Assembly (NCBI GenBank): GCA_028709385.1
Contig: JAQVXD010000008.1
Coordinates: forward strand, 1-64,000
Reading direction: 5' to 3'
Source: Fermentimonas sp.
Lineage (GTDB): Bacteria > Bacteroidota > Bacteroidia > Bacteroidales > Dysgonomonadaceae
Length of the DNA stretch: 64,000 nt
Shown here piece after piece: positions 1 through 64,000 of the stretch. A program made the position numbers and the translations under genes. Positions within the stretch are counted from its first letter, which is position 1, and each line of letters starts with the position of its first letter. The notes under the pieces were generated by a model that was given only the letters and a program-made list of their open reading frames with translations, did not search any database and was not told the origin of the DNA.

Positions 1-55
1 AATCATTTATAAAACAAACAAATTTAGATCATTAATCAACAAAATTGAACACACA

Positions 56-841
56 ATGAAAAAGTTATTTGCAATTTTAGCAATCTTCGGAATGATGTCT
101 GTAGGATTGTCTTCGGTTCTTTTCGCGCAAGAAACCACTCCTGAAGAACAAACAGAACAGGTAGCCGCTACTCAGGCACAGGTTCAAGAGGTTACAGGTG
201 GTATGCACCAGGCTCTTAAAGTTAAATTTATTGAAGGTGGTGCAGGTTTTATGAGTTCCATCGCTATCTGTTTGATACTTGGTCTGGCTTTCAGTCTAGA
301 AAGAATTATTTACCTTAGTTTAGCTGATGTAGATCCTGACTCATTCCTTAATAAAATTGGTGATGCATTAGACAGAGGTGATGTTGAGGCAGCGAAAGAC
401 ATAGCTCGCGACACAAGAGGGCCAATTGCTTCAATTGTTTACCAGGGTCTGTTACGACTGGACCAGGGAGCTGAGGAAGTAGAGAGATCAATCGTATCTT
501 ACGGAGGTGTACAATCAGGATTGCTTGAAAGAAACCTTTCATGGATTACCTTGTTTATCGGTATAGCTCCATCACTAGGATTCTTGGGAACTGTAATAGG
601 TATGGTTATTGCTTTCGATAATATCCAGAGAGCAGGGGATATGAGCCCGACAATTGTTGCCGGTGGTATGAAAGTAGCTTTGATCACTACAGTAGGTGGT
701 TTGATCGTTGCTATTATCCTTCAGATTATTTATAACTATATCCTATCAAAAATGGAAGGTATCCTAAATAAAATGGAAGATGCCTCAATCACTTTCCTGG
801 ATCAGGTTATAAAATATAACGTTAAATACAAAAATCTGTAA
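56..841 (+). CDS. exbB: MotA/TolQ/ExbB-family proton channel protein
   Basis: Probable stator subunit of an inner-membrane proton channel that energises TonB-dependent transport or a related envelope process. The 261-residue product starts with a signal-like hydrophobic stretch ending near an Ala-Gln (about residues 1-25). A membrane segment follows at about 65-85, then a cytoplasmic domain and two long C-terminal membrane helices (about 160-185 and 205-230) carrying the Gly/Pro/Thr-rich pattern of the family (GFLGTVIGMV, then AGGMKVALITTVGGL). The extra N-terminal signal-like segment is common in Bacteroidetes versions. It is first in a tight four-gene set, with two ExbD genes downstream. 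Family assignment is firm; the partner TonB system is not visible here. Confidence 0.9.
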   Translation: MKKLFAILAIFGMMSVGLSSVLFAQETTPEEQTEQVAATQAQVQEVTGGMHQALKVKFIEGGAGFMSSIAICLILGLAFSLERIIYLSLADVDPDSFLNKIGDALDRGDVEAAKDIARDTRGPIASIVYQGLLRLDQGAEEVERSIVSYGGVQSGLLERNLSWITLFIGIAPSLGFLGTVIGMVIAFDNIQRAGDMSPTIVAGGMKVALITTVGGLIVAIILQIIYNYILSKMEGILNKMEDASITFLDQVIKYNVKYKNL

Positions 842-845
842 TAAA

Positions 846-1325
846 ATGGCTGTAACTAAAATACATAGAACATCCAGACTAACCCTTATTGTAACAATAG
901 TTGTATCACTTATTGTATTAGGGCTATTCTTCTTCGGCGGACAAGTTCCGGAACACGAGAAGATTGGTGCTGATATGGCACAGCCTATTTTTACAGATAT
1001 TCTTTTGTACTGGATGTATGCACTTCTGATTATTACTATCGTTGTGCTTATTGCTTTTGCAATAGTTGACTTTGCCAGAGGATTAAAAGAAAATCCCAAA
1101 AAGGCACTGAGTGGTCTTTACGCAATTTTGGCACTTGCTGCATTATTAGTTGTTACTTATGTTATTGGTGATGGTACTTTACTTTCAATCCCGGGTTACG
1201 AAGGGACTGACAATGTACCGACAATATTAAAGATGACTGATATGTGGCTCTATTCAATGTATTTCATGCTGGCAATTACTATATTGGCTATTTTTATTAT
1301 GCCTTTAGTAACCAGGAAGAAATAG
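846..1325 (+). CDS. Three-TM membrane protein of the ExbB/ExbD operon
   Basis: The 159-residue product is very hydrophobic, with membrane segments at about 15-32, 55-78, 90-110 and 130-152. I do not recognise a catalytic domain. It starts 4 bases after the exbB stop and lies ahead of two exbD genes, a position seen for an uncharacterised membrane protein in Bacteroidales ExbB-ExbD operons. I infer an accessory part of the proton-channel complex. The prediction rests on hydrophobicity and position only. Confidence 0.75.
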   Translation: MAVTKIHRTSRLTLIVTIVVSLIVLGLFFFGGQVPEHEKIGADMAQPIFTDILLYWMYALLIITIVVLIAFAIVDFARGLKENPKKALSGLYAILALAALLVVTYVIGDGTLLSIPGYEGTDNVPTILKMTDMWLYSMYFMLAITILAIFIMPLVTRKK

Positions 1326-1347
1326 TAATTTTTAAGTAATTAAAGCA

Positions 1348-1364
1348 GATTCTCTTTGAGAATC
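1348..1364 (+). other. Perfect 7-bp hairpin between operon genes
   Basis: GATTCTC, a TTT loop and GAGAATC form a perfect stem in the 58-base gap before the first exbD gene. No U-run follows on the plus strand, so it does not look like a terminator. It could be a processing or stability element that separates exbB from exbD expression. This is seen in sequence only. Confidence 0.4.
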
Positions 1365-1383
1365 AGTAAAAAAAGGTTTAAAT

Positions 1384-2019
1384 ATGCCAAAATCAGATAG
1401 AAAAGTTCCGGCGCTAAATGCCAGTTCTATGGCTGACGTTTCGTTCCTGTTACTTTGTTACTTTTTGATGGTGTCAAGTATGGATGTCGATTCAGGATTG
1501 GCTCGACGATTACCGCCACCACCACAAAATGAACAGGAACAGTCTTCAGTAGATGTTCAGCGTAGAAACTTGTTAGTTGTACTGGTGAATGCTCAGAATG
1601 AGATTTTACTACAGGATCAGCAGGGAACTGTCATGTATGCTAACGAAAATGAATTACAAGATGGCTCAGGAAATCTTGCAATGAAAGATGTTGTTAAAGA
1701 ATTTGTATTGAATACTTCAAACAGTCCTGACTTACCGCAATTGATTGAAGAGGATTTCGGGCCACCAATTGGTACTGTGCCGGTTACCTCTAATCATGTA
1801 ATATCAATACAGAATGACGCTACTACGAGGTATAGTGCATATATAGCTGTTCAAAACGAAGTTGTTAGAGCTTATAATGAGCTAAGAAACGAGGGAGCCA
1901 GAAGATATTTTGGTACTTCGTACGAAGAACTGACAATTGATCAAAAAGAGCAGATAGATAAACTTTATCCTCAACGTATCTCAGAAGCTGAACCTAAAAA
2001 TTATGGAGGAGGAGAATAG
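1384..2019 (+). CDS. exbD: ExbD/TolR-family biopolymer transport protein
   Basis: This 211-residue protein has one membrane helix near the N-terminus (about residues 15-35). The motif SSMADVSFLLLCYF contains the conserved transmembrane aspartate of ExbD/TolR that takes part in proton passage. A proline-rich linker and a periplasmic domain follow. The periplasmic part is longer than in typical ExbD proteins of about 140 residues, with an extra segment in the middle. Its stop is 2 bases before the next ExbD gene, so the two are likely translated together and may form a heteromeric stator with the ExbB product. Confidence 0.88.
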   Translation: MPKSDRKVPALNASSMADVSFLLLCYFLMVSSMDVDSGLARRLPPPPQNEQEQSSVDVQRRNLLVVLVNAQNEILLQDQQGTVMYANENELQDGSGNLAMKDVVKEFVLNTSNSPDLPQLIEEDFGPPIGTVPVTSNHVISIQNDATTRYSAYIAVQNEVVRAYNELRNEGARRYFGTSYEELTIDQKEQIDKLYPQRISEAEPKNYGGGE

Positions 2020-2021
2020 TT

Positions 2022-2480
2022 ATGGGAAAATTTAATAAAAGTGGAAAAAGAGGGGTACCCGAGATGAATACATCATCAATGCCGGATATCGTTTTTGCTG
2101 TTCTCTTTTTCTTTATTATAACTACTACTTTACGTTCTGAAACTCTTATGGTGAGAATGAAACTTCCAACTGCATCAGAAATACAGAAACTGGAAAAGAA
2201 ATCTTTGGTGACCTATATAAATATAGGACCTCCACTGGATGCCCGACTAGGTACAGGTACACAAATGCAGTTGAATGATAGATTTGCTCAGGTAACAGAT
2301 ATTCAGAACTACATTGCACAGGAAAAAGCAAGTATGAATGAAGCTGATCAGCCCTTGATGACTGTTTCAATTAAAGCAGATGAAAATACTCGTATGCAGT
2401 ATATCACTGATGTTAAACAGGCATTAAGACAAGCTTATGCTTTAAAGATAAGCTATTCTGCCCGTAAAGGAGAGAATTAA
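2022..2480 (+). CDS. exbD: Second ExbD/TolR-family protein
   Basis: The 152-residue product has the ExbD architecture: a short basic cytoplasmic tail, one membrane helix with the conserved aspartate (SSMPDIVFAVLFFF) and a periplasmic domain of about 110 residues. It closes the operon, and a rho-independent terminator follows within 30 bases. Tandem, non-identical ExbD genes are common in Bacteroidetes. Whether they work together or with different partners cannot be told from sequence. Confidence 0.88.
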   Translation: MGKFNKSGKRGVPEMNTSSMPDIVFAVLFFFIITTTLRSETLMVRMKLPTASEIQKLEKKSLVTYINIGPPLDARLGTGTQMQLNDRFAQVTDIQNYIAQEKASMNEADQPLMTVSIKADENTRMQYITDVKQALRQAYALKISYSARKGEN

Positions 2481-2510
2481 GACTCATTCAAGATTTATAA
2501 TCATTAAAAA

Positions 2511-2541
2511 AACCGGATCCTAAAGAGGTCCGGTTTTTTTG
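2511..2541 (+). terminator. Rho-independent terminator of the exbBD operon
   Basis: The arm AACCGGATCC and the arm GGTCCGGTT form a GC-rich stem with one bulged base and a six-base loop. A run of T residues follows directly. It sits 30 bases after the last exbD stop. Confidence 0.85.
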
Positions 2542-2671
2542 TAGTATGTAATACTGTAATTTATATAGAGCCAGAGCCACTGTTATTTAAATATTGTCAA
2601 TGAATAAATTACTTTTTTGTTAATCTCAATATCTCAGTCTCAGTCTTTTATCTCTATCTATTCCTTTTCAA

Positions 2672-3916
2672 CTATTTTGGATTGCCTTCTTTAACCCATT
2701 TCATAACATTAGCGGGTGGACGTTGTGCAAGCAATTCTTTCTTCATGAAATCCATGTAAGGCATAACATGTTTAAAGAACTTGTAATATCCTTTACACAA
2801 GTAGTTTAATCCTTTATTGCCATATTTATCCTTTATAAATCTGTTTTTCGGGCATTCTCCGTAACAGGCAAAAAGGACATCACATTCACGGCATTGTTGT
2901 GGTAACTTATCAAACTTATCATTTCCAAATGCTTGTTGTACATCAGAATACATCATCGAAGTGAGTGTTTCGTTATATATATTACCCAGACGATATTCCG
3001 GAAATACAAAATGATCACATGAGTAAACATCTCCGTTGAACTCCATCACGCCGGCATGACCGCATGTTTTTGCCATTGTGCACACCCCCGGATTTTCTCC
3101 TACCCAGTTTGCTAAAGTAGAATCAAATATCTGTATAAAAATTTTACCCACATCTTCCTTAACCCATTCATCAAAAATAGCGCACAGAAAGTCGCCCCAT
3201 TTATCAGCAGGTACAGTATAAGGTGCAAGATCAGCTTCATGGTCAGCTTCTTTTGCTGTAGCCAGTTTGAGAAGTGAAATATTATCATTTGAATTGCTAT
3301 TGCGTATACGTTCTACAATAGGAGTGAATTGAATGTATTGACAACCTATTTCCTTAAAGAAACGATAAAATTCAAGTGGATAGTCTACATTATAATCATT
3401 AACCACCGCCATGCAGTTAAACTCCACACCATGCTTTTTCAAAAGCTCAATTCCCTTAATAACTCTGTGAAACGAGGGGCGTCCCATTTTATCCCGTCTG
3501 TATTCATCATGAAAATCTTGTGGTCCGTCGATGGATATACCAACTAAAAAATTGTTTTCTTTGAAGAATTTGCACCACTCATCATTGAGAAGCGTGCCAT
3601 TTGTCTGTATTGAGTTATCAATGTTTCTTCCGTTTGCATATTTTTTTTGCAGCTCTACTGCTTTTTTGTAAAACGAAAGCGGTCGCATAAGCGTTTCACC
3701 TCCATGCCAGGTAAACATTATATCAGGCATTGTTTGAGAGTCGATATACTGTTTTACAAACCTTTCAAGAAGTTCTTCACTCATTACCTGATTCTTCTTT
3801 TTGTAAAGATTTTCTTTCTCCAGATAATAGCAGTAATCACAGTCCAGATTGCACTTTGAGCCTACCGGCTTAAGCATTACGTATAGTGGTTTTGCGAATG
3901 GGGCAAATGTTGACAT
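2672..3916 (-). CDS. Anaerobic sulfatase-maturase-type radical SAM/SPASM enzyme
   Basis: Likely oxidises an active-site Cys or Ser of a sulfatase to formylglycine under anaerobic conditions. The 414-residue protein has the radical SAM cluster motif CNLDCDYCY (Cys22, Cys26, Cys29), then a TIM-barrel core. A C-terminal SPASM region has several cysteines, for example CGHAG, YSCDHF, CRECDVLFACYGECP and YLCKGY, for two auxiliary Fe-S clusters. Length matches the anSME family. No sulfatase gene lies in this window, so its substrate would be encoded elsewhere. It is transcribed away from the DoxX gene and shares a divergent intergenic region with it. Confidence 0.87.
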   Translation of the reverse strand: MSTFAPFAKPLYVMLKPVGSKCNLDCDYCYYLEKENLYKKKNQVMSEELLERFVKQYIDSQTMPDIMFTWHGGETLMRPLSFYKKAVELQKKYANGRNIDNSIQTNGTLLNDEWCKFFKENNFLVGISIDGPQDFHDEYRRDKMGRPSFHRVIKGIELLKKHGVEFNCMAVVNDYNVDYPLEFYRFFKEIGCQYIQFTPIVERIRNSNSNDNISLLKLATAKEADHEADLAPYTVPADKWGDFLCAIFDEWVKEDVGKIFIQIFDSTLANWVGENPGVCTMAKTCGHAGVMEFNGDVYSCDHFVFPEYRLGNIYNETLTSMMYSDVQQAFGNDKFDKLPQQCRECDVLFACYGECPKNRFIKDKYGNKGLNYLCKGYYKFFKHVMPYMDFMKKELLAQRPPANVMKWVKEGNPK

Positions 3917-3935
3917 ATCAATTTTATTTATAATA

Positions 3936-3943
3936 CAAAGATA
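3936..3943 (-). promoter_or_regulatory. Bacteroidetes-type -7 box for the radical SAM gene
   Basis: On the minus strand this reads TATCTTTG, matching the Bacteroidetes TAnnTTTG -7 consensus, 20 bases ahead of the start codon. I see no convincing TTTG -33 box at the proper distance. Confidence 0.5.
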
Positions 3944-4032
3944 AACAAATCAATGAAATTAGTGTTTTATTGGACATCGAATAATAGTTCACATAGTAAT
4001 TCATGAGATAAATTAAACTAATTTATAAAAAG

Positions 4033-4446
4033 ATGAACAAAGAAAAATTATTAAATATTGGTTGGTTGATACTAAGAGTTGGTATCGGTATATCGATTTT
4101 CTTACACGGGCTGCCTAAAATAATGGGAGGGTCAGAAACTTGGGCAATGGTGGGAAGCACAATGTCTAATTTCGGAATCGATTCAGGACATGCTTTCTGG
4201 GGTTTAATAGCAGCTTTAGCCGAAACAGTGGGAGGATTACTTTTCGCTCTGGGATTTTTGTTCCGTCCGGCAGCAATTGTGCTGACAGGTACAATGATTG
4301 TGGCATTGATTACTCATCTATCGATGGGAGATAATTTTATGGTTTTCGGTCATGCTCTGGACCTTTTAATTGTGTTTGCAGGTTCAATATTTATTGGAGC
4401 AGGTAAATACTCCTTAGACTCAAAATTACTCCCAAAAATAGTCTGA
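4033..4446 (+). CDS. DoxX-family membrane protein
   Basis: This 137-residue protein has four predicted membrane helices (about 8-28, 52-72, 78-98 and 108-128) and the DoxX pattern LRVGIGISIFLHGLPKI near the N-terminus. Family members are small inner-membrane proteins of unclear function, sometimes linked to thiol or quinone redox stress. It appears monocistronic, with its own terminator. Family call is good; the biochemical role is unknown. Confidence 0.85.
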   Translation: MNKEKLLNIGWLILRVGIGISIFLHGLPKIMGGSETWAMVGSTMSNFGIDSGHAFWGLIAALAETVGGLLFALGFLFRPAAIVLTGTMIVALITHLSMGDNFMVFGHALDLLIVFAGSIFIGAGKYSLDSKLLPKIV

Positions 4447-4476
4447 ATGATATAAGTGTTTTGATTGTATAATAAA

Positions 4477-4526
4477 AAATCCCCCTTCATCGTATTAAAC
4501 GTAGAAGGGGGATTTCTATTTTTTTA
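4477..4526 (+). terminator. Strong terminator after the DoxX gene
   Basis: AAATCCCCCTTC and GAAGGGGGATTT are perfectly complementary 12-base arms with a 15-base loop, followed by a T-rich stretch. The A-rich 5' side suggests it could also stop transcripts from the other strand, for example those leaving the SRP RNA gene. Confidence 0.85.
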
Positions 4527-4627
4527 ATTAATCAGATCAGTTGATTTGTTTTCCAACACATTTAGGCATTAAAAATTAAGTTAGTGAATTATTATCAATA
4601 AACACTTCAGTATATAAAATAAAAAGA

Positions 4628-4723
4628 GGGTAAGCTTACTATATCGCGCCGCTACAACCAACTACCCTTGCTTCGGTCAAGACCTGGGGGATTCATCGGG
4701 AGCTGGCCGTATAGGACTTACCC
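4628..4723 (-). ncRNA. ffs: Small bacterial SRP RNA (4.5S-type)
   Basis: Read on the minus strand, the 96-base sequence begins GGGTAAG and ends CTTACCC, closing a long hairpin. The apical part contains CAGGTC, a short loop, then GAAGCA, which fits the CAGG/AGCA symmetric internal loop recognised by the Ffh M domain. AAGGGTAG follows where E. coli 4.5S RNA has its asymmetric loop. A consensus promoter lies directly upstream and a T-rich run directly follows the closing stem. No reading frame explains the segment. Its protein partner Ffh is encoded about 5 kb away. A covariance-model search was not possible, so the call rests on manual folding and motif matching. Confidence 0.8.
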
Positions 4724-4728
4724 AACTG

Positions 4729-4760
4729 CAAAGATAAGACATTTTTTTAGCAGAAACAAA
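4729..4760 (-). promoter_or_regulatory. Consensus Bacteroidetes promoter of the SRP RNA gene
   Basis: On the minus strand TTTG (4760-4757), a 20-base spacer and TATCTTTG (4736-4729) match the TTTG / TAnnTTTG consensus. The predicted start of transcription falls at the first G residues of the RNA (about 4723), which independently supports its strand and 5' end. Confidence 0.8.
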
Positions 4761-4796
4761 AGAGTGAATTGATTTTTACTATTCAGCTCATTTTTT

Positions 4797-4804
4797 TATC
4801 TTTG
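4797..4804 (+). promoter_or_regulatory. Likely -7 box for pepT
   Basis: TATCTTTG matches the TAnnTTTG consensus 56 bases before the chosen pepT start. A T-rich stretch lies at the -33 position without a clear TTTG. It is back-to-back with the SRP RNA promoter. Confidence 0.5.
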
Positions 4805-4859
4805 TAATGCTAATGTAACTTTAACTTTGAAAAATTCATTTCAATCAAAAAGAAAAATA

Positions 4860-6083
4860 ATGACAATAGTAGATAGGTTTATTAAATACGCCCGTATAGA
4901 TACTCAATCTGACGAGAACAGTACTCAGACACCTAGTACGCAAAAGCAATTTAATCTTGCAAAAGAGGTTGAGAAAGAGGCCTTAGAAATGGGGCTTGTT
5001 GATGTGAGTCTGGATAATAACTGTTACCTGATGGCAACTCTGCCTTCAAATACAACTAAAAAAGTACCGGTGATAGGTTTTATTGCACATTTCGATACCA
5101 GTCCGGATATGAGCGGGAACAATGTAAACCCACGCATCGTAAAAGATTATGACGGTAAGGATATAATATTGAATGAAGCCAATAATGTAATCCTTTCACC
5201 TGATGATTTTCCTGAATTACTTTCTCACAAAGGCGAAGATATAATTGTAACAGATGGTACAACATTATTAGGTGCAGACGATAAAGCCGGTATTGCTGAG
5301 ATAATGAGTGCCATGCAGTACCTGATAGACCATCCGGAAATTGAACATGGAAAGATCAGGATTGCTTTTACCCCTGATGAAGAGATAGGACGCGGGGCAG
5401 ATAAATTTGATGTAGAAAAGTTTGGTGCTGAGTGGGCTTATACAATGGATGGTAGTGAAGTCGGTGAATTGGAATACGAAAATTTCAATGCTGCTTCCGC
5501 CAAGATTGAAATACAGGGACGAAATGTACATCCTGGATACGCTAAGGATAAGATGATAAATGCTTTGCACGTAGCAAATGAGTTGATATCTCTTTTGCCA
5601 AAAGAACAGCGACCGGAATATACAGAAGGATACGAGGGCTTTTATCATCTGATTTCAATGAATGGAACAGTTGAAGAAGCAAATTTGTCATTTATCATTC
5701 GTGATCATGACAGAGAGAAATTTGAAGATCGCAAAAAATTGCTGATGAGTTCTGTAGATTTATTAAATAAACAATATGACAACAGACTTAAACTGACTCT
5801 AAAGGATCAGTATTATAATATGAAAGAGAAGGTTGAACCGGTTATGCATATAGTAGATTATGCTTATCTTGCAATGCAGGAACTGGGCATTGAACCTAAA
5901 GTAAAACCAATACGCGGAGGTACAGACGGTTCCAAGCTCTCATTTATGGGTTTACCATGTCCTAATATTTTTGCAGGGGGAATGAATTTTCACGGCAAAT
6001 ATGAGTTTCTGCCGGTTCCATCATTAGATAAAGCATCAAAGGTTATAGTGAAAATAGCTGAACTGGTAGCGAGGGGTCAATAA
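4860..6083 (+). CDS. pepT: Peptidase T (tripeptidase, M20B family)
   Basis: Zinc aminotripeptidase that frees the N-terminal residue from tripeptides in the cytoplasm. I chose the ATG at 4860 (MTIVDRF) rather than an upstream in-frame TTG at 4827. This start gives 407 residues, close to the 408 of E. coli PepT, and puts the first metal histidine and aspartate of AHFDTSPD at 77 and 79, next to the E. coli positions. Further metal and catalytic motifs are LLGADDKAG and [10 protein letters not shown], and a late histidine occurs in NFHGKYE. gcvT follows 65 bases later on the same strand. Confidence 0.94.
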
Positions 6084-6148
6084 TTAGTGATTATAAGATT
6101 ATTTAATTGAAGATAAAAGCAACAACTTAACATCAAAAACAACACAAT

Positions 6149-7234
6149 ATGAAACATACACCTTTTACAGATACTCACATTAGTCTTGGAGCTAAAATGC
6201 ATGAGTTTGCCGGCTATAATATGCCAATTGAATATTCAGGTATTATTGATGAACATCAAACTGTAGTAAATTCTGTGGGAGTGTTTGATGTTTCTCACAT
6301 GGGTGAGTTTTGGGTAAAAGGTCCCAAAGCAGTTGAGTTTTTGCAGAAAGTGACCAGCAATGATGTAACAAATCTTCAAATTGGTAAAGCGCAGTATACC
6401 TGTTTTGTGAATGAAAACGGGGGTATAGTTGATGATTTTATCGTCTATTATTACGAACCGGAAAAATATCTTATGGTTGTCAACGCTGCCAATATTGAAA
6501 AGGACTGGGAGTGGTGCATGAAATGGAACACAATGGGTGCTGAGCTTGAGAATGCTTCAGCACATACTGCACAACTTGCAGTGCAGGGTCCGAAAGCAGA
6601 AGCTACTTTGCAAAAATTGACAGATACAGACCTTTCTGCTATTCCGTTCTATGGATTTACAACCTCAGCATTTGCAGGTGTAAAGAACGTGATAATCTCA
6701 AATACCGGTTACACCGGTGCAGGAGGTTTTGAACTTTACTTCTATCCGGAAGACGGAATGAAAATATGGAATACAGTATTCGAGGCAGGAGAAGAGTATG
6801 GCATTAAGCCTATCGGACTTGGAGCACGTGACACATTGCGTCTGGAAATGGGATATTGTCTCTACGGTAACGATCTGGATGACACAACTACTCCTTTGCA
6901 GGCCGGTCTTGGATGGATTACTAAATTTGCTGATAATAAACCCTTCGTTGGCAGAGAAGTATTGGAAAAAGAGAAGTCTAGGGGCGTGTCACGCAAGTTG
7001 TGTTGCTTTGAATTAATTGATAAAGGTATTCCACGACAAGGATACGAGATTGTTACTGATACTGGTGATGTTATCGGGAATGTAACATCAGGCACAATGT
7101 CTCCCATGTTGAAAAAAGGTATTGGAATGGGATACGTAAAGCCTGAATTTGCAAAAGCAGGAAACGAAATATTTATAAAGGTGCGTAACAGAAATTTAAA
7201 AGCAGTAGTAGTTAAACCACCTTTCAGAAAATAA
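6149..7234 (+). CDS. gcvT: Glycine cleavage system aminomethyltransferase (T protein)
   Basis: Transfers the methylene group from the aminomethyl-lipoyl H protein to tetrahydrofolate and releases ammonia. The 361-residue length is normal. It begins with [16 protein letters not shown], has the folate-domain motif VFDVSHMGE near residue 47, [11 protein letters not shown] in the middle and the C-terminal barrel motif [12 protein letters not shown]. The other glycine-cleavage genes (H, P, L) are not nearby. folD, another one-carbon gene, is 1.1 kb away on the opposite strand. Confidence 0.95.
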
Positions 7235-7262
7235 TAAGCATACTTGCAATTCTCCTGTTCTT

Positions 7263-8258
7263 ATGGCAAACAAAGCTAGAATAGCTAAGAATGTTTTCTT
7301 TATTCTTGGTGCACTTACACTAGGAATAATGATTTATAAAATCGGATTAGAAAACATCTGGCATGAAATAAAACAAACCGGATGGTGGTTTGTGCCTATC
7401 CTCTCAATGTGGATAGTTATATATCTATTAAATACAATAACATTTTACATAATTCTGCGTGACGGTAGCCCTGAGTCTGAGAAAGTCAGTTTCATCAGAC
7501 TCTTCAAGCTCACCATAAGCGGTTTCGCGATCAATTACATCACCCCGTTTGGATTAATGGGTGGTGAACCTTATAAAATCATTGAACTTAAGGATGAACT
7601 CGGGATACAGAAAGCCACATCATCTGTTTTGTTAACCACGATGATGCATTTCGTTTCTCATTTTTTATTCTGGGTGATTACAATACCTATGTTGTTTTTC
7701 TTGGTTCCGGTTATTTCAGATTCAATTGAGATAGGGTTAATAATCTCAGGAGGCACAGCATTCTTACTCCTGCTCTGGGCATATAGAATCTACGCCAAAG
7801 GAGGTGTCAACAGGGCACTGATTATATCAAGCAAACTCCCTTTTGTAGGGAAACGAATCAGAATTTATAAAGAAAAGCATCAGGAGAAAATCGACCAGAT
7901 GGATGTATTGATAGCAGATCTATATCAGAACAGGAAAAAGGATTTTATTGCATCACTATCCATCGAGCTTTTATCACGTTTTCTGATATGTTTTGAGATT
8001 ATGCTCATGATGAAAGCAGTCAAAGTGCCTGTTACTCTTGTTCAGAGTGTACTTATTGAATCAATACAATCACTTATTTCAAATCTGTTTTTCTTTATGC
8101 CCATGCAGATGGGAGCACGTGAAGGCGGCTTTGTAATAATTTATGGTATTCTTTCTTTACCGGTTGCTTATGGAGTATTTGTCAGTCTTTGTAAAAGGAT
8201 CCGGGAGCTCTTTTGGACATTAATTGGTGTTTTGTTGATTAAAGCGGAAAGACGTTAG
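7263..8258 (+). CDS. Lysylphosphatidylglycerol synthase TM region / UPF0104-type membrane protein
   Basis: The 331-residue integral membrane protein has about seven or eight helices. It contains NYITPFGLMGGEPYKI and, near the C-terminus, PMQMGAREGGF, which are the conserved membrane-loop motifs of the LPG-synthase-TM family. The soluble synthase domain of MprF is absent, so this is a flippase-type or unknown-substrate member. It starts 28 bases after gcvT. Alternative reading: polyisoprenoid or lipid transport. Function is not established. Confidence 0.8.
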   Translation: MANKARIAKNVFFILGALTLGIMIYKIGLENIWHEIKQTGWWFVPILSMWIVIYLLNTITFYIILRDGSPESEKVSFIRLFKLTISGFAINYITPFGLMGGEPYKIIELKDELGIQKATSSVLLTTMMHFVSHFLFWVITIPMLFFLVPVISDSIEIGLIISGGTAFLLLLWAYRIYAKGGVNRALIISSKLPFVGKRIRIYKEKHQEKIDQMDVLIADLYQNRKKDFIASLSIELLSRFLICFEIMLMMKAVKVPVTLVQSVLIESIQSLISNLFFFMPMQMGAREGGFVIIYGILSLPVAYGVFVSLCKRIRELFWTLIGVLLIKAERR

Positions 8259-8337
8259 GGGGCGGTAGTGTAAATTAAACTGTTTCAGGTTTATAAAGTA
8301 TACCCTGAATATCTAAACAATTGAGGTGTTTTCCTTC

Positions 8338-9222
8338 TTAAGAAGTGTATATTACCTTTTTACCTGCCAAAAGGGTGTTTTTTAATAATGAAACTATTGT
8401 CATGGGACCAACACCGCCCGGTACAGGAGTAATATATGAGCATTTTGGGGCTACTTCATCAAACTTGACATCTCCTTTAAGTTTAAATCCCGATTTAGTT
8501 TTATCACTTGGCACTCTTGTTGTGCCCACATCTATAACTACTGTACCCTCTTTTACCATATCTCCTGTAAGAAATTCAGGAACACCGAGAGCAGCAATAA
8601 TAATATCTGCCTCAAGACAAATCTCTTTAATATTCTTCGTTCTGCTGTGACAGATGGTAACAGTGCAATCACCGGGGTACGCTTTTTGAAGCATCAGCAT
8701 CGAAACAGGCTTTCCTACGATATTGCTTCTTCCTAGTACCACACAGTGTTTTCCTTTTGTTTCAATGCTATATCTCTTGAGCAGCTCCAGTATTCCTGAT
8801 GGAGTTGCAGACAGAAAACAGGGCATCCCTAGAGACATACGCCCAACATTTACAGGATGAAAGCCGTCAACATCTTTACGGTAATCAATTGCTTCTGTTA
8901 TTTTGATTTCTGAAATATGATCGGGTAGGGGCAACTGTACAATGAATCCGTCGATATCAGCATCCTTGTTCAGTCGGTCAACACAAGCAAGCAGCTCCTC
9001 TTCAGTTACATCATCTTCATATCTGATAAGAGTAGATTTAAATCCAACCTGTTCACACGCTTTCACCTTGTTAGCAACATAAGTTTCGCTACCCCCATCA
9101 TGACCTACCAAGACTGCAGCAAGATGAGGTGTTTTACCTCCGGCTGCTTTAATCTGTTTTACCTCTTCGGCAATTTCACTTTTTATCTGTGCTGAAACAG
9201 CTTTCCCGTCAATCAAATTCAT
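8338..9222 (-). CDS. folD: Methylenetetrahydrofolate dehydrogenase/cyclohydrolase
   Basis: Bifunctional enzyme interconverting 5,10-methylene-THF, methenyl-THF and 10-formyl-THF with NADP. The 294-residue product starts [16 protein letters not shown]. It has the catalytic segment with [10 protein letters not shown] (Tyr and Lys near residues 49-53), GFIVQLPLP near 96, the Rossmann motif [15 protein letters not shown] and the C-terminal [11 protein letters not shown] signature. It lies 17 bases downstream of ffh on the same strand and is probably co-transcribed. A weak inverted repeat (TTCAGG/CCTGAA, 8284-8309) sits in the gap to the convergent gene. Confidence 0.95.
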
Positions 9223-9239
9223 TTTTCAAAGTATATTGG

Positions 9240-10565
9240 TTATCTTCTTCGCATATTTTTCATTATCTGTTTCCCACCGCCAGAAGTCATCTGACGCATC
9301 ATCTTACGTGTTTCATCAAACTGTTTAATTAACCTGTTAACCTCCTGCACATCTGTACCGCTTCCTTTAGCAATACGGGCACGGCGACTTCCATTGAGTA
9401 TCTCCGGATTAGTGCGTTCCTGTGGTGTCATAGAACGAATAATTGCTTCAATGCCTTTAAATGCATCATCATCAAAATCAAGATCCTTAATCTGTTTGCC
9501 AACCCCCGGAATCATCGATGCAAGATCTTTCAGATTACCCATCTTTTTAATTTGCTGAATCTGATTGATGAAATCGTTAAAGTCAAACTGATTTTTTGCG
9601 ATCTTTTTCTGTAGTCGTCGTGCTTCCTCCTCATCGTATTGTTCCTGCGCCTTTTCAACGAGAGTAACCACGTCACCCATACCAAGAATACGATCAGCCA
9701 TACGCTCCGGATGGAATACATCTATAGCATCGAGCTTTTCGCCAGTACCAACAAATTTGATTGGTTTATCTACTACCGAACGTATAGACAGTGCAGCACC
9801 ACCGCGTGTATCACCATCCAGCTTAGTGAGTACAACACCATTAAAGTTGAGTCGCTCATTAAATTCTTTTGCAGTATTAACAGCATCCTGTCCGGTCATT
9901 GCATCAACTACAAAAAGAATCTCCTGCGGATTAACAGCATTCTTGATAGATTCAATTTCATCCATCATCTCTTGGTCAATTGCCAGACGGCCTGCAGTAT
10001 CAATTATTACCAGATCACGCCCATGCTGACGAGCATACTGAATTGCATTTTTAGCTATTTTGACTGGATTCTTATTGTCTTCTTCAAAGTAAACAGGTAC
10101 ACCTATTTGCTCACCTAATACCTTCAGCTGTTCGATAGCAGCAGGGCGATATACGTCACCTGCCACAAGAAGCGGACTCTTGCCTCTTTTGCTCTTCAGC
10201 ATATTGGCAAGCTTACCAGAGAAAGTGGTCTTACCTGATCCTTGTAAACCAGACATCAAAATAACGGCGGGATTGCCCTTAATGTTTATGTCTGTAGCTG
10301 TACCCCCCATGAGTATCGCCAACTCATCGTGTACAATTTTAACCATCATCTGCTCAGGTTTCACAGCATTAAGCACATCTTGTCCTAAAGCTTTCTCTTT
10401 TACTTTCTCAGTAAATTCCTTTGCAGTCTTATAGTTTACGTCAGCATCAAGCAGGGCACGCCTAACCTCCTTGAGGGTTTCAGCAACATTGATTTCAGTT
10501 ATTTTGCCCTGACCTTTTAATATCTTAAACGACCTCTCCAGCCTGTCACTTAAATTCTCGAACAT
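9240..10565 (-). CDS. ffh: Signal recognition particle GTPase Ffh
   Basis: Binds signal sequences of nascent membrane proteins and delivers ribosomes to FtsY. The 441-residue protein has an N domain (LRRALLDADVN-type helix), a G domain with Walker A GLQGSGKTTFSGKL (about 109-122), DTAGRL and TKLDGDTRGG, and an M domain ending in the RNA-binding NGSRRARIAKGSG and a basic tail. The predicted partner RNA gene lies at 4628-4723. A TAnnTTTG -7 box precedes the gene, and folD follows closely. Confidence 0.96.
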   Translation of the reverse strand: MFENLSDRLERSFKILKGQGKITEINVAETLKEVRRALLDADVNYKTAKEFTEKVKEKALGQDVLNAVKPEQMMVKIVHDELAILMGGTATDINIKGNPAVILMSGLQGSGKTTFSGKLANMLKSKRGKSPLLVAGDVYRPAAIEQLKVLGEQIGVPVYFEEDNKNPVKIAKNAIQYARQHGRDLVIIDTAGRLAIDQEMMDEIESIKNAVNPQEILFVVDAMTGQDAVNTAKEFNERLNFNGVVLTKLDGDTRGGAALSIRSVVDKPIKFVGTGEKLDAIDVFHPERMADRILGMGDVVTLVEKAQEQYDEEEARRLQKKIAKNQFDFNDFINQIQQIKKMGNLKDLASMIPGVGKQIKDLDFDDDAFKGIEAIIRSMTPQERTNPEILNGSRRARIAKGSGTDVQEVNRLIKQFDETRKMMRQMTSGGGKQIMKNMRRR

Positions 10566-10661
10566 ATTGTTTTACTATGATTTGGTTTATTTTCCATCAA
10601 TCATACGTATTTAGTAATGATGAGATTGATGAAATTTGATACACTGTTTTATTTATGTACA

Positions 10662-10669
10662 CAAAGATA
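10662..10669 (-). promoter_or_regulatory. -7 box of the ffh-folD promoter
   Basis: On the minus strand this reads TATCTTTG, about 97 bases upstream of the ffh start codon. No clear TTTG -33 box is seen; that position abuts a small tandem repeat array. The rest of the 339-base gap to the cation-efflux gene is AT-rich. It holds only the repeats at 10697-10754 and a TAATTTTG (10865-10872) that could be the -7 box of the plus-strand gene. Confidence 0.5.
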
Positions 10670-10696
10670 ATGAAAAAGGATTATTTCAGAAAATAA

Positions 10697-10754
10697 TGAG
10701 CTTTATACTAATGAGTTTATACCAACGAGTTTATAATAATGATTTTTATACCGA
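10697..10754 (+). repeat. Four imperfect 14-15 bp tandem repeats
   Basis: Four consecutive units can be read: TGAGCTTTATACTAA, TGAGTTTATACCAA, CGAGTTTATAATAA and TGATTTTTATACCGA. They lie between the divergent ffh and cation-efflux genes, just upstream of the ffh -7 box. They may be slippage-derived spacer or binding sites for a regulator. Confidence 0.6.
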
Positions 10755-10904
10755 TTAGCTACATATTTTTATCATGATTTTTATTGTTAACATAGAATCA
10801 ATCCGTTTTACATACTGTTTTTAATATTTATCATTTTACAAAAAGCATAATGATTTTAAATGTTTAATTTTGTGTTTAAAGCAATAAAATAAAAAACCTT
10901 CATC

Positions 10905-11828
10905 ATGGCTGAAAAAAGTCAAAATACTCTCCAGAAATTTATCTATCTATCCATAGCTGCAGCTATAGTCACGATTTTACTTAAATATTATGCATACAAC
11001 ATTACCGGCTCAATGGGCTTTCTTTCAGATGCGCTGGAGTCGTTTGTTAACCTTTTTGCAGCGATATTTGCTTTGATTATTCTCAATGTATCTCAACGTC
11101 CTGCAGATAAAGGACACATGTATGGACACAGCAAAGCAGAGTATTTTTCTAGTGCTGTTGAAGGTGCATTAATTCTAGTAGCCGCTTTCAGTATTATTTG
11201 GTCAGCCATACCCCGAATTATCGATCCTAAACCACTCGAAAATATAAATACCGGTCTGTTGTTTTCACTATTGGCCTCTTTAGTGAATCTGGTAGTGGGG
11301 CAGATTCTGATAAAAAATGGAAAAAAAAGAAAATCTGTAGTTTTGGAAGCTGATGGAAGACACCTGATGACAGATGTGTGGACTTCAGTAGGAGTAATTG
11401 CCGGGATTGTTATTGTAAAGTTTACCGGCTTGTTGATACTTGACCCGATTATTGCAATACTCGTAGCTATAAACATCATCTTCACAGGATACAAGCTCAT
11501 CAGTCGCTCAGCAAGCGGTTTGATGGATGCTACTATACCACAAGAAGATTTGGAAAAGGTTACTAATTACCTCGATTCACTTAAATCAGAACATATTGAA
11601 TATCACTCATTACTTACACGTGCAGCAGGACAAAGGAAATTCATTACCCTGCATCTTTTAGTGCCCGGCATTTGGACAGTAAAACAGGGGCATGATTATG
11701 CCGATGAAGTAGAAGAAACTATTGTAAATATGTTCGATGAACCTGTTACGGTAGTTACACATATTGAACCGGTCGATGATCCGATATCTATGAAAGATAT
11801 CGGTATCGACCGGCATCAATTAAAATGA
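10905..11828 (+). CDS. Cation diffusion facilitator family efflux protein
   Basis: Exports divalent metal cations in exchange for protons across the inner membrane. The 307-residue product has six membrane helices and a C-terminal cytoplasmic domain of about 90 residues. Helix 2 carries SDALESFVN instead of the textbook HxxxD site, while the helix-5 site is ADGRHLMTDVWTS (HxxxD). The altered first half-site means the metal (Zn, Fe, Mn or Co) cannot be assigned. Its stop lies 6 bases from the convergent end of the V-ATPase operon. Confidence 0.9.
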   Translation: MAEKSQNTLQKFIYLSIAAAIVTILLKYYAYNITGSMGFLSDALESFVNLFAAIFALIILNVSQRPADKGHMYGHSKAEYFSSAVEGALILVAAFSIIWSAIPRIIDPKPLENINTGLLFSLLASLVNLVVGQILIKNGKKRKSVVLEADGRHLMTDVWTSVGVIAGIVIVKFTGLLILDPIIAILVAINIIFTGYKLISRSASGLMDATIPQEDLEKVTNYLDSLKSEHIEYHSLLTRAAGQRKFITLHLLVPGIWTVKQGHDYADEVEETIVNMFDEPVTVVTHIEPVDDPISMKDIGIDRHQLK

Positions 11829-11834
11829 TTTTTC

Positions 11835-12296
<462 letters not shown>

Positions 12297-12329
12297 TTAG
12301 TTGCTTTTAAATTTATTGATTTCTATTTT

Positions 12330-14156
12330 CTATTTTTCTAAATTTCTGAAAGGGTTATATTTTTTACCTCCACCCGTAAAATCCGAATTGTTATAAAACT
12401 CCACGAACGTTAGTCTCAACGGGTGCACAAAAGCACCCAGAGCATTCATGAAGATATTGATGGCATGTCCAGCCACAAATATCAGAACTGTTACAATCGG
12501 GCCCGCAATCGCGTTGTCAGGACTCATTCCTGTAGCAAGACTTGAGAACACACTCGCCAGTATTCCTCCAGACAGACCAAGTGCAAACAATCGTACGTAA
12601 GACAAAACATCTCCCAGCAATCCTGTTGCCATATTGTAAGTATCCCACAAAGAAGTGCCAATATTTACAAGAGGATTTTTACCCGGAGAATTGAAAAACA
12701 CGATTAAAATACCCGATAATATCATCACAACTTTGTGAATTGTCCCCATCATTGGCATCAGTGACGGAAGTAAAAATGCTACTATAAAGCTCAATAAGAA
12801 TACAAACCATCCGATTGATGAAAGAGCATGGGCAATTCCAAACTGTTTAATCCTGTTAAAGATCATTATAAACTTACCAAACATTATCTGTATTACCCCT
12901 AATGCAAGAGAGAGCATGAACATCTGTGAGTTATCAAAATAGAGCAGTTCCTGTAAATTCTTAAATACAGGATTGTTTATTTCATATATGCTAATTCCGA
13001 AAAAGCCACCCTGAAGAAGCCCGCACACCATAGTGGAAGCACCTAAAAACTGCACCAGAGTCAATGTACCCCTAAGTGATTTAGCGATTGTATCTTTCTT
13101 TATTAATTTGACCAAAGTTGCCAACACCAGCAAAAAAGCCCCATAACCGATATCACCTAGTGCCAGACCGAAAAATATCATATAGAAAGGCGCAAAATAG
13201 GGTGTCAGGTCGATTTCATTATAGCTTGGCAGTTCATATAACTCAGCAATAGGTTCAAAAAGTCTGCTAAACCAGTTGTTTTTAAATTTGATAGGCACAT
13301 CATCCTCAGGAACCGGATCAGATTTCTCGAAATAAACACTTTTGGATTCCAGGTATTCGGTAATTTCCGGATCATTATCTTCCGGTGCCCATCCCTGCAG
13401 CAACATTATTTTATCACCCACAACATTTGAAGCACTTTTATCCACCTTGTAATACTGGATATAAGATTCAAGAGAGTTTATCGCAGCATCCACAGAGGGA
13501 ATGTTGTCTGATAGTTCTTTTAATTTCTTTTCCTGAATAATAATTTTATCATTGATAGATTCAATCAGCCTGTTGAGATCGTCCAGTGATACATTTGGCA
13601 GCTTCTCCTTTTCCAGATTCAGAAGTTCCGCCATATTTTCGTCCTTACTTAAAGTAAGGAAATATGTACGGGAAGATTCTCTGTTCACCACATAGATATC
13701 ATACAGCTCTTCCCATTCCTCATTAAACTGATTGTTCGGGCATATGAAGAAGTTGATTTTATAACCTGCATTTTCCAAAAGTCTTATCTGGTCGGGACTG
13801 AAATTACCCCAAGGCTTCAAAGTATCTCTTTCCTTAGAAGCAACCATCAGCTGTTGTTTGAGAAGCGACTTCTCATTCTCTATCTCCTCAATCTCAGCCG
13901 GTATTTTTTTACCAGAATCAGCATCTGCCTCATTAAACGGGCTGTCAGATTTTTTATCCCTTACCCTGTTCAATATTTTTTTAGCCTCTTCCAGCTGTTT
14001 CTTTTCTGTTATAAACTCATAAAGTTTATCTTCTTCCACCTCACTTCTGTCCTGTTCAACAACATGAATCATACCAAGGTCACGAAGATCATCGAGAAAC
14101 AGTTTATAGTCCTTATGGTAAGCCAAAAACAGATATTTCTTCATTGTTGCTACCAT
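12330..14156 (-). CDS. ntpI: V-type ATPase subunit I
   Basis: Stator and ion half-channel subunit (V-type 'a' equivalent). The 608-residue product has a long cytoplasmic N-terminal half with coiled-coil segments (about 45-110 and 190-240) and a C-terminal half with about seven membrane helices. The motif FGLALGDIGYGAF lies at the start of the membrane part, and GDVLSYVRLFALGLSGG carries the essential channel arginine. The first ATG overlaps the last codons of subunit D, indicating translational coupling. A second ATG four codons later (MKKYLF) is also possible. Confidence 0.93.
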   Translation of the reverse strand: MVATMKKYLFLAYHKDYKLFLDDLRDLGMIHVVEQDRSEVEEDKLYEFITEKKQLEEAKKILNRVRDKKSDSPFNEADADSGKKIPAEIEEIENEKSLLKQQLMVASKERDTLKPWGNFSPDQIRLLENAGYKINFFICPNNQFNEEWEELYDIYVVNRESSRTYFLTLSKDENMAELLNLEKEKLPNVSLDDLNRLIESINDKIIIQEKKLKELSDNIPSVDAAINSLESYIQYYKVDKSASNVVGDKIMLLQGWAPEDNDPEITEYLESKSVYFEKSDPVPEDDVPIKFKNNWFSRLFEPIAELYELPSYNEIDLTPYFAPFYMIFFGLALGDIGYGAFLLVLATLVKLIKKDTIAKSLRGTLTLVQFLGASTMVCGLLQGGFFGISIYEINNPVFKNLQELLYFDNSQMFMLSLALGVIQIMFGKFIMIFNRIKQFGIAHALSSIGWFVFLLSFIVAFLLPSLMPMMGTIHKVVMILSGILIVFFNSPGKNPLVNIGTSLWDTYNMATGLLGDVLSYVRLFALGLSGGILASVFSSLATGMSPDNAIAGPIVTVLIFVAGHAINIFMNALGAFVHPLRLTFVEFYNNSDFTGGGKKYNPFRNLEK

Positions 14157-14764
14157 TTGGCATCTCCTTTCTTTTTTCTTTGTTCCTGATGAGAACGCAT
14201 AATTTTCTGTGATGATTTGGAAAGATTCTCCTCATCTTCAAGATATCTCTTAATCTTAAGAATGGCCTCCTGGTAACCTGGAATCTGAACTTTCTCAAAA
14301 AGATTAACTTTCTGTGTTGTCTTTTTTCGCGCAAACTCCAGATTATTGATTCTGATTGCCTGAAAATCGCGACGTATACCAACCTCAGCAAGAGATTCAA
14401 CAGTTTTCACCCCATCCAGAAACCATTTAGGTCTGTTAAACAGACTAAACGGTTTTATTTCAAAATCCACACTTTCAAGAATAGGGATTTTTACACCTGC
14501 AATCTTTTTTTTAGATAGATGCACATCCTTAACGCTTACCAGAGAGGGGTCAAATTCCATCCACATGCCCATCATCTTATCGTAAGACTTAACCTTCTCC
14601 TCAAGCTCCTTATCAAGTCTGACTAATTCATCTTTCGCCTTTTTAACCTCCATTCTCAGTGCAGTCTCCTTGTTTTGCAACGTAGGCAGAGCGCGCTCAC
14701 GAATGTTCAGCTGTTTTTCCAGTAGCTGACGTGAAGTTTTATTATATTGAAATTTTATAGCCAT
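14150..14764 (-). CDS. ntpD: V-type ATPase subunit D (central stalk)
   Basis: Central rotor shaft linking the A3B3 head to the membrane ring. The 204-residue protein begins with the family pattern IKFQYNKTSRQLLEKQLNIRERALPTLQNKE in several short blocks, and is mostly a long antiparallel coiled coil with a basic C-terminal end. It shares one base with the end of the B gene and overlaps the start of the I gene, consistent with tight co-translation. Confidence 0.92.
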   Translation of the reverse strand: MAIKFQYNKTSRQLLEKQLNIRERALPTLQNKETALRMEVKKAKDELVRLDKELEEKVKSYDKMMGMWMEFDPSLVSVKDVHLSKKKIAGVKIPILESVDFEIKPFSLFNRPKWFLDGVKTVESLAEVGIRRDFQAIRINNLEFARKKTTQKVNLFEKVQIPGYQEAILKIKRYLEDEENLSKSSQKIMRSHQEQRKKKGDAKW

Positions 14765-16080
14765 TATTTTTTCCAGTACTGATCCACTAATTCCTGTTTC
14801 ATGTTTACTTCTGAAGGTTTGAAATGCTCAGAAAGCAGCTCCCATGTTTTATCAAGCATCTCAACAGTATCCAGATTCACATCAATTGCAAGCAGTTCCT
14901 TCGAGTAGTCTTTAGCAAATGACAATGTTCTCGTATCGTAATCAGTCAGGTCGAAACCATTCTCCATTTTTGTTTTGGCATTAGCCGCATCAGCGTACAG
15001 ACGAACTGCCGCATTCATTACCTGTGGATGATCTTCACGGGTTTTCTTACCCTGAACATTCTGTTTCAACCTTGATAATGACCTGAACGGATCCACAATT
15101 ACCCTACCAACATCACTGTCCAGGCGAAGGAAAAGTTGCCCTTCAGTAATATATCCGGTGTTGTCAGGCACAGCATGCGTAATATCTCCTCCTGACAAAG
15201 TAGTCACCGCCACAATAGTAATAGAACCCCCTGAAGGGAATTGCGCCGCTTTCTCATATATCTTTGCAAGGTCGGAGTACAACGATCCGGGCATCGAATC
15301 CTTAGAAGGAATCTGATCCATACGGTTCGAAACAATCGAGAGCGCATCAGCATAAGATGTCATATCAGTAAGCAAGACAAGCACCTTTTCATTCTTATCA
15401 ACCGCGAAATATTCCGCAGCCGTAAGCGCCATATCAGGTACCAGCAATCGTTCAACAGCAGGGTCTTCTGTTGTATTCATAAAAGATATGATACGATCCA
15501 GTGCCCCTGCATTACTAAACACCTTTTTGAAGTACAGGTAGTCATCATTAGTCATACCCATACCGCCGAGAATTATTTTATCAGTCTCCGCACGCAATGC
15601 CACTGTAGCCATAACCTGATTAAACGGCTGGTCGGGATCCGCAAAAAACGGAATCTTCTGTCCCGACACCAATGTATTATTCAGGTCGATACCCGCTATA
15701 CCGGTAGCGATAAGTTCAGAAGGCTGCTTCCTTCTTACAGGGTTAACCGACGGACCGCCTATGGCCCTCTCTTCACCTTCAGGCACAGGCCCCCCGTCAA
15801 TCGGATCGCCGTATGCATTAAAAAAACGGCCTGCCAGTTGATCACTAACCTTCAGTGATGGTGATTTACCCATAAATATCACCTCTGCATTTGTAGGAAT
15901 ACCTTCCGTTCCTTCAAAAATCTGCAGGGTTACCTCATCATCTATAATTTTTACTACCTGAGCAAGCTTACCTTCAACCGTGGCGAGTTCATCATACCCA
16001 ACGCCCGTTGCTTTTACAGTACATGTTGCCTTAGTTATCTGAGTAATTTTAGTATATATTTTCTGAAATGCTTTTGCCAT
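14764..16080 (-). CDS. ntpB: V-type ATPase subunit B (non-catalytic)
   Basis: Regulatory nucleotide-binding subunit of the A3B3 head. The 438 residues show the ATP-synthase alpha/beta fold: a barrel domain at 1-75, a nucleotide domain with SGQKIPFFADPDQPFN in place of a P-loop (about 138-153), LVLLTDMTSYADALS and IPSKDSMPGSLYSDLA, and a helical C-terminal domain. The missing GKT P-loop is normal for B subunits. It lies 52 bases downstream of subunit A. Confidence 0.95.
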   Translation of the reverse strand: MAKAFQKIYTKITQITKATCTVKATGVGYDELATVEGKLAQVVKIIDDEVTLQIFEGTEGIPTNAEVIFMGKSPSLKVSDQLAGRFFNAYGDPIDGGPVPEGEERAIGGPSVNPVRRKQPSELIATGIAGIDLNNTLVSGQKIPFFADPDQPFNQVMATVALRAETDKIILGGMGMTNDDYLYFKKVFSNAGALDRIISFMNTTEDPAVERLLVPDMALTAAEYFAVDKNEKVLVLLTDMTSYADALSIVSNRMDQIPSKDSMPGSLYSDLAKIYEKAAQFPSGGSITIVAVTTLSGGDITHAVPDNTGYITEGQLFLRLDSDVGRVIVDPFRSLSRLKQNVQGKKTREDHPQVMNAAVRLYADAANAKTKMENGFDLTDYDTRTLSFAKDYSKELLAIDVNLDTVEMLDKTWELLSEHFKPSEVNMKQELVDQYWKK

Positions 16081-16132
16081 AATTCCATTTATTTGCCATT
16101 TAACTGACGACTTATGATTAAAGTATAAACTA

Positions 16133-17902
16133 CTACGCGTTAGTTGCCGATAATTGATAATTTGAAACCATCTCCCTCAACTGTTTGACGTAGCCGTTAA
16201 AGTTTTCCGACTCAAACTCCGAGTAGTTCATCTGTCTGCCGATATTTATCAGTTCTTTAAAAAAGTCGGCCACATCCGTAAATTTATCAAATTCAAACTT
16301 AGTTCGGCATACTTCAGTTACAAGATCAAGTATATTTTTTTGTCTTTCAATAGATGTAACAGAGTCAATTTCGTCAAATGCATCCTGTTGTAGAATAATA
16401 TAATCAATAAACTCTGACTTCCAGAAGGTAATATGATATTCCACAGGCACACCGTCATCACCCAGAATATTAATCTGTTCAGAAATCTCCTTACCGCGAA
16501 GCAGTCGGGTCTTTATCTCAGAAACCTTCTTTGTCCAGTCTTCAGAAACCTCCCTTGAAATATAATCTTCAAACTCAGGATATTCAAAATACTTTGAATA
16601 TGAGTCAATAGGATTAATTGCAGGATAACGTTTTTTATCAGCCCTGTCCTGTTCAAGTGCATAAAAGCACCTTGCAACTTTCTTTGTATTCTCAGTTACC
16701 GGTTCTTTCAGGTTACCACCCGCGGGCGAAACAGTACCGATGAAAGTAATAGACCCCTCCTCACCGTTATTCAAAGTAACGTGACCTGCGCGACCATAAA
16801 AATTGGAAATAATTGATGACAGGTCCATAGGGAAAGCATCAGGTCCCGGAAGCTCTTCCAAACGGTTACTCATCTCACGCAGCGCTTGTGCCCAGCGAGA
16901 AGTTGAGTCAGCCATAAGCAGCACTTTCAGTCCCATCGACCTGTAATACTCACCAATAGTCATTGCCGTATAAACCGAAGCTTCACGTGCCGCAACAGGC
17001 ATATTTGATGTATTTGCCACAATAATAGTTCTCTCCATAAGCTTGCGCCCTGTGTGAGGGTCAACAAGCTCCGGGAACTCCGTAAATATTTCAACAACCT
17101 CATTTGCTCTTTCTCCGCACGCTGCAATAATAACAATATCCGCTTCAGCCTGTTTGGAGATTGAGTGCTGCAGAACAGTCTTCCCTGTACCGAAAGCACC
17201 CGGTATAAATCCTGTACCCCCCTCAACGATAGGATTCAGTGTATCAATAGCACGTACACCAGTTTCAAGCAATTTAAACGGTCTTGGTTTCTCAGAATAT
17301 TCTGTAATCGGAATCTTCACAGGCCAGCGTTGTATCATATTTAGCTCAGTGACATTACCCTCAAGATCTTCAACTACAGCAATCTTTTCATATATATTAT
17401 AATCTCCTTCTCCGATAATCTTCTTAATACGGTACTCACCCTTCATTGTAAAAGGCACCATAATCTTGTGAGGCTGAAAGTTTTCATCAACTTCTCCAAG
17501 CCATGAGCCCGCCTTAACTTTGTCACCCTCCTTAGCAATCGGCTTAAAATGCCATAGTTTTTCTTCATCCAGAGGAAAGGTGTATTCTCCCCTTCTAAGA
17601 AAAATGCCCTCCATTTTATCGAGGTCATTCTCAAGCCCGTCAAGATTTCTCTGGAGCAAACCGGGACCGAGCACAACCTCAAGCATATGTCCCTGAAATT
17701 CAGCTTTAGAACCAACTTTCAGTCCTCTTGTACTCTCGAACACCTGTACTGAGGCATTTTTTCCCTCTATCTTGATAACCTCAGCCATCAATCTTGTTCC
17801 TTCATGTTCAATGTAGGCAATCTCATTTTGAGCAACAGGTCCATCTGCCTCAACAATTACGAGGTTGGATATGATTCCTTTGACTGTTCCTTTTGTTAGC
17901 AT
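16133..17902 (-). CDS. ntpA: V-type ATPase subunit A (catalytic)
   Basis: Hydrolyses ATP to drive ion pumping, or makes ATP in reverse. The 589-residue protein has an N-terminal barrel, the V-type non-homologous insert (about 110-185) and a Walker A motif GAFGTGKTVLQHS near residue 237. Catalytic-site motifs CGERANEV and MADSTSRWAQALREMS are present, followed by LEELPGPDAFPM and a C-terminal helical domain. All expected catalytic motifs are seen. It precedes B in the usual order. Confidence 0.96.
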   Translation of the reverse strand: MLTKGTVKGIISNLVIVEADGPVAQNEIAYIEHEGTRLMAEVIKIEGKNASVQVFESTRGLKVGSKAEFQGHMLEVVLGPGLLQRNLDGLENDLDKMEGIFLRRGEYTFPLDEEKLWHFKPIAKEGDKVKAGSWLGEVDENFQPHKIMVPFTMKGEYRIKKIIGEGDYNIYEKIAVVEDLEGNVTELNMIQRWPVKIPITEYSEKPRPFKLLETGVRAIDTLNPIVEGGTGFIPGAFGTGKTVLQHSISKQAEADIVIIAACGERANEVVEIFTEFPELVDPHTGRKLMERTIIVANTSNMPVAAREASVYTAMTIGEYYRSMGLKVLLMADSTSRWAQALREMSNRLEELPGPDAFPMDLSSIISNFYGRAGHVTLNNGEEGSITFIGTVSPAGGNLKEPVTENTKKVARCFYALEQDRADKKRYPAINPIDSYSKYFEYPEFEDYISREVSEDWTKKVSEIKTRLLRGKEISEQINILGDDGVPVEYHITFWKSEFIDYIILQQDAFDEIDSVTSIERQKNILDLVTEVCRTKFEFDKFTDVADFFKELINIGRQMNYSEFESENFNGYVKQLREMVSNYQLSATNA

Positions 17903-17929
17903 ATATGATAATTTACTCTTTTTGTTTTT

Positions 17930-18784
17930 TTAAAAATCGTCAGGCATTTTAGTCTCGTTCTTAAGGCTGTTAATCATATCCCTAAAAACTTTCTCCCCTT
18001 CTTCTGCATTTAGTTTCACCCAACGTTCCAGAATTTGTAGTTTACAGAAATAAGCGAAGATATATTCTATATTAAAGTAATCGAAAACAGTATTCTCTTC
18101 CAGCCAGTCCCACCTGAATTTGTCAATCTTTCGTTCCCTGTCAAATATATCAGGCTCCTCAGATATACGTATAAGCGTATCATAATATTCCAGCTCCTGG
18201 CTGATTCCAAAATCTCTGGCGTTTGAATTCTCCCGTATAAGTTTAGCATAAGTGTTATGCCCGACAATATATTTTGCAACCATAAGATCATACTTGCGTG
18301 CAAAAACAGCCGTCATCACATTGCCAATATTTAGGTTAAGCTCAAACCATCCCGACAAAAGGCTGTTTTTTGCTTCAACACCATAATCCATATAAAAAGA
18401 TGTCAGCAGGTCTTCCCATATCCTGCCCCCCTCCAGAGGATTCTCTTCACTTAACCACCTTCTGATGAAATCTTCAAAATAGGGTGGAACATGCTTATCT
18501 TTTATCGGGATATCCTCTTTCACATAAGTGATCAAATCCATAATCTCCTCACGCGAAAGCTTACCAGCAATGCTGATGTTTGCATCCTTGTTTCCCAGCA
18601 AATTAAGCAAGTTATCATTATCATGCTTCAGGAAATATTTTCTAAGTAGCTTGAGGTCTGCAGGTTTAAGCTCCTCTCTAAGCATGGTAATGAACTCTTC
18701 TACGGTAAACGGAAGCTTCATGCTGTCGAAAGAAAAATCGGGCAGTCCTGCAACGAAATAGTAATATTGGTTTTTAAAAAGCAT
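17930..18784 (-). CDS. DUF2764-family protein of the V-ATPase operon
   Basis: The 284-residue soluble, largely helical protein begins NQYYYFVAGLPDFSFDS and contains the segment TFYMDYG-like LTSFYMDYGVEAKNSLL around residues 128-145. This family is found in Bacteroides-type V-ATPase operons between subunits E and A. By position and size it probably replaces subunit C, which connects the head stalk to the membrane ring. No enzymatic motif is seen. The C-like role is inference. Confidence 0.82.
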   Translation of the reverse strand: MLFKNQYYYFVAGLPDFSFDSMKLPFTVEEFITMLREELKPADLKLLRKYFLKHDNDNLLNLLGNKDANISIAGKLSREEIMDLITYVKEDIPIKDKHVPPYFEDFIRRWLSEENPLEGGRIWEDLLTSFYMDYGVEAKNSLLSGWFELNLNIGNVMTAVFARKYDLMVAKYIVGHNTYAKLIRENSNARDFGISQELEYYDTLIRISEEPDIFDRERKIDKFRWDWLEENTVFDYFNIEYIFAYFCKLQILERWVKLNAEEGEKVFRDMINSLKNETKMPDDF

Positions 18785-18863
18785 GTTATGTTTAAATAAA
18801 GCTCTGTTTTATTATGGGTTCAATAAAAAGTGCAAATAGCTAAAAGATTAAATTTCAGAAAAC

Positions 18864-19451
18864 TTAGAATAGCAGTTGTTGTATTTGCGGACGCAGAAAC
18901 TCCTTAAAGTATTCGATAAATTCTTCTTCACCGAACTTCACTTTATAAGAGCCATCTTCAGGCGAGACAGTAAAACCTGTTTTAATACCGTTAACTGACT
19001 CTATGTTAATACCTTTATTCAAAAGATCTTTAGCATTTGCAGCTATATAGGATTTCAGCTCATCTGCACTCTCCGTGCCGATAGTCAGCTTTTCCTTCCC
19101 GGCCCAATTCTGAACAAGCTCCACAATCAGTTTCTGCATAAACTGTTTATCTACAGTTGCAGCTTTAACATTCGATTCTGCAAGTTTACCTGTCACAAGA
19201 TTAGTAATCTCTGTTTTCAGTGCTTCAGATGATTGCGCAGCATATAGCTTAAGCTCAGCCTCAGTATGGCTTTTCAGTTCTGCAACCTCTTTTCTGGCAG
19301 TATCCAGCAGTTGTTTTGACTCTGCCTCAGCCTCTTCCAGAATCTGTTTTTTCTGAGCCTTAGCATCAGCAATAATTTTATTTGCGTCCTCCTTACCTTT
19401 TTCCACGCCTTCGGAATAAAGTTTAGAGGTGAGTTCCTGAATTTTGTCCAT
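18864..19451 (-). CDS. ntpE: V-type ATPase subunit E (peripheral stalk)
   Basis: Peripheral stalk subunit that holds the A3B3 head static. The 195-residue protein has a long alanine- and lysine-rich N-terminal helix (about 1-90; KGKEDANKIIADAKAQKKQI) and a C-terminal alpha/beta domain that binds the head. It is first among the recognised V-ATPase genes in this operon. There is no separate subunit G or F gene here, as is usual for this operon type. Confidence 0.88.
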   Translation of the reverse strand: MDKIQELTSKLYSEGVEKGKEDANKIIADAKAQKKQILEEAEAESKQLLDTARKEVAELKSHTEAELKLYAAQSSEALKTEITNLVTGKLAESNVKAATVDKQFMQKLIVELVQNWAGKEKLTIGTESADELKSYIAANAKDLLNKGINIESVNGIKTGFTVSPEDGSYKVKFGEEEFIEYFKEFLRPQIQQLLF

Positions 19452-19485
19452 AGATAAATTATATGTAGTTTATATCTTCGTGTTA

Positions 19486-19860
19486 TTAATCCTGTTTCAA
19501 CCTCTCGGCTGTTAAGTTCATCTTACCCATTGATGTATCCACTGTTCCTTCAATCTTTTTCCCTTTAACGTGAGATAAAATGGTTACATATTCACCCTCA
19601 ACATTAACTCCGGCTTTTAAAGTGTCATTCTTGAATGCTACACTTTGAAGATTCACTTTATACCCGGAATCGAAAGTTACATCCCCTGTTAATTTCTTTT
19701 CAACCTCTTTAAATGAAATAACACCTCTGTCATAACCGTACGGAGCCTGGTTAACACTATACTTCCACTCACCGAGTATAGATTTGGGGTTTTGTGCATT
19801 CACATTAATAAATACAGATGATAAGCAAGTGAACATTAAAACTATCAATATCTTTCTCAT
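19486..19860 (-). CDS. Small secreted protein leading the V-ATPase operon
   Basis: The 124-residue product has a clear signal peptide (about residues 1-22, ending VNAQ). A beta-rich domain with GEWKYSVNQAPYGYDRG follows, containing several GxxxxGTV-like strands and resembling a small lipocalin- or calycin-like fold. I do not recognise the family. It lies 34 bases ahead of subunit E on the same strand, and a TAnnTTTG box precedes it, so the V-ATPase operon may start here. A functional link to the ATPase is not shown. Confidence 0.7.
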   Translation of the reverse strand: MRKILIVLMFTCLSSVFINVNAQNPKSILGEWKYSVNQAPYGYDRGVISFKEVEKKLTGDVTFDSGYKVNLQSVAFKNDTLKAGVNVEGEYVTILSHVKGKKIEGTVDTSMGKMNLTAERLKQD

Positions 19861-19893
19861 GATTGTATGCTTTACAATGATTACGATTTAGTT

Positions 19894-19901
19894 CAAAGGT
19901 A
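19894..19901 (-). promoter_or_regulatory. -7 box upstream of the V-ATPase operon
   Basis: On the minus strand this reads TACCTTTG, matching TAnnTTTG, 33 bases before the start of the small secreted protein gene. No good -33 TTTG is seen. It is the best candidate promoter for the eight-gene operon. Confidence 0.5.
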
Positions 19902-19962
19902 TAAATTTTTATTAATGTAGGAAATATAATTTTACATTTATTTTGGCATATTATTTGTTGTT

Positions 19963-21264
19963 ATGAAGCTAATGGACAAGAAAATATTCAGACTCGCTCT
20001 GCCCAATATAATTACAAATATTACGGTACCCCTTCTGGGAATGATTGATATTGCCGTAGCCGGACGACTTGGTTCTGCTGTATATATAGGCGCTATTGCA
20101 CTAGGTGCAAATATATTTAACATGATTTACTGGAACTTCGGTTTCCTTAGAATGAGCTCCAGTGGTTTTGCATCACAGGCATACGGTGCAAGAGATTTTA
20201 CAGAATCGATGAATGTTTTCATCCGTTCACTCGCTATCGGACTGGGCATCGGTCTATTTATAATTTTACTTCAATATCCCATCGGTGAACTTGCATTTCG
20301 ATTGATACAATCCGGTCCGGAAACAGTTGAATATGTATCAGCCTACTTCCGCATAGTCGTTTGGGGTGCCCCTGCAGTATTAGGCATGTACGCATTCAAA
20401 GGATGGTTTATAGGAATGCAGAATGCCAAAATCCCGATGGTGATAGCAATACTTAATAATGTTCTTAATATACTGCTCAGCGTTACTTTTGTTTTCGGAT
20501 TCGGAATGAAAATTGAAGGTATTGCCTTTGGTACCGCTCTTTCACAAATAATATCCTTACTGGTTGCAGCCGCACTGTGGTGGAAATACTACCGCCGCCT
20601 CAGGAGATATATCAAAAAAGATACTATCTGGGATAAACATGCAATAAGAGAGTACTTCAGGGTTAACGGCGATATCTTTGTACGTACATTCCTGCTCACC
20701 CTTGTCACCACATTCTTCACATTTGCATCCTCCGGAATGGGAGAAACCATACTGGCCGTCAATGCTCTACTGATGCAGTTCTTTATGCTGTTTTCCTACT
20801 TCATGGATGGTTTTGCTTATGCAGGAGAAGCACTCACAGGCAGATATGTAGGAGCTAAAAATACACCCGCACTTAAATATATGATCAAACGAATCTTTTT
20901 CTGGGGGCTGGTGGTAAGTCTGGTTGCAATGGCAGTATATCTCCTGTTCCCTGATCTTATATTAAGACTTCTTACAAACGATACTCAAATCATTACGGCA
21001 ACAAAAGGGTATTTGTTCTGGACCCTGCTTATTCCCATTGCAGGCTTTGCTGCTTTTCTCTGGGATGGTATCTTTATCGGAGCCACAGCCTCAGTGGAGA
21101 TGCGAAATGCAATGATCCTCTCCACCATAATCTTCTTCGGATCATATTTCCTACTGACGCCCGTTTGGGGAAACAACGGTCTCTGGTTTTCTTTTATTCT
21201 TTATCTTGCAACTCGCGGAATAACACTTACCTTTATGGCAAGAAAAGCATTTAAACAGGCCTAA
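19963..21264 (+). CDS. MATE-family multidrug efflux transporter (DinF-like)
   Basis: Exports cationic drugs or metabolites in exchange for Na+ or H+. The 433-residue protein has about 12 membrane helices in two homologous halves. It begins KKIFRLALPNIITNITVPLLGMIDIAVAGRLG in separate conserved blocks, the usual MATE entry motif with PNI and the DxAVAGRLG-type helix 2 end. ASQAYGARD and LTGRYVGAKN mark equivalent loops of the two halves. It seems to be a single-gene unit. Confidence 0.92.
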   Translation: MKLMDKKIFRLALPNIITNITVPLLGMIDIAVAGRLGSAVYIGAIALGANIFNMIYWNFGFLRMSSSGFASQAYGARDFTESMNVFIRSLAIGLGIGLFIILLQYPIGELAFRLIQSGPETVEYVSAYFRIVVWGAPAVLGMYAFKGWFIGMQNAKIPMVIAILNNVLNILLSVTFVFGFGMKIEGIAFGTALSQIISLLVAAALWWKYYRRLRRYIKKDTIWDKHAIREYFRVNGDIFVRTFLLTLVTTFFTFASSGMGETILAVNALLMQFFMLFSYFMDGFAYAGEALTGRYVGAKNTPALKYMIKRIFFWGLVVSLVAMAVYLLFPDLILRLLTNDTQIITATKGYLFWTLLIPIAGFAAFLWDGIFIGATASVEMRNAMILSTIIFFGSYFLLTPVWGNNGLWFSFILYLATRGITLTFMARKAFKQA

Positions 21265-21299
21265 ATTACATATCGTAATATGGAAAACAGGCCTAAATT
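21253..21299 (+). repeat. 15-bp direct repeat at the MATE gene stop
   Basis: AAACAGGCCTAAATT occurs exactly at 21253-21267 and 21285-21299. The first copy spans the MATE stop codon. It is probably a local duplication with no known function. Confidence 0.6.
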
Positions 21300-21380
21300 T
21301 ACGATTATGATCCTAAAATTATGCGTTAATTTCTTGTTATCCTGATATAAACCTGCTATATTTGCTAAAAAGATTTCATC

Positions 21381-22511
21381 ATGATTAAAAGAGATTTATT
21401 ATATTCCGTTATCTCATCCTGTTTTAAGGGAAAAATAATTCTCTTGCTTGGTGCAAGACAAGTAGGGAAAACAACATTATTAAAAGAGGTCGTCAAACAA
21501 ATTGATGAGCCGTCGGTTTGGCTAAATGCCGACGAATCTGATGTTCTAAATGCTTTCTCCAATGCAGGAACAAGTACACAGTTACTACAGCTTGTAGGAC
21601 CAAACAACAAATTGGTAATCATAGACGAAGCACAACAAATTCCCGATATAGGAAAGAAGCTAAAACTATTATACGACACCTATCCACATATACAACTGAT
21701 TGCAACCGGTTCCTCATCGTTTGAACTTCAGAATAATATGTCTGAAGCATTGACAGGACGAAAAAAAACATTTTATCTCTTTCCCATTAGTTACAAAGAA
21801 ACGATAGAAAATAGCTCTCCTTTTGAAGCAAAAAGGATGCTTAATACCAGACTTGTTTATGGTATGTACCCCGATGTTGTAAACAATCCGGGCAACGAAA
21901 AAGAGATTCTGGTAGAAATTGCCAATAGTTACTTATATAAGGATATTCTGCAAATAGAGGGTATAAGAAAACCTGCGCATATCGAAAATTTATTACGTGC
22001 GCTTGCATTCCAGGTTGGTAATGAAGTAAATTACAACGAACTTTCCCGAACTGTAGGCAATATTAATGCGGCAACTGTAGAAAAGTATCTCGACCTGTTT
22101 GAAAAAGCTTTTATAATCTATAAGCTACCTGCTTTAAGCAGAAATCTTAGGAATGAAATCAAGAAAGGGAAAAAGTACTATTTTTATGATAACGGAATAC
22201 GCAATGTACTTATAAGTAACTTCTCCCTCCCTGAAATGAGAATGGATAAAGGAGCGTTGTGGGAAAATTTCCTGATTTCCGAACGGCTTAAAAGCAACCA
22301 CTATCAAAGTAGATTTGTAAATAGTTATTTTTGGCGTACTCATGATAAAGCAGAAATCGATTATATTGAGGAGAGCGATGGTGTGCTTAATGCTTTCGAA
22401 ATAAAATGGAAAGATAAAAAAGTGAGGTTTCCCAATTCATTCCTCGAGGCATATCCTAATCATTCCATTAATGTTGTAAATCAAACTAATTTTGAGACCT
22501 TTGTAAAATAA
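21381..22511 (+). CDS. AAA-family ATPase with C-terminal DUF4143
   Basis: The 376-residue protein has Walker A LLGARQVGKTTLL (about 20-32), Walker B LVIIDEAQQIPD (about 76-87) and sensor LIATGSSSFEL. A C-terminal DUF4143 region follows, with the helical YLDLFEKAFIIYKLPALSRN and the WRTHDKAEIDYIEE strand-turn typical of the family. This last element resembles a nuclease-like fold. Such orphan ATPases are widespread in Bacteroidetes and their role is unknown. DNA-related or toxin-like roles have been suggested. It stands alone between MATE and lipocalin genes. Confidence 0.87.
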   Translation: MIKRDLLYSVISSCFKGKIILLLGARQVGKTTLLKEVVKQIDEPSVWLNADESDVLNAFSNAGTSTQLLQLVGPNNKLVIIDEAQQIPDIGKKLKLLYDTYPHIQLIATGSSSFELQNNMSEALTGRKKTFYLFPISYKETIENSSPFEAKRMLNTRLVYGMYPDVVNNPGNEKEILVEIANSYLYKDILQIEGIRKPAHIENLLRALAFQVGNEVNYNELSRTVGNINAATVEKYLDLFEKAFIIYKLPALSRNLRNEIKKGKKYYFYDNGIRNVLISNFSLPEMRMDKGALWENFLISERLKSNHYQSRFVNSYFWRTHDKAEIDYIEESDGVLNAFEIKWKDKKVRFPNSFLEAYPNHSINVVNQTNFETFVK

Positions 22512-22548
22512 TCACATGTTTATTAAACTTGTTAATTGATGAAATAAT

Positions 22549-23082
22549 ATGAAAACTAAACATTTAATTTACTTACTTTTAATTTGCACAACTATGGCAG
22601 CATACTCTTGTGCTTCAATACCTAAGGGAGCAGTTGCAGTAAAACCTTTCAACAAAGAAAGATATCTCGGCAAATGGTACGAAATTGCAAGAAAAGATTT
22701 CAGATTCGAACGAAATCTCAACAACACAACAGCAGAATACACCTTAAATGATAATGGAACAATAAAAGTTGTCAATCAAGGATATAATACTAAAAAAGGA
22801 GAATGGCAAAAAGCATTTGCTAAGGCAAAGTTTGCCGGAGATGAAAATACCGCCATGCTTAAGGTCTCATTCTTTGGGCCATTTTACTCCGGATACAATG
22901 TAATCGCACTTGATGATGAATACAGATATGCTCTGGTAGCCGGCAAAAACCTTAAGTATTTATGGATTCTATCCCGCGAAACTACTATACCTGAGGGAAT
23001 AAAAGAAAAATATCTTAAGATCGCAGAAGATATCGGATTTGATACTTCAGATCTGATATGGGTTGAACATGATAAGTCATAA
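22549..23082 (+). CDS. blc: Lipocalin-family outer membrane lipoprotein (Blc-like)
   Basis: Binds hydrophobic ligands such as lysophospholipids at the envelope. The 177-residue product has a lipoprotein signal with an AAYSC lipobox near residue 21. The lipocalin signature GKWYEIARKDFRFERNL starts near residue 41, then NTTAEYTLNDNGTIKV and a C-terminal helix and strand (WILSRETTIPEG). Size and motif order match bacterial Blc. Its last six bases overlap the end of the convergent TPR gene. Confidence 0.9.
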   Translation: MKTKHLIYLLLICTTMAAYSCASIPKGAVAVKPFNKERYLGKWYEIARKDFRFERNLNNTTAEYTLNDNGTIKVVNQGYNTKKGEWQKAFAKAKFAGDENTAMLKVSFFGPFYSGYNVIALDDEYRYALVAGKNLKYLWILSRETTIPEGIKEKYLKIAEDIGFDTSDLIWVEHDKS

Positions 23083-25011
23083 ACCAATTAAATCGATTAT
23101 ACTGGGTGGAGTCAAGTTTGCATCAGCACTTACCGAAGGTCCTCCCTCCAGAGCAAACCTTCCGCTAATCTCTGCTTCTGCCAGTCCCCCCACTCCTGCT
23201 TTGACCGAGCTGGTGAAAGCTACATCCTTAATACTGTCACCCTGTCCGATAGTCACTTCAACTCCCATTGAAGCTTCGGCTGTAAGTATTCCGCGACCAT
23301 ATTGCCCTTTTACACCAACACCGCCCCAGATAGTGGTTTCGTGTTTGTTAAAATCGCGCTTGACCGACCAGAGAATACCTTCTCCACCAGATAATTTCAC
23401 ATGATCGCAGCTCAGTTCAAACGACAACACTCCCATGCCAGCCCCTATCCCTTTTTCACCCAATGGACATTCTTTTTTCTCTTTTTCAGGTAATTGCAGT
23501 TCAGCGACCTCCTCAGTTGGCTCAGGTGGTACAGGCTCCACGCAGTCTAATTGATTGAGTTCATCAGCGATAAGTATCACTCCGACAGCAAAACTTGAGG
23601 AGATCTCCAAATGAATTACTACCCTCAGCTCCCGATACAAATTGTAAAATTCATTAATGCTGGGCGCGTACATGCGTTCAATGATGGGATCGGTAAATGC
23701 ATAGAAATCAGGAATTGCCTCTTTCAGAGCATTCGAAACCAATGTGTAATTTTTACTGCCGGCAGAATAAGAAGATTCCAGATCGCCTTTTGCACCCATA
23801 CACATGCTATATGACAGTTGTTCACCTTCGTATTCTAATTTTTTCATTTTAGCATGAACCTTTTTTATACATATGTCATTTATACCACACGCTTTTAACT
23901 CATCCATAAGCATAAGATATCGATCCTGCAACGGCTTTAATTGCTCCATCTGCTGCATTATTGTCGGCAAACGCTTTTCGGCTCTCTCGGCGTTGTTTAC
24001 TAAAAATTTTGTCCCCTGTGCCGACGCCTTTGCGTAGTTACTGTTTTCTCCAAATAACAATCCGTCGATATCTTCAAACTGCATGATCTCTTTCGAAAAA
24101 TCACGCTGAAATACCACCGAGTTGTCCGGATCTTTGGTTGCATGGCTTTGCTGCATACTCATCCGCTCAGAAACAGAAAGTAGTTCAGATATTAACTGCT
24201 GTTTTCGTTCACCCAGTTGAGAATGATATCTATTAATAGACTCTTGCTGTCCTATCATTTTACCTCTGTCATCATAAACTTGAATATCAGGAATTTCAAG
24301 CCCTTGAATGTCTCCTTTTTCATCGGCAATCGGTCGGGTCTGACTTTCCTGTTGTGAAGAAGATCTTGCTTCCCGAGCCTGTTTCAAGGCGATAAAACCT
24401 GTTGACGAAAATTTTTGTGTCAACGCCTTTCTCAGGTATTGCTCTGCCTTTGTATGATTCTTTTCGCTTTGTGCAATCAGTCCAAGCCCCATATAGGGCG
24501 AACTCATCGATGGGGAAGCCTTCAAGGCTTTTTCAAACATAAGTGTGGCATTAGCATTATCACCTGCTTCCCGATAAGCCCAGCCAAGGTTGCAAAGAAC
24601 AAGACCTACATTGGGTTTTAACTCATTAGCATACTGTAATACCTGAATGGCTTTAACATATTCGCCCATATTTTTAAGTGCGACACCCAGATTATTTGCA
24701 GTTAACAAATCGTCCGGACTTCTTGCTGCACTCCATGCTATGGAATATACAGAGGCAGAACCTGCTCCCGACATCACAAATGCAGCACCCATATCTGCGC
24801 CATCAGTTTGCTTGGCAGACTGTTCCAGCAACTGATTAAGTTTTTGCAATTCGCCGGTCTTTTCTCCATAGGTGGCCATCAATGTTTGCGCCAATTGCAC
24901 ATACTGCTTACTTGTAAGAGAAGGAATGGATATGTCCACAGGTATTTGCTTTTGGGCGAATACAGCAAATACGAATGTCAGCGACAAAAGTAAAAATATA
25001 AATTGTTTCAT
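23077..25011 (-). CDS. Secreted TPR-repeat protein
   Basis: The 644-residue product has a signal peptide (about 1-19). TPR repeats lie at about 85-205 (ANNLGVALKNMGEYVKAIQVL, split in two helices; LCNLGWAYREAGDNANATLMFEKAL in parts; PYMGLGLIAQSEKNHTKAEQYLRKAL in parts). A helical region follows at about 250-480, and a C-terminal beta-rich glycine-containing part of about 150 residues ends ADANLTPPSIIDLIGL. I do not recognise the C-terminal domain. It is third in a minus-strand cluster after the OmpA-like and 228-residue genes, so a periplasmic or outer-surface role is likely. Confidence 0.78.
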   Translation of the reverse strand: MKQFIFLLLSLTFVFAVFAQKQIPVDISIPSLTSKQYVQLAQTLMATYGEKTGELQKLNQLLEQSAKQTDGADMGAAFVMSGAGSASVYSIAWSAARSPDDLLTANNLGVALKNMGEYVKAIQVLQYANELKPNVGLVLCNLGWAYREAGDNANATLMFEKALKASPSMSSPYMGLGLIAQSEKNHTKAEQYLRKALTQKFSSTGFIALKQAREARSSSQQESQTRPIADEKGDIQGLEIPDIQVYDDRGKMIGQQESINRYHSQLGERKQQLISELLSVSERMSMQQSHATKDPDNSVVFQRDFSKEIMQFEDIDGLLFGENSNYAKASAQGTKFLVNNAERAEKRLPTIMQQMEQLKPLQDRYLMLMDELKACGINDICIKKVHAKMKKLEYEGEQLSYSMCMGAKGDLESSYSAGSKNYTLVSNALKEAIPDFYAFTDPIIERMYAPSINEFYNLYRELRVVIHLEISSSFAVGVILIADELNQLDCVEPVPPEPTEEVAELQLPEKEKKECPLGEKGIGAGMGVLSFELSCDHVKLSGGEGILWSVKRDFNKHETTIWGGVGVKGQYGRGILTAEASMGVEVTIGQGDSIKDVAFTSSVKAGVGGLAEAEISGRFALEGGPSVSADANLTPPSIIDLIGL

Positions 25012-25030
25012 GGATGATAAGGTATTATTG

Positions 25031-25717
25031 CTACTGTTTGACTATTCTGCTTTTCAACGATCTGTATGTCATGTTTTGTTTAACCAGTGACGCCAGTTTC
25101 TCTGCCACCATCAGAGGAACTTCAATGTCGTCTCCAACTGCTTCCAGGGTAAAAAACACATCCTCCACCCGGCCTGTATAAAAGCTTGAGTAACGCACCA
25201 GTTCCTTCCCGTCCCACTCTGCCATGTACTTGTAGCTTCCGCCTGCTCCCCAACCCCGGGTTTTGATGTCTGTCAGTTTCTTGTCGTAGTTTGGATGAAT
25301 CCCGCTTCTTATACTCTCGAGCTTCATCTCTAATGCCATCTCCTCCATCTCCGTTCGATCCATTAAATCTTCATTCTGACTAGCTGAATCATACAGAGAA
25401 AGGATGATGGTGAAATTGTAACCCTTTCCGTCGTTCCTTCCGGTCAAGGTGTCAAACTTGATTCCAGCGAAAAAAGGATAAAGTATGCAGCTTGCTTTGC
25501 CCAGCGTACGGCAGCCTACAGGAAGTATCTGGAGTAGCTCCGTTGGCACGTCGAATATAACAATCTGTGACTCTCCGTTATGCAGCTGCAGTTCGGAAGT
25601 TTCGCTCAGCTGGTTCATCAAGATGCTCATGTTCTGGAACAATGTATCCGACACATTTACTGCAAGTGCACACGAGAGAATAAGCTGGCACAGAAATAAA
25701 AATCCAATTTTTTTCAT
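25031..25717 (-). CDS. Secreted protein of unknown function
   Basis: The 228-residue product has a signal peptide (about 1-20, CALAVNV). The mature part has no motif I can name. It is mixed alpha/beta, with a predicted strand-rich middle (YNFTIILSLYDSA) and a C-terminal helix (VPLMVAEKLASLVKQ). It lies between the OmpA-like gene and the TPR gene on the same strand, with a gap of only 19 bases to the TPR gene, so all three are probably one unit. Function is unknown. Confidence 0.7.
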   Translation of the reverse strand: MKKIGFLFLCQLILSCALAVNVSDTLFQNMSILMNQLSETSELQLHNGESQIVIFDVPTELLQILPVGCRTLGKASCILYPFFAGIKFDTLTGRNDGKGYNFTIILSLYDSASQNEDLMDRTEMEEMALEMKLESIRSGIHPNYDKKLTDIKTRGWGAGGSYKYMAEWDGKELVRYSSFYTGRVEDVFFTLEAVGDDIEVPLMVAEKLASLVKQNMTYRSLKSRIVKQ

Positions 25718-25807
25718 GATGTTGATTTTTTTAATTAGAGTTTAATAATTTAACTCAGTTGATTTGTTTTACGACTCGGCAGAATTCAAACAAGTTTGAT
25801 TTAGTAC

Positions 25808-27157
25808 TCACTGCTTCACAAATTCAACCCTGCGATTCAAGGCCTTGTTTGCCGGTGTATCGTTTTGAGCAACAGGAGTGGTTTCTCCGGCTCCCTCCGT
25901 TTCTATCCGCGATGCCTCAATCCCGAACGAATCGATCAGCTCATTCTTTACCGATTGGGCACGGCGAAGAGATAGTTCCAGGTTTCCGGCATCATCTCCA
26001 TCGCTGTCGGTATGCCCTATTATTTTAACTTTTACCGACCCATTTTCCTTCAGCACATCCGCAATGCTCTTCAGTGTACCGAAAGATTCCGGTTTGATAT
26101 CCGCCTTGTTCACATCGAAGGTGATGCCATAAGTGACCAGCTTTCCTTCAGTAATCAGTTTATTGCGGGTATCGGGCGATGCTGTAGTGATTTTTAAATT
26201 TGATACATAAGGGGAACTATATCGGTCCCAACCCGAGAATCGCATGCGGTTGAATTTCACGTTGGGATAAATGTTGGTCGGCACATCCACAACCTTCTCA
26301 TTCTGGTGATAGACCCGTACCCTGCGATTCTGTACCCAGAGAATGACATGATTCTCTTTTTCACGTACAACAGTGTTCTTCGTAGCCTCACCTGTAATCC
26401 AATCATCCGACTCGTTATAACCTTTACTTTCCCATCTATCATATCCTAGGTCGATATGAAGTCCCGCGATACCCGGATAGAGATCATCGTTCAACTCTTT
26501 AAAATCTCCTTCATCTTCCTGATAAAGCGTGAACTGAATTCCATACCTATACTCACTGTCCGGAATGATATCAAACTCCACTATGAAATTATCCGGTAAA
26601 TCAAGCTTACGCATGTTGCAGTAAACCGCATCCTCTCCGTTCAGATGAAACCAGTTACCCGATACTATATTTACAGTTTTGACCTCACCACTGCCGTTTG
26701 AAGTCCAATTTGCCGGAAAATCACCGATGGCATCTTGAGAAAAATCGTCGTAAAAAAGTATCTGATCGCCCGGTACGAAATCATATTTGCTCGTTCCCAC
26801 AAGTTTTTTCGAAGAACTCTGCGAGACATCTTCTATTCCTCTTTTTGAATCATCCTTTGAGTCACTAACCCCTGGAGCACTAACATCAATTTTATCCGCA
26901 TTATTTTCTTTATGTTCTTTTCCCTCACTTTTTTTGGATCTCGGTGCTCTCTCTTTTTTTGTAATTGAATCCTCCGCTTTGTCTAAAGCTTTATTGGCTG
27001 TTTCCTCTGCTTTTTGTTCTATGCGATTTTCCACTGTGCGTTTGATAGTATTTTCAGCTGACCTTCCTAATCTATCCAGCCAACTCTGCGCATCTGCCCG
27101 CGCAATTAATAACAAACAAAAACCTGCTGTGATAAGTACTTTTTTCATGATGTTCAT
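25808..27157 (-). CDS. OmpA-like peptidoglycan-binding protein with lectin-like middle domain
   Basis: The 449-residue protein has a signal peptide (about 1-24; the start could also be the ATG four codons later). A charged Lys/Glu-rich linker lies at about 25-125. A beta-sandwich-like region at about 130-315 (FYDDFSQDAIGDFPANW) resembles concanavalin-type lectin domains. The C-terminal OmpA domain at about 335-449 has the TYGITFDVNKADIKPES start and KIIGHTDSDGDDAGNLELSLRRA in short blocks; this HTDSxG/LSxxRA pattern binds diaminopimelate in peptidoglycan. It leads the three-gene envelope cluster and is divergent from the sensor kinase gene. Confidence 0.85.
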   Translation of the reverse strand: MNIMKKVLITAGFCLLLIARADAQSWLDRLGRSAENTIKRTVENRIEQKAEETANKALDKAEDSITKKERAPRSKKSEGKEHKENNADKIDVSAPGVSDSKDDSKRGIEDVSQSSSKKLVGTSKYDFVPGDQILFYDDFSQDAIGDFPANWTSNGSGEVKTVNIVSGNWFHLNGEDAVYCNMRKLDLPDNFIVEFDIIPDSEYRYGIQFTLYQEDEGDFKELNDDLYPGIAGLHIDLGYDRWESKGYNESDDWITGEATKNTVVREKENHVILWVQNRRVRVYHQNEKVVDVPTNIYPNVKFNRMRFSGWDRYSSPYVSNLKITTASPDTRNKLITEGKLVTYGITFDVNKADIKPESFGTLKSIADVLKENGSVKVKIIGHTDSDGDDAGNLELSLRRAQSVKNELIDSFGIEASRIETEGAGETTPVAQNDTPANKALNRRVEFVKQ

Positions 27158-27239
27158 GTTTTTTAATAAATTGATTTATTTTTTGTGTTATAGCGTTGGA
27201 ATTAAAATAAATGTTATTACTTTGTTTATATTTTTTTAC

Positions 27240-27247
27240 CAAAGTTA
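27240..27247 (-). promoter_or_regulatory. -7 box for the OmpA-like gene cluster
   Basis: On the minus strand this reads TAACTTTG (TAnnTTTG), about 83 bases before the start of the OmpA-like gene, within the divergent gap shared with the histidine kinase gene. No proper -33 box is evident. Confidence 0.45.
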
Positions 27248-27328
27248 GGCACTGAATATTCTAAAAAATAGACCCAAAAGGGAGTTTTTACTGCTTTACA
27301 TATACTAATACACTAAGAATAGAACACC

Positions 27329-29251
27329 ATGGGGGCTTTCTTGCAAAGAAGACTAAAAAATATCCTGTTTATCGGGCTGTACCTACTTTCTATGAACGGG
27401 TTTTCCCAAAGTTTGGATAGTTTGGAAACTATTCTGGACAGCAAAAATTTGTCTACGAAAGAGTATCTGGAAGTATGTGACGACTTAAGTTGGAGCTATC
27501 TTGATATCGACTTCGAGAAATCAAAAGAATATGCTGTAATGGGCATTGAAAGAGCAAAATCCGACCAAAACCTTAAGATGGAGGCACGACTCTTACGAAA
27601 TTTGGGTGTAGCTTATTATATGAACAGTCAAATGGATTCAGCTCAGTTGTTTCTAAACAGTTCTCTTAAAAAAACCAGCCTCCTGAACGATGAGGAGTTG
27701 AATGCAGCTATTAATGGGGCTTTAGGTAATGTACATAACGTATCTGGAAATTACCAGGAGGCACTCTCCTGTTATCTGAAAGCGCTTTCTGTATTTGATA
27801 GGTATGAAAATAAGGAGCGAATACGTTCGCTACTCGGGAATATTGCTTCCTTATATTATAGCTTAGCAAACTTAAGTCAGTCCGAAAAATACTTCACGGA
27901 GCTTGAACAGGAGAGCGTAGAAGCTAACGATATGTATAACCTGGGACGTGCATACGATGGATTCAGCAGAATTGCCATGAAGCGAAAAGATTATGTGTCT
28001 TCACTGGGCTATGCCGAAAAAGCATTGGATATTTTTAACAAAGGAGGTTTTAAATCATCTGAAGCAATAGCTCTCCAAGGGATCGCAATGGTCTATTACC
28101 AGGATTACAACAATTATTCGAAAGCGAAGGAATATGCGTTGCAAGCGCTGGATTTAACCAAAGAAATAGGATATGATACACATGTTGCAGGATCACTAAA
28201 CATACTGTCGAATATTTACTTTAAAGAAAAGGATTACGTTAATTGCATGAAGTCGGCCAGGGAAGCGATAGAGACCGACACTACAGATGCCAATGTAACG
28301 TCAAATCTGTACGCGAACATGGTTAGGGCAGGAATATTTTTAAACAATCATCAAGAAACGTTGCTTTACTTTGACAAGTATAGGAAGTTGATCGATGCGC
28401 GCTCTACAATAGAGTTTGAGAAATCAATCGCAGAATCAGAGAAAAAGTACCAAACAGAGAAGAAAGAGCTCCGAATACAAATGTTAGAGAAAGAAAAGAT
28501 ACTTTATAGCATTATTTTTTTTGTGAGTATCATTGGATTAATTCTTCTACTGTTGGTGTTCTATTTACGAAACAGGACAATAAAGACCAAAGGAGAGTTG
28601 AACAAACAAAAAATTCTTCAACTTGAGAAAGAGAGCCAGCTTATTGCAGCACAAGCTGTGCTTAATGGTGAAACTGCTGAACGTGCACGTTTAGCGCGTG
28701 ATCTGCACGACGGATTGGGAGGGATGCTCTCGGCAGTAAAATTAAATTTATACGATATAAAACAGGATGTAATCATTGAAAAGGAGGATGTCTTACGTTT
28801 CAATAAAGTGATGGAAATGCTGGACAACTCCATCGGAGAACTCAGGAGCGTGGCACACAACATGATGCCCGAAGCACTCGCTCGATATGGCCTTAAAACA
28901 GCCTTGAGTGACTTCTGCAAAAACTTCAGAAACGTGAAATTTCATTTCTTCGGCACAGAACAGCGAATTGAAAAAAAACTCGAAACGGTTATTTATCTTG
29001 CCGCGAATGAATTGATAAATAACGCTTTAAAACACTCCGGAGCAAGTGTTGTAAATGTGCAACTGGTGTGTGGTGCCGATCTGATTTCACTCAACGTTCA
29101 GGACGATGGCAGGGGATTTGATGCAGCCGCAAAGACCTCGGGGGCAGGCCTTAACAATCTACGAACACGCCTTGTGGCAGTAAACGGTATCATAAATGTT
29201 CATTCTTCTCCCAACGGGGGCACCGAAGTGGATGTGGAGATTAAAAAATAG
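27329..29251 (+). CDS. TPR-containing sensor histidine kinase (HisKA_3 type)
   Basis: Membrane sensor that phosphorylates the adjacent LuxR-type regulator. The 640-residue product has a signal peptide (about 1-26), TPR repeats at about 40-340, a charged coiled coil and one membrane helix at about 391-411. The HisKA_3 dimerisation helix has the phospho-acceptor in RLARDLHDGLGGMLS (about 455-468). The HATPase domain has an ANELINNALKHSG N box, DDGRGFD and GAGLNNLRTR. The periplasmic TPR sensor is a common Bacteroidetes design. The ATG at 27329 leaves a short signal-like start. Confidence 0.9.
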   Translation: MGAFLQRRLKNILFIGLYLLSMNGFSQSLDSLETILDSKNLSTKEYLEVCDDLSWSYLDIDFEKSKEYAVMGIERAKSDQNLKMEARLLRNLGVAYYMNSQMDSAQLFLNSSLKKTSLLNDEELNAAINGALGNVHNVSGNYQEALSCYLKALSVFDRYENKERIRSLLGNIASLYYSLANLSQSEKYFTELEQESVEANDMYNLGRAYDGFSRIAMKRKDYVSSLGYAEKALDIFNKGGFKSSEAIALQGIAMVYYQDYNNYSKAKEYALQALDLTKEIGYDTHVAGSLNILSNIYFKEKDYVNCMKSAREAIETDTTDANVTSNLYANMVRAGIFLNNHQETLLYFDKYRKLIDARSTIEFEKSIAESEKKYQTEKKELRIQMLEKEKILYSIIFFVSIIGLILLLLVFYLRNRTIKTKGELNKQKILQLEKESQLIAAQAVLNGETAERARLARDLHDGLGGMLSAVKLNLYDIKQDVIIEKEDVLRFNKVMEMLDNSIGELRSVAHNMMPEALARYGLKTALSDFCKNFRNVKFHFFGTEQRIEKKLETVIYLAANELINNALKHSGASVVNVQLVCGADLISLNVQDDGRGFDAAAKTSGAGLNNLRTRLVAVNGIINVHSSPNGGTEVDVEIKK

Positions 29252-29271
29252 TAAATCAAAATAATTACAGG

Positions 29272-29883
29272 ATGATAACGGTTCATATAGTAGACGATCA
29301 TCGAATATTGGTTGAGGGGTTAAAGATTTTAGTAAATAATTCTGGCTTTGCTCAAACAACAGCCTTGAGCTACAGCGGAAAGGATTGTCTGTGGAAATTA
29401 AGTTTTGAACAACCCCGAGTTATCCTGCTGGACATAAATCTACCCGATTGGAGTGGCATCGATCTCTGCAAAATTATAAAAGAGAAATACCCTCAGGTTA
29501 AGATAATAGCGCTCACCAGTTATTCGGAATATTCAGTAGTGCGGCAGATGCTTGAGAACGGTGCTTCCGGTTATATCATTAAAAATGCCATGCCTGAAGA
29601 AATTCTATTGGGTATAAGGACAGTAGCCGACAATAGAACGTTTTTATGTGAAGAGGTTGATATCCTGATGAACAAACGCTCCACAGAGCAGATATGGTTG
29701 ACTCCGCGTGAAAAGGTGCTATTGAAGTATATCGTGGATGGTTATACCAATCCAGAAATTTCGGAACAGATGTATCTGGCAGTTGACACTATAAACAACT
29801 ATAGGAAGAAACTCCTTTGTAAACTAAATGCCCGAAACACCGCTATCCTGGTGCGTATGGCATTAGAACAGAAATTGGTTTAA
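29272..29883 (+). CDS. LuxR/NarL-type response regulator
   Basis: The 203-residue protein has an N-terminal receiver domain (VDDHRILVEGLK; phospho-acceptor Asp in VILLDINLPDWSG near residue 54; Thr-Ser and Lys at IALTSYS and YIIKNA). A C-terminal LuxR helix-turn-helix follows (LTPREKVLLKYIVDGYTNPEISEQM in parts, then TINNYRKKLLCKLNARN). It starts 20 bases after the kinase gene, so the two form a two-component system. The neighbouring envelope cluster is a plausible target, but no binding site was identified. Confidence 0.93.
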   Translation: MITVHIVDDHRILVEGLKILVNNSGFAQTTALSYSGKDCLWKLSFEQPRVILLDINLPDWSGIDLCKIIKEKYPQVKIIALTSYSEYSVVRQMLENGASGYIIKNAMPEEILLGIRTVADNRTFLCEEVDILMNKRSTEQIWLTPREKVLLKYIVDGYTNPEISEQMYLAVDTINNYRKKLLCKLNARNTAILVRMALEQKLV

Positions 29884-29979
29884 TCCTTCTTTTTTGATGA
29901 TAAAGGCCAAAGAGTAAACTGACGATAAACAGAAATAAAAATATTTCCGTACATTAGTTACCTCATATTACAACAATAA

Positions 29980-30205
29980 AACCAACAAAAGAAAATACAG
30001 AAAAAATTAAAAAACAGCGGACTTACACTTACAAGTGAAGCTGACGAAGAAACAGAAGGTCCTGCAAGCCTAATGCTAACCGACCCTGATAACAATGTGA
30101 TTTTGTTAGACCAACATCGTTAAGATTGTTTGGCATTTGCCCGAAGGCGATTATGAATATTACAAAGGGACTGTTGACAGAATTGAATTCAATGTTAGTG
30201 AATGA
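29980..30205 (+). pseudogene. Decayed VOC/glyoxalase-family gene fragment
   Basis: A frame from 29980 to a stop at 30121 encodes GLTLTSEADEETEGPASLML and then TDPDNNVILLDQH, the C-terminal strand pattern of VOC-fold (glyoxalase/bleomycin resistance) proteins. The start and N-terminal half are absent. A +1 shift at 30121 opens a further 27 codons (KIVWHLPEGDYEYY...) to a stop at 30203. The segment therefore looks like a 5'-truncated and frameshifted remnant. It fills most of the gap between the response regulator and cysteine synthase genes. Confidence 0.55.
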
Positions 30206-30223
30206 TATAAAACCTGACTTAAA

Positions 30224-31147
30224 CTACAAATCTGAGTATTTATAACCCGTGTCACAAAGAATTGTAACGATGTACTTAAGCTCGGGATTTTTCTCCATAT
30301 ATTTTATAGCGGCAGCAACATTGGCACCCGAAGAGTAACCGACGTACAAACCCTGCTCTCTGCTCAATTTCAAGGTCATATCCCTGACTTCCGAATCAGA
30401 AACAGTAATTATTTCATCAGCAATACCATCTTCCCAGTGAGGCGGAACGAAACCGTAGCCGGTACCCTGAATTATATGATGAGCCGACTTCACCTTGCCC
30501 GTCTTTAAAATTGCCGCTTTCTTCGGTTCAACTGCAATACATTTAACAGACGGATTTTTCTCCTTAAGGTATTTGGACGTACCGATGAATGTGCCCCCGC
30601 TGCCCACAATAGAAACAAACGCTTCCACCTCAGGCAGATCTTCCCAAATCTCAGGACCGGTAGTATTGTAGTGCGCCGTTACACAGGCGGGACTTTCAAA
30701 CTGTCCGGCGTAAAACCCGCCAATCTCTTCTGCAAATTTCTTTGCAACTTCACCCGCGTGCTTAATATCTTTGCCGGTAACCATACCGATTGTACCGTCA
30801 ACCTGTTTTGTGAGTATCAGCTCAGCACCCAGTGCAGCAAGCGCTTTGCGCCTCTCCAGACTGTTGCCTTCCGACATTACCGCATAAAAAGGATTGCCCA
30901 TCTGCTTGCAAACAACCGCCAGACCTGCACCCATATTACCGCTGGTCATCTCCACAACAGTCTGCCCTTTCTTCAATTCACCGCTCTCGTAAGCATCCTT
31001 AATGAGTTGATATGCAGCTCTGTCCTTCACACTGCCTCCCGGCTGCATAAACTCCGCCTTGGCGTATATAACTCTGCCATCGACAATCTTATCAAGAACA
31101 ACCAGGGGAGTATTATTTATTAGCTCTAAAGTACCTTTCTTTATCAT
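30224..31147 (-). CDS. cysK: Cysteine synthase family PLP enzyme
   Basis: Probably makes cysteine from O-acetylserine and sulfide. The 307-residue, fold-type II PLP protein has the PLP lysine in PGGSVKDRAAY (Lys about 41), the substrate loop TSGNMGAGLA, the phosphate-binding GSGGTFIG and a C-terminal YSSGANVAAA. The loop is normally TSGNTG; the Thr-to-Met change is conservative in position but notable and could tune substrate choice. A cystathionine- or diaminopropionate-type activity is a less likely alternative. Confidence 0.85.
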   Translation of the reverse strand: MIKKGTLELINNTPLVVLDKIVDGRVIYAKAEFMQPGGSVKDRAAYQLIKDAYESGELKKGQTVVEMTSGNMGAGLAVVCKQMGNPFYAVMSEGNSLERRKALAALGAELILTKQVDGTIGMVTGKDIKHAGEVAKKFAEEIGGFYAGQFESPACVTAHYNTTGPEIWEDLPEVEAFVSIVGSGGTFIGTSKYLKEKNPSVKCIAVEPKKAAILKTGKVKSAHHIIQGTGYGFVPPHWEDGIADEIITVSDSEVRDMTLKLSREQGLYVGYSSGANVAAAIKYMEKNPELKYIVTILCDTGYKYSDL

Positions 31148-31260
31148 TATTTCAGTTGTAATATTATTAATCCATTGAATATCACCATCAATTTAATAAT
31201 CTAATTAAAAACGTTGCATTTATTCAATTATTTTATAAAACGATAAAGTGAAGAAAAGGT

Positions 31261-32892
31261 TCATAACTCCACCAACTCTACTCTTTGAAAAACCATATCC
31301 GCCTGACTGCTTTCATACAGAATTCCGATTGTGTTCTCATCAATTGAAGTTATGCAGGAGTAACCGCGCCCGCTGTACTCGTCCAACAAAATATATTTAT
31401 CTTCAGGCCAAGTGGTGCCGTTGTCATAACTAACCTTCAGGGTAATATTACTTCGTGATGATGTAGAGGCAGGATTAACGAATAGTAATACCGACTTCTC
31501 CTCATTATTTTCTGTATATGTGTGTTTATGCAGACTGGCCATACAGGTTGGTTCAATCAACGCTTTCCGTGATGTTGGGTGCTCTTTCCATGTTTCACCC
31601 ATATCTGTGGTAATAAATATCGAGCGACCGTTTACATCATTATTTCCCCTGTTACGATTATCTCTCATATTAAGCATCAGAATTCCGTCCTGCAATTCAA
31701 CCACAGCACATTCAGTCGTGTTCTTTGCAGCCGGGTTACTCGTTGTCCAGGTCGCCCCACCATCTTTACTCCAGGTAATATTGGAAAAAGACATACCTTC
31801 TTCGTCTCTGCCTTGTGTGGGCATTACCAGTGTACCGTCCGACATGGTTATTCCATTTCCCGGAGCAGGAGCAAATAACCACCACTCCTCATTCTTGATA
31901 TTAGTTATATTCACAGGATCGCTCCAAGTCAACCCATCATCACTGCTTTTGGTGATCAGAAACTGAGAAGTACTTTTCACATCAAAACCAGGCTGAGAAC
32001 CCATTCTATGCCACTGATGAATCCAACGGGTGCTGTCTTCGGTCAAACCTTCAACCCATTCGCCCGTTTCATTGTCAAGCACCCCGTGCATCCACAAACC
32101 GGCCACATAAATATCTCCCGTATTATCATCAACAAGAATGCAGGCATCACTTACCCCATTATATTTCTCAGGCAAACCTCCCCATTCACCCATATCCAGC
32201 ACTATATGCATCGGCTCCCAGGTACGACCTTTATCAAAACTCCTGTTCATAGCGATATCGATATGACCCTGAAGGTCGCGAGCACTTTCATAACGAGCGT
32301 CATAGATGGCCATTAACGTACCGTTCTTTGAAGTTGCCAATCCCGGAATACGCGAAGTATGAACACTATCCTGCATATGCTGACGAACGGCAGTCCCCAG
32401 CCTCAATTCAGGCGACGCATTATCTTCAATTAACAGTTTACCCTCATCAGTAGCAATTTCATCACATTGAATCCTTATTTTATGTGACAGATCAATGTTC
32501 TCTTTCAATGTAACAGAAACCCATAATACCAGCGTACCTTCCTTAACATTAACCCGATCGTTTAAAATTATTTTTCTTGATGAAGTATTAGATTCAGCAA
32601 TTAGATTCTCAGCATCAAATCTCTCATTATCTCCCGATCTGAATAAAGAAACTTTTTCAAAATCGTTCAGATCAGTACCGTCAATGGTAAAAACAAACTT
32701 CTCAATCATGTACCCCTCATCCTGCAGATCTGAATTTTCCCAGATCAATCTGATTTTCTGAACCGGATTATATTCTTTACTACTCAAAACAGGAAGAGTA
32801 GGGGACTCAACCTCAACTTTTATTTCGTTATTGTATCCACAAGATGATATTAGAAAAACAAATATTAAAAAGTATAAGAATCTTATTTTCAT
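31261..32892 (-). CDS. nanH: Exo-alpha-sialidase lipoprotein (GH33-type)
   Basis: Removes terminal sialic acid from glycans at the cell surface or periplasm. The 543-residue product has a lipoprotein signal (LISSC) and an N-terminal beta-domain (about 25-165). A six-bladed propeller follows, with the RIP arginine motif SRIPGLATSKNGTLMAIYDAR near residue 180 (given in two parts by structure: SRIP and YDAR). Five Asp-boxes are visible: SFDKGRTW, SSDDGLTW, SKDGGATW, TTDMGETW and SYDNGTTW. A late Tyr/Glu segment (VLLFVNPAS) fits the family. No sialic-acid uptake genes are nearby. Confidence 0.92.
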   Translation of the reverse strand: MKIRFLYFLIFVFLISSCGYNNEIKVEVESPTLPVLSSKEYNPVQKIRLIWENSDLQDEGYMIEKFVFTIDGTDLNDFEKVSLFRSGDNERFDAENLIAESNTSSRKIILNDRVNVKEGTLVLWVSVTLKENIDLSHKIRIQCDEIATDEGKLLIEDNASPELRLGTAVRQHMQDSVHTSRIPGLATSKNGTLMAIYDARYESARDLQGHIDIAMNRSFDKGRTWEPMHIVLDMGEWGGLPEKYNGVSDACILVDDNTGDIYVAGLWMHGVLDNETGEWVEGLTEDSTRWIHQWHRMGSQPGFDVKSTSQFLITKSSDDGLTWSDPVNITNIKNEEWWLFAPAPGNGITMSDGTLVMPTQGRDEEGMSFSNITWSKDGGATWTTSNPAAKNTTECAVVELQDGILMLNMRDNRNRGNNDVNGRSIFITTDMGETWKEHPTSRKALIEPTCMASLHKHTYTENNEEKSVLLFVNPASTSSRSNITLKVSYDNGTTWPEDKYILLDEYSGRGYSCITSIDENTIGILYESSQADMVFQRVELVEL

Positions 32893-32906
32893 AATTACCC
32901 AATTTT

Positions 32907-32957
32907 GTTAAGTCGAGATTACAAATATAAGGATGAATTGTTAACTCGGGATTACAA
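32907..32957 (-). promoter_or_regulatory. Direct-repeat operator and -7 box upstream of the sialidase gene
   Basis: GTTAAGTCGAGATTACAA (32907-32924) and GTTAACTCGGGATTACAA (32940-32957) match at 16 of 18 positions with a 33-base period. The minus-strand box TATATTTG (32929-32922) overlaps the proximal repeat, 30 bases from the start codon. This geometry suggests a regulator binding one DNA face about three turns apart, over the promoter. Confidence 0.5.
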
Positions 32958-33090
32958 TATAGAGCTAAATCAGTTGTTTATAAACCTTAATTAAATGATA
33001 TTAATAGAACTTGATTGTATCTGTTTTGTTAAAATAATATGAACAACTTAATTTCAATTGTAGAAATTCCTACAAATGACTTCTCAAAAC

Positions 33091-34572
33091 TCATAATGAA
33101 CTCCTTACCATTTTAATATAATCCTCCACACCTGTTGCCACCTTAGTCATCATCTTCTTTTGAAATTCAGGCGATGCAATTTGCTCTTCATCGGGGAGAG
33201 AGCTCATAAACATTGTTTCCACAAGAATTGCAGGATAATCTGTAGGAGCAATAAGTCCAAAATTGAAATTCCCGATCAATCCAAAATTATTTACATCAAG
33301 TTCAACTAATCTCTTAAGCACAACCTCCGCAAGAGGTCTGTTTTCTATATGTCGGTAATAAGTGCTGGTACCCATTGGTCTTAAAGGAGACCCGCCCGCG
33401 TTACAGTGTACCGATATAACCATATCCACACCCGCTTCCCTGAAAAGATCCGTTCTTTCCTGAATAGAGCTGTCGATATCTTCTGATCTGCTTAGCATAA
33501 CTTTTCCCCCTCTATTCTCAATCTCCTCTTTCAGCATATAAATCATAGCCAGGTTAAGATCTTTCTCTTCAATTCCGGAAGGACTGACAGCCCCGGTGCT
33601 GTTGCCTCCGTGACCCGCATCAAGACCAAAATACAATCCCTCTAAAGGCTTCCTTGATCTGCTCCTTAAAACCTCCGGAGTATGATTAACAGTTATCTCA
33701 AGTCTGTTCCCCGTATAACCAACGGTATAACCCCATCTGTATTTATCCTTAAGTTTAATAATAACAGAAAGCACATCAGACTCCTTTTGATTTAAATCAA
33801 CATACTCAATCGCCTCCAGATCAAGATACTGAGTAATCCAGTTAGTATTGCAGTTTACACCATGTACATCAATGATAAGTCTGTCCGGTTCACTGTAAAT
33901 AATGTATGGATGCTTATCCTCTAAAACAACAGTCACCTTATCAGCTTTGCCCGTATTGATGACCGACCAGGAGCTTGTCAGTGAAAAAGGAGTCTCTTCC
34001 CCCACAGGCAGTATTTCGGCAAATCTTTTTGGAATATATGCATATCTGTTTTCAGATAATCTCACTTTATATAAATCCTGTTTAATATCCAAAAGCTCCA
34101 TTTTGATACCCTCGTCCAGGAAATTAATCTTTGCACCCCCTAAACGATCACCCCCGGTGCTATAATTAAGATACGCCCCCTTCTTTGTAACCACAAGAGG
34201 CACGGTAGAATCAGAATATGAATCTGAAACAACAGCTGTTACAGCTTCAGGCTTTTTATAATAGACAGAAAAACTTTCAGTTTCAGTCGAAGGTCCCGTT
34301 ACAACCCTCACCTCTACAATATTATCACCCTCGTTAAGAGAAAGTTCCGTGCCAAAAGAACCTGTTTTATACTGCTTTACAGGCATATCATTAATAAAAA
34401 TCTCAGACCCCTTTTGGGCAACCCCGATAATATAATGCACATTAGTTCTGACAGTATCAGTTTTACCCCTTACAATCCGAAGAGATTGAGATTGGTTTTC
34501 CTGAGCAAGAGCCGAAACAGATATAACAATCCCCAATAGCGTAATTGATAATAATTTAAAGGTTTGTTTCAT
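33091..34572 (-). CDS. N-acetylmuramoyl-L-alanine amidase (Amidase_3)
   Basis: Cleaves the amide between MurNAc and the stem peptide of peptidoglycan, acting in the periplasm. The 493-residue product has a signal peptide (about 1-23), a beta-rich N-terminal region of about 280 residues that may include an SH3-like and an AMIN-like part, and a C-terminal zinc amidase. The zinc and catalytic motifs are FGLDAGHGG (His near 320), SPSGIEEKDLNLAM (Glu), ISVHCNAGG (His near 390) and ILVETMFMSS (catalytic Glu). All expected residues are present. It probably has its own promoter at about 34595-34626. Confidence 0.92.
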   Translation of the reverse strand: MKQTFKLLSITLLGIVISVSALAQENQSQSLRIVRGKTDTVRTNVHYIIGVAQKGSEIFINDMPVKQYKTGSFGTELSLNEGDNIVEVRVVTGPSTETESFSVYYKKPEAVTAVVSDSYSDSTVPLVVTKKGAYLNYSTGGDRLGGAKINFLDEGIKMELLDIKQDLYKVRLSENRYAYIPKRFAEILPVGEETPFSLTSSWSVINTGKADKVTVVLEDKHPYIIYSEPDRLIIDVHGVNCNTNWITQYLDLEAIEYVDLNQKESDVLSVIIKLKDKYRWGYTVGYTGNRLEITVNHTPEVLRSRSRKPLEGLYFGLDAGHGGNSTGAVSPSGIEEKDLNLAMIYMLKEEIENRGGKVMLSRSEDIDSSIQERTDLFREAGVDMVISVHCNAGGSPLRPMGTSTYYRHIENRPLAEVVLKRLVELDVNNFGLIGNFNFGLIAPTDYPAILVETMFMSSLPDEEQIASPEFQKKMMTKVATGVEDYIKMVRSSL

Positions 34573-34594
34573 AATGTGTTATTTTAAATTCACC

Positions 34595-34626
34595 CAAAAG
34601 TATACCATTTAAAATTAAACTCCAAG
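34595..34626 (-). promoter_or_regulatory. Promoter of the amidase gene
   Basis: On the minus strand CTTG (34626-34623), a 20-base spacer and TACTTTTG (34602-34595) approximate the TTTG / TAnnTTTG consensus, 23 bases before the start codon. Confidence 0.5.
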
Positions 34627-34642
34627 TCCGTTTTTAATCTTC

Positions 34643-35758
34643 CTACACTCTAACTAAATTCATCAGGGGTTCAAATGAATAGAGTGCTGCTCTTCTACCG
34701 GATGCTTCTTCTTTCTGAACCAAAATACCGGTATCAAGTAACTTTTTTATGATTAGAGCTGCAGTTGCATTTGGTATGCCAATACCTTTAACAAATTTAT
34801 TATTGCGGAAAACCGGGTTGGTAAATAGGAAATCCAAAATTTCAATGTTCCACTTTGATGATAGAAGTGATATAAACTCCTGTTTCATATCCTCATACAG
34901 TTTCTGAATCTCTTCTGATATTTTTAAATTAGATATTGCTTGAGTTCTCACTGCTTCTAAGAAAAAGCGAATCCACTCATTCCAATTACCTGTTCTGGAA
35001 ACATTTCTCATAGACTGGATATACTCGGCTCTATGTTGATCAAAATAGTCGCTTATATAAAAATAAGGCTGAGAGAGCATCTTTTCTAACCAGAGTTGTA
35101 GTGTTATTAACATTCTGCCTATTCTGCCATTGCCATCTTTAAATGGATGTAGTGCCTCAAACTCAAGATGAATAATAGCAACTTTAACAAGCGGAGGAAG
35201 TGTGCTTTCATGACTAAAGCGTATTAATTTCTCTAAACCTTCTTCTAAATGTTCAGGTCGAATGGGTAAATATTCAATCTTCCTATTGGTTTTGTCGGCA
35301 AGGTAATTTTGAGATGTTTTAAATTCACCGGGAGATTTGCTTGCACCTCTACCTGCATATAGTAATTGCTGATGGAGTTGTCTGATGAAGTTGACCGTTA
35401 ACTGATAACCCGAATCAAGAATCTCTTGCGCATTTTTTAATGCACGTTGATAAAGTACAATTTCAATAACATCTGTTTTAGCTTGAACAGAAGCCGTTCC
35501 GTCATCGTCTGCTTCATATTGCATAATCTCATCCATGGTACTTATCGTTCCTTCAATACGCGATGATAGCAATGCTTCTCTGTTACGCAAAGGAGCAAGC
35601 AGGATTTCGTTATTATGCATATTTTTCAACATCTGATCAAAACGTGCAAGTGCATCAGTTGCACCTAACAGCTCATTTATGAAAAAAGAGTAATCAACAT
35701 CTTTCGGTGGAAATTGCCCGTAATGATAATTTACTGAATCTTTTAGATCATATTGCAT
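34643..35758 (-). CDS. Fic-domain protein with N-terminal inhibitory helix and C-terminal winged helix
   Basis: Predicted AMP (or other NMP) transferase that modifies hydroxyl side chains of target proteins. The 371 residues contain an N-terminal Fic_N region, an inhibitory motif SSRIEG (S-xxx-E-G type, near residue 66) placing it in the self-inhibited class II, and the full catalytic motif HPFKDGNGRIGR near residue 209. A C-terminal winged-helix-like part (NAAAL-type LIIKKLLDTGILVQKEE) could bind DNA. Repeated GATTACA-type sites lie just upstream, consistent with autoregulation. It marks the start of the accessory region. Confidence 0.9.
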   Translation of the reverse strand: MQYDLKDSVNYHYGQFPPKDVDYSFFINELLGATDALARFDQMLKNMHNNEILLAPLRNREALLSSRIEGTISTMDEIMQYEADDDGTASVQAKTDVIEIVLYQRALKNAQEILDSGYQLTVNFIRQLHQQLLYAGRGASKSPGEFKTSQNYLADKTNRKIEYLPIRPEHLEEGLEKLIRFSHESTLPPLVKVAIIHLEFEALHPFKDGNGRIGRMLITLQLWLEKMLSQPYFYISDYFDQHRAEYIQSMRNVSRTGNWNEWIRFFLEAVRTQAISNLKISEEIQKLYEDMKQEFISLLSSKWNIEILDFLFTNPVFRNNKFVKGIGIPNATAALIIKKLLDTGILVQKEEASGRRAALYSFEPLMNLVRV

Positions 35759-35780
35759 ATCTGAATATATTTATCGATTT

Positions 35781-35953
35781 GATTACAAAAATAATCAAAA
35801 TGATGTAATTAAATAGCTTCTAGTACAAATATTATCGTTTTTATGTAATCAATGTTTTTTGTATCTATATATTGTAAACAAATACATTTGATTACATGAA
35901 CTAACGTATTGTTGTAGTCAACAGATTTCGATTACAATTATTGTAAGCTATAG
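35781..35953. promoter_or_regulatory. Array of GATTACA / TGTAATC inverted repeats upstream of fic
   Basis: Exact GATTACA occurs at 35781, 35890 and 35930, exact TGTAATC at 35844, and near copies TGTAATT at 35804 and TGTAGTC at 35913. Two pairs (35781/35804 and 35890/35913) have the same arm-to-arm spacing of 23 bases. A third weaker pair (TAGTACA at 35821 with 35844) repeats it. The last site extends into the near-perfect palindrome TTACAATTATTGTAA (35932-35946). The 271-base gap has no gene, so this is most likely an operator array for the Fic winged helix or another regulator. Confidence 0.55.
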
Positions 35954-36029
35954 AATTTTCTTGAGCTCCTTTATTTTATTCGATAGTTCTATCTGAATAT
36001 TAAATTGATTCTCTTTTCGCATCTTAGGT

Positions 36030-36436
36030 TCATTTATCATAAAACTCTTTTACGGTTTTAGAAAGATCATCAGGAAGTTTTTTCATTGTTTCATCTATAA
36101 AACTTATCGGATTATGATTAGAGTAAGTTGTTTCAGGCAAACTTTGCTGCATACCATAAAAGGCTTCTGCTATACCACCTGTAATACACGTAAGAGTATC
36201 CGTATCACCCCCTAATGACACAGCTAATCGTATTGCACTTTCGAAATCTGAGCTTTCAAGAAATGCAATAATTGCCTCATAGCAGATCCGTTATTAAATA
36301 CCCATTGTTTAAACCGGAAACCATATGAACCCATGGGGTTAGGATATCTGTACACATACTTTTTTAATGTAGCAATTAAATTTTCTTTGTTAAGATTTCC
36401 TTCTAATAACCAATCTGCTACAGCAATTGTAAGAAT
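36030..36436 (-). pseudogene. ADP-ribosylglycohydrolase remnant with two deletions
   Basis: Read on the minus strand from 36436, the frame opens just after a stop and encodes ILTIAVADWLLEG, which is the interior of DraG-type ADP-ribosylglycohydrolases. The N-terminal catalytic region (normally about 60 residues, ending in a TDD motif) is missing. Translation continues to FNNGSAM, then a shift and gap lead to AIIAFLESSDFESAIRLAVS and SLGGDTDTLTCITGGIAEA, the C-terminal metal-binding motif. The loss of about 60 residues between these blocks shows an internal deletion as well as a frame change. The gene is non-functional. Confidence 0.8.
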
Positions 36437-36468
36437 TTAATCATCTCATAATTAAAAAAAATGTGTCA

Positions 36469-37056
36469 TCAGGGCTCTACAGATTCTCCCTGAGGATGAT
36501 GTTCAACAACTTTGCCTAAATGATAGACAATGTTCCAAATTGTTAATTCACCATCTTTATTTGGATATATCCTGCCATTCTCATCTTCACTAAAAATACC
36601 AATTCTACCATTTTTATCTTTTGCAGGCTCAAAAGAAATTCCCGTAACTTCCACTATTGCCCATTCCCTGTCTTTTGCATATCCTACAGCAATATTCAGG
36701 TATTTATACGGTTTCGGAATAAAAGGGAAAAAGCCATTGTAATAGAAATCCAATGAAAAGTCGGTGTTTTCAGGGAAGTCTTCTCTAAGCATAAAATCAT
36801 CATTGTCAACTGTCCACAAATATTTCTTATAAGTTGTAGGTTTAACTTCCCGATATTCTTTATCCTTAGTTCCGCGCATTATTTCATTAAAGTACTGCCC
36901 TTTAATAGGCAGATACAACGTATTTTCCTTTGTGGGTGTTATTTCACCTTCAGAAACAACTTCATAGAAAAGATTATTGTAGTCATACGGTTTTGTCAGA
37001 TCAACATAACCTTCTTCAGTTTCGTAATCAAGCCAATAATTGTCTGTTGTGTTCAT
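36469..37056 (-). CDS. ASCH-domain-like protein
   Basis: The 195-residue soluble protein has LPIKGQYFNEIMRGTKDKEYREVKP at about residues 48-72 (described here as LPIKGQYF and KDKEYREVKP). This is the L-x-hK-xx-yF-x-x-I-x-x-G-x-K-x-x-E-x-R entry of ASCH/PUA-fold domains, which bind RNA or modified nucleotides. A strand-rich part with IAVGYAKDREWAIVEVTG follows. Such proteins are common in phage and defence-linked loci. The ADP-ribosylglycohydrolase pseudogene lies just downstream. The precise ligand is unknown. Confidence 0.7.
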   Translation of the reverse strand: MNTTDNYWLDYETEEGYVDLTKPYDYNNLFYEVVSEGEITPTKENTLYLPIKGQYFNEIMRGTKDKEYREVKPTTYKKYLWTVDNDDFMLREDFPENTDFSLDFYYNGFFPFIPKPYKYLNIAVGYAKDREWAIVEVTGISFEPAKDKNGRIGIFSEDENGRIYPNKDGELTIWNIVYHLGKVVEHHPQGESVEP

Positions 37057-37104
37057 AGTAGTTGAAATTTAAAATGTTTTGAAACCCACCTTTAAATAAT
37101 GTTC

Positions 37105-37112
37105 CAAATTTA
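37105..37112 (-). promoter_or_regulatory. -7 box for the ASCH gene
   Basis: On the minus strand this reads TAAATTTG, 48 bases before the ASCH start. No -33 box is seen. The rest of the 271-base divergent gap is AT-rich, and I found no clear promoter for the plus-strand gene. Confidence 0.4.
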
Positions 37113-37327
37113 ATATAAAAACCTTTACATATATTTATTAAATTAAGAAATATTCTGATGTCTGGAATTATCAACTTATTTGAGATGAAAGTTAGTAATT
37201 CCTTAGAACCAATGTCATATATGAATTAATTGACCAATAATATCAACTCTTCAATTATATTTTATTTGTGAATAGTTTGTAAATAAACAAAATATAACCT
37301 ACTATTGTATCTCTAAAACTTATCATT

Positions 37328-38266
37328 ATGCTTAGATATAACGAAACTAGATTTATAAAATCACCTTTCAATTCAGAATCAGAATTGGAACAAGTTGTAA
37401 TTGATAATTATGAATACCTATTCGGTCCAAATTCATATTATTTGCCAAAAACTTTAATAAGAACAGGTGATGGTAATGGCACAATACCGGATGGATATGC
37501 TATCGATTTAGGACTAAGGAAATGGTATATTGTAGAGGCAGAATTAATGCATCATAGTGTTTGGAATCATATTGTACCTCAGGTAACTAAACAGATTATT
37601 GCTTCTAAGCAGAGTTCAACAAAACAGTTATTAGAAGATTTATCAGTTGATAAATACCAAACTGATCCTTACACAAAGGAAAAATTCGAAGAATTAAATA
37701 TTGCCGAAATTAACGTACGACAAGTAGTAAGAAATATATTGGAGACTGATCCAATTATAGGTATCCCGATTGATGGAGTGACAAAAGATATTAATGATTG
37801 GGCGAATACTTTAGAGTATACAGTCAAACTTTGGGTAATCAATAAATATGTTGAGTTTAATAATCCCACAAATATCATATGGGAATTTCCTGAAGAACAG
37901 AGACCCACGTTAGATACAGAAAAAGCTAATGAAAATCAAAGCCCCGGTTATAGTATTGCACAATACGATGTTGATCTAAACGATTTAATAAATGGAGGTT
38001 TACTTACTATTGGTGAAAAACTTTATATGTCATACAAACCTAAAAACGGACAGTTACACAATTATGAGGCTTTTGTTTTAGAGGATGGATCACTTGAAGT
38101 ATTAGGTCAACACTACAGCAGTCCTTCGTATGCCGCTTTAGCAGGTATACAAGATGCAGGCAGTGATAGAAAAACAGTTAATGGTTGGACTTCTTGGAGA
38201 AATTCCGACAACAGAACTCTTGCAGACTTGAGAGATCAATTCCTAAACTCAGTACCGCTTCCTTGA
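37328..38266 (+). CDS. PD-(D/E)XK-like nuclease-fold protein with C-terminal RAMA-like domain
   Basis: The 312-residue protein has an N-terminal alpha/beta region (about 15-95) with Glu20-Glu21, then PDGYAIDLGLRKWYIVEAEL (Asp60, Glu70, Glu72). This resembles the D-x(n)-E-x-K nuclease core, but with Glu in place of Lys. A helical middle follows. A C-terminal domain (about 213-305) has LINGGLLTIGEKLY, a dG-x-L strand, SSPSYAAL and NGWTSWR, fitting the RAMA domain that accompanies restriction and adenine-methylase proteins and may sense DNA modification. It is convergent with the defence operon, 13 bases from its end. Activity is uncertain. Confidence 0.7.
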   Translation: MLRYNETRFIKSPFNSESELEQVVIDNYEYLFGPNSYYLPKTLIRTGDGNGTIPDGYAIDLGLRKWYIVEAELMHHSVWNHIVPQVTKQIIASKQSSTKQLLEDLSVDKYQTDPYTKEKFEELNIAEINVRQVVRNILETDPIIGIPIDGVTKDINDWANTLEYTVKLWVINKYVEFNNPTNIIWEFPEEQRPTLDTEKANENQSPGYSIAQYDVDLNDLINGGLLTIGEKLYMSYKPKNGQLHNYEAFVLEDGSLEVLGQHYSSPSYAALAGIQDAGSDRKTVNGWTSWRNSDNRTLADLRDQFLNSVPLP

Positions 38267-38279
38267 TGTTTTAAAATCC

Positions 38280-40550
38280 CTATTTAAGAAGCACCGGATA
38301 CCAATTAGAAAGTTTTTCCATAATTGAAATTCCTTCCTCCACAAAATCTCTTCCTTCGATATGTTTGATTAAACAGTCGTATATTTCAATATCTTCCTGT
38401 TCTTTGATTATATTATAATTTTCCACGGAAAACCCCATTTTCGTTAATTTAGATTCCAAGATTCCCAAAATATGCCATCCATCCTCTCTCATATCCATTT
38501 CTACAGAGTTAGAGATCTTAGATAGGATAAAAGAACTTCCTCCAAATTTATCCAGATAGAAGTAATATTTCTCACTAATCTTGAGTTCCAGAATGCGATG
38601 AATTAGTTTCCATGCAACATTGTTTTCTGAGTAATATGTACTTTGTAATGCTATTGCATCTAGATAACCCTTAGTCTCATCAAAAGGTTTGTCATATGTC
38701 ACACCTGGGTAGTAAATGTAGCCATACCTCCATTCTTGATACGCTACAGTTATCAAATCTGCATACTTAATTGTATAATATCTCCAGTGTTCAGTATATG
38801 TGTTATTTAGATTGCATTCCTCAATTGGTAATGAAGTGTCAATCTTATCAAAAGTTTCCATAATCCGATTTCTGTCATCAAAATCATGAAAACCTGTAAA
38901 ATTCCTCCAGGATCCTGTTACTATTCCAAAGTATCGAAAAGCAGGTCTGTTCGTCATAGCCATAGAATAGTCACCGAAATATAGTAGTGCTGAGCGTCGT
39001 TTGTGCTCCTCTCTTTTCCAGCCACCTGTCACTTCGAAGAAATACTTTGCTTTATCCAAACGCTCTTTTAATGCAGCAACAAATGTAACGTCACTTAGAT
39101 TAAGCTTGTCATCTTCAGAAAGACCCACAGCAAAAGCCGATAGAGTGGCATTAATCTCAGAAATATCTTCATACTCGTATAATGACTCCCAGACGGCACG
39201 ATTTCGTTCCTTCTCTTGCTCCTCTTTCCATGATCCTTCGCTGAGCTTTGGGTCATTATGTTTAAGGAGTCTCCCTTTCATAACATTCTCTACATCCTTA
39301 AGTAGATTTGTCATTTCTTTTTCACGAATCTGATAACTACTATTATTAATGAGATTTCTTACATGGCGGTATCTAAAGAAAAATTCTTTATTATTCAAAT
39401 CCTTATAAAGACCTATAATTATAGCATATAGGGCTAATATACTATTGTATTGAAAATTAGCACTTACAGCTTCTTTAATAAGACTCTTGTAATCGTTTCT
39501 AAGTTTCTCCGGTATTTTATCTTTACCATCCACCAAAGTGTCAAAAACAAATTTCATTGCCTCTATGCGCCTAGAATTGGCCATGTTGGAATCAATAAAT
39601 TCGTCATCCAGTTCTTTAAACTGAGGTCTCTGCCTACCTGATATGTAATCAAAAGTGCGGAATAGATGCTTAAAGAAATTCATATATGCTGAGTCAATGA
39701 CTTTCAATTCTTCAGTATAATCAAGAGCTTCCCAGATGAATTGAATCCATTTAGTGTCCAGAGAAATCACTATTTTATTGGCATATTTATTCCCAAACTT
39801 ACTATGTTTACCAATTCGCTTGTGTATCTTGGCTTTAAAAATTTCAAATGATGTCAATGGTTTACCACGTGAGTTCATCTTATTGTAAAGATCATCCGAG
39901 AGATCAAATACACCGAAATCCAGCATATCAAAGTTGATAGGGCAATCCTCGGAAGTTAGCTTCTGCCAAATGTCATTCATACCGTAAAATTTAATATGAA
40001 TTCGATTAAGCACTACCATCATAGACATGATAGAAGGATCGCTAAAGAAGGAACCTCTAAATTCATCTAAATTTATTAAGTAAGAACTAAATAGTATTGC
40101 ATTTTTCCCTGTAGGATCGCATTTTATCAGTTCAGCAAGTTCCTGATGCTTTTTGATAAGGAGATTTTGGCAGAAAGATATTGTAGCATTTCGTGTTGCA
40201 TAGCTAAAACCACTTAACTTTTTAAATTCCTCTTCACTGGCTTCCGGCTCTGCTATTAATGCAGCATAAAAATGAAGTAAATAAAGTGTTGTAAGTCGTT
40301 GTTGTCCGTCTAGTGGCATAAATTCCTTTGCTCTAGACTCACTTCCATATACGAAGTCTAGTGTCTCTTCTTCACCGGTATCAAAAGCATTCTTAAAGGT
40401 TTCCAGCATATTATTAAGTACCATGTCAGTCTTCTCTGTTTCGGCACCATAAATGTAATCTCTCTGGATTGTAGGGATTTTAATACTTTTACTATCTTGC
40501 AATAATCCCCAGAATGTCTCTTTTTTTCCAATTGATGTATTATTCTTCAT
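38280..40550 (-). CDS. DUF262 (GmrS/ParB-like NTPase) protein without HNH domain
   Basis: The 756-residue protein begins with the DUF262 core: IPTIQRDYIYG near residue 24, DGQQRLTTLYLLHF near 78 and the later NKMNSRGKPLTSFEIFKAKI (cited as NSRGKPLTSFE) near 220. This core binds and hydrolyses NTPs in type IV restriction factors such as GmrSD. The long helical C-terminal part (about 300-756) shows no DUF1524 HNH motif that I can find. It follows the HNH-bearing DUF262 gene by 8 bases and ends the operon. A non-nuclease partner or regulator role is likely. Confidence 0.82.
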   Translation of the reverse strand: MKNNTSIGKKETFWGLLQDSKSIKIPTIQRDYIYGAETEKTDMVLNNMLETFKNAFDTGEEETLDFVYGSESRAKEFMPLDGQQRLTTLYLLHFYAALIAEPEASEEEFKKLSGFSYATRNATISFCQNLLIKKHQELAELIKCDPTGKNAILFSSYLINLDEFRGSFFSDPSIMSMMVVLNRIHIKFYGMNDIWQKLTSEDCPINFDMLDFGVFDLSDDLYNKMNSRGKPLTSFEIFKAKIHKRIGKHSKFGNKYANKIVISLDTKWIQFIWEALDYTEELKVIDSAYMNFFKHLFRTFDYISGRQRPQFKELDDEFIDSNMANSRRIEAMKFVFDTLVDGKDKIPEKLRNDYKSLIKEAVSANFQYNSILALYAIIIGLYKDLNNKEFFFRYRHVRNLINNSSYQIREKEMTNLLKDVENVMKGRLLKHNDPKLSEGSWKEEQEKERNRAVWESLYEYEDISEINATLSAFAVGLSEDDKLNLSDVTFVAALKERLDKAKYFFEVTGGWKREEHKRRSALLYFGDYSMAMTNRPAFRYFGIVTGSWRNFTGFHDFDDRNRIMETFDKIDTSLPIEECNLNNTYTEHWRYYTIKYADLITVAYQEWRYGYIYYPGVTYDKPFDETKGYLDAIALQSTYYSENNVAWKLIHRILELKISEKYYFYLDKFGGSSFILSKISNSVEMDMREDGWHILGILESKLTKMGFSVENYNIIKEQEDIEIYDCLIKHIEGRDFVEEGISIMEKLSNWYPVLLK

Positions 40551-40558
40551 AGTATTTC

Positions 40559-42547
40559 TTATTCAAAAGCATCTTTACTAATATAATCTTTAAGTTTATC
40601 TTTTATGTCATTGTAGTACAATTCACGGTCTTTTTGAGACCAAGAATGGACCTGCATTATATCGTTATCATAAAGCTTTAGGAATACCTTTCGGGTACAA
40701 ATTGGAACATACTTATTGCCCCCTAGTTCTTTACATATTTTTTGTCTTTTAACCTCAAATGGCGATTTACCTACCATTGAGTTTTGCCCAAAGTCAAGAA
40801 GTGTCAGATTAGAAAGTTGGTGCATTGGCTTAGTTTTGTCAGCTTTAAAATCCAACTTGTTATAAAATCCAACAACATCGTTAAAAATTGCTTTGATATT
40901 GTCGAACATAAAATTCTTACTCTTGCATAGTGGTTCTTTTTGTCCTACAGGAATACTATAAGCATTTTCAAGCTCTGATATAACGCTATCCTTCTCACTT
41001 ATCAATTTGGTATTACCAAGTGAAATCTTCTTTAATGCCTTAAGGTTGTATCCAATCCATTCATACCAAGATTCCTTCTTGTTTTCAGGCAGAGAATCGG
41101 AGTTTATAGCGTGAATATGTTCAAGTGTCCAAGTTCTTTCCACATACTCATCCCCTACAGTATAATATCTAAATTGATTAAAAGAAAAGAAATTACCTCT
41201 TTCTTGTAAGCGAGTAGTTTCAACATTGTAGAGAATTAAAAGTCTCTTCAAATATTCATAATCCTTATTATTTTCATAGCTTAGATTATCTATAGTTTTG
41301 TTGTCTTCTTTAGGGAGTTTCATACTCTCAATAACCAGATCTTCAACTTTTTTCTCTACGTCTTTCTTGCCATCATTAACATCCAATAAAAAACATATTA
41401 CATCATCCTCCGATCCATCACGTGCAATTGCATTTAGGAATCCAATGAGGTGGTACAGATTGCGATTACGATACCAATACTGAAGCTTATCAAATGCTAT
41501 CAAAATTCTCTCCCAAGTTTTCCATGCATTTAGATCCAGTTCTATCAAATTCTTAAAGTAGAGGTAAGTATATAAACTATCCTCCTTATGTAATTTACTT
41601 TCAGTTGGTTTAGCTTTTTGCGAAGCATATTTACCACTCATCAAGTCAAAAAGTAAGCCAATTGAATTGATACCTGTATCTTTACGCCTAGTCAAGAAGG
41701 ATTGAAACTCTGTATCTTTCATCTGTTGTTCAAGTTCATCCCACTTTTCATTAATACTGCTCTGTAAGTGTATCCTTCGCTGTCTGATAATCTCAGCACG
41801 CATAGTTTCATGAAGATCTTCAAACTCTCCCACGTCAAATTCTGCTTCACTACTTAAAAAAAGTGAGCGGATCAGCTCTGAGCACGAAAGCTCTACTTTG
41901 AGCGAATTCATACGATTAAATATATCGTGAGGAGCCTTATCTTCAAATGTTTCATACCATACAACCTGTATCGACTTATCACTATTAATGTCATTATAAA
42001 AGTATTGACCAAATAGTGAAAGACGACTTGGCACAGCTGCAAACCAGTCCAGCACAACTCTTGCAACATTATAGATATATTTCGAATCTATAAATTGGCT
42101 CCAACCATTATTATTTTCATCAATTATAAGTTTACCCTCATTATCAGAAATAACACTTATACTGTCAAAAATACCTTGCATTTCCGGTCTAGTGGCATAG
42201 CGGATAGTGTAACTGTGATTTTTGATGGGAGTCAATGGATTTCTATTTAGCTGATCAAAAATTTTCATAATAATTAATAGAGTGCATAGCCTCTGTTGTC
42301 CATCAATTATTTCATACCACTCTTCATCATCTATCTTTATCCCTTTTAGCACGATTGGTTGGAGACAGTAAAACTGTCCTCTTGTATTTCCGGAGAAATA
42401 CTCAGCTAAGTCATTAAGCAAATCCTTAACTTGTTTTTCTTCCCATCTGTATCCTCTCTGATACTCCGGGATATAATACTTATTGTCAAGCAGTTCAGGT
42501 AAAGCTCGACGTCTCATAATGTTTTCTCTAAATTCAGGCATGGACAT
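40559..42547 (-). CDS. DUF262-DUF1524 HNH protein (GmrSD-like type IV restriction factor)
   Basis: Predicted NTP-dependent nuclease that cuts modified DNA. The 662 residues contain an N-terminal DUF262 domain with IPEYQRGYRWEEKQV (near 32), IIDGQQRLCTLLIIM (near 82) and FNRMNSLKVELSCSELI (near 210). The C-terminal DUF1524 HNH-type nuclease has WTLEHIHAIN near 475 and LSNLTLLDFGQNSMVGKSPF (cited as NLTLL near 580 with Asn and Lys following). All expected motifs are present. It is 30 bases after the UvrD-type helicase gene and 8 bases before the second DUF262 gene. Confidence 0.87.
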   Translation of the reverse strand: MSMPEFRENIMRRRALPELLDNKYYIPEYQRGYRWEEKQVKDLLNDLAEYFSGNTRGQFYCLQPIVLKGIKIDDEEWYEIIDGQQRLCTLLIIMKIFDQLNRNPLTPIKNHSYTIRYATRPEMQGIFDSISVISDNEGKLIIDENNNGWSQFIDSKYIYNVARVVLDWFAAVPSRLSLFGQYFYNDINSDKSIQVVWYETFEDKAPHDIFNRMNSLKVELSCSELIRSLFLSSEAEFDVGEFEDLHETMRAEIIRQRRIHLQSSINEKWDELEQQMKDTEFQSFLTRRKDTGINSIGLLFDLMSGKYASQKAKPTESKLHKEDSLYTYLYFKNLIELDLNAWKTWERILIAFDKLQYWYRNRNLYHLIGFLNAIARDGSEDDVICFLLDVNDGKKDVEKKVEDLVIESMKLPKEDNKTIDNLSYENNKDYEYLKRLLILYNVETTRLQERGNFFSFNQFRYYTVGDEYVERTWTLEHIHAINSDSLPENKKESWYEWIGYNLKALKKISLGNTKLISEKDSVISELENAYSIPVGQKEPLCKSKNFMFDNIKAIFNDVVGFYNKLDFKADKTKPMHQLSNLTLLDFGQNSMVGKSPFEVKRQKICKELGGNKYVPICTRKVFLKLYDNDIMQVHSWSQKDRELYYNDIKDKLKDYISKDAFE

Positions 42548-42577
42548 TTATGATTTATATTAATTACAACAGTAATA

Positions 42578-44662
42578 TTATATCTTCACCAACTCACTCT
42601 TCTCTCCAATTCCACTTATAACTAATCGTTGAATAGCACGACTAGAAGCAACATAAAAGAGTGATTTTTCTTTTTTCAATATCTCTTGCTTCTCAACTTC
42701 TGTTAGCGAGTTGAAGTTGTATGGCAAAAAGGGCAGAGTTCGTTTATTGACATCCGTGAGGAAGACATGCTTAAATTCCAATCCTTTTATACCATGAAAG
42801 GTTGTTAGTCTTACACCTTCGTTATTAGGATTTAATAAGTCCCTTGTTATGTAAGGCATTCCTTCCTGATGCAGTTTGTTTGTAAAATCTTTGACTGAAT
42901 CTCTGGTTCGTGCTGCAATAACTATCTCGTTATAATACACACCTTTTTCTATTAGATTTGTTATTTCTTCAAATACAAAGTCAAGCTCTTTTTGTTTGTC
43001 ATCAAACACTTTATATTCCGGTTTAACACCATGGAACAGGGATAAGTATCCTGTTTTATCCTCTTTGCCACCATCAAAATCATCAAACTCCTCATCTTGG
43101 ATTATGGATATTGCCAACTTCTTAATCTCTTCTGTTGTACGGTAATTGATTCTTAATCGCTTACTTCTTTGTCCTCTAATATTGATGCCGGATCTTGAAA
43201 ATACAATTTTCTTGTTGAATATATTCTGTAATGGATCACCTACCATAAACAGATCATTTACTCCCTCTTTTACAAGTGAACGAATAAAATTTAACTCTAC
43301 ATTAGAAAAGTCCTGTAGCTCATCAACAATAACATGAGAAAAAACAGAAATATTTTGTTCATTAAGATAACTACTTACTAAATTATATATTTCCTCTTTG
43401 TAGAGTAAGTTCTGATTTTTCCTCTCTACATTAAAAGCTTCAAAAACCTCCCATAGCTCAATTCTCTGCCTTCTGGATATAGCTCTGCCTCTTCCAACTC
43501 TACTTGCTTTTAAGTAATCCTGCAGAGTCTGCACATTTTGAGTGAGAATAACATCATCAAATTCACTTTTTAGAAATTCCTCATCATAAGCCACAAGTTG
43601 TTCATCTAAGAAATTACTCCAAAGATCTCTATCAGACTTAACATTACTCAATCCAATGATTCTGTCGTTTGATTCAATTAACCTGTACTCATTAGCAAGT
43701 TCAAAAGCAAGTGCATCAATATTTTCAATCCTATACGTACCACTCTTAACTTTCAATTCGGCTGCCAAACTCTCCAAGTTTTTACTTAGCTCTTTCGTGA
43801 AGGTCGTAAATAATATTGGTTTACCATTAGTTTTATTTTCAGCCAAATATTTAAGTCGATGCAATGCAACAACAGTCTTACCAGTTCCTGCACCACCTGA
43901 TAATTTCACAGCACCGTTAAAGTCACGATTTACTAATGATGATTGTGAAGGGTGTAAGTAATATTTCCATTTTTGCAAAGGACCTTGCAAAGCTTCGTTA
44001 AATAATACATCATCAGTTAGTTCAAAGAAAGATCTTGCGTTGTTTTTGGAGTTCAACTCATCATCACTTTCCGTTTCAAGACCATTTTTAATCTCTGATT
44101 TTAAGGATTCAATATTAGCACCGTCAAGTAAATAAAATAAATTCTCAAAAGCATCATTAGGAAGATAATCCATCATATCTTCAAGAGCTGAAAAATTATT
44201 AATATATAATACTGACGGGACCAGTGCCTGTGGCACACCAATCTCAAGCAAATCTTTGTAACCATATTTACCCATAAATAGAGGAGATACTGCAGAATCA
44301 ACCTGTTTCTCTGCAATTATTTCCACAGATTCATCAATAGTAAACACTTGATAAGCTTTGGTTTGCTCGTTCCAGTCAATAACTTTGTTTTTGGCCCATT
44401 CCATTGCATCGTCGTGATTATCAATCCACACGAGAAGGTATACATTCGAAGCTTTCACCTCTTTAATAATCGCCCTGTATTTATCATCAACACGTGCAGT
44501 TCTTAGACTCTGGTCTTTAAAAGTACTTATCGATTCAAGATTTATTGCAGCTGATTTAGAATCAGTCCTAAACTTGCTTATAAATCCAGTAACCTTAGTT
44601 TGTGTAGTTTTATTCAGCTTTAAAAAAGCATCCCAAAATCGTTCATATATAAATAGCTTCAT
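42578..44662 (-). CDS. RelE-fold domain fused to UvrD/Rep-type superfamily 1 helicase
   Basis: The first 100 residues match a RelE/HigB-type fold: LRTARVDDKYRAIIKE then YLLVWIDNHDDAMEWA. From about 240 an SF1A helicase follows with Walker A GGAGTGKTVVALHRL (near 257), Walker B VIVDELQDFS, RINYRTTEEIK, motif V TTFHGIKGLEFKHVFLTD and motif VI LFYVASSRAIQRL. Length is 694. RelE toxins cleave mRNA on ribosomes, but fused copies may instead serve as binding modules. No cognate antitoxin gene is next to it. It lies 26 bases after the DUF1998 helicase gene. Confidence 0.85.
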   Translation of the reverse strand: MKLFIYERFWDAFLKLNKTTQTKVTGFISKFRTDSKSAAINLESISTFKDQSLRTARVDDKYRAIIKEVKASNVYLLVWIDNHDDAMEWAKNKVIDWNEQTKAYQVFTIDESVEIIAEKQVDSAVSPLFMGKYGYKDLLEIGVPQALVPSVLYINNFSALEDMMDYLPNDAFENLFYLLDGANIESLKSEIKNGLETESDDELNSKNNARSFFELTDDVLFNEALQGPLQKWKYYLHPSQSSLVNRDFNGAVKLSGGAGTGKTVVALHRLKYLAENKTNGKPILFTTFTKELSKNLESLAAELKVKSGTYRIENIDALAFELANEYRLIESNDRIIGLSNVKSDRDLWSNFLDEQLVAYDEEFLKSEFDDVILTQNVQTLQDYLKASRVGRGRAISRRQRIELWEVFEAFNVERKNQNLLYKEEIYNLVSSYLNEQNISVFSHVIVDELQDFSNVELNFIRSLVKEGVNDLFMVGDPLQNIFNKKIVFSRSGINIRGQRSKRLRINYRTTEEIKKLAISIIQDEEFDDFDGGKEDKTGYLSLFHGVKPEYKVFDDKQKELDFVFEEITNLIEKGVYYNEIVIAARTRDSVKDFTNKLHQEGMPYITRDLLNPNNEGVRLTTFHGIKGLEFKHVFLTDVNKRTLPFLPYNFNSLTEVEKQEILKKEKSLFYVASSRAIQRLVISGIGEKSELVKI

Positions 44663-44688
44663 TTCTATTAGATTATTTCAAGTAATAA

Positions 44689-47600
44689 TTATATTAAATC
44701 AACATCTCCGGGTTCAATAATTTTATACCCATGTTCCTCAAAAATTCGCCTACTTTCATCTGAAAACGGATTCACCACAACCTTTATATTACCGAAAACC
44801 AAGTCTGCATCTGCAATTACTTCACCCTGTTCATCAACAAGCGAGTCAAGGTAATTGATATTCTCCATAGTGATAATATTCTTATCAACCGCTTTCTTGA
44901 TCAGGTCATGATATTCGGATTCATATAATGGTAGTATTTCTGCAACAAGATCCAACTCTTCATCTGTTATTTCAATTGAAACTTCACTCGACTTTCTTTT
45001 TAAGAAATTTGCAGACTGAAATATATTAAATAACGACCAAAATTGCTGCCATTCATTTTTATCAACATCTTTAGTGTCACTCAACTCTAAATTATGTAAA
45101 ACCTCTTTCTTTTTAAAGTTTACCCAGATCCTCCAATCTGCAAACTTAAAATTGTTCTGACCTTCAACCGGAATCAATCCATTATAATCTTTTATTAAGT
45201 TTTGTATGATATAATTATCCTCAATAGTATCACCTGAAATTAGTTTATCAATATCTTCCGGATTATAAGATGGTGAAAAGATTTCACTAGTCCATGAAAC
45301 TAAGAAAGTAAAATGAGAAACTGGAAATGGTTCAATAATTGGGTATGCAAGTAAACTAATTAAACGGATAACATTAGAAAAACCATTAGATAAATTTATC
45401 TTCTCATGATCCCTTGTTAGGTAGGGGAGCAATTTAGTCAAATAGTTAGAAGCAAAATTCTGATGATACATCATAAATAAATCATCTTTCACATCACCTT
45501 CTTTGTTCAACCATCTTTCAAAGTAGTCCAAATCTTCCCAAGTTAAAGTCCACACCTTAAACCAACTATTACTGGTTATAGCTTTTCGAATTGCAATATC
45601 CTTCTCAAAAACATTATGCTCCTTAGATGCGTGAAACTGGAACCCATCCAGATAAAGTGCAATTCTTGGGATTTCCTTTCTGTACTCTTTACCTTTATAA
45701 TCATATTTTATACAGACTATTAAAAAATCTACCCGTGTACTGTATTCAATACCGTCCTTAGGACCTAACACCACTTGAGGTCTTATTTGATAAATTGCAT
45801 TAACATCGCCTGTTGTAATTTCGATTTCATAATATGGAATACCGTGGAAATTCTTTTCTGAAAATTTACAACTCTCATCTTTTTCACTCCATTTTTCAAC
45901 TAAGTTAATAAAACGATCTTCCAATTCCGACTCTTCAATTCTACCGGTATTGGTTACATTTGTTAAGCCTCTGTTATTCTTTTCCCAGCTTTCTGTTTGC
46001 TTATAAATTTTGCTAAACCATTCTTCGGCTCTCTCTCTGCTTAAACCATCTCTTTTATACTGATTTCCGTATGAATATATACACCTATAGCAGCCGTCAT
46101 GCCCATTGTGTTGACAGGTGCAATCTCTGATAGACTCGTAGCTGTTTTTTAACAATTGAGTAAAGTTTTCACTGCTAAACAGCTCTTCTAAATAACCTGA
46201 GCCACCTGGTATTGTGTCATAAAGCAATAAGAACCTGTCAAACCTGCTTGTATGTTGATTAAACTCCTTATAATCCATTATTTTTATATGGCTAGGATTT
46301 CCTTTGAAATACCTCTTTAATCCAAGTTCCAAACCAGCTTGAAACATTCTGATATCAGCTTCTGTGTTAAATTTCTGAACAGGAAGTATAATCTTCAAAA
46401 TTTCAGTATTAAATTCTCTAAAGAGATAAATCTCCTCGAAAACTTCGTCAGATTGGTTTTCATAAACCTTGTTTCTATGCTTACAATAACCGTAGTGAAA
46501 ATCTTTTGCTTCGTTTATTAAATGATTAGATGAAACCGACTTACCACAATGCTTACAGGTTACAAACCCCTTAGTCATCACTTCCTGATCGTTTACTTTC
46601 AGCCTTCTTGCATCGATAACGTCCTGTCTGCCGTAATTGATAGTAGTTATTGTTGCATTACTAACAAATTCAATGCCGAAAGGTATTTCTTTCAATACCC
46701 ATGCGCCATTAGAAGTACTATTGGCAAAATTAACGTGTTGAATAATTTGGTACAACCTGCTATCCCTGTCGTCGTTGTTATCATCAAGTTTAGCCTGTGA
46801 TGAGGTGATATAAGAGCGTACAGCTGTCAATTTTACAAATTCGTGTATATTAGATGCAGAACTCCATGATACATCACCACATTTAGGGCAATTACCGGTT
46901 TTAGATAAACTGTCTATCTCAATATAATCACATTTAGAACAAAATCTTTTCCTATGTTTATTCTTTTCATCCCAGTCGAATGTGTTAACGCCGGAAATCT
47001 CGAACCTATACCCCTGTGTGTAAAAGTAGTTCTCTGGAGCCAACTCTCTAATTGCTTGTGAAGCAGGACGAGTAATTTCATAATCCTTATCTACCCCTAC
47101 ATTAGTAGCACCCTCGCCATCCATTTGCCAAATATGCGCATTAAGCTGCACACCCGTTTCAGGAAAAGCATAATTGGGTAATACTCCTACATTGGTTAAA
47201 TGCTCTAATGTAAGTCTTTTATTAATACTTCTTTTAATGCCTAAAATGCTCTTTTTTGCTTTAGCATACTCCTCCACAAGTGGATCACCTTGGGCAAGTT
47301 TAAGAACACTAATCTCCTCATCTAAAGCATTTAATTTACTCTGCATTTCATTAAACTCTTCCTGAATTTTGATGAAAACCGATAGTAGTTGCTCATAAAA
47401 TAATCCAGAGTCAATACTATCCTCAATCTCTTTAAACGCCCTCTCACGTACAGACGAAGTATATTGTACAATGAAATTATCAAGTAAAGAATCTCTATTA
47501 CTCTTTATAAACGAAATAAACCTATTAATAAAGAAAAATTCATTTGTTATCTTTTGTTGATGAAGTTTTAAATCACCAATAGTATTTGGAATAATATTCT

Positions 47601-50600
47601 CTTCAGGATTACTTGTAGTCCAACTATCAAAACAATAAGCAGTAAAATGCCTTCTCAAAATATCCTTTGCTTCTAAGTAACAACCGGGGGTGTTAATATC
47701 ACCCTCCATCATCTCATTTGGTTCTGCATAGTAATAAAGATCATGATTCTGATTCTTAGCAAAATTTATAATCACTGATGAGCCTGACTTTCTACCTGCT
47801 CTTCCGACACGTTGCATAAAATTTGAAGGTAATGGCGGTGTGCTGTTGTTGTAGGCAGTATTCAAGTCACCTATATCAATACCCATTTCAAGAGTGCTTG
47901 TTGCAATTAGTGTATTCACGGAATTAAATCTCTCACGCTTCTTAAAATCATATTCCAGCTCTTCACGACTCTCACGCAATAATAAACCCGTATGCTCTGC
48001 TGCGTACACTCTCGGAAAACGATTCCTATTATAAACAGCCTTATAATAATTACTTTCCTCTAATTCTTCTCTGTGATATGTACCGGTGCAACGGTAACTC
48101 AGACATGCGGCACCCTCTGTAAGTTGATCCATATCCTGTGTATAAATTACATCCTCGCATTTATTACAGCTAAACTGTTTCACATCTTTTACTACCCAAA
48201 TCTTATGGGGTGATATAGCATAATTAATCGACTCCCCGGTATTGGCTGATAACAGTAAACCTTCGTCCACCAATGAATTTAACCACTGATCATAAAACTC
48301 ATTAATAAAGTCAGTAGTTACTGCAGCCATAATAAAACTCTTCCTGAAATAGCTATGGAACCAGTTGGTATTTGTAGCTCTTGTTGTATCTAATAAACCT
48401 GATCTTGAATCACGACTTGTAAGCATTTTAGGTAACCGAAAACGAGGACCATAACGTGGATTAAGAAAATGTCTACTATCCTCCAACCAGTTAAGTTCCC
48501 TCAGTTTTAATTTATCACCTCTAAACTTGCTTAGAAACACATGATCAACAGCACCTCTGTTTCTTGAGCGATGCAAAATCATGTTGGTAAACTTCAGAAA
48601 TACCTCCTTTTTAATTGTTCCACTCACATCATTTTGATCAATCCAAGAAGATATATTATCCCAACTCTTTTCCAAAGAATCTTTATCGAAGAAAACTGAT
48701 GATGCTCCTGTTTTCTCAAGTGTACGACCAATCCGTGAGTTAAATCCAAACTCTGAAAAAATCTCCCACTGAACACGCAAATCAAACTCTTTTAGAAAAT
48801 GATTTGCATAAACACCATTAGTTAAATAATTTTCCGGGGAATAATTTCCAATTTTGTCTTTAGGGAAAAATCGGTAAAGATATCCACTCAAAGAGTCGTT
48901 TCCGGAAGAGTCTGCATGTTCTTTCCAATAACCGATAAATGCATCGCTCAAATCGCTCAAAAGCATAGGATGATCAATTAAGTTTATCACTTTTTGGATT
49001 GAAGCTCTAAGAGTAAATCTATAGTTTCTGCTTTCTACAAAACCGGCCTGATGAGCAGCATCCTGCACAGAGTTTGTAAATGCAAGTACCTTTCTGTCCT
49101 TATCTTCAGCAGGGTCCAAATCCGTAGCCAGAGTTTGGCTCACTGCAATAGAGCTTAATGTAGGTATTTTAGTCCCTACAATAGTAACAGTATTTTCTGT
49201 GTTACAGCACGGGCATATATGTTCAGACCTGTTATCTTTAAATTTTCTGAAAGCTTGCACTTCAATTCCTTCAGTATCATCATCCACAATTGATAGCTTC
49301 TCAGGATTTAATTTATATGATTGAAAAGTATCAGGTTTGTATCCTGTTATATTTAAATCCTCCTGACTAAGTTCTCCTTTTGGAAGAATAAAATATAAAT
49401 TCTTATTATGATCAAAGAATTTATTATAAACCTCGTTTATGTTTTTAATAAAATAATCTTTATCTTCCGGTTTCACTCCCAACCAGCCCGAAGAGTTACA
49501 CTCCCTGCAATACCAAGGAGGCAGAGCACTTATCTCTTTTTGAGCATCAATCTGATCACGAAACGAAAATTTTGGATCCTGCTCCAATGTATATTGAACT
49601 CCGCTCAACTCGCGAACCCATAATTGAACCTGCAAATAAATAAACGGCATACGTTTATCATCATCTTGCTTAGCAATACTAATAAGTGTAAGCAAAGACT
49701 CAAGAACACGTTCTTTTGGGCTATATCTATTAGCCTCGTCCCATTGTGGAAGTTTTCTGTAGTTCTCATTAAGTATAGACAGACCCTGAATCACCTGATC
49801 CAATGTAAGCATATTTTGTCCTTTACTATAAAGAACCATAAGGTCTTTTACAATCTTCAAGCCTTTAAGTCCGAAACCTAAACTCTCCCTTTCTTGTTGC
49901 CATGCATCTATATGCGCTTGAAGATAGTCATCAAAGTTTGTACTTTCATGATAAACCAGATCCTTTAATTTAAATGGCAGTGGTATAGAATCAAGTAACT
50001 TTTCATCAAAGTCAAAAAACCTTTCTACATCTACTCTGTTCTCACCTATAATAGACTCTTCAGTAATCTTTTCCCCAAAAATCTTTTCTGCATATTCAGC
50101 TAATAGAACAGGAGCCTCATCACCTGAACCGATTGTAGCTGAAGTTCCAATAGGACAGAGCTGTCCCGGTTTAATTTTCAGTTTAAGCTTAAGTCTGCGA
50201 ATCAGATTTGCCACATCTGTCCCCTGAGCACCATCATATGTATGCAATTCATCCAGTACAAGAAACTTAAGCAGATCTGTGTCATTAAAATTATGCCTCC
50301 ATAGTTTGTTGTAATTATGTTTCATCAGAGCATAATCAAGCATCTTAAAGTTAGTGAGAAGAATGTCAGGTGGTGAATCTAAAATTGTTTCTCTATCCTC
50401 AATAATATGATCAGGCTCCATCACTTTATTTCGGGAAATACCCTGTCCGGTTTTACTTTCACCAATAAACAATCCTGCTCTAATCTTACCCCGTAATCTT
50501 TCGTCCTCATGTATCACCTCTGCCAAACGCTTAGCCTGGTCTGTTGCCAAAGCATTCATAGGGTACATAATAATAACCTTTATCCCGGGACGATGTTGCT

Positions 50601-50967
50601 GATGATAACAATAATCCAGTATAGGATAAAGAAATGCCTCTGTCTTTCCTGAACCGGTACCAGTAGTTATAATAGTAGCTTCAGGCTCTTTATCATGTGC
50701 GGATAACCTATTCCAAGCCTTTACCTGATGATCATAAGGCGAATAATGTGGAATAATATCTAATGGAATATTTGAAATTTCTTCTGCATCGGCCTTTACG
50801 AATGGGAGCTTTAGTGAAATATAAGGACCTTTGAACATTCCCTGTGTAGGATGATAAATAAAATCGTGAAATGCTTGTGCAACGCTCTTCTTCCTAAAAG
50901 TGAATGTTGCTTTCAGATAAGAAACTATTGACTCTTTTATCTCAATTGCCTGTTGTAAGCTTAGCAT
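44689..50967 (-). CDS. DUF1998 superfamily 2 helicase with C-terminal nuclease-like region (DruE/DrmAB-like)
   Basis: The 2092-residue protein begins with a DEAD/DEAH-type helicase: Walker A TGTGSGKTEAF (102-112), FLVLDELHTYDGAQGTD (near 240), and the C-terminal helicase lobe with STLEMGIDIGDLN and MQRVGRAGRKSGS (near 1040). Several CxxC zinc-ribbon pairs occur (WYCREC, HICPCC, FSCNKC, RFCSKC with NCPKC, VTCKHC). The DUF1998 domain (about 1500-1640) has YDTIPGGSGYLEEL and CTCQ...GCYRCIYSYGN. A later IALYLDGFQFHASK with a following Asp and WTLTWEDL (about 1765-1815) resembles a Vsr/DUF559-type nuclease fold. Size and layout recall Druantia DruE and fused DISARM DrmA/DrmB. Confidence 0.85.
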   Translation of the reverse strand: MLSLQQAIEIKESIVSYLKATFTFRKKSVAQAFHDFIYHPTQGMFKGPYISLKLPFVKADAEEISNIPLDIIPHYSPYDHQVKAWNRLSAHDKEPEATIITTGTGSGKTEAFLYPILDYCYHQQHRPGIKVIIMYPMNALATDQAKRLAEVIHEDERLRGKIRAGLFIGESKTGQGISRNKVMEPDHIIEDRETILDSPPDILLTNFKMLDYALMKHNYNKLWRHNFNDTDLLKFLVLDELHTYDGAQGTDVANLIRRLKLKLKIKPGQLCPIGTSATIGSGDEAPVLLAEYAEKIFGEKITEESIIGENRVDVERFFDFDEKLLDSIPLPFKLKDLVYHESTNFDDYLQAHIDAWQQERESLGFGLKGLKIVKDLMVLYSKGQNMLTLDQVIQGLSILNENYRKLPQWDEANRYSPKERVLESLLTLISIAKQDDDKRMPFIYLQVQLWVRELSGVQYTLEQDPKFSFRDQIDAQKEISALPPWYCRECNSSGWLGVKPEDKDYFIKNINEVYNKFFDHNKNLYFILPKGELSQEDLNITGYKPDTFQSYKLNPEKLSIVDDDTEGIEVQAFRKFKDNRSEHICPCCNTENTVTIVGTKIPTLSSIAVSQTLATDLDPAEDKDRKVLAFTNSVQDAAHQAGFVESRNYRFTLRASIQKVINLIDHPMLLSDLSDAFIGYWKEHADSSGNDSLSGYLYRFFPKDKIGNYSPENYLTNGVYANHFLKEFDLRVQWEIFSEFGFNSRIGRTLEKTGASSVFFDKDSLEKSWDNISSWIDQNDVSGTIKKEVFLKFTNMILHRSRNRGAVDHVFLSKFRGDKLKLRELNWLEDSRHFLNPRYGPRFRLPKMLTSRDSRSGLLDTTRATNTNWFHSYFRKSFIMAAVTTDFINEFYDQWLNSLVDEGLLLSANTGESINYAISPHKIWVVKDVKQFSCNKCEDVIYTQDMDQLTEGAACLSYRCTGTYHREELEESNYYKAVYNRNRFPRVYAAEHTGLLLRESREELEYDFKKRERFNSVNTLIATSTLEMGIDIGDLNTAYNNSTPPLPSNFMQRVGRAGRKSGSSVIINFAKNQNHDLYYYAEPNEMMEGDINTPGCYLEAKDILRRHFTAYCFDSWTTSNPEENIIPNTIGDLKLHQQKITNEFFFINRFISFIKSNRDSLLDNFIVQYTSSVRERAFKEIEDSIDSGLFYEQLLSVFIKIQEEFNEMQSKLNALDEEISVLKLAQGDPLVEEYAKAKKSILGIKRSINKRLTLEHLTNVGVLPNYAFPETGVQLNAHIWQMDGEGATNVGVDKDYEITRPASQAIRELAPENYFYTQGYRFEISGVNTFDWDEKNKHRKRFCSKCDYIEIDSLSKTGNCPKCGDVSWSSASNIHEFVKLTAVRSYITSSQAKLDDNNDDRDSRLYQIIQHVNFANSTSNGAWVLKEIPFGIEFVSNATITTINYGRQDVIDARRLKVNDQEVMTKGFVTCKHCGKSVSSNHLINEAKDFHYGYCKHRNKVYENQSDEVFEEIYLFREFNTEILKIILPVQKFNTEADIRMFQAGLELGLKRYFKGNPSHIKIMDYKEFNQHTSRFDRFLLLYDTIPGGSGYLEELFSSENFTQLLKNSYESIRDCTCQHNGHDGCYRCIYSYGNQYKRDGLSRERAEEWFSKIYKQTESWEKNNRGLTNVTNTGRIEESELEDRFINLVEKWSEKDESCKFSEKNFHGIPYYEIEITTGDVNAIYQIRPQVVLGPKDGIEYSTRVDFLIVCIKYDYKGKEYRKEIPRIALYLDGFQFHASKEHNVFEKDIAIRKAITSNSWFKVWTLTWEDLDYFERWLNKEGDVKDDLFMMYHQNFASNYLTKLLPYLTRDHEKINLSNGFSNVIRLISLLAYPIIEPFPVSHFTFLVSWTSEIFSPSYNPEDIDKLISGDTIEDNYIIQNLIKDYNGLIPVEGQNNFKFADWRIWVNFKKKEVLHNLELSDTKDVDKNEWQQFWSLFNIFQSANFLKRKSSEVSIEITDEELDLVAEILPLYESEYHDLIKKAVDKNIITMENINYLDSLVDEQGEVIADADLVFGNIKVVVNPFSDESRRIFEEHGYKIIEPGDVDLI

Positions 50968-50981
50968 GTTAATTTAAATTA

Positions 50982-53900
50982 TTATTTCATATCTTCTTCA
51001 AAAATAAGCTCTTCTGTTTCCTGAGGACTCTTTTCAGTAGTTTTTAAACTAATTATATATTCAGAAGGAATAGCTTTGAATTTACTGTTTTTCTCAAAAC
51101 TCTCGTTGTCTTCAAATGCAAACGGGCTTTTTACCAAGTAAACCTTATTACCTGAAACAATCGCAAGATCATAACGATGAGCTTCTTTCGTGGCTGTTTT
51201 TATCTCTTGTTCACTCATATAAAAATAGTTGCCAGAGTCAGTTTTTATTTCAAGAAATCTCCACTCACTATCTTCTTCTTTTTTATACTCAACATCATAG
51301 TGATAGGAATCACTTCTTACTGAAACATGTTCTACTGTATAATTGTTAGATTGTAGTAGATGTATTACTTTTTCTTCTGATCCTTTTCCTATTTTAGTTT
51401 TCCTGTTCCTCGATCTTGATGTGCTCGAACCGCTACCTTTTTCGTTACTAAATGCACCATTATAACCTTTTGTATTAAAGCTTGATATATCTGCTTCAAT
51501 AAGTTCTAAATCTTCAATATCATTTTTATCATCATAGTCTGTCGTAATAGAACTATGTCTTTTTGCTATTTCAATTATTTCATTTTCATAACCCTCAAAA
51601 AACAACAGGCTATAATCTGATGAACTATAATTTGAGATAGTCTTTTCCATATCCTCTATATCAATACCAAACTGGTATTCATTTAATATGTCAACATATT
51701 TATTCTCAACTTTAATTTTATAATCAATTTCCTCATCAAGGTCAACGCCGAATATTTCTAAAGATAAGTTGTTAATCTCTCTTTTGTAATTAGGTTCAAG
51801 TTTATACTTCCATTTATCAATAACTTCTGAGACTTCATTATTATTAACAAGGTTTTCATAGTTTAGAAAAGTTTGGTGGAACTTTTTCTTGTCTTCAATC
51901 TCACTCTTGTTAAGTTTCATCCAAAGTAGTTTCCTAAAATCATTTCGTTTATAACGCATAGCATCATTAAGATTTTCACTATGCCATTCATTTAATGTAT
52001 CTGATTCAATCAATTTGTCTAATTGAATATTTTCATCTTTTATACTTAAAATCCATTTTAAAAACCTAACTCCCTCTTTATTGCCCAAATTGGAGAAATC
52101 AATTTGATTATAAAAACCAGGTAATTCCCTTAACTCCTTTTTAATTACTTCTTTATAATTCTCATTTTCAAATTGATAATCTTCGAAACCCGGTATTATT
52201 TTCATCCAAAACTTTTGCTCTTCAACACTAATGCCCAAAAGCTTTTTAGCTTCTTCAAGAAAAAAAACCTTATCATCAATTTCCAAAATATGCTTTGATT
52301 CTTTTACACCATCTCTAAATATTCTTCTGAAAGTATTCTTTAAGTCATTTACTCTAAAAGTGATACAAATGATCTCAGCAATTGTATCACAAAACAGTGA
52401 ATTATTTTTCAATTCAGACAAACTGTAAACTTCAGATTGTTTTATTAGGAACTTGTTATCTTTTGGTATGAATTCATTGTCGCCAATTTCTATATTTTCT
52501 TCTCCTGAAGTTACAATCATATTATTAACCAATTCCACTTCCATAGCTTTAATACTATTAGCCTCAGATTTTTTCTCTACCTCACCCTTTATATTTTCCA
52601 GTCTATAGGCAAGAAAATATAGTTTTAAATTTTTAATATACTTATTGAACTCATTATTAAAATCATGAGTCTCCTTTTTAGTAACTTGTAAGTTTGATAC
52701 AATTCCTTTAATCAATTTAACGCCAAAGAACTTTTTCACATTATCTTCTCCAGTCCTCTTAGGTAAATTTATAAACCAATAGTTGTTTAGAATTTTCTGG
52801 GGAAGAATTTTATTATCAGAGTAATAAACTTCTTCAATTGGTTTAGACTCAAAGTCATTACCTGCACCTCCATTTCTGCAGATATAATGCATTTCTGTTA
52901 AGTACTCACAATAATCAATGTCTTTTAGCTGACTTTCTTCATTTGCTCTAAAATACTCATATATTGTTTTATAAAATTGCTGACTCCCGGCTTTAACTGA
53001 TTTGCCATAATTTTTTAGCAATGAAAAAATGAGTTCTGGGCTTAATTCATTGAAAGATTTTTTGATTCCTAATATTTCAATAACATTTGTTATTTGCCCC
53101 TCCTTTAATCCCAATTTTTGAAACAGAGGGTCTTGTAGGTCAACAACTTTAAGTCCTCCAATCTCTTTTAACTGATTTCCAAATACAACATCTTTTATTA
53201 AGCCGGAACTAACAATTATAAACTTCAGGTATGAGGTGAAATTACTGTAATGCGTTTCATGATTATAATAACTGGTATAAAATATATCTGTGTGCTGTTC
53301 TCCTATTTGTCTGAGGAATTTATCATCTAAAGACAACCAAGCAATTAATTTCTCAACTGTAAAATTCTTATTGTTGATTATTTTACTAATGTCTTCTATT
53401 TTAGTAACAGAGTAATATTTATTTACGTGAGACTTTTCAATTTCTTTTTCACTGAAAACATATTTCACGTATTTATCTGAAATATTATGTCTCAATTCAA
53501 CTATCTCTTTCTTGTGTCGAGGCATCTCAGCCACATTTAGCCATCTGAAAAATTTTATTACGTAGTCTTCACTATAATCAATTAGATTCCAATAATCCTT
53601 GCCGATCAGATAATCGCCATCATTTAGTATGCCTTCAAAAATTAATTCACTTTTTTTGCCAACTTTATATTCTTTGCCAAAAAACAATTCCCTGGAGTAC
53701 TTAATACTGCCGTCTCGTGCAATTATAGGTATCTTTTCAATTGCATTTAAATTCCCGCTTCTTTCAGGATTAGAGATAAATATATTAAATAGAGAATCTA
53801 CCATCTCTCTAATATAATTTTTCTTTATTTCATCAGAATCTTGCTCTACATCCTTAAGGCTTTTGTTAGTTTCATTTACAATATGAGTTATAATATCGAC

Positions 53901-55622
53901 TATATCATCCGAGCCAATGTTGACTATTGGGTTTAATAGTCTTTTTAAAGGACGCGAATAACCTTCTTTTTCATCTATTTTTACATACTCGATTTTATCT
54001 CTTAACAACTCTTTCAATTTATTGTAAAGCGGCTCAGAAATAAAGTCTATATCATCTACATAACTTGGCAAAGCATAGTGGGTCCCTGACATGTCTTTAG
54101 TAAAAACCCGGATAGTAGATGGAACAAATTTGTTCTTGTTATTTAATAATAGAGGAAGTTTTCTCCTTTCATCATTATTAATTGGAAAACAACCATCAGT
54201 ATTTCTAACTAATAAATTTATCAATTCTGCTCTCTTTCTAATAGATGGAGTACAGGATATGCCTTCAACTTCATTTATACAATCAATTATTTCGTAGAAC
54301 TCATCAAAATAATAATACTTAGTCCTTAACTCAATAATTAGATTATCTGAAGGTAAACTGAGGTTCTCAAAGAACTCTGTATATTCGTTTTTAATTATCC
54401 ATTTTGAAAACTCACTACCGTGATATTTTGTCTCTGATTCAGTTACATAACTATCATTAACTGTTGGATAACATGCTATTTTCTTTCTCTCTTCTTTAAT
54501 ATCATCATAAAAGTCAATAAAAAACTTTCTACTGTTATCACTATTAGGAGTTAAAAAGAGGTACGCATCCCAACTGACAGGTCTTTTAATTAATAACTCA
54601 TTGGCAATTTCGACCAATAGTTCTATTATTTCTTTCAATATAAACTCGTTCTCTGCACTATTATTTATCTCTTTCCTGTTGTTAGTTAAATCAAATGTTG
54701 AATGAATAAGACAAGGTAACCCTATTGGAACATCTGTTGGGAAAAAGTTATAAAAGGTCCCTTTATCACTTAAATCATCCTGCCATGCTATTATAATATC
54801 ACATTTAACATCTGCCGAATATTCAATTCCAAGTCTATCCCTTATATTCCATGTTTTTTCTCCAACAACTATCCTATTATCATCTTTCTCTTCTTTTAAA
54901 ATATTCCGGGTCTCACAACCATCCTCAACAACCACAATTTGAGTAATGTTTTTGAGAAACAAAACTGTCTCTTCCGAAATTTGTTTAAGTTGTGTCTGAA
55001 TATTTGTCTCTTCGTCCTTCTTATACTTTAGTTGTATTTGTGTAGTGTATTCAATACTAACTTTTTCTACAATTTTAGGAAATGCCAGTGCAGCAATGGG
55101 TATTGTATTATAATTAATTCTTTTTTCTCTTCTCTCACGCTCCACCCTTTCCCTCACCACATTATACATTGATAAATGATCATTATAAAACTTTTCTGAT
55201 ATTGCTCTTGAGAATTCAAATGAAACATTCTGTGTTAATATAGTAACCGAATCAACCCAATTAAGAATCGAACGGAATCCTAATCCTTTATTACCAATAT
55301 ATTCTGTCTTGTTTTTGGTAGTAAGTCCTACATACATTAATGATTCTACACCCGTCCGTTCAAATGGATTCCCATTGTTTGAAACTGTAAGAATACAATT
55401 TTTACTATCTAATTCTATGCGAATAACATCAGATTCAGCATCATCTGCATTCTGCATCAATTCCAGAATCTGTCGCCCATTGTAATCAGCTGTAGTTTGA
55501 ATCTCCTGATTATAATTAGATATCATAATTGAGGGGTTATCGGAGTAGGTCTTTAAATAACTTTCTATCAAATCATTTATATCATCCCTTGACAAACCAA
55601 TAGATACATCCATTTTATGCAT
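50982..55622 (-). CDS. Sacsin/Hsp90-type ATPase with C-terminal DUF3883 nuclease-like domain
   Basis: The 1546-residue protein starts with a Bergerat-fold ATPase: ILELMQNADDA (52-62, catalytic Glu54, Asn58), SNNGNPF (81-87) and YIGNKGLGFRSIL (108-120). A very long, Lys/Glu/Asn-rich helical middle of unknown fold follows. The last about 130 residues are a DUF3883-like domain with GKGSEEKVIHLL, YHYDVEYKK and WRFLEIKTDSG (Asp, then Glu-x-Lys), the pattern of PD-(D/E)XK nucleases. It is 17 bases after the methyltransferase gene. Such ATPases occur in helicase-methylase-ATPase loci thought to act in phage defence. Confidence 0.83.
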   Translation of the reverse strand: MHKMDVSIGLSRDDINDLIESYLKTYSDNPSIMISNYNQEIQTTADYNGRQILELMQNADDAESDVIRIELDSKNCILTVSNNGNPFERTGVESLMYVGLTTKNKTEYIGNKGLGFRSILNWVDSVTILTQNVSFEFSRAISEKFYNDHLSMYNVVRERVERERREKRINYNTIPIAALAFPKIVEKVSIEYTTQIQLKYKKDEETNIQTQLKQISEETVLFLKNITQIVVVEDGCETRNILKEEKDDNRIVVGEKTWNIRDRLGIEYSADVKCDIIIAWQDDLSDKGTFYNFFPTDVPIGLPCLIHSTFDLTNNRKEINNSAENEFILKEIIELLVEIANELLIKRPVSWDAYLFLTPNSDNSRKFFIDFYDDIKEERKKIACYPTVNDSYVTESETKYHGSEFSKWIIKNEYTEFFENLSLPSDNLIIELRTKYYYFDEFYEIIDCINEVEGISCTPSIRKRAELINLLVRNTDGCFPINNDERRKLPLLLNNKNKFVPSTIRVFTKDMSGTHYALPSYVDDIDFISEPLYNKLKELLRDKIEYVKIDEKEGYSRPLKRLLNPIVNIGSDDIVDIITHIVNETNKSLKDVEQDSDEIKKNYIREMVDSLFNIFISNPERSGNLNAIEKIPIIARDGSIKYSRELFFGKEYKVGKKSELIFEGILNDGDYLIGKDYWNLIDYSEDYVIKFFRWLNVAEMPRHKKEIVELRHNISDKYVKYVFSEKEIEKSHVNKYYSVTKIEDISKIINNKNFTVEKLIAWLSLDDKFLRQIGEQHTDIFYTSYYNHETHYSNFTSYLKFIIVSSGLIKDVVFGNQLKEIGGLKVVDLQDPLFQKLGLKEGQITNVIEILGIKKSFNELSPELIFSLLKNYGKSVKAGSQQFYKTIYEYFRANEESQLKDIDYCEYLTEMHYICRNGGAGNDFESKPIEEVYYSDNKILPQKILNNYWFINLPKRTGEDNVKKFFGVKLIKGIVSNLQVTKKETHDFNNEFNKYIKNLKLYFLAYRLENIKGEVEKKSEANSIKAMEVELVNNMIVTSGEENIEIGDNEFIPKDNKFLIKQSEVYSLSELKNNSLFCDTIAEIICITFRVNDLKNTFRRIFRDGVKESKHILEIDDKVFFLEEAKKLLGISVEEQKFWMKIIPGFEDYQFENENYKEVIKKELRELPGFYNQIDFSNLGNKEGVRFLKWILSIKDENIQLDKLIESDTLNEWHSENLNDAMRYKRNDFRKLLWMKLNKSEIEDKKKFHQTFLNYENLVNNNEVSEVIDKWKYKLEPNYKREINNLSLEIFGVDLDEEIDYKIKVENKYVDILNEYQFGIDIEDMEKTISNYSSSDYSLLFFEGYENEIIEIAKRHSSITTDYDDKNDIEDLELIEADISSFNTKGYNGAFSNEKGSGSSTSRSRNRKTKIGKGSEEKVIHLLQSNNYTVEHVSVRSDSYHYDVEYKKEEDSEWRFLEIKTDSGNYFYMSEQEIKTATKEAHRYDLAIVSGNKVYLVKSPFAFEDNESFEKNSKFKAIPSEYIISLKTTEKSPQETEELIFEEDMK

Positions 55623-55639
55623 TTTGATTCTAATTGAAA

Positions 55640-58600
55640 TTATTCCTTAAACTTCTTTTCAAAAAATGCCCACGCTTTCCTATAATCTTCTACACGATCT
55701 TGTTTGGTAAACGGAGCATAATAAGTCACCTTATCACCATAGTAGAGCTCAGATTTAGTAATTGTATATTCATACCTCTCACCCTCTTTCATATCTTTAG
55801 CCAATTCCCAGTCCGGGCGATCAAGCCCTACACCTACTAATCCTTTACTACAAGTAAAAACAATATTTCCCTTTGCATCATACCAGGTATCATCTTCATT
55901 CTGTTGTAGAACCGGGAATTGAATGTCATACATCAATATCAACTCATCTAAGCTGATATCTAAAGCCATTGCAGTAATAACATCTATCTCAACAAGAGCT
56001 TGTCTTCTCTCAAAATAATTGCGTAAAGGAATATCCCAACTCCAGTTTGGTGTTAGTGTTTCAAATGGTTTTAATTTTTTATCTTCTATACTCCATCGTT
56101 CAGAGTTGAAATTTTTACTGTAGTTGTCTTCCCAAAGAGGAGCATAGTATTTATTTAAGCAATTGAGTTGAAGTGTCCGAACAAAAAGGGAGTTGTGATA
56201 CTTTTTATCAACACCCAGTGGAAGTTTACTTAATGTTTCGTCATATAAATTAGATTTTCCGATTGTCTTTAAATAAAAATCATAAACCAAAGAATCTGTA
56301 AGTGCGTTGAACTCAATTAAAATTCTTTGATCTCTGAAAATAATTGAAATTAAACCATTAATATGTGCAGTTTTTGGTGGTATGATTGCTCCCGAAAGTG
56401 TTCTTTCACTTGCTGAACCAATCATTTTACGAAAAGCTACTTTATAATAATCTAACCAATTGTCGAAATTACCATCTTTTAATTCAAAACCCTTTATAGT
56501 TGAACCATACCCAGCATTAACATTTAATGGTACATAGTTAGTTCGTGCAACATAACTCTCATCAATTTTACTAAAATTGATTATATCATAATGAGAGTTT
56601 AATGTGCACATCTCCCTTGGTGTTTTATACATTGGATTTCCTACAAAGACATGTGGACCAGAGTATATCATCTCATAGACTTCAATATTAGGATATATTG
56701 TTTTTCTTTCAATAATTGAATCATTGACTGCATTAACTTCATTCCATCCATCAGTTATTTTAGTTTGATAATTTTTTATAGTCGAGTTGAATTTGCCAAT
56801 CTTTTCTATTATTTCAATAATTTCCTGTGCATGAATAGTTACTAACTTAGCGCCTTCCCAATCATCACTGTCTTCAAAAGTGCGAGCTAATATTTTTAAT
56901 ACATCTTCATTAATTTCTACTATTCGATGTAAATGAGGCAATAAGTTCCATTCCATTTTTTCCGTATTTTCATTCATTACTTTATAGCCGTGTAATTGAC
57001 CAGACCCTGAATGAATAAAACATCCATCAATAGTAGAAGGATGAAATAAATTTGAGATTGAATAAAAGTTTATTTCCTTTTTATTTCCTGTATAAACGTT
57101 AATAGAATATTTTGTGTGATGATCTACTTCAGCAAATAATACAAGCTCATTAACAAACTGAAAATGGTATTTTAATCGTGGATACACTTCCTTACGCAAT
57201 GCATAACCATTAGGATCATCATATATTCCTTCCGGGTGTAGTAAACCCATATAGCCTTTTTCTGAGATCCAATGTAACCCATTTTCAAGTATGCACTTAT
57301 ATAAGTTGCTTCTATGCCCATTTAATAATGAATAATTTTGATATGAACCAATAAATTGTTTTAAAATCTCAGAGTTTATAAGTTCTTCTATATAAATATA
57401 TTTAAGCTCTTTATTAACTTTAAACAATTCAGTAGTTAATTTTTTTATTTTAGGTGAGGTGAACTTTTTAACTAAAACTTCAGGATAAAATTCTGAAACT
57501 ACACCACCTTCATCAAATGTTATTTCAACCCACGGAGGATTACCTACAACCACATCAAATCCATTCTTCTCTCTATAAACTTCAATGAATTCAAGCTCAT
57601 AGTGGAAAAATTTATATTGCTCGGAATATTGTTTTACCAAATCTGCTCTTTTATCGACAAAAAGCGAAGATGGGTTACCTTTTAGTTTTTCTGTTATTTC
57701 TCTTTCACGCTCACGTTTATCTTTTCGATAATCTCTAACAATTGTTGAAGTATTTTCTGAAACTAAATTGGCTTCATCCTGTTCATATTCAATTAAATCA
57801 ATATTAATTATCTTAGTGAGATCCTGATACCACTCGCTCCTTGTCGGGAGTTCCGCAGCATCACGTACATCCCAAAACCAAAGTGCACACCAGTAATCCA
57901 TAATAAGTTTAAGCTTATAGTATGGTGCGTTACTTTTAAATCTATTTTCGGCAAACTGCTGTTTCTGATCATAGCTGAATCCTGCAAAGTCTAATTTTTG
58001 TTCTTGATTAGGATTTCCAAAAAAGTCAGTATTAATCTCAGTTATCAAAGAAATATTCTTCTGCATTTCATAATGCTCCAGAAGTAGTTTATCAATTGCT
58101 ATTGATAGTTTTTGTAACAATTTGTATTCATCTCCTCGTAATGGTTTCGTGAATTCTTTCTTCCATTCAGTTACTCTTTTTGCTTCTACAGGATACTTAT
58201 CTTTTAACAATCGTATGGATGCAGAAGAAGCCATGTTTTGGTCGGGCAACAAGAAATGATAAATCTCATCATTCCGTCTGTTAATTCCTTTATCTCCAAA
58301 GATAAGATGCTTTGGTGCTTTTTCCCACCATTTCTTTGTTTTGTGTCCACGTCCCTGCGGTTCAAATGAAAAATCCCTGTGATTATAAACCTTAAGCCAT
58401 GAGCCTATTACTGCATTGCCTACCCCTAGACGATAACCAAAGAATGGGGTTTGCATTTCTTTGTGTATAACATTTAACCATAATGAAAGCTTCCCAAGCT
58501 CAATAGCAGTTGGATTGATGTCAACGCCATAAACGTTGTTAAGAGCTATGTATGCTTTAATCTTTTGCAGTTCATCTTTATATTTATTTGGATCAACATG

Positions 58601-60451
58601 AGTATTAAGTTCTTTTGTTCGATAGTCAAGATAGGCTTTTGCTATCTGATTAATAGCTTCATTATGGAAAGCGGCTGCACCCATGGCAGGTTCCAATATC
58701 TTAAGATCTAGCAAATCCAGAGCCTGCATTTCTCCCTTATCCAGCTTCTCCAGAATAGGTTTTAATGTGTACTTTACTGTTGTCTGGGTAAGTACTTCAG
58801 GTGTATAGTATGAAGCAGAGCTTTCTCTGTCTCTACCGCTCAGTCTATATATAAAAGTACCTTCAGGAATTATTCTCAACTCTTCCGAATCGTCTGCTAA
58901 TACTTCATAATAGACTTCACCATGTTCAAAATCATCAAGACGATGGCGAGGCACTAAAAAAGAGCCCTCTGATCTTATCATCTCTTCAGAGGTTTTATTC
59001 CCGGTACGGTTTTTATGCACTTCTATATAATCAGTTTCTGCAAGTATTCCACGAAACGCAAGCAGACTTTCATAAACCGACCCAAGTTGGTTAATTCCAA
59101 GATTGGCATAAGATATTCTGCCACGGTTTTTATTGCGTTGCTTTTTAGAGAGTGAAAGTTCAATTATAACATCTTGCCACACTCTGTTCCTTATTTTTAC
59201 ATCACTTAAATAGTGAAGACTGTTTGGGCTGAATAACGGAGAGTCTAACTGACGTATTTTAAAACTTTTGCTGTCAGTGCTTTTTTCATCGTACCCCTCA
59301 TTGAGGAGTTCGAAAAGTTTATAAAGTGATTCATGAAAGAAAAATCCATTTAAAGATGATTCTGTTTGTAATGGAACCTGTTCCAGGTCTCTAAGCATTT
59401 CAAGAGAGTAACCTTTGTCATAAACTGCATCTCTGTTGGGTAATATATCAAGTTCTTCTCTTGATTCGGCGTAGAATAGGAAAAGAAGTCGATAAACCAT
59501 ATTCAAACAGTCATCTTTCAATTTAGATGCATCTATTTCGCTATATGACACGCCTTGCTTATTAAGGTAATATACTGCCTCATTGGCGATACTTTCAACT
59601 GCATGTATAACACCCTCTTTTAAGTCTTTAGTGACTTCATAAGCAGCTTTATGAGAATCCTCATCCAACTGTTCCATCAGTACTATGTCCGCCATAGGCG
59701 ACAGGAGGTCTTTTGATAGTAACAGATAAAAGAGAGATAAATAATCCTTATCTATAGATGCTTCATCAAATAGAACCTCTAAGTCTATTTGAAGGTATGA
59801 TCCTCTGAACCATTTTTCTGATTCAAGTAAAAAATATTGATTACCTGCACAAAGAAGTATATATTTTGGACGTCTGTGCTCTGCAAGCAAAAACAGTTTA
59901 CTTATTGCCTCGTTGATAATCATCGGAGAAATAGTCAACTCTTCAGGAACTTTAAACACATCTTCCCAATGTTTACGGTGATATTTCTGTTCGCCTTGAT
60001 AGCGAGGTTCTTCATTAGGATCTACATTGTAACTTTGTTCAAACAAACCATCCGGTTCTTCATCACCTGTTTTGATCAGGGCGTGCATCTCCATAATCAT
60101 CATGTGAACTTTATCTCCGCGATATAATATTTGTCTTACTGGCAATACTGAGTTGCCATTAATTGGATATAAGTTATCGTAATTAGTTTTATCTGCATCG
60201 TAACCAAGTGCTTTTAGTACCTTTGTGTGAAAATTATGAGATAAGTTTACTCTGTCTTTTACACGCAGATGATTTTCTACAAACTGCTGTTTTAATTTGA
60301 AATAGTCAGGTTTTAGCTGTGTTATTTGTTGCTGAAACTCTTTTAGAGCATCTCTGCTGTAGCCTGATTTTTCAATAACTTTTTTTGCAAAATCTTCATC
60401 AAAATAATTTGATGCAAAATACTCACCTATATTGTTTATAAATTTGATCAT
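55640..60451 (-). CDS. Large N6-adenine-type DNA methyltransferase (PglX/DrmMI/Eco57I-like)
   Basis: The 1603-residue protein carries a class I SAM-dependent methyltransferase core at about 550-1000. Motif I is EPAMGAAAFHNEAINQIA near 587 (usual form DPxxGSGxF), VDINPTAIELGKLSLWLN lies near 644 and the catalytic motif is VVGNPPW near 970. About 540 residues precede the core and 600 follow, probably for target recognition. The A-A-A replacement of the usual GSG is unusual but the main fold residues remain. No separate specificity subunit is present. It starts 7 bases after the SNF2 helicase gene, so the two are likely translationally coupled. Confidence 0.87.
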   Translation of the reverse strand: MIKFINNIGEYFASNYFDEDFAKKVIEKSGYSRDALKEFQQQITQLKPDYFKLKQQFVENHLRVKDRVNLSHNFHTKVLKALGYDADKTNYDNLYPINGNSVLPVRQILYRGDKVHMMIMEMHALIKTGDEEPDGLFEQSYNVDPNEEPRYQGEQKYHRKHWEDVFKVPEELTISPMIINEAISKLFLLAEHRRPKYILLCAGNQYFLLESEKWFRGSYLQIDLEVLFDEASIDKDYLSLFYLLLSKDLLSPMADIVLMEQLDEDSHKAAYEVTKDLKEGVIHAVESIANEAVYYLNKQGVSYSEIDASKLKDDCLNMVYRLLFLFYAESREELDILPNRDAVYDKGYSLEMLRDLEQVPLQTESSLNGFFFHESLYKLFELLNEGYDEKSTDSKSFKIRQLDSPLFSPNSLHYLSDVKIRNRVWQDVIIELSLSKKQRNKNRGRISYANLGINQLGSVYESLLAFRGILAETDYIEVHKNRTGNKTSEEMIRSEGSFLVPRHRLDDFEHGEVYYEVLADDSEELRIIPEGTFIYRLSGRDRESSASYYTPEVLTQTTVKYTLKPILEKLDKGEMQALDLLDLKILEPAMGAAAFHNEAINQIAKAYLDYRTKELNTHVDPNKYKDELQKIKAYIALNNVYGVDINPTAIELGKLSLWLNVIHKEMQTPFFGYRLGVGNAVIGSWLKVYNHRDFSFEPQGRGHKTKKWWEKAPKHLIFGDKGINRRNDEIYHFLLPDQNMASSASIRLLKDKYPVEAKRVTEWKKEFTKPLRGDEYKLLQKLSIAIDKLLLEHYEMQKNISLITEINTDFFGNPNQEQKLDFAGFSYDQKQQFAENRFKSNAPYYKLKLIMDYWCALWFWDVRDAAELPTRSEWYQDLTKIINIDLIEYEQDEANLVSENTSTIVRDYRKDKREREREITEKLKGNPSSLFVDKRADLVKQYSEQYKFFHYELEFIEVYREKNGFDVVVGNPPWVEITFDEGGVVSEFYPEVLVKKFTSPKIKKLTTELFKVNKELKYIYIEELINSEILKQFIGSYQNYSLLNGHRSNLYKCILENGLHWISEKGYMGLLHPEGIYDDPNGYALRKEVYPRLKYHFQFVNELVLFAEVDHHTKYSINVYTGNKKEINFYSISNLFHPSTIDGCFIHSGSGQLHGYKVMNENTEKMEWNLLPHLHRIVEINEDVLKILARTFEDSDDWEGAKLVTIHAQEIIEIIEKIGKFNSTIKNYQTKITDGWNEVNAVNDSIIERKTIYPNIEVYEMIYSGPHVFVGNPMYKTPREMCTLNSHYDIINFSKIDESYVARTNYVPLNVNAGYGSTIKGFELKDGNFDNWLDYYKVAFRKMIGSASERTLSGAIIPPKTAHINGLISIIFRDQRILIEFNALTDSLVYDFYLKTIGKSNLYDETLSKLPLGVDKKYHNSLFVRTLQLNCLNKYYAPLWEDNYSKNFNSERWSIEDKKLKPFETLTPNWSWDIPLRNYFERRQALVEIDVITAMALDISLDELILMYDIQFPVLQQNEDDTWYDAKGNIVFTCSKGLVGVGLDRPDWELAKDMKEGERYEYTITKSELYYGDKVTYYAPFTKQDRVEDYRKAWAFFEKKFKE

Positions 60452-60458
60452 GATACTG

Positions 60459-63404
60459 TTATTTGTTGTAGAAAACGGCTATTACTTTAAGGTATGGGTC
60501 GCCTTTCAAGCTGGTTAGATCTTGAAAATAACGACTTGAATTGTCAAGGATAGTTTGTATTTCAACCTCTTTATCTCTTTTCCTTTTTTTGATGTACCCA
60601 TATTCAGGTTTATCTGCAAATTCAATTTCTAGTTGACTTTCTTTGCTACGACGCCATTCATCCATTTTCTCTTTGTAGGAGACCATTTTCTCTTCCATCT
60701 CGTTCTGCACTTCCTGTTGTTTTTGGTCCATGTACAATATATGTCCATTATTAATTACATCAGGCAGCATCTTCTCAAGAAGCTTAATATCATCTTCTTT
60801 GATTTCCAGGGTATATTGATCTTCATTCAACTTATATTCAATAAGAAACTGACTAAAGGGAATCGGTCGTGAATACATAGAACCATCAAGATTCATAGAA
60901 ATCATAAAGAAGTCTGATACAATCGACTGTCCTAAGCTATTTGCAGATATTCCCTGTAAAAGATAGTGTGCTGTTCCTTTTGGAAGTCTGTTCAATTTTG
61001 AAACTAGTGCAACATCTTTGTCAACACTTGCTTCAAGTTGAGTCATTAAATAACTTATTATTGGGTGTAACTCATAAAGGACCTGAAATTGAGCCCATTC
61101 ACCTTTTCTTTTTCTCGCTTCACTGATTGAATTTTGAACAGTTTCTTTATCGAGAGAAAGCTGATAAACAGATCCTATCCTATTTGGTTTTGCCTCAGTA
61201 GGTATATCATACATTATTCTGTCAAGCTCTGGTGTGTTTTTCACCTCAAGCAAATCACCATCAAAGTATGCTGCATCATTCTCCAAATATCCATCACTTT
61301 TGAGTTGCATAATTAATGCTTCATAGTAGCTTTTGTCGTCAGGATACAGAGAAACACTCTTATCATAAATCTTATCAGTCTTTATTGGTGGTGTTGTATT
61401 ATTAAAAAGTGCATCCCAGGTTTCATCCTCTTTAAGGGACTGATCATTTTCTTCTAAGACAGTTTCATCCTGTGTTGAAATAGCTTCAATTACCAAATTT
61501 TCTTCGGCAGTTGCATCATAAAGCTTATATACCGACGCTGCATCGCCGAGAGCTTTATAAACTTCGTCTTCTTTCTCTTTGAGCTTATTTACTATGTGTA
61601 AATCAACTTTCAGGCCCTCCAACTCAGAAGTGGTTACCATATAATGGATATAAGGTGTTTTTGTCTGACCATATCTGTCTATACGTCCGTTACGTTGTTC
61701 TAATGTTATAAGCGACCAAGGAATGTCATAATTAAACATGTGATTGCAATAGTAGTGTAGATTAACACCTTGAGAGCCTGCGTCAGAAGTGAGCAGGATG
61801 CGAAAATCAGAATCTTCCTTGCCAAAATCTTCTATTATACTCTGTTGCTCCATATCTGACAAAGATCCATGGAAAGCAGCAATCACTTTTTCTTCTAAAT
61901 TAAAATCATGTTGAAGCTTTACTTTCAAAGAATTTAAGGTTTCAATACGCTCTGCAAAAACAACTATGCGGAAATCGTTTTTTCTCCCGTTCCATTTAAG
62001 TTTAATGAGTTCATTTTTAAATGCATTATATTTAGCATCTTGTTTTAGCGAGATAATAGATTCAAGTTTTTCCTTTAATACATTTAACACCTCGATATTC
62101 TCCTCTACCAAATCATTAAAACCTTTAGATTGCTGAATTTTATCTATTCTATTTTCAACTGATTTAAGAGCTGCCTCGGGTGATGACATGTATGATTTAA
62201 ACAAACTTATTGCAAACAACAGATCTTTTTTCTGTTTTTTCTTATTTTTTGTTGTCCCCGTTTTTCCAAAAATATCTGTTGAAACTTCATTGTTTTCAAG
62301 AGAAAAATCCTCACCTTCTAATGCTGAGAGTGCAGTGAATTTTATATTTTGTTGCATCTCCAGAAAATCCTCCTCTGCCGGATTAAGGGGTGCATGTATT
62401 GATATTACTTCACGTTCCTGGAAGTTTGATTTTACAGTGGCATCGTCAATGTCGTTCTTAAATCTTCTTACATAATAGGGAAGTATGTTTTCTTTTGTAT
62501 AACTGCTCTCATCTTTGATTGCCAAGGGTTCAATCATATTAATTAAATTGGCAAAGTTCTCCTTTTTGCCATTGTGCGGAGTTGCTGAAGTCAGAATCAA
62601 AGATTCGCATTTAGTACTAAGCAATTGAGCGAGCCCTCCCCGGAGAGAGTCTGAATTGGCAACTGTATGACACTCGTCTATTACGATGATATCCCAGCGT
62701 GACTTTTCGATAAAGTGCTGATACTTGGCATTGTTTTTAAGAGTATCTATAGAAACAATTGTTTTATCGTAGTAGTCAAAAGGATTTTTATTAACAGGGA
62801 GTTCACTTTTTATTTTAGATATACCCTCTGAGTCGAGACGAACCAAAGGAATTGCAAACCGATTCCATATTTCTTGCTGAAATTGTCCTAGAATTGATTT
62901 AAGTGCTAAAACCATTATTCTTTTGCCTTTTCCTCTTTTTATCATTTCTGCAAGGAAAATACCTACCTCAATTGTTTTTCCTAAACCAACACCATCTGCT
63001 ATCAGCATACGTGGTCTTGGTAAATCGAAAGCTTTTAGTGTGGGCTCATACTGATATTTAGCTTCATTAAATGCTGCCTTATGGGCAATGGTAATGTATT
63101 TGCTGTAAACAGGTGAGTTGCGAATCTGATTTTCTATGAATAGTTTTGTTTTACGATATCCAAAATCTGTATCTGCTACTAACTTAGTATTTACAGGATC
63201 TAAAACTCGTATTTCAGAATCAATATTGGTGTCAAAAATAAACTGCTTAGCCTTTACCAGTTCAGATATACCTTCAACTTTGAGTATCCAGCTTCCTTTA
63301 TTTTCCTCAATGTCATTGATTATAAAATCTTCTCCTCTATTTGTTATTCTCTGACCGGGAGTGAAATTCATAGTAGATATATTCTGTCTATTATCAGGAC
63401 TCAT
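60459..63404 (-). CDS. SNF2/RapA-type helicase (DrmD-like)
   Basis: The 981-residue superfamily 2 protein has IADGVGLGKTIEVGIFLAE with Walker A at 136-144, DECH box VIDECHTVAN at 242-250 and LTSATPHNG. The C-terminal lobe contains ILLTSDAGSQGVNLHYY and QRNGRIDRYGQT near 560-610. A long charged helical tail (about 890-960) contains coiled coil. The arrangement resembles RapA and DISARM DrmD translocases acting on double-stranded DNA. It is the first gene of the seven-gene operon. The first ATG is used here; a second ATG 11 codons later (MNFTPGQ) is equally plausible. Confidence 0.87.
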   Translation of the reverse strand: MSPDNRQNISTMNFTPGQRITNRGEDFIINDIEENKGSWILKVEGISELVKAKQFIFDTNIDSEIRVLDPVNTKLVADTDFGYRKTKLFIENQIRNSPVYSKYITIAHKAAFNEAKYQYEPTLKAFDLPRPRMLIADGVGLGKTIEVGIFLAEMIKRGKGKRIMVLALKSILGQFQQEIWNRFAIPLVRLDSEGISKIKSELPVNKNPFDYYDKTIVSIDTLKNNAKYQHFIEKSRWDIIVIDECHTVANSDSLRGGLAQLLSTKCESLILTSATPHNGKKENFANLINMIEPLAIKDESSYTKENILPYYVRRFKNDIDDATVKSNFQEREVISIHAPLNPAEEDFLEMQQNIKFTALSALEGEDFSLENNEVSTDIFGKTGTTKNKKKQKKDLLFAISLFKSYMSSPEAALKSVENRIDKIQQSKGFNDLVEENIEVLNVLKEKLESIISLKQDAKYNAFKNELIKLKWNGRKNDFRIVVFAERIETLNSLKVKLQHDFNLEEKVIAAFHGSLSDMEQQSIIEDFGKEDSDFRILLTSDAGSQGVNLHYYCNHMFNYDIPWSLITLEQRNGRIDRYGQTKTPYIHYMVTTSELEGLKVDLHIVNKLKEKEDEVYKALGDAASVYKLYDATAEENLVIEAISTQDETVLEENDQSLKEDETWDALFNNTTPPIKTDKIYDKSVSLYPDDKSYYEALIMQLKSDGYLENDAAYFDGDLLEVKNTPELDRIMYDIPTEAKPNRIGSVYQLSLDKETVQNSISEARKRKGEWAQFQVLYELHPIISYLMTQLEASVDKDVALVSKLNRLPKGTAHYLLQGISANSLGQSIVSDFFMISMNLDGSMYSRPIPFSQFLIEYKLNEDQYTLEIKEDDIKLLEKMLPDVINNGHILYMDQKQQEVQNEMEEKMVSYKEKMDEWRRSKESQLEIEFADKPEYGYIKKRKRDKEVEIQTILDNSSRYFQDLTSLKGDPYLKVIAVFYNK

Positions 63405-63429
63405 TTTTATTTAATTTTATTACTGTTCA

Positions 63430-63460
63430 CAAATTTAATAAGAAAAGAGATAATATCAAT
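63430..63460 (-). promoter_or_regulatory. Candidate promoter of the seven-gene defence operon
   Basis: On the minus strand ATTG (63460-63457), a 19-base spacer and TAAATTTG (63437-63430) approximate TTTG / TAnnTTTG, 26 bases before the SNF2 helicase start. It is the only candidate I see for the operon. No internal promoter can be excluded. Confidence 0.55.
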
Positions 63461-63570
63461 TGTTATTAAATGTTTTAAGCCTTTACTGGAGTTACTAACT
63501 TTGCTGGGACCACACGATAAATTATTTTATATCCAATTACATATAAATCAAAATAAACCACCCTTATTAT

Positions 63571-63702
63571 ATGCTTTTAAATATAATTCCTTATAAAGCA
63601 GGTGTGGCACTTACGGTTATCAGTCTTACAAAAGTCAATCAGGTGTTGATGATGTTTGGGCATAAGTTAGTCCCCGTTAATCATAAAGAAATTGAAGAAT
63701 GA
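63571..63702 (+). pseudogene. hipB: Truncated hipB-like antitoxin remnant
   Basis: A 43-codon frame ends with TKVNQVLMMFGHKL, the conserved C-terminal block of HipB-type antitoxins. It is preceded by KAGVALTVIS, which looks like the middle of the helix-turn-helix, with the intervening segment deleted. The stop overlaps the hipA-like start as ATGA, the usual hipBA arrangement. The start codon and first half of the HTH are lost. Confidence 0.6.
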
Positions 63703-63908
63703 GACAAGGAAAAGTGTATTATAACAATGATTTAGCCGGGATCATTACTGAAACGGATGATGGTGAATATCTTTTTTCTTACCCCGAAGATACCGAAGAA
63801 ATGGCACTGACAATCAACGGCAGAAAACGACGACAGATATACCCAGGAAGTTCAGAACTCCATAGAACCAATTGTAACAAGAAATTGGAGATACGACTTA
63901 CTTCGTGA
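63699..63908 (+). pseudogene. hipA: Decayed hipA-like toxin fragment
   Basis: The 69-residue frame starts RQGKVYYNNDLAGIITETDDGEYLFSY, cited as KVYYNNDLAGI and GEYLFSY, the N-terminal 'couple hipA' domain of HipA kinases. It then jumps to TEEMALTINGRKRR, which normally lies in the C-terminal kinase domain, and ends in unrelated residues. The kinase catalytic core is absent, so the toxin is dead. The final 92 bases of the window hold nothing I can identify. Confidence 0.65.
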
Positions 63909-64000
63909 TCCAGGTGAACGGTGCTTCAATTCTTTTTAATCAGGCGAACTGACAAAAAGCAGGATGGATCTTTATAGTAATCGCTGGAATTGCCTTCTAT

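Follow-up and report, generated by a model that had tools for sequence, protein, structure and literature searches.

Probable architecture of a seven-gene defence locus: an ARMADA type II core, a gene in the variable slot between armB and armC, and a GmrSD-like pair

The seven-gene locus at 38280-63404 of the window (the whole stretch of DNA that was analysed, 64,000 nucleotides) very probably consists of three parts: the four-gene core of an ARMADA type II system (genes 1, 2, 4 and 5), an accessory gene placed in the slot between armB and armC (gene 3), and an independent TgvAB-like type IV module (genes 6 and 7). The preliminary description had presented the seven genes as a composite operon that matches no single named system, and a tempting new system is here corrected to a known core with two add-ons. 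Its account of the layout holds: the ORF list confirms seven ORFs on the minus strand with intergenic gaps of 7, 17, 14, 26, 30 and 8 bases (Table 1). The locus is also, as it had proposed, of a defence type with a DISARM/Druantia-like core.

Table 1. Features of the locus, with genes numbered in order of transcription.
Gene	Assignment	Length (aa)	Position	Strand	Evidence
1	armA, BrxHII/RapA-like SNF2 helicase	981	60459..63404	-	PADLOC DrmD/BrxH/HmaA matches; first in the four-gene module
2	armB, PglX-like N6-adenine-type DNA methyltransferase	1603	55640..60451	-	Pfam Eco57I; PADLOC PDLC03614, 1641 bits
3	slot-1 accessory, sacsin-type ATPase + NOV_C/DUF3883, predicted PD-(D/E)xK nuclease	1546	50982..55622	-	Pfam SACS and NOV_C above cut-off; PADLOC TmtA PDLC03964, 938 bits
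4	armC, YprA/DruE-like helicase with DUF1998 and conserved C-terminal region	2092	44689..50967	-	Pfam DEAD/Helicase_C/MZB
5	armD, RelE-like domain + GajB-like UvrD helicase	694	42578..44662	-	Pfam UvrD; homolog 3' of armC elsewhere
6	type IV pair gene a, DUF262 + His-Me (DUF1524-like) nuclease	662	40559..42547	-	Pfam GmrSD_N, 101 bits; GmrSD_C, 21.0 bits (cut-off 23)
7	type IV pair gene b, DUF262 partner	756	38280..40550	-	Pfam GmrSD_N, 70 bits

The source contig is 75,196 bases long, the window being its bases 1-64000, and belongs to a draft genome of 2.83 Mb that is 88% complete. The G+C content of the operon is 0.29-0.36; that of the left flank is mostly 0.37-0.43, yet it is already 0.32-0.35 at 34001-38000. 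Promoter and terminator scans of 50500-64000 gave counts near shuffled levels (73 versus 62.1, sd 7.1, and 6 versus 6.0, respectively). A RAMA gene at 37328-38266 was considered as a part of the system and rejected: it lies on the strand opposite to the operon, and phmmer finds none in 80 ARMADA loci (the best 80 of at least 414). It matches 4 of 295 other genomes of the phylum, none of these four being among the armB-positive genomes identified in the sample.

The four-gene core

Judged from their sequences and order, genes 1, 2, 4 and 5 are armA-armB-armC-armD of ARMADA type II. In the main text of the preprint describing this system (Bell et al., bioRxiv 2025, PMC12458937), ArmA is a BrxHII/RapA-like helicase, ArmB a PglX-like methyltransferase, ArmC a YprA-like helicase with a C-terminal Vsr-type nuclease and ArmD a RelE-GajB-like helicase; the system needs every one of the four genes and protects directly, in a non-abortive way. 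The window shows this layout, with the corresponding four proteins encoded in this order on one strand. Domain calls made beforehand were supported by Pfam, PADLOC and NCBIfam (SNF2/Helicase_C in gene 1, Eco57I-type methylase in gene 2, DEAD and MZB/DUF1998 in gene 4, UvrD in gene 5), with the RelE part of gene 5 being weakly visible by sequence. RelE/ParE-type Pfam models match a few of ten aligned ArmD members (best E-values 0.0025-0.021) and not the N-terminus of the window's own ArmD, and a PDB sequence search of the RelE-like domain gave nothing reliable. This N-terminus aligns with that of the E. coli plasmid ArmD, and a RelE-like N-terminus is reported for the family in PMC12458937.

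All eight residues that were mutated in E. coli ARMADA II are conserved in our alignment: K143 and D243 of the window's ArmA (E. coli K136 and D236), G591 and N971 of ArmB (G605 and N971), K108 and D239 of ArmC (K110 and D234), and K262 and D447 of ArmD (K266 and D454). The single NPPW motif of ArmB is at residue 971. Proteins encoded on the E. coli plasmid L023 carry the eight published residues at identical numbers; six of the eight mutations abolish protection, and ArmB G605A and ArmD D454N reduce it (PMC12458937, main text). Identity of the window's ArmB to other ArmB proteins reaches 71%. In the C-terminal region of ArmC, D1747, D1774, H1779, D1790, R1794 and D1812 are invariant in 52 of 52 aligned rows; a structure model of this region (pLDDT 81.9) had no PDB match at E <= 0.001 in Foldseek, and the PDB sequence search gave no credible match.

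Gene order supports the same assignment. A tblastn comparison of the seven proteins with the loci found genes 1-2-4-5 in the same order on plasmids of E. coli (L023), Klebsiella (L025) and Nostoc (L024) and in several genomes of the window's phylum; no tblastn match to genes 3, 6 or 7 was found in these stretches. A second E. coli plasmid stretch (L026), which begins within gene 2, shows genes 2-4-5. A homolog of armD comes after armC on the plasmids of all three hosts and in further genomes. Since a homolog of gene 5 thus stands in a four-gene module with genes 1, 2 and 4, the boundary originally drawn between the first four and the last three genes is wrong. The preliminary description had named partial homologous loci, or a match to a described type, as evidence against a single new system; both were found, with the boundaries shifted to 1-2-4-5 and 6-7, and the core recurs in order while genes 3, 6 and 7 do not accompany it as one unit. 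Not every armB-positive genome showed all four core genes: neither armC nor armD was found in the stretch read of G344, and armD was not found in G278.

The variable slot and gene 3

The position between armB and armC is a variable accessory slot, and gene 3, first taken for a core member, is one optional occupant of it. An ArmD alignment scanned against 84,980 species genomes yielded at least 414 candidate stretches with relatives, the best 80 of which were used; the slot survey drew on the ORFs of these 80 loci and of 18 further regions (from 18 of 23 armB-matching genomes), with occupants assigned by Pfam, PADLOC and pairwise similarity. Among the 101 loci tested (80, 18 and 3 plasmid loci), both ends of the armB-armC junction were readable in 45 regions, and the distance is at most 60 nt in 17 of them, 61-300 nt in one and more than 300 nt in 27; this sample leans towards insertions, as most of the 18 regions were chosen for having armB outside the 10-kb flank. 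Within the 10-kb flanks alone the corresponding counts are 14, 1 and 13 of 28, in a sample biased the opposite way because inserts larger than about 3.6 kb hide armB. The window departs from the direct succession of armB and armC that marks the E. coli-type operon, a feature that we do not treat as defining because 27 of the 45 readable regions also exceed 300 nt.

Slot occupants are of many kinds. The gene-3 family occupies the slot in Kaistella (L138) and Bizionia (L139), and in one MAG (G402) a gene-3 relative lies 3' of armB, followed by three more genes but, as far as its contig was read, not by armC. Proteins of a second sacsin-type family, about 1,800-2,390 aa long and with Pfam SACS above cut-off in two of four members scanned, are mostly accompanied by an SF1 helicase (L140-L143, L152/L167, L153/L166); in the genomes of L152/L167 and L153/L166 armC is on another contig than the sacsin-type gene. 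Other occupants are AbiEii with DUF6088, Schlafen-AlbA-type proteins, AAA proteins, Fic, and DUF262 proteins (L078, L097, L114, L145, L146 and, with 750 aa, L147); two of the DUF262 proteins were scanned for GmrSD_C, which is above cut-off in L097 and below it in L114. The longer gaps of L076, L106, L145, L149 and L151 hold, also or only, ORFs on the opposite strand.

When the seven slot states are mapped on an ArmD tree with 87 rows, 53 of which carry labels, they require 23 changes, the minimum possible being 6 and the shuffled mean 29.8 (none of 200 shuffles was as low); slot states are therefore partly inherited and often replaced. Empty versus occupied slots need 12 changes. This tree was built by a quick method with long branches flagged; the labels of L052, L060 and L063 merge two contigs of one genome, L077 was labelled from its armC side only, and a mixed slot received a single label. 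The slot differs within the window's own tight clade: Kaistella has gene 3, and Proteiniphilum (L150), whose ArmB is 71% identical to the window's and which is the nearest relative in which the junction can be read, is without it, its armB and armC lying 8 bases apart. The nearest row by ArmD is a Bacteroidales MAG (L042, 73%), whose short contig holds no armB-armC junction. We found no mention of the slot in the main text or legends of the ARMADA preprint (PMC12458937), nor in passages of two other papers retrieved for ARMADA together with Druantia.

Gene 3 is rare. It was matched at E <= 1e-20 in 4 of 395 genomes of the phylum, its own genome and one N-terminal-only match (G166) included, and at E <= 1e-60 in 2 of 375 genomes of the class, again with its own genome included; of the 27 records from a plasmid search, none spans 80% of the query. 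The N-terminus keeps the E54-x3-N58 and GNKGLGF motifs. ATPases of this type usually have a D-x-G motif where gene 3 has N82, and asparagine takes the place of the motif's aspartate in all six gene-3 homologs. In the NOV_C region D1443 and K1460 are invariant in the six homologs, and position 1458 is E in five and D in one. DUF3883 was called "a novel REase domain" in a passage of PMC3710099. A structure model of the C-terminus, built from three sequences, is poor (pLDDT 47.9) and did not confirm a nuclease fold, so the C-terminus is read as a predicted nuclease from its motif and family; a PDB sequence search with gene 3 gave nothing reliable.

An alternative is that gene 3 serves ARMADA as a functional fifth subunit, perhaps as an ATP-driven gate or replacement nuclease acting on the ArmC complex, and is not an autonomous defence gene embedded in the operon. 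We consider this less likely than not. Members of the gene-3 family lie 3' of armB in four genomes, with the junction to armC seen in three (window, Kaistella and Bizionia), and members of the second sacsin-type family lie 3' of armB in six further genomes. In a six-row gene-3 tree the four armB-following copies stand apart from the two others, one embedded in a type I RM operon and one separate, with 100/100 support at a point where long branches meet. Against a subunit role, Proteiniphilum and many others do without the gene, and in the comparison with Kaistella gene 3 is 39% identical, far below the 63-73% of the core genes. The family also works elsewhere, as judged from its relatives: that of G335 is flanked by type I specificity and restriction genes, and around that of G359 no ARMADA gene was found within the 19.6 kb read.

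Many ARMADA II operons thus carry an interchangeable gene between armB and armC, and we favour gene 3 as one such embedded gene. Tentatively, and with less than even confidence, ARMADA II could be viewed as a chassis in which the place between the methyltransferase gene and the helicase gene is set aside for docking; unrelated defence genes would repeatedly enter and leave it, and sacsin-type ATPases with a nuclease-like tail would there have become ARMADA-dedicated effectors; the same kinds of accessories (sacsin/TmtA, DUF262) would plug into type I RM, forming one pool of add-ons for different methylation-based defences. An ARMADA background would allow the genes of the slot (those of the two sacsin-type families and the DUF262, Schlafen-AlbA-type and AbiEii-type genes) to be tested as candidate modules for defence or against escape.

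The DUF262 pair

Genes 6 and 7 are, on the evidence of sequence and gene neighbourhood, a stand-alone GmrSD-like pair separate from the core. Their early description as type IV-like stands, with GmrSD_N in both genes; Pfam finds no nuclease domain in gene 7. The supposed fixed association with the core does not: an HMM built here detected no DUF262 gene directly after armD in the 60 loci where the downstream sequence extends for 2 kb or more (60 of the best 80 of at least 414), and its one weak match (L106) is 8.8 kb away. In the 395-genome phylum sample gene 7 has eight other matches at E <= 1e-15, and each of these eight genomes has a gene-6 homolog immediately upstream of the match and in the same orientation (split into two ORFs in G316). 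None of the eight is among the nine other armB-positive genomes of the sample. Two genomes with ARMADA, Proteiniphilum and Segatella, have the pair at a different place (on another contig and about 50 kb away). A PF03235 match is present in 34 of 50 ARMADA genomes searched, and a plasmid search with gene 7 returned 17 records.

The motifs of both proteins are conserved: DGQQR at 82, E476-H477, N580 and N589 are invariant in nine of nine aligned gene-6 homologs, and DGQQR at 81 and Y222xKxN226 in ten of ten aligned gene-7 homologs. The scan for RM context covered four of the eight relatives, and in G202, G150 and G095, hence at least three of the eight, Pfam identifies hsdM and hsdS before the pair and hsdR after it; in G238 the single scanned downstream neighbour is a SIR2-type protein. 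The pair of the window is itself outside type I RM.

The layout of TgvAB is recognizable in genes 6 and 7, which are adjacent, both have DUF262 with DGQQR, and include one His-Me nuclease, with a GmrSD_C score just under cut-off. As described in passages of PMC11411939, TgvAB of Vibrio cholerae (VPI-2) requires both proteins, targets phages with hypermodified cytosine and is encoded inside a type I RM operon; tgvAB alone gives 10- to 100-fold less protection against several phages than the whole five-gene cluster, and its homologs are 17 times more frequent than the five-gene form. By analogy, genes 6 and 7 probably attack phages with modified DNA, and a host operon and its type IV pair may interact because tgvAB alone protects less than the five-gene cluster.

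A different relationship to the core would be a single mark-dependent circuit, in which genes 6 and 7 recognize the mark set by ArmB and need it as their licence, much as SspE needs phosphorothioate marks. SspE does depend on the host's own mark (passages of PMC9646914), gene 6 has weak SspE matches, and DUF262 genes also occur in slot 1 of other ARMADA operons; however, this pair is also present in genomes that have no armB match and within operons of type I RM, and TgvAB is active in E. coli without its RM genes, if more weakly against several phages (PMC11411939, in part), which makes such a circuit improbable.

We find it harder still to believe that all seven proteins cooperate in one integrated system inherited as a unit. 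The common strand, the gaps of 7-30 bases throughout and the low G+C shared across the operon are what such a system would look like, but the core occurs without gene 3 and without genes 6 and 7, as in Proteiniphilum, genes 6 and 7 are paired elsewhere without the core, and the position directly after armD is free of DUF262 in the 60 loci surveyed. Co-transcription of all seven genes is still allowed by the 26-, 30- and 8-base gaps and the common strand.

Proposed mechanism and comparison with known systems

In the mechanism that we propose for the core with its two additions, ArmB would mark host DNA with N6-methyladenine, and ArmA and ArmC would translocate and process unmarked phage DNA, ArmC by means of its putative C-terminal nuclease, with ArmD assisting. 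Gene 3 would act as an ATP-gated nuclease and second effector. Genes 6 and 7 would sense hypermodified cytosine through their DUF262 domains, the His-Me nuclease of gene 6 would cut, and the pair would cover phages whose modified DNA escapes ARMADA. The mark of ArmB (on adenine) and the modification read by genes 6 and 7 (on cytosine) would then be on different bases, so that the two arms would need no special specificity rule. The preliminary description had seen a contradiction between a self-marking methyltransferase and a nuclease type that attacks modified DNA; conflict-free precedents exist in BREX with BrxU (PMC8565348, in part) and in type I RM with TgvAB (PMC11411939, in part).

PADLOC, run on the seven proteins as had been suggested, gave DrmD (gene 1), DruE (gene 4) and TmtA (gene 3) as best names, with HmaA lower, and for gene 2 a full-length "REase_MTase_IIG" match (1641 bits) with lower DrmMI matches; the gene content does not make the locus a DISARM, Druantia or Hma system. 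That the core is a variant of one of these and not ARMADA, as the best PADLOC names might suggest, is hardly credible, since the helicase and DUF1998 are in a single ORF with no separate drmA and drmB (DISARM class 1) and Pfam finds no PLD domain (drmC) in the seven genes, no DruH, DruA-D or other Druantia partner is among the matches listed (for genes 1, 4 and 5 the best 25 of 30, 40 and 39), HmaA appears for gene 1 alone and below DrmD, neither HmaB nor HmaC is in the full lists of genes 2, 3, 6 and 7 (genes 2 and 3 having no Hma name at all), and gene 4 scores 800 bits in pairwise comparison with E. coli ArmC (L023) versus 125 with the adjoining DruE-like helicase of L025, which we infer from its neighbour's annotation to belong to Druantia III. 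Gabija was likewise rejected: gene 5 has weak GajB matches, and no GajA is among the PADLOC matches listed.

Compared with ARMADA type II, the window has the same four genes, order and domains, with the eight tested residues conserved, but its armB and armC are separated by a 4.6-kb gene, compared with 2 nt in the E. coli plasmid operons L023 and L026, and a type IV pair lies 3' of armD. The core is thus already known; what makes the locus a variant is the insertion of gene 3, the slot, and the type IV pair added after armD. The embedding of defence genes as such is also known (TgvAB; Payne et al. 2024, via passages of PMC11411939). Gene 3 shares a full-length match with PADLOC "TmtA", and one of its relatives is within a type I RM operon; we found no description of TmtA as a defence system in the literature.

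Genes 6 and 7 resemble TgvAB in architecture: both are pairs of adjacent DUF262 genes, and relatives of the window's pair lie between hsdS and hsdR, whereas in the window the nuclease-bearing gene comes first and the host operon is ARMADA instead of type I RM. BREX with BrxU on pEFER is an experimentally shown pairing of a methylation-based defence with a GmrSD enzyme (PMC8565348, in part), and likewise covers unmodified and modified phages from one island; BrxU, however, is a single protein with BREX, whereas the window has a pair with ARMADA. The GmrSD-like genes HEC-05 and HEC-06 embedded in Hma operons (Payne et al. 2024, as cited in passages of PMC11411939) are similarly placed within a methylase-helicase operon, but their host operon is Hma, whereas genes 2 and 3 of the window have no HmaB or HmaC match.

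Surroundings of the operon in its contig

The genes found on either side of the ARMADA type II operon are listed in the table below. Those to its right that lie beyond the window include a primase-helicase-type gene and a DUF6371 gene, and because of these two the operon may be carried on a mobile element. The RAMA gene to the left is convergent with gene 7, the DUF262 gene at that end of the operon, with 13 bases between them, and has matches in 4 of 295 other genomes sampled from the phylum. By eye, an N-terminal stretch of its predicted product looks like a PD-(D/E)xK nuclease. Genes for a Fic/DOC family protein and a sialidase-like protein were also observed on this side.

Genes flanking the operon (L009 denotes the right part of the contig)
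Feature	Positions	Strand	Remarks
Fic/DOC family protein; BNR-repeat sialidase-like protein	window 34643-35758 and 31261-32892		left of operon
RAMA-domain protein, 312 aa	window 37328-38266	+	Pfam
MACPF-domain protein, 759 aa	contig 63926-66205 (L009:3927-6206)	same as armA	upstream of armA
D5_N/DUF5906 primase-helicase-type gene and DUF6371 gene	contig 69620-72510 (L009:9621-12511)		right of window

Component genes in other arrangements

One genome (G344; stretches L029/L030) carries armA and armB with slot-like cargo, and neither armC nor armD was found within the stretch read; this may be a decayed operon or a rearrangement outside that stretch. A single cyanobacterial genome (G416) has armB matches on two contigs (L146 and L079), on one of which a DUF262 gene lies directly 3' of armB. 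Two DUF262 genes stand side by side (L126, genome G411) on the contig of an Aquibacillus ARMADA II locus (L071); they are upstream of the part of that contig that was read, at a distance of approximately 27 kb. A sacsin-type relative of gene 3 is located inside a type I RM operon, between the specificity and restriction genes (G335; L005/L006).

Druantia-like and Gabija-like neighbours

At one locus (L097), genes resembling gajA-gajB of Gabija lie downstream of armD, and slot 1 of the same ARMADA operon holds a DUF262-HNH gene. On a Klebsiella plasmid (L025, NZ_CP031815.1), a Druantia III-like pair, consisting of a STY4851/ECs_5259 family protein and a DruE-like helicase of 2107 aa, is directly upstream of ARMADA II. 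Druantia is the name that we infer for this pair, and its arrangement with ARMADA II resembles the synergy pair in the paper describing ARMADA (PMC12458937).
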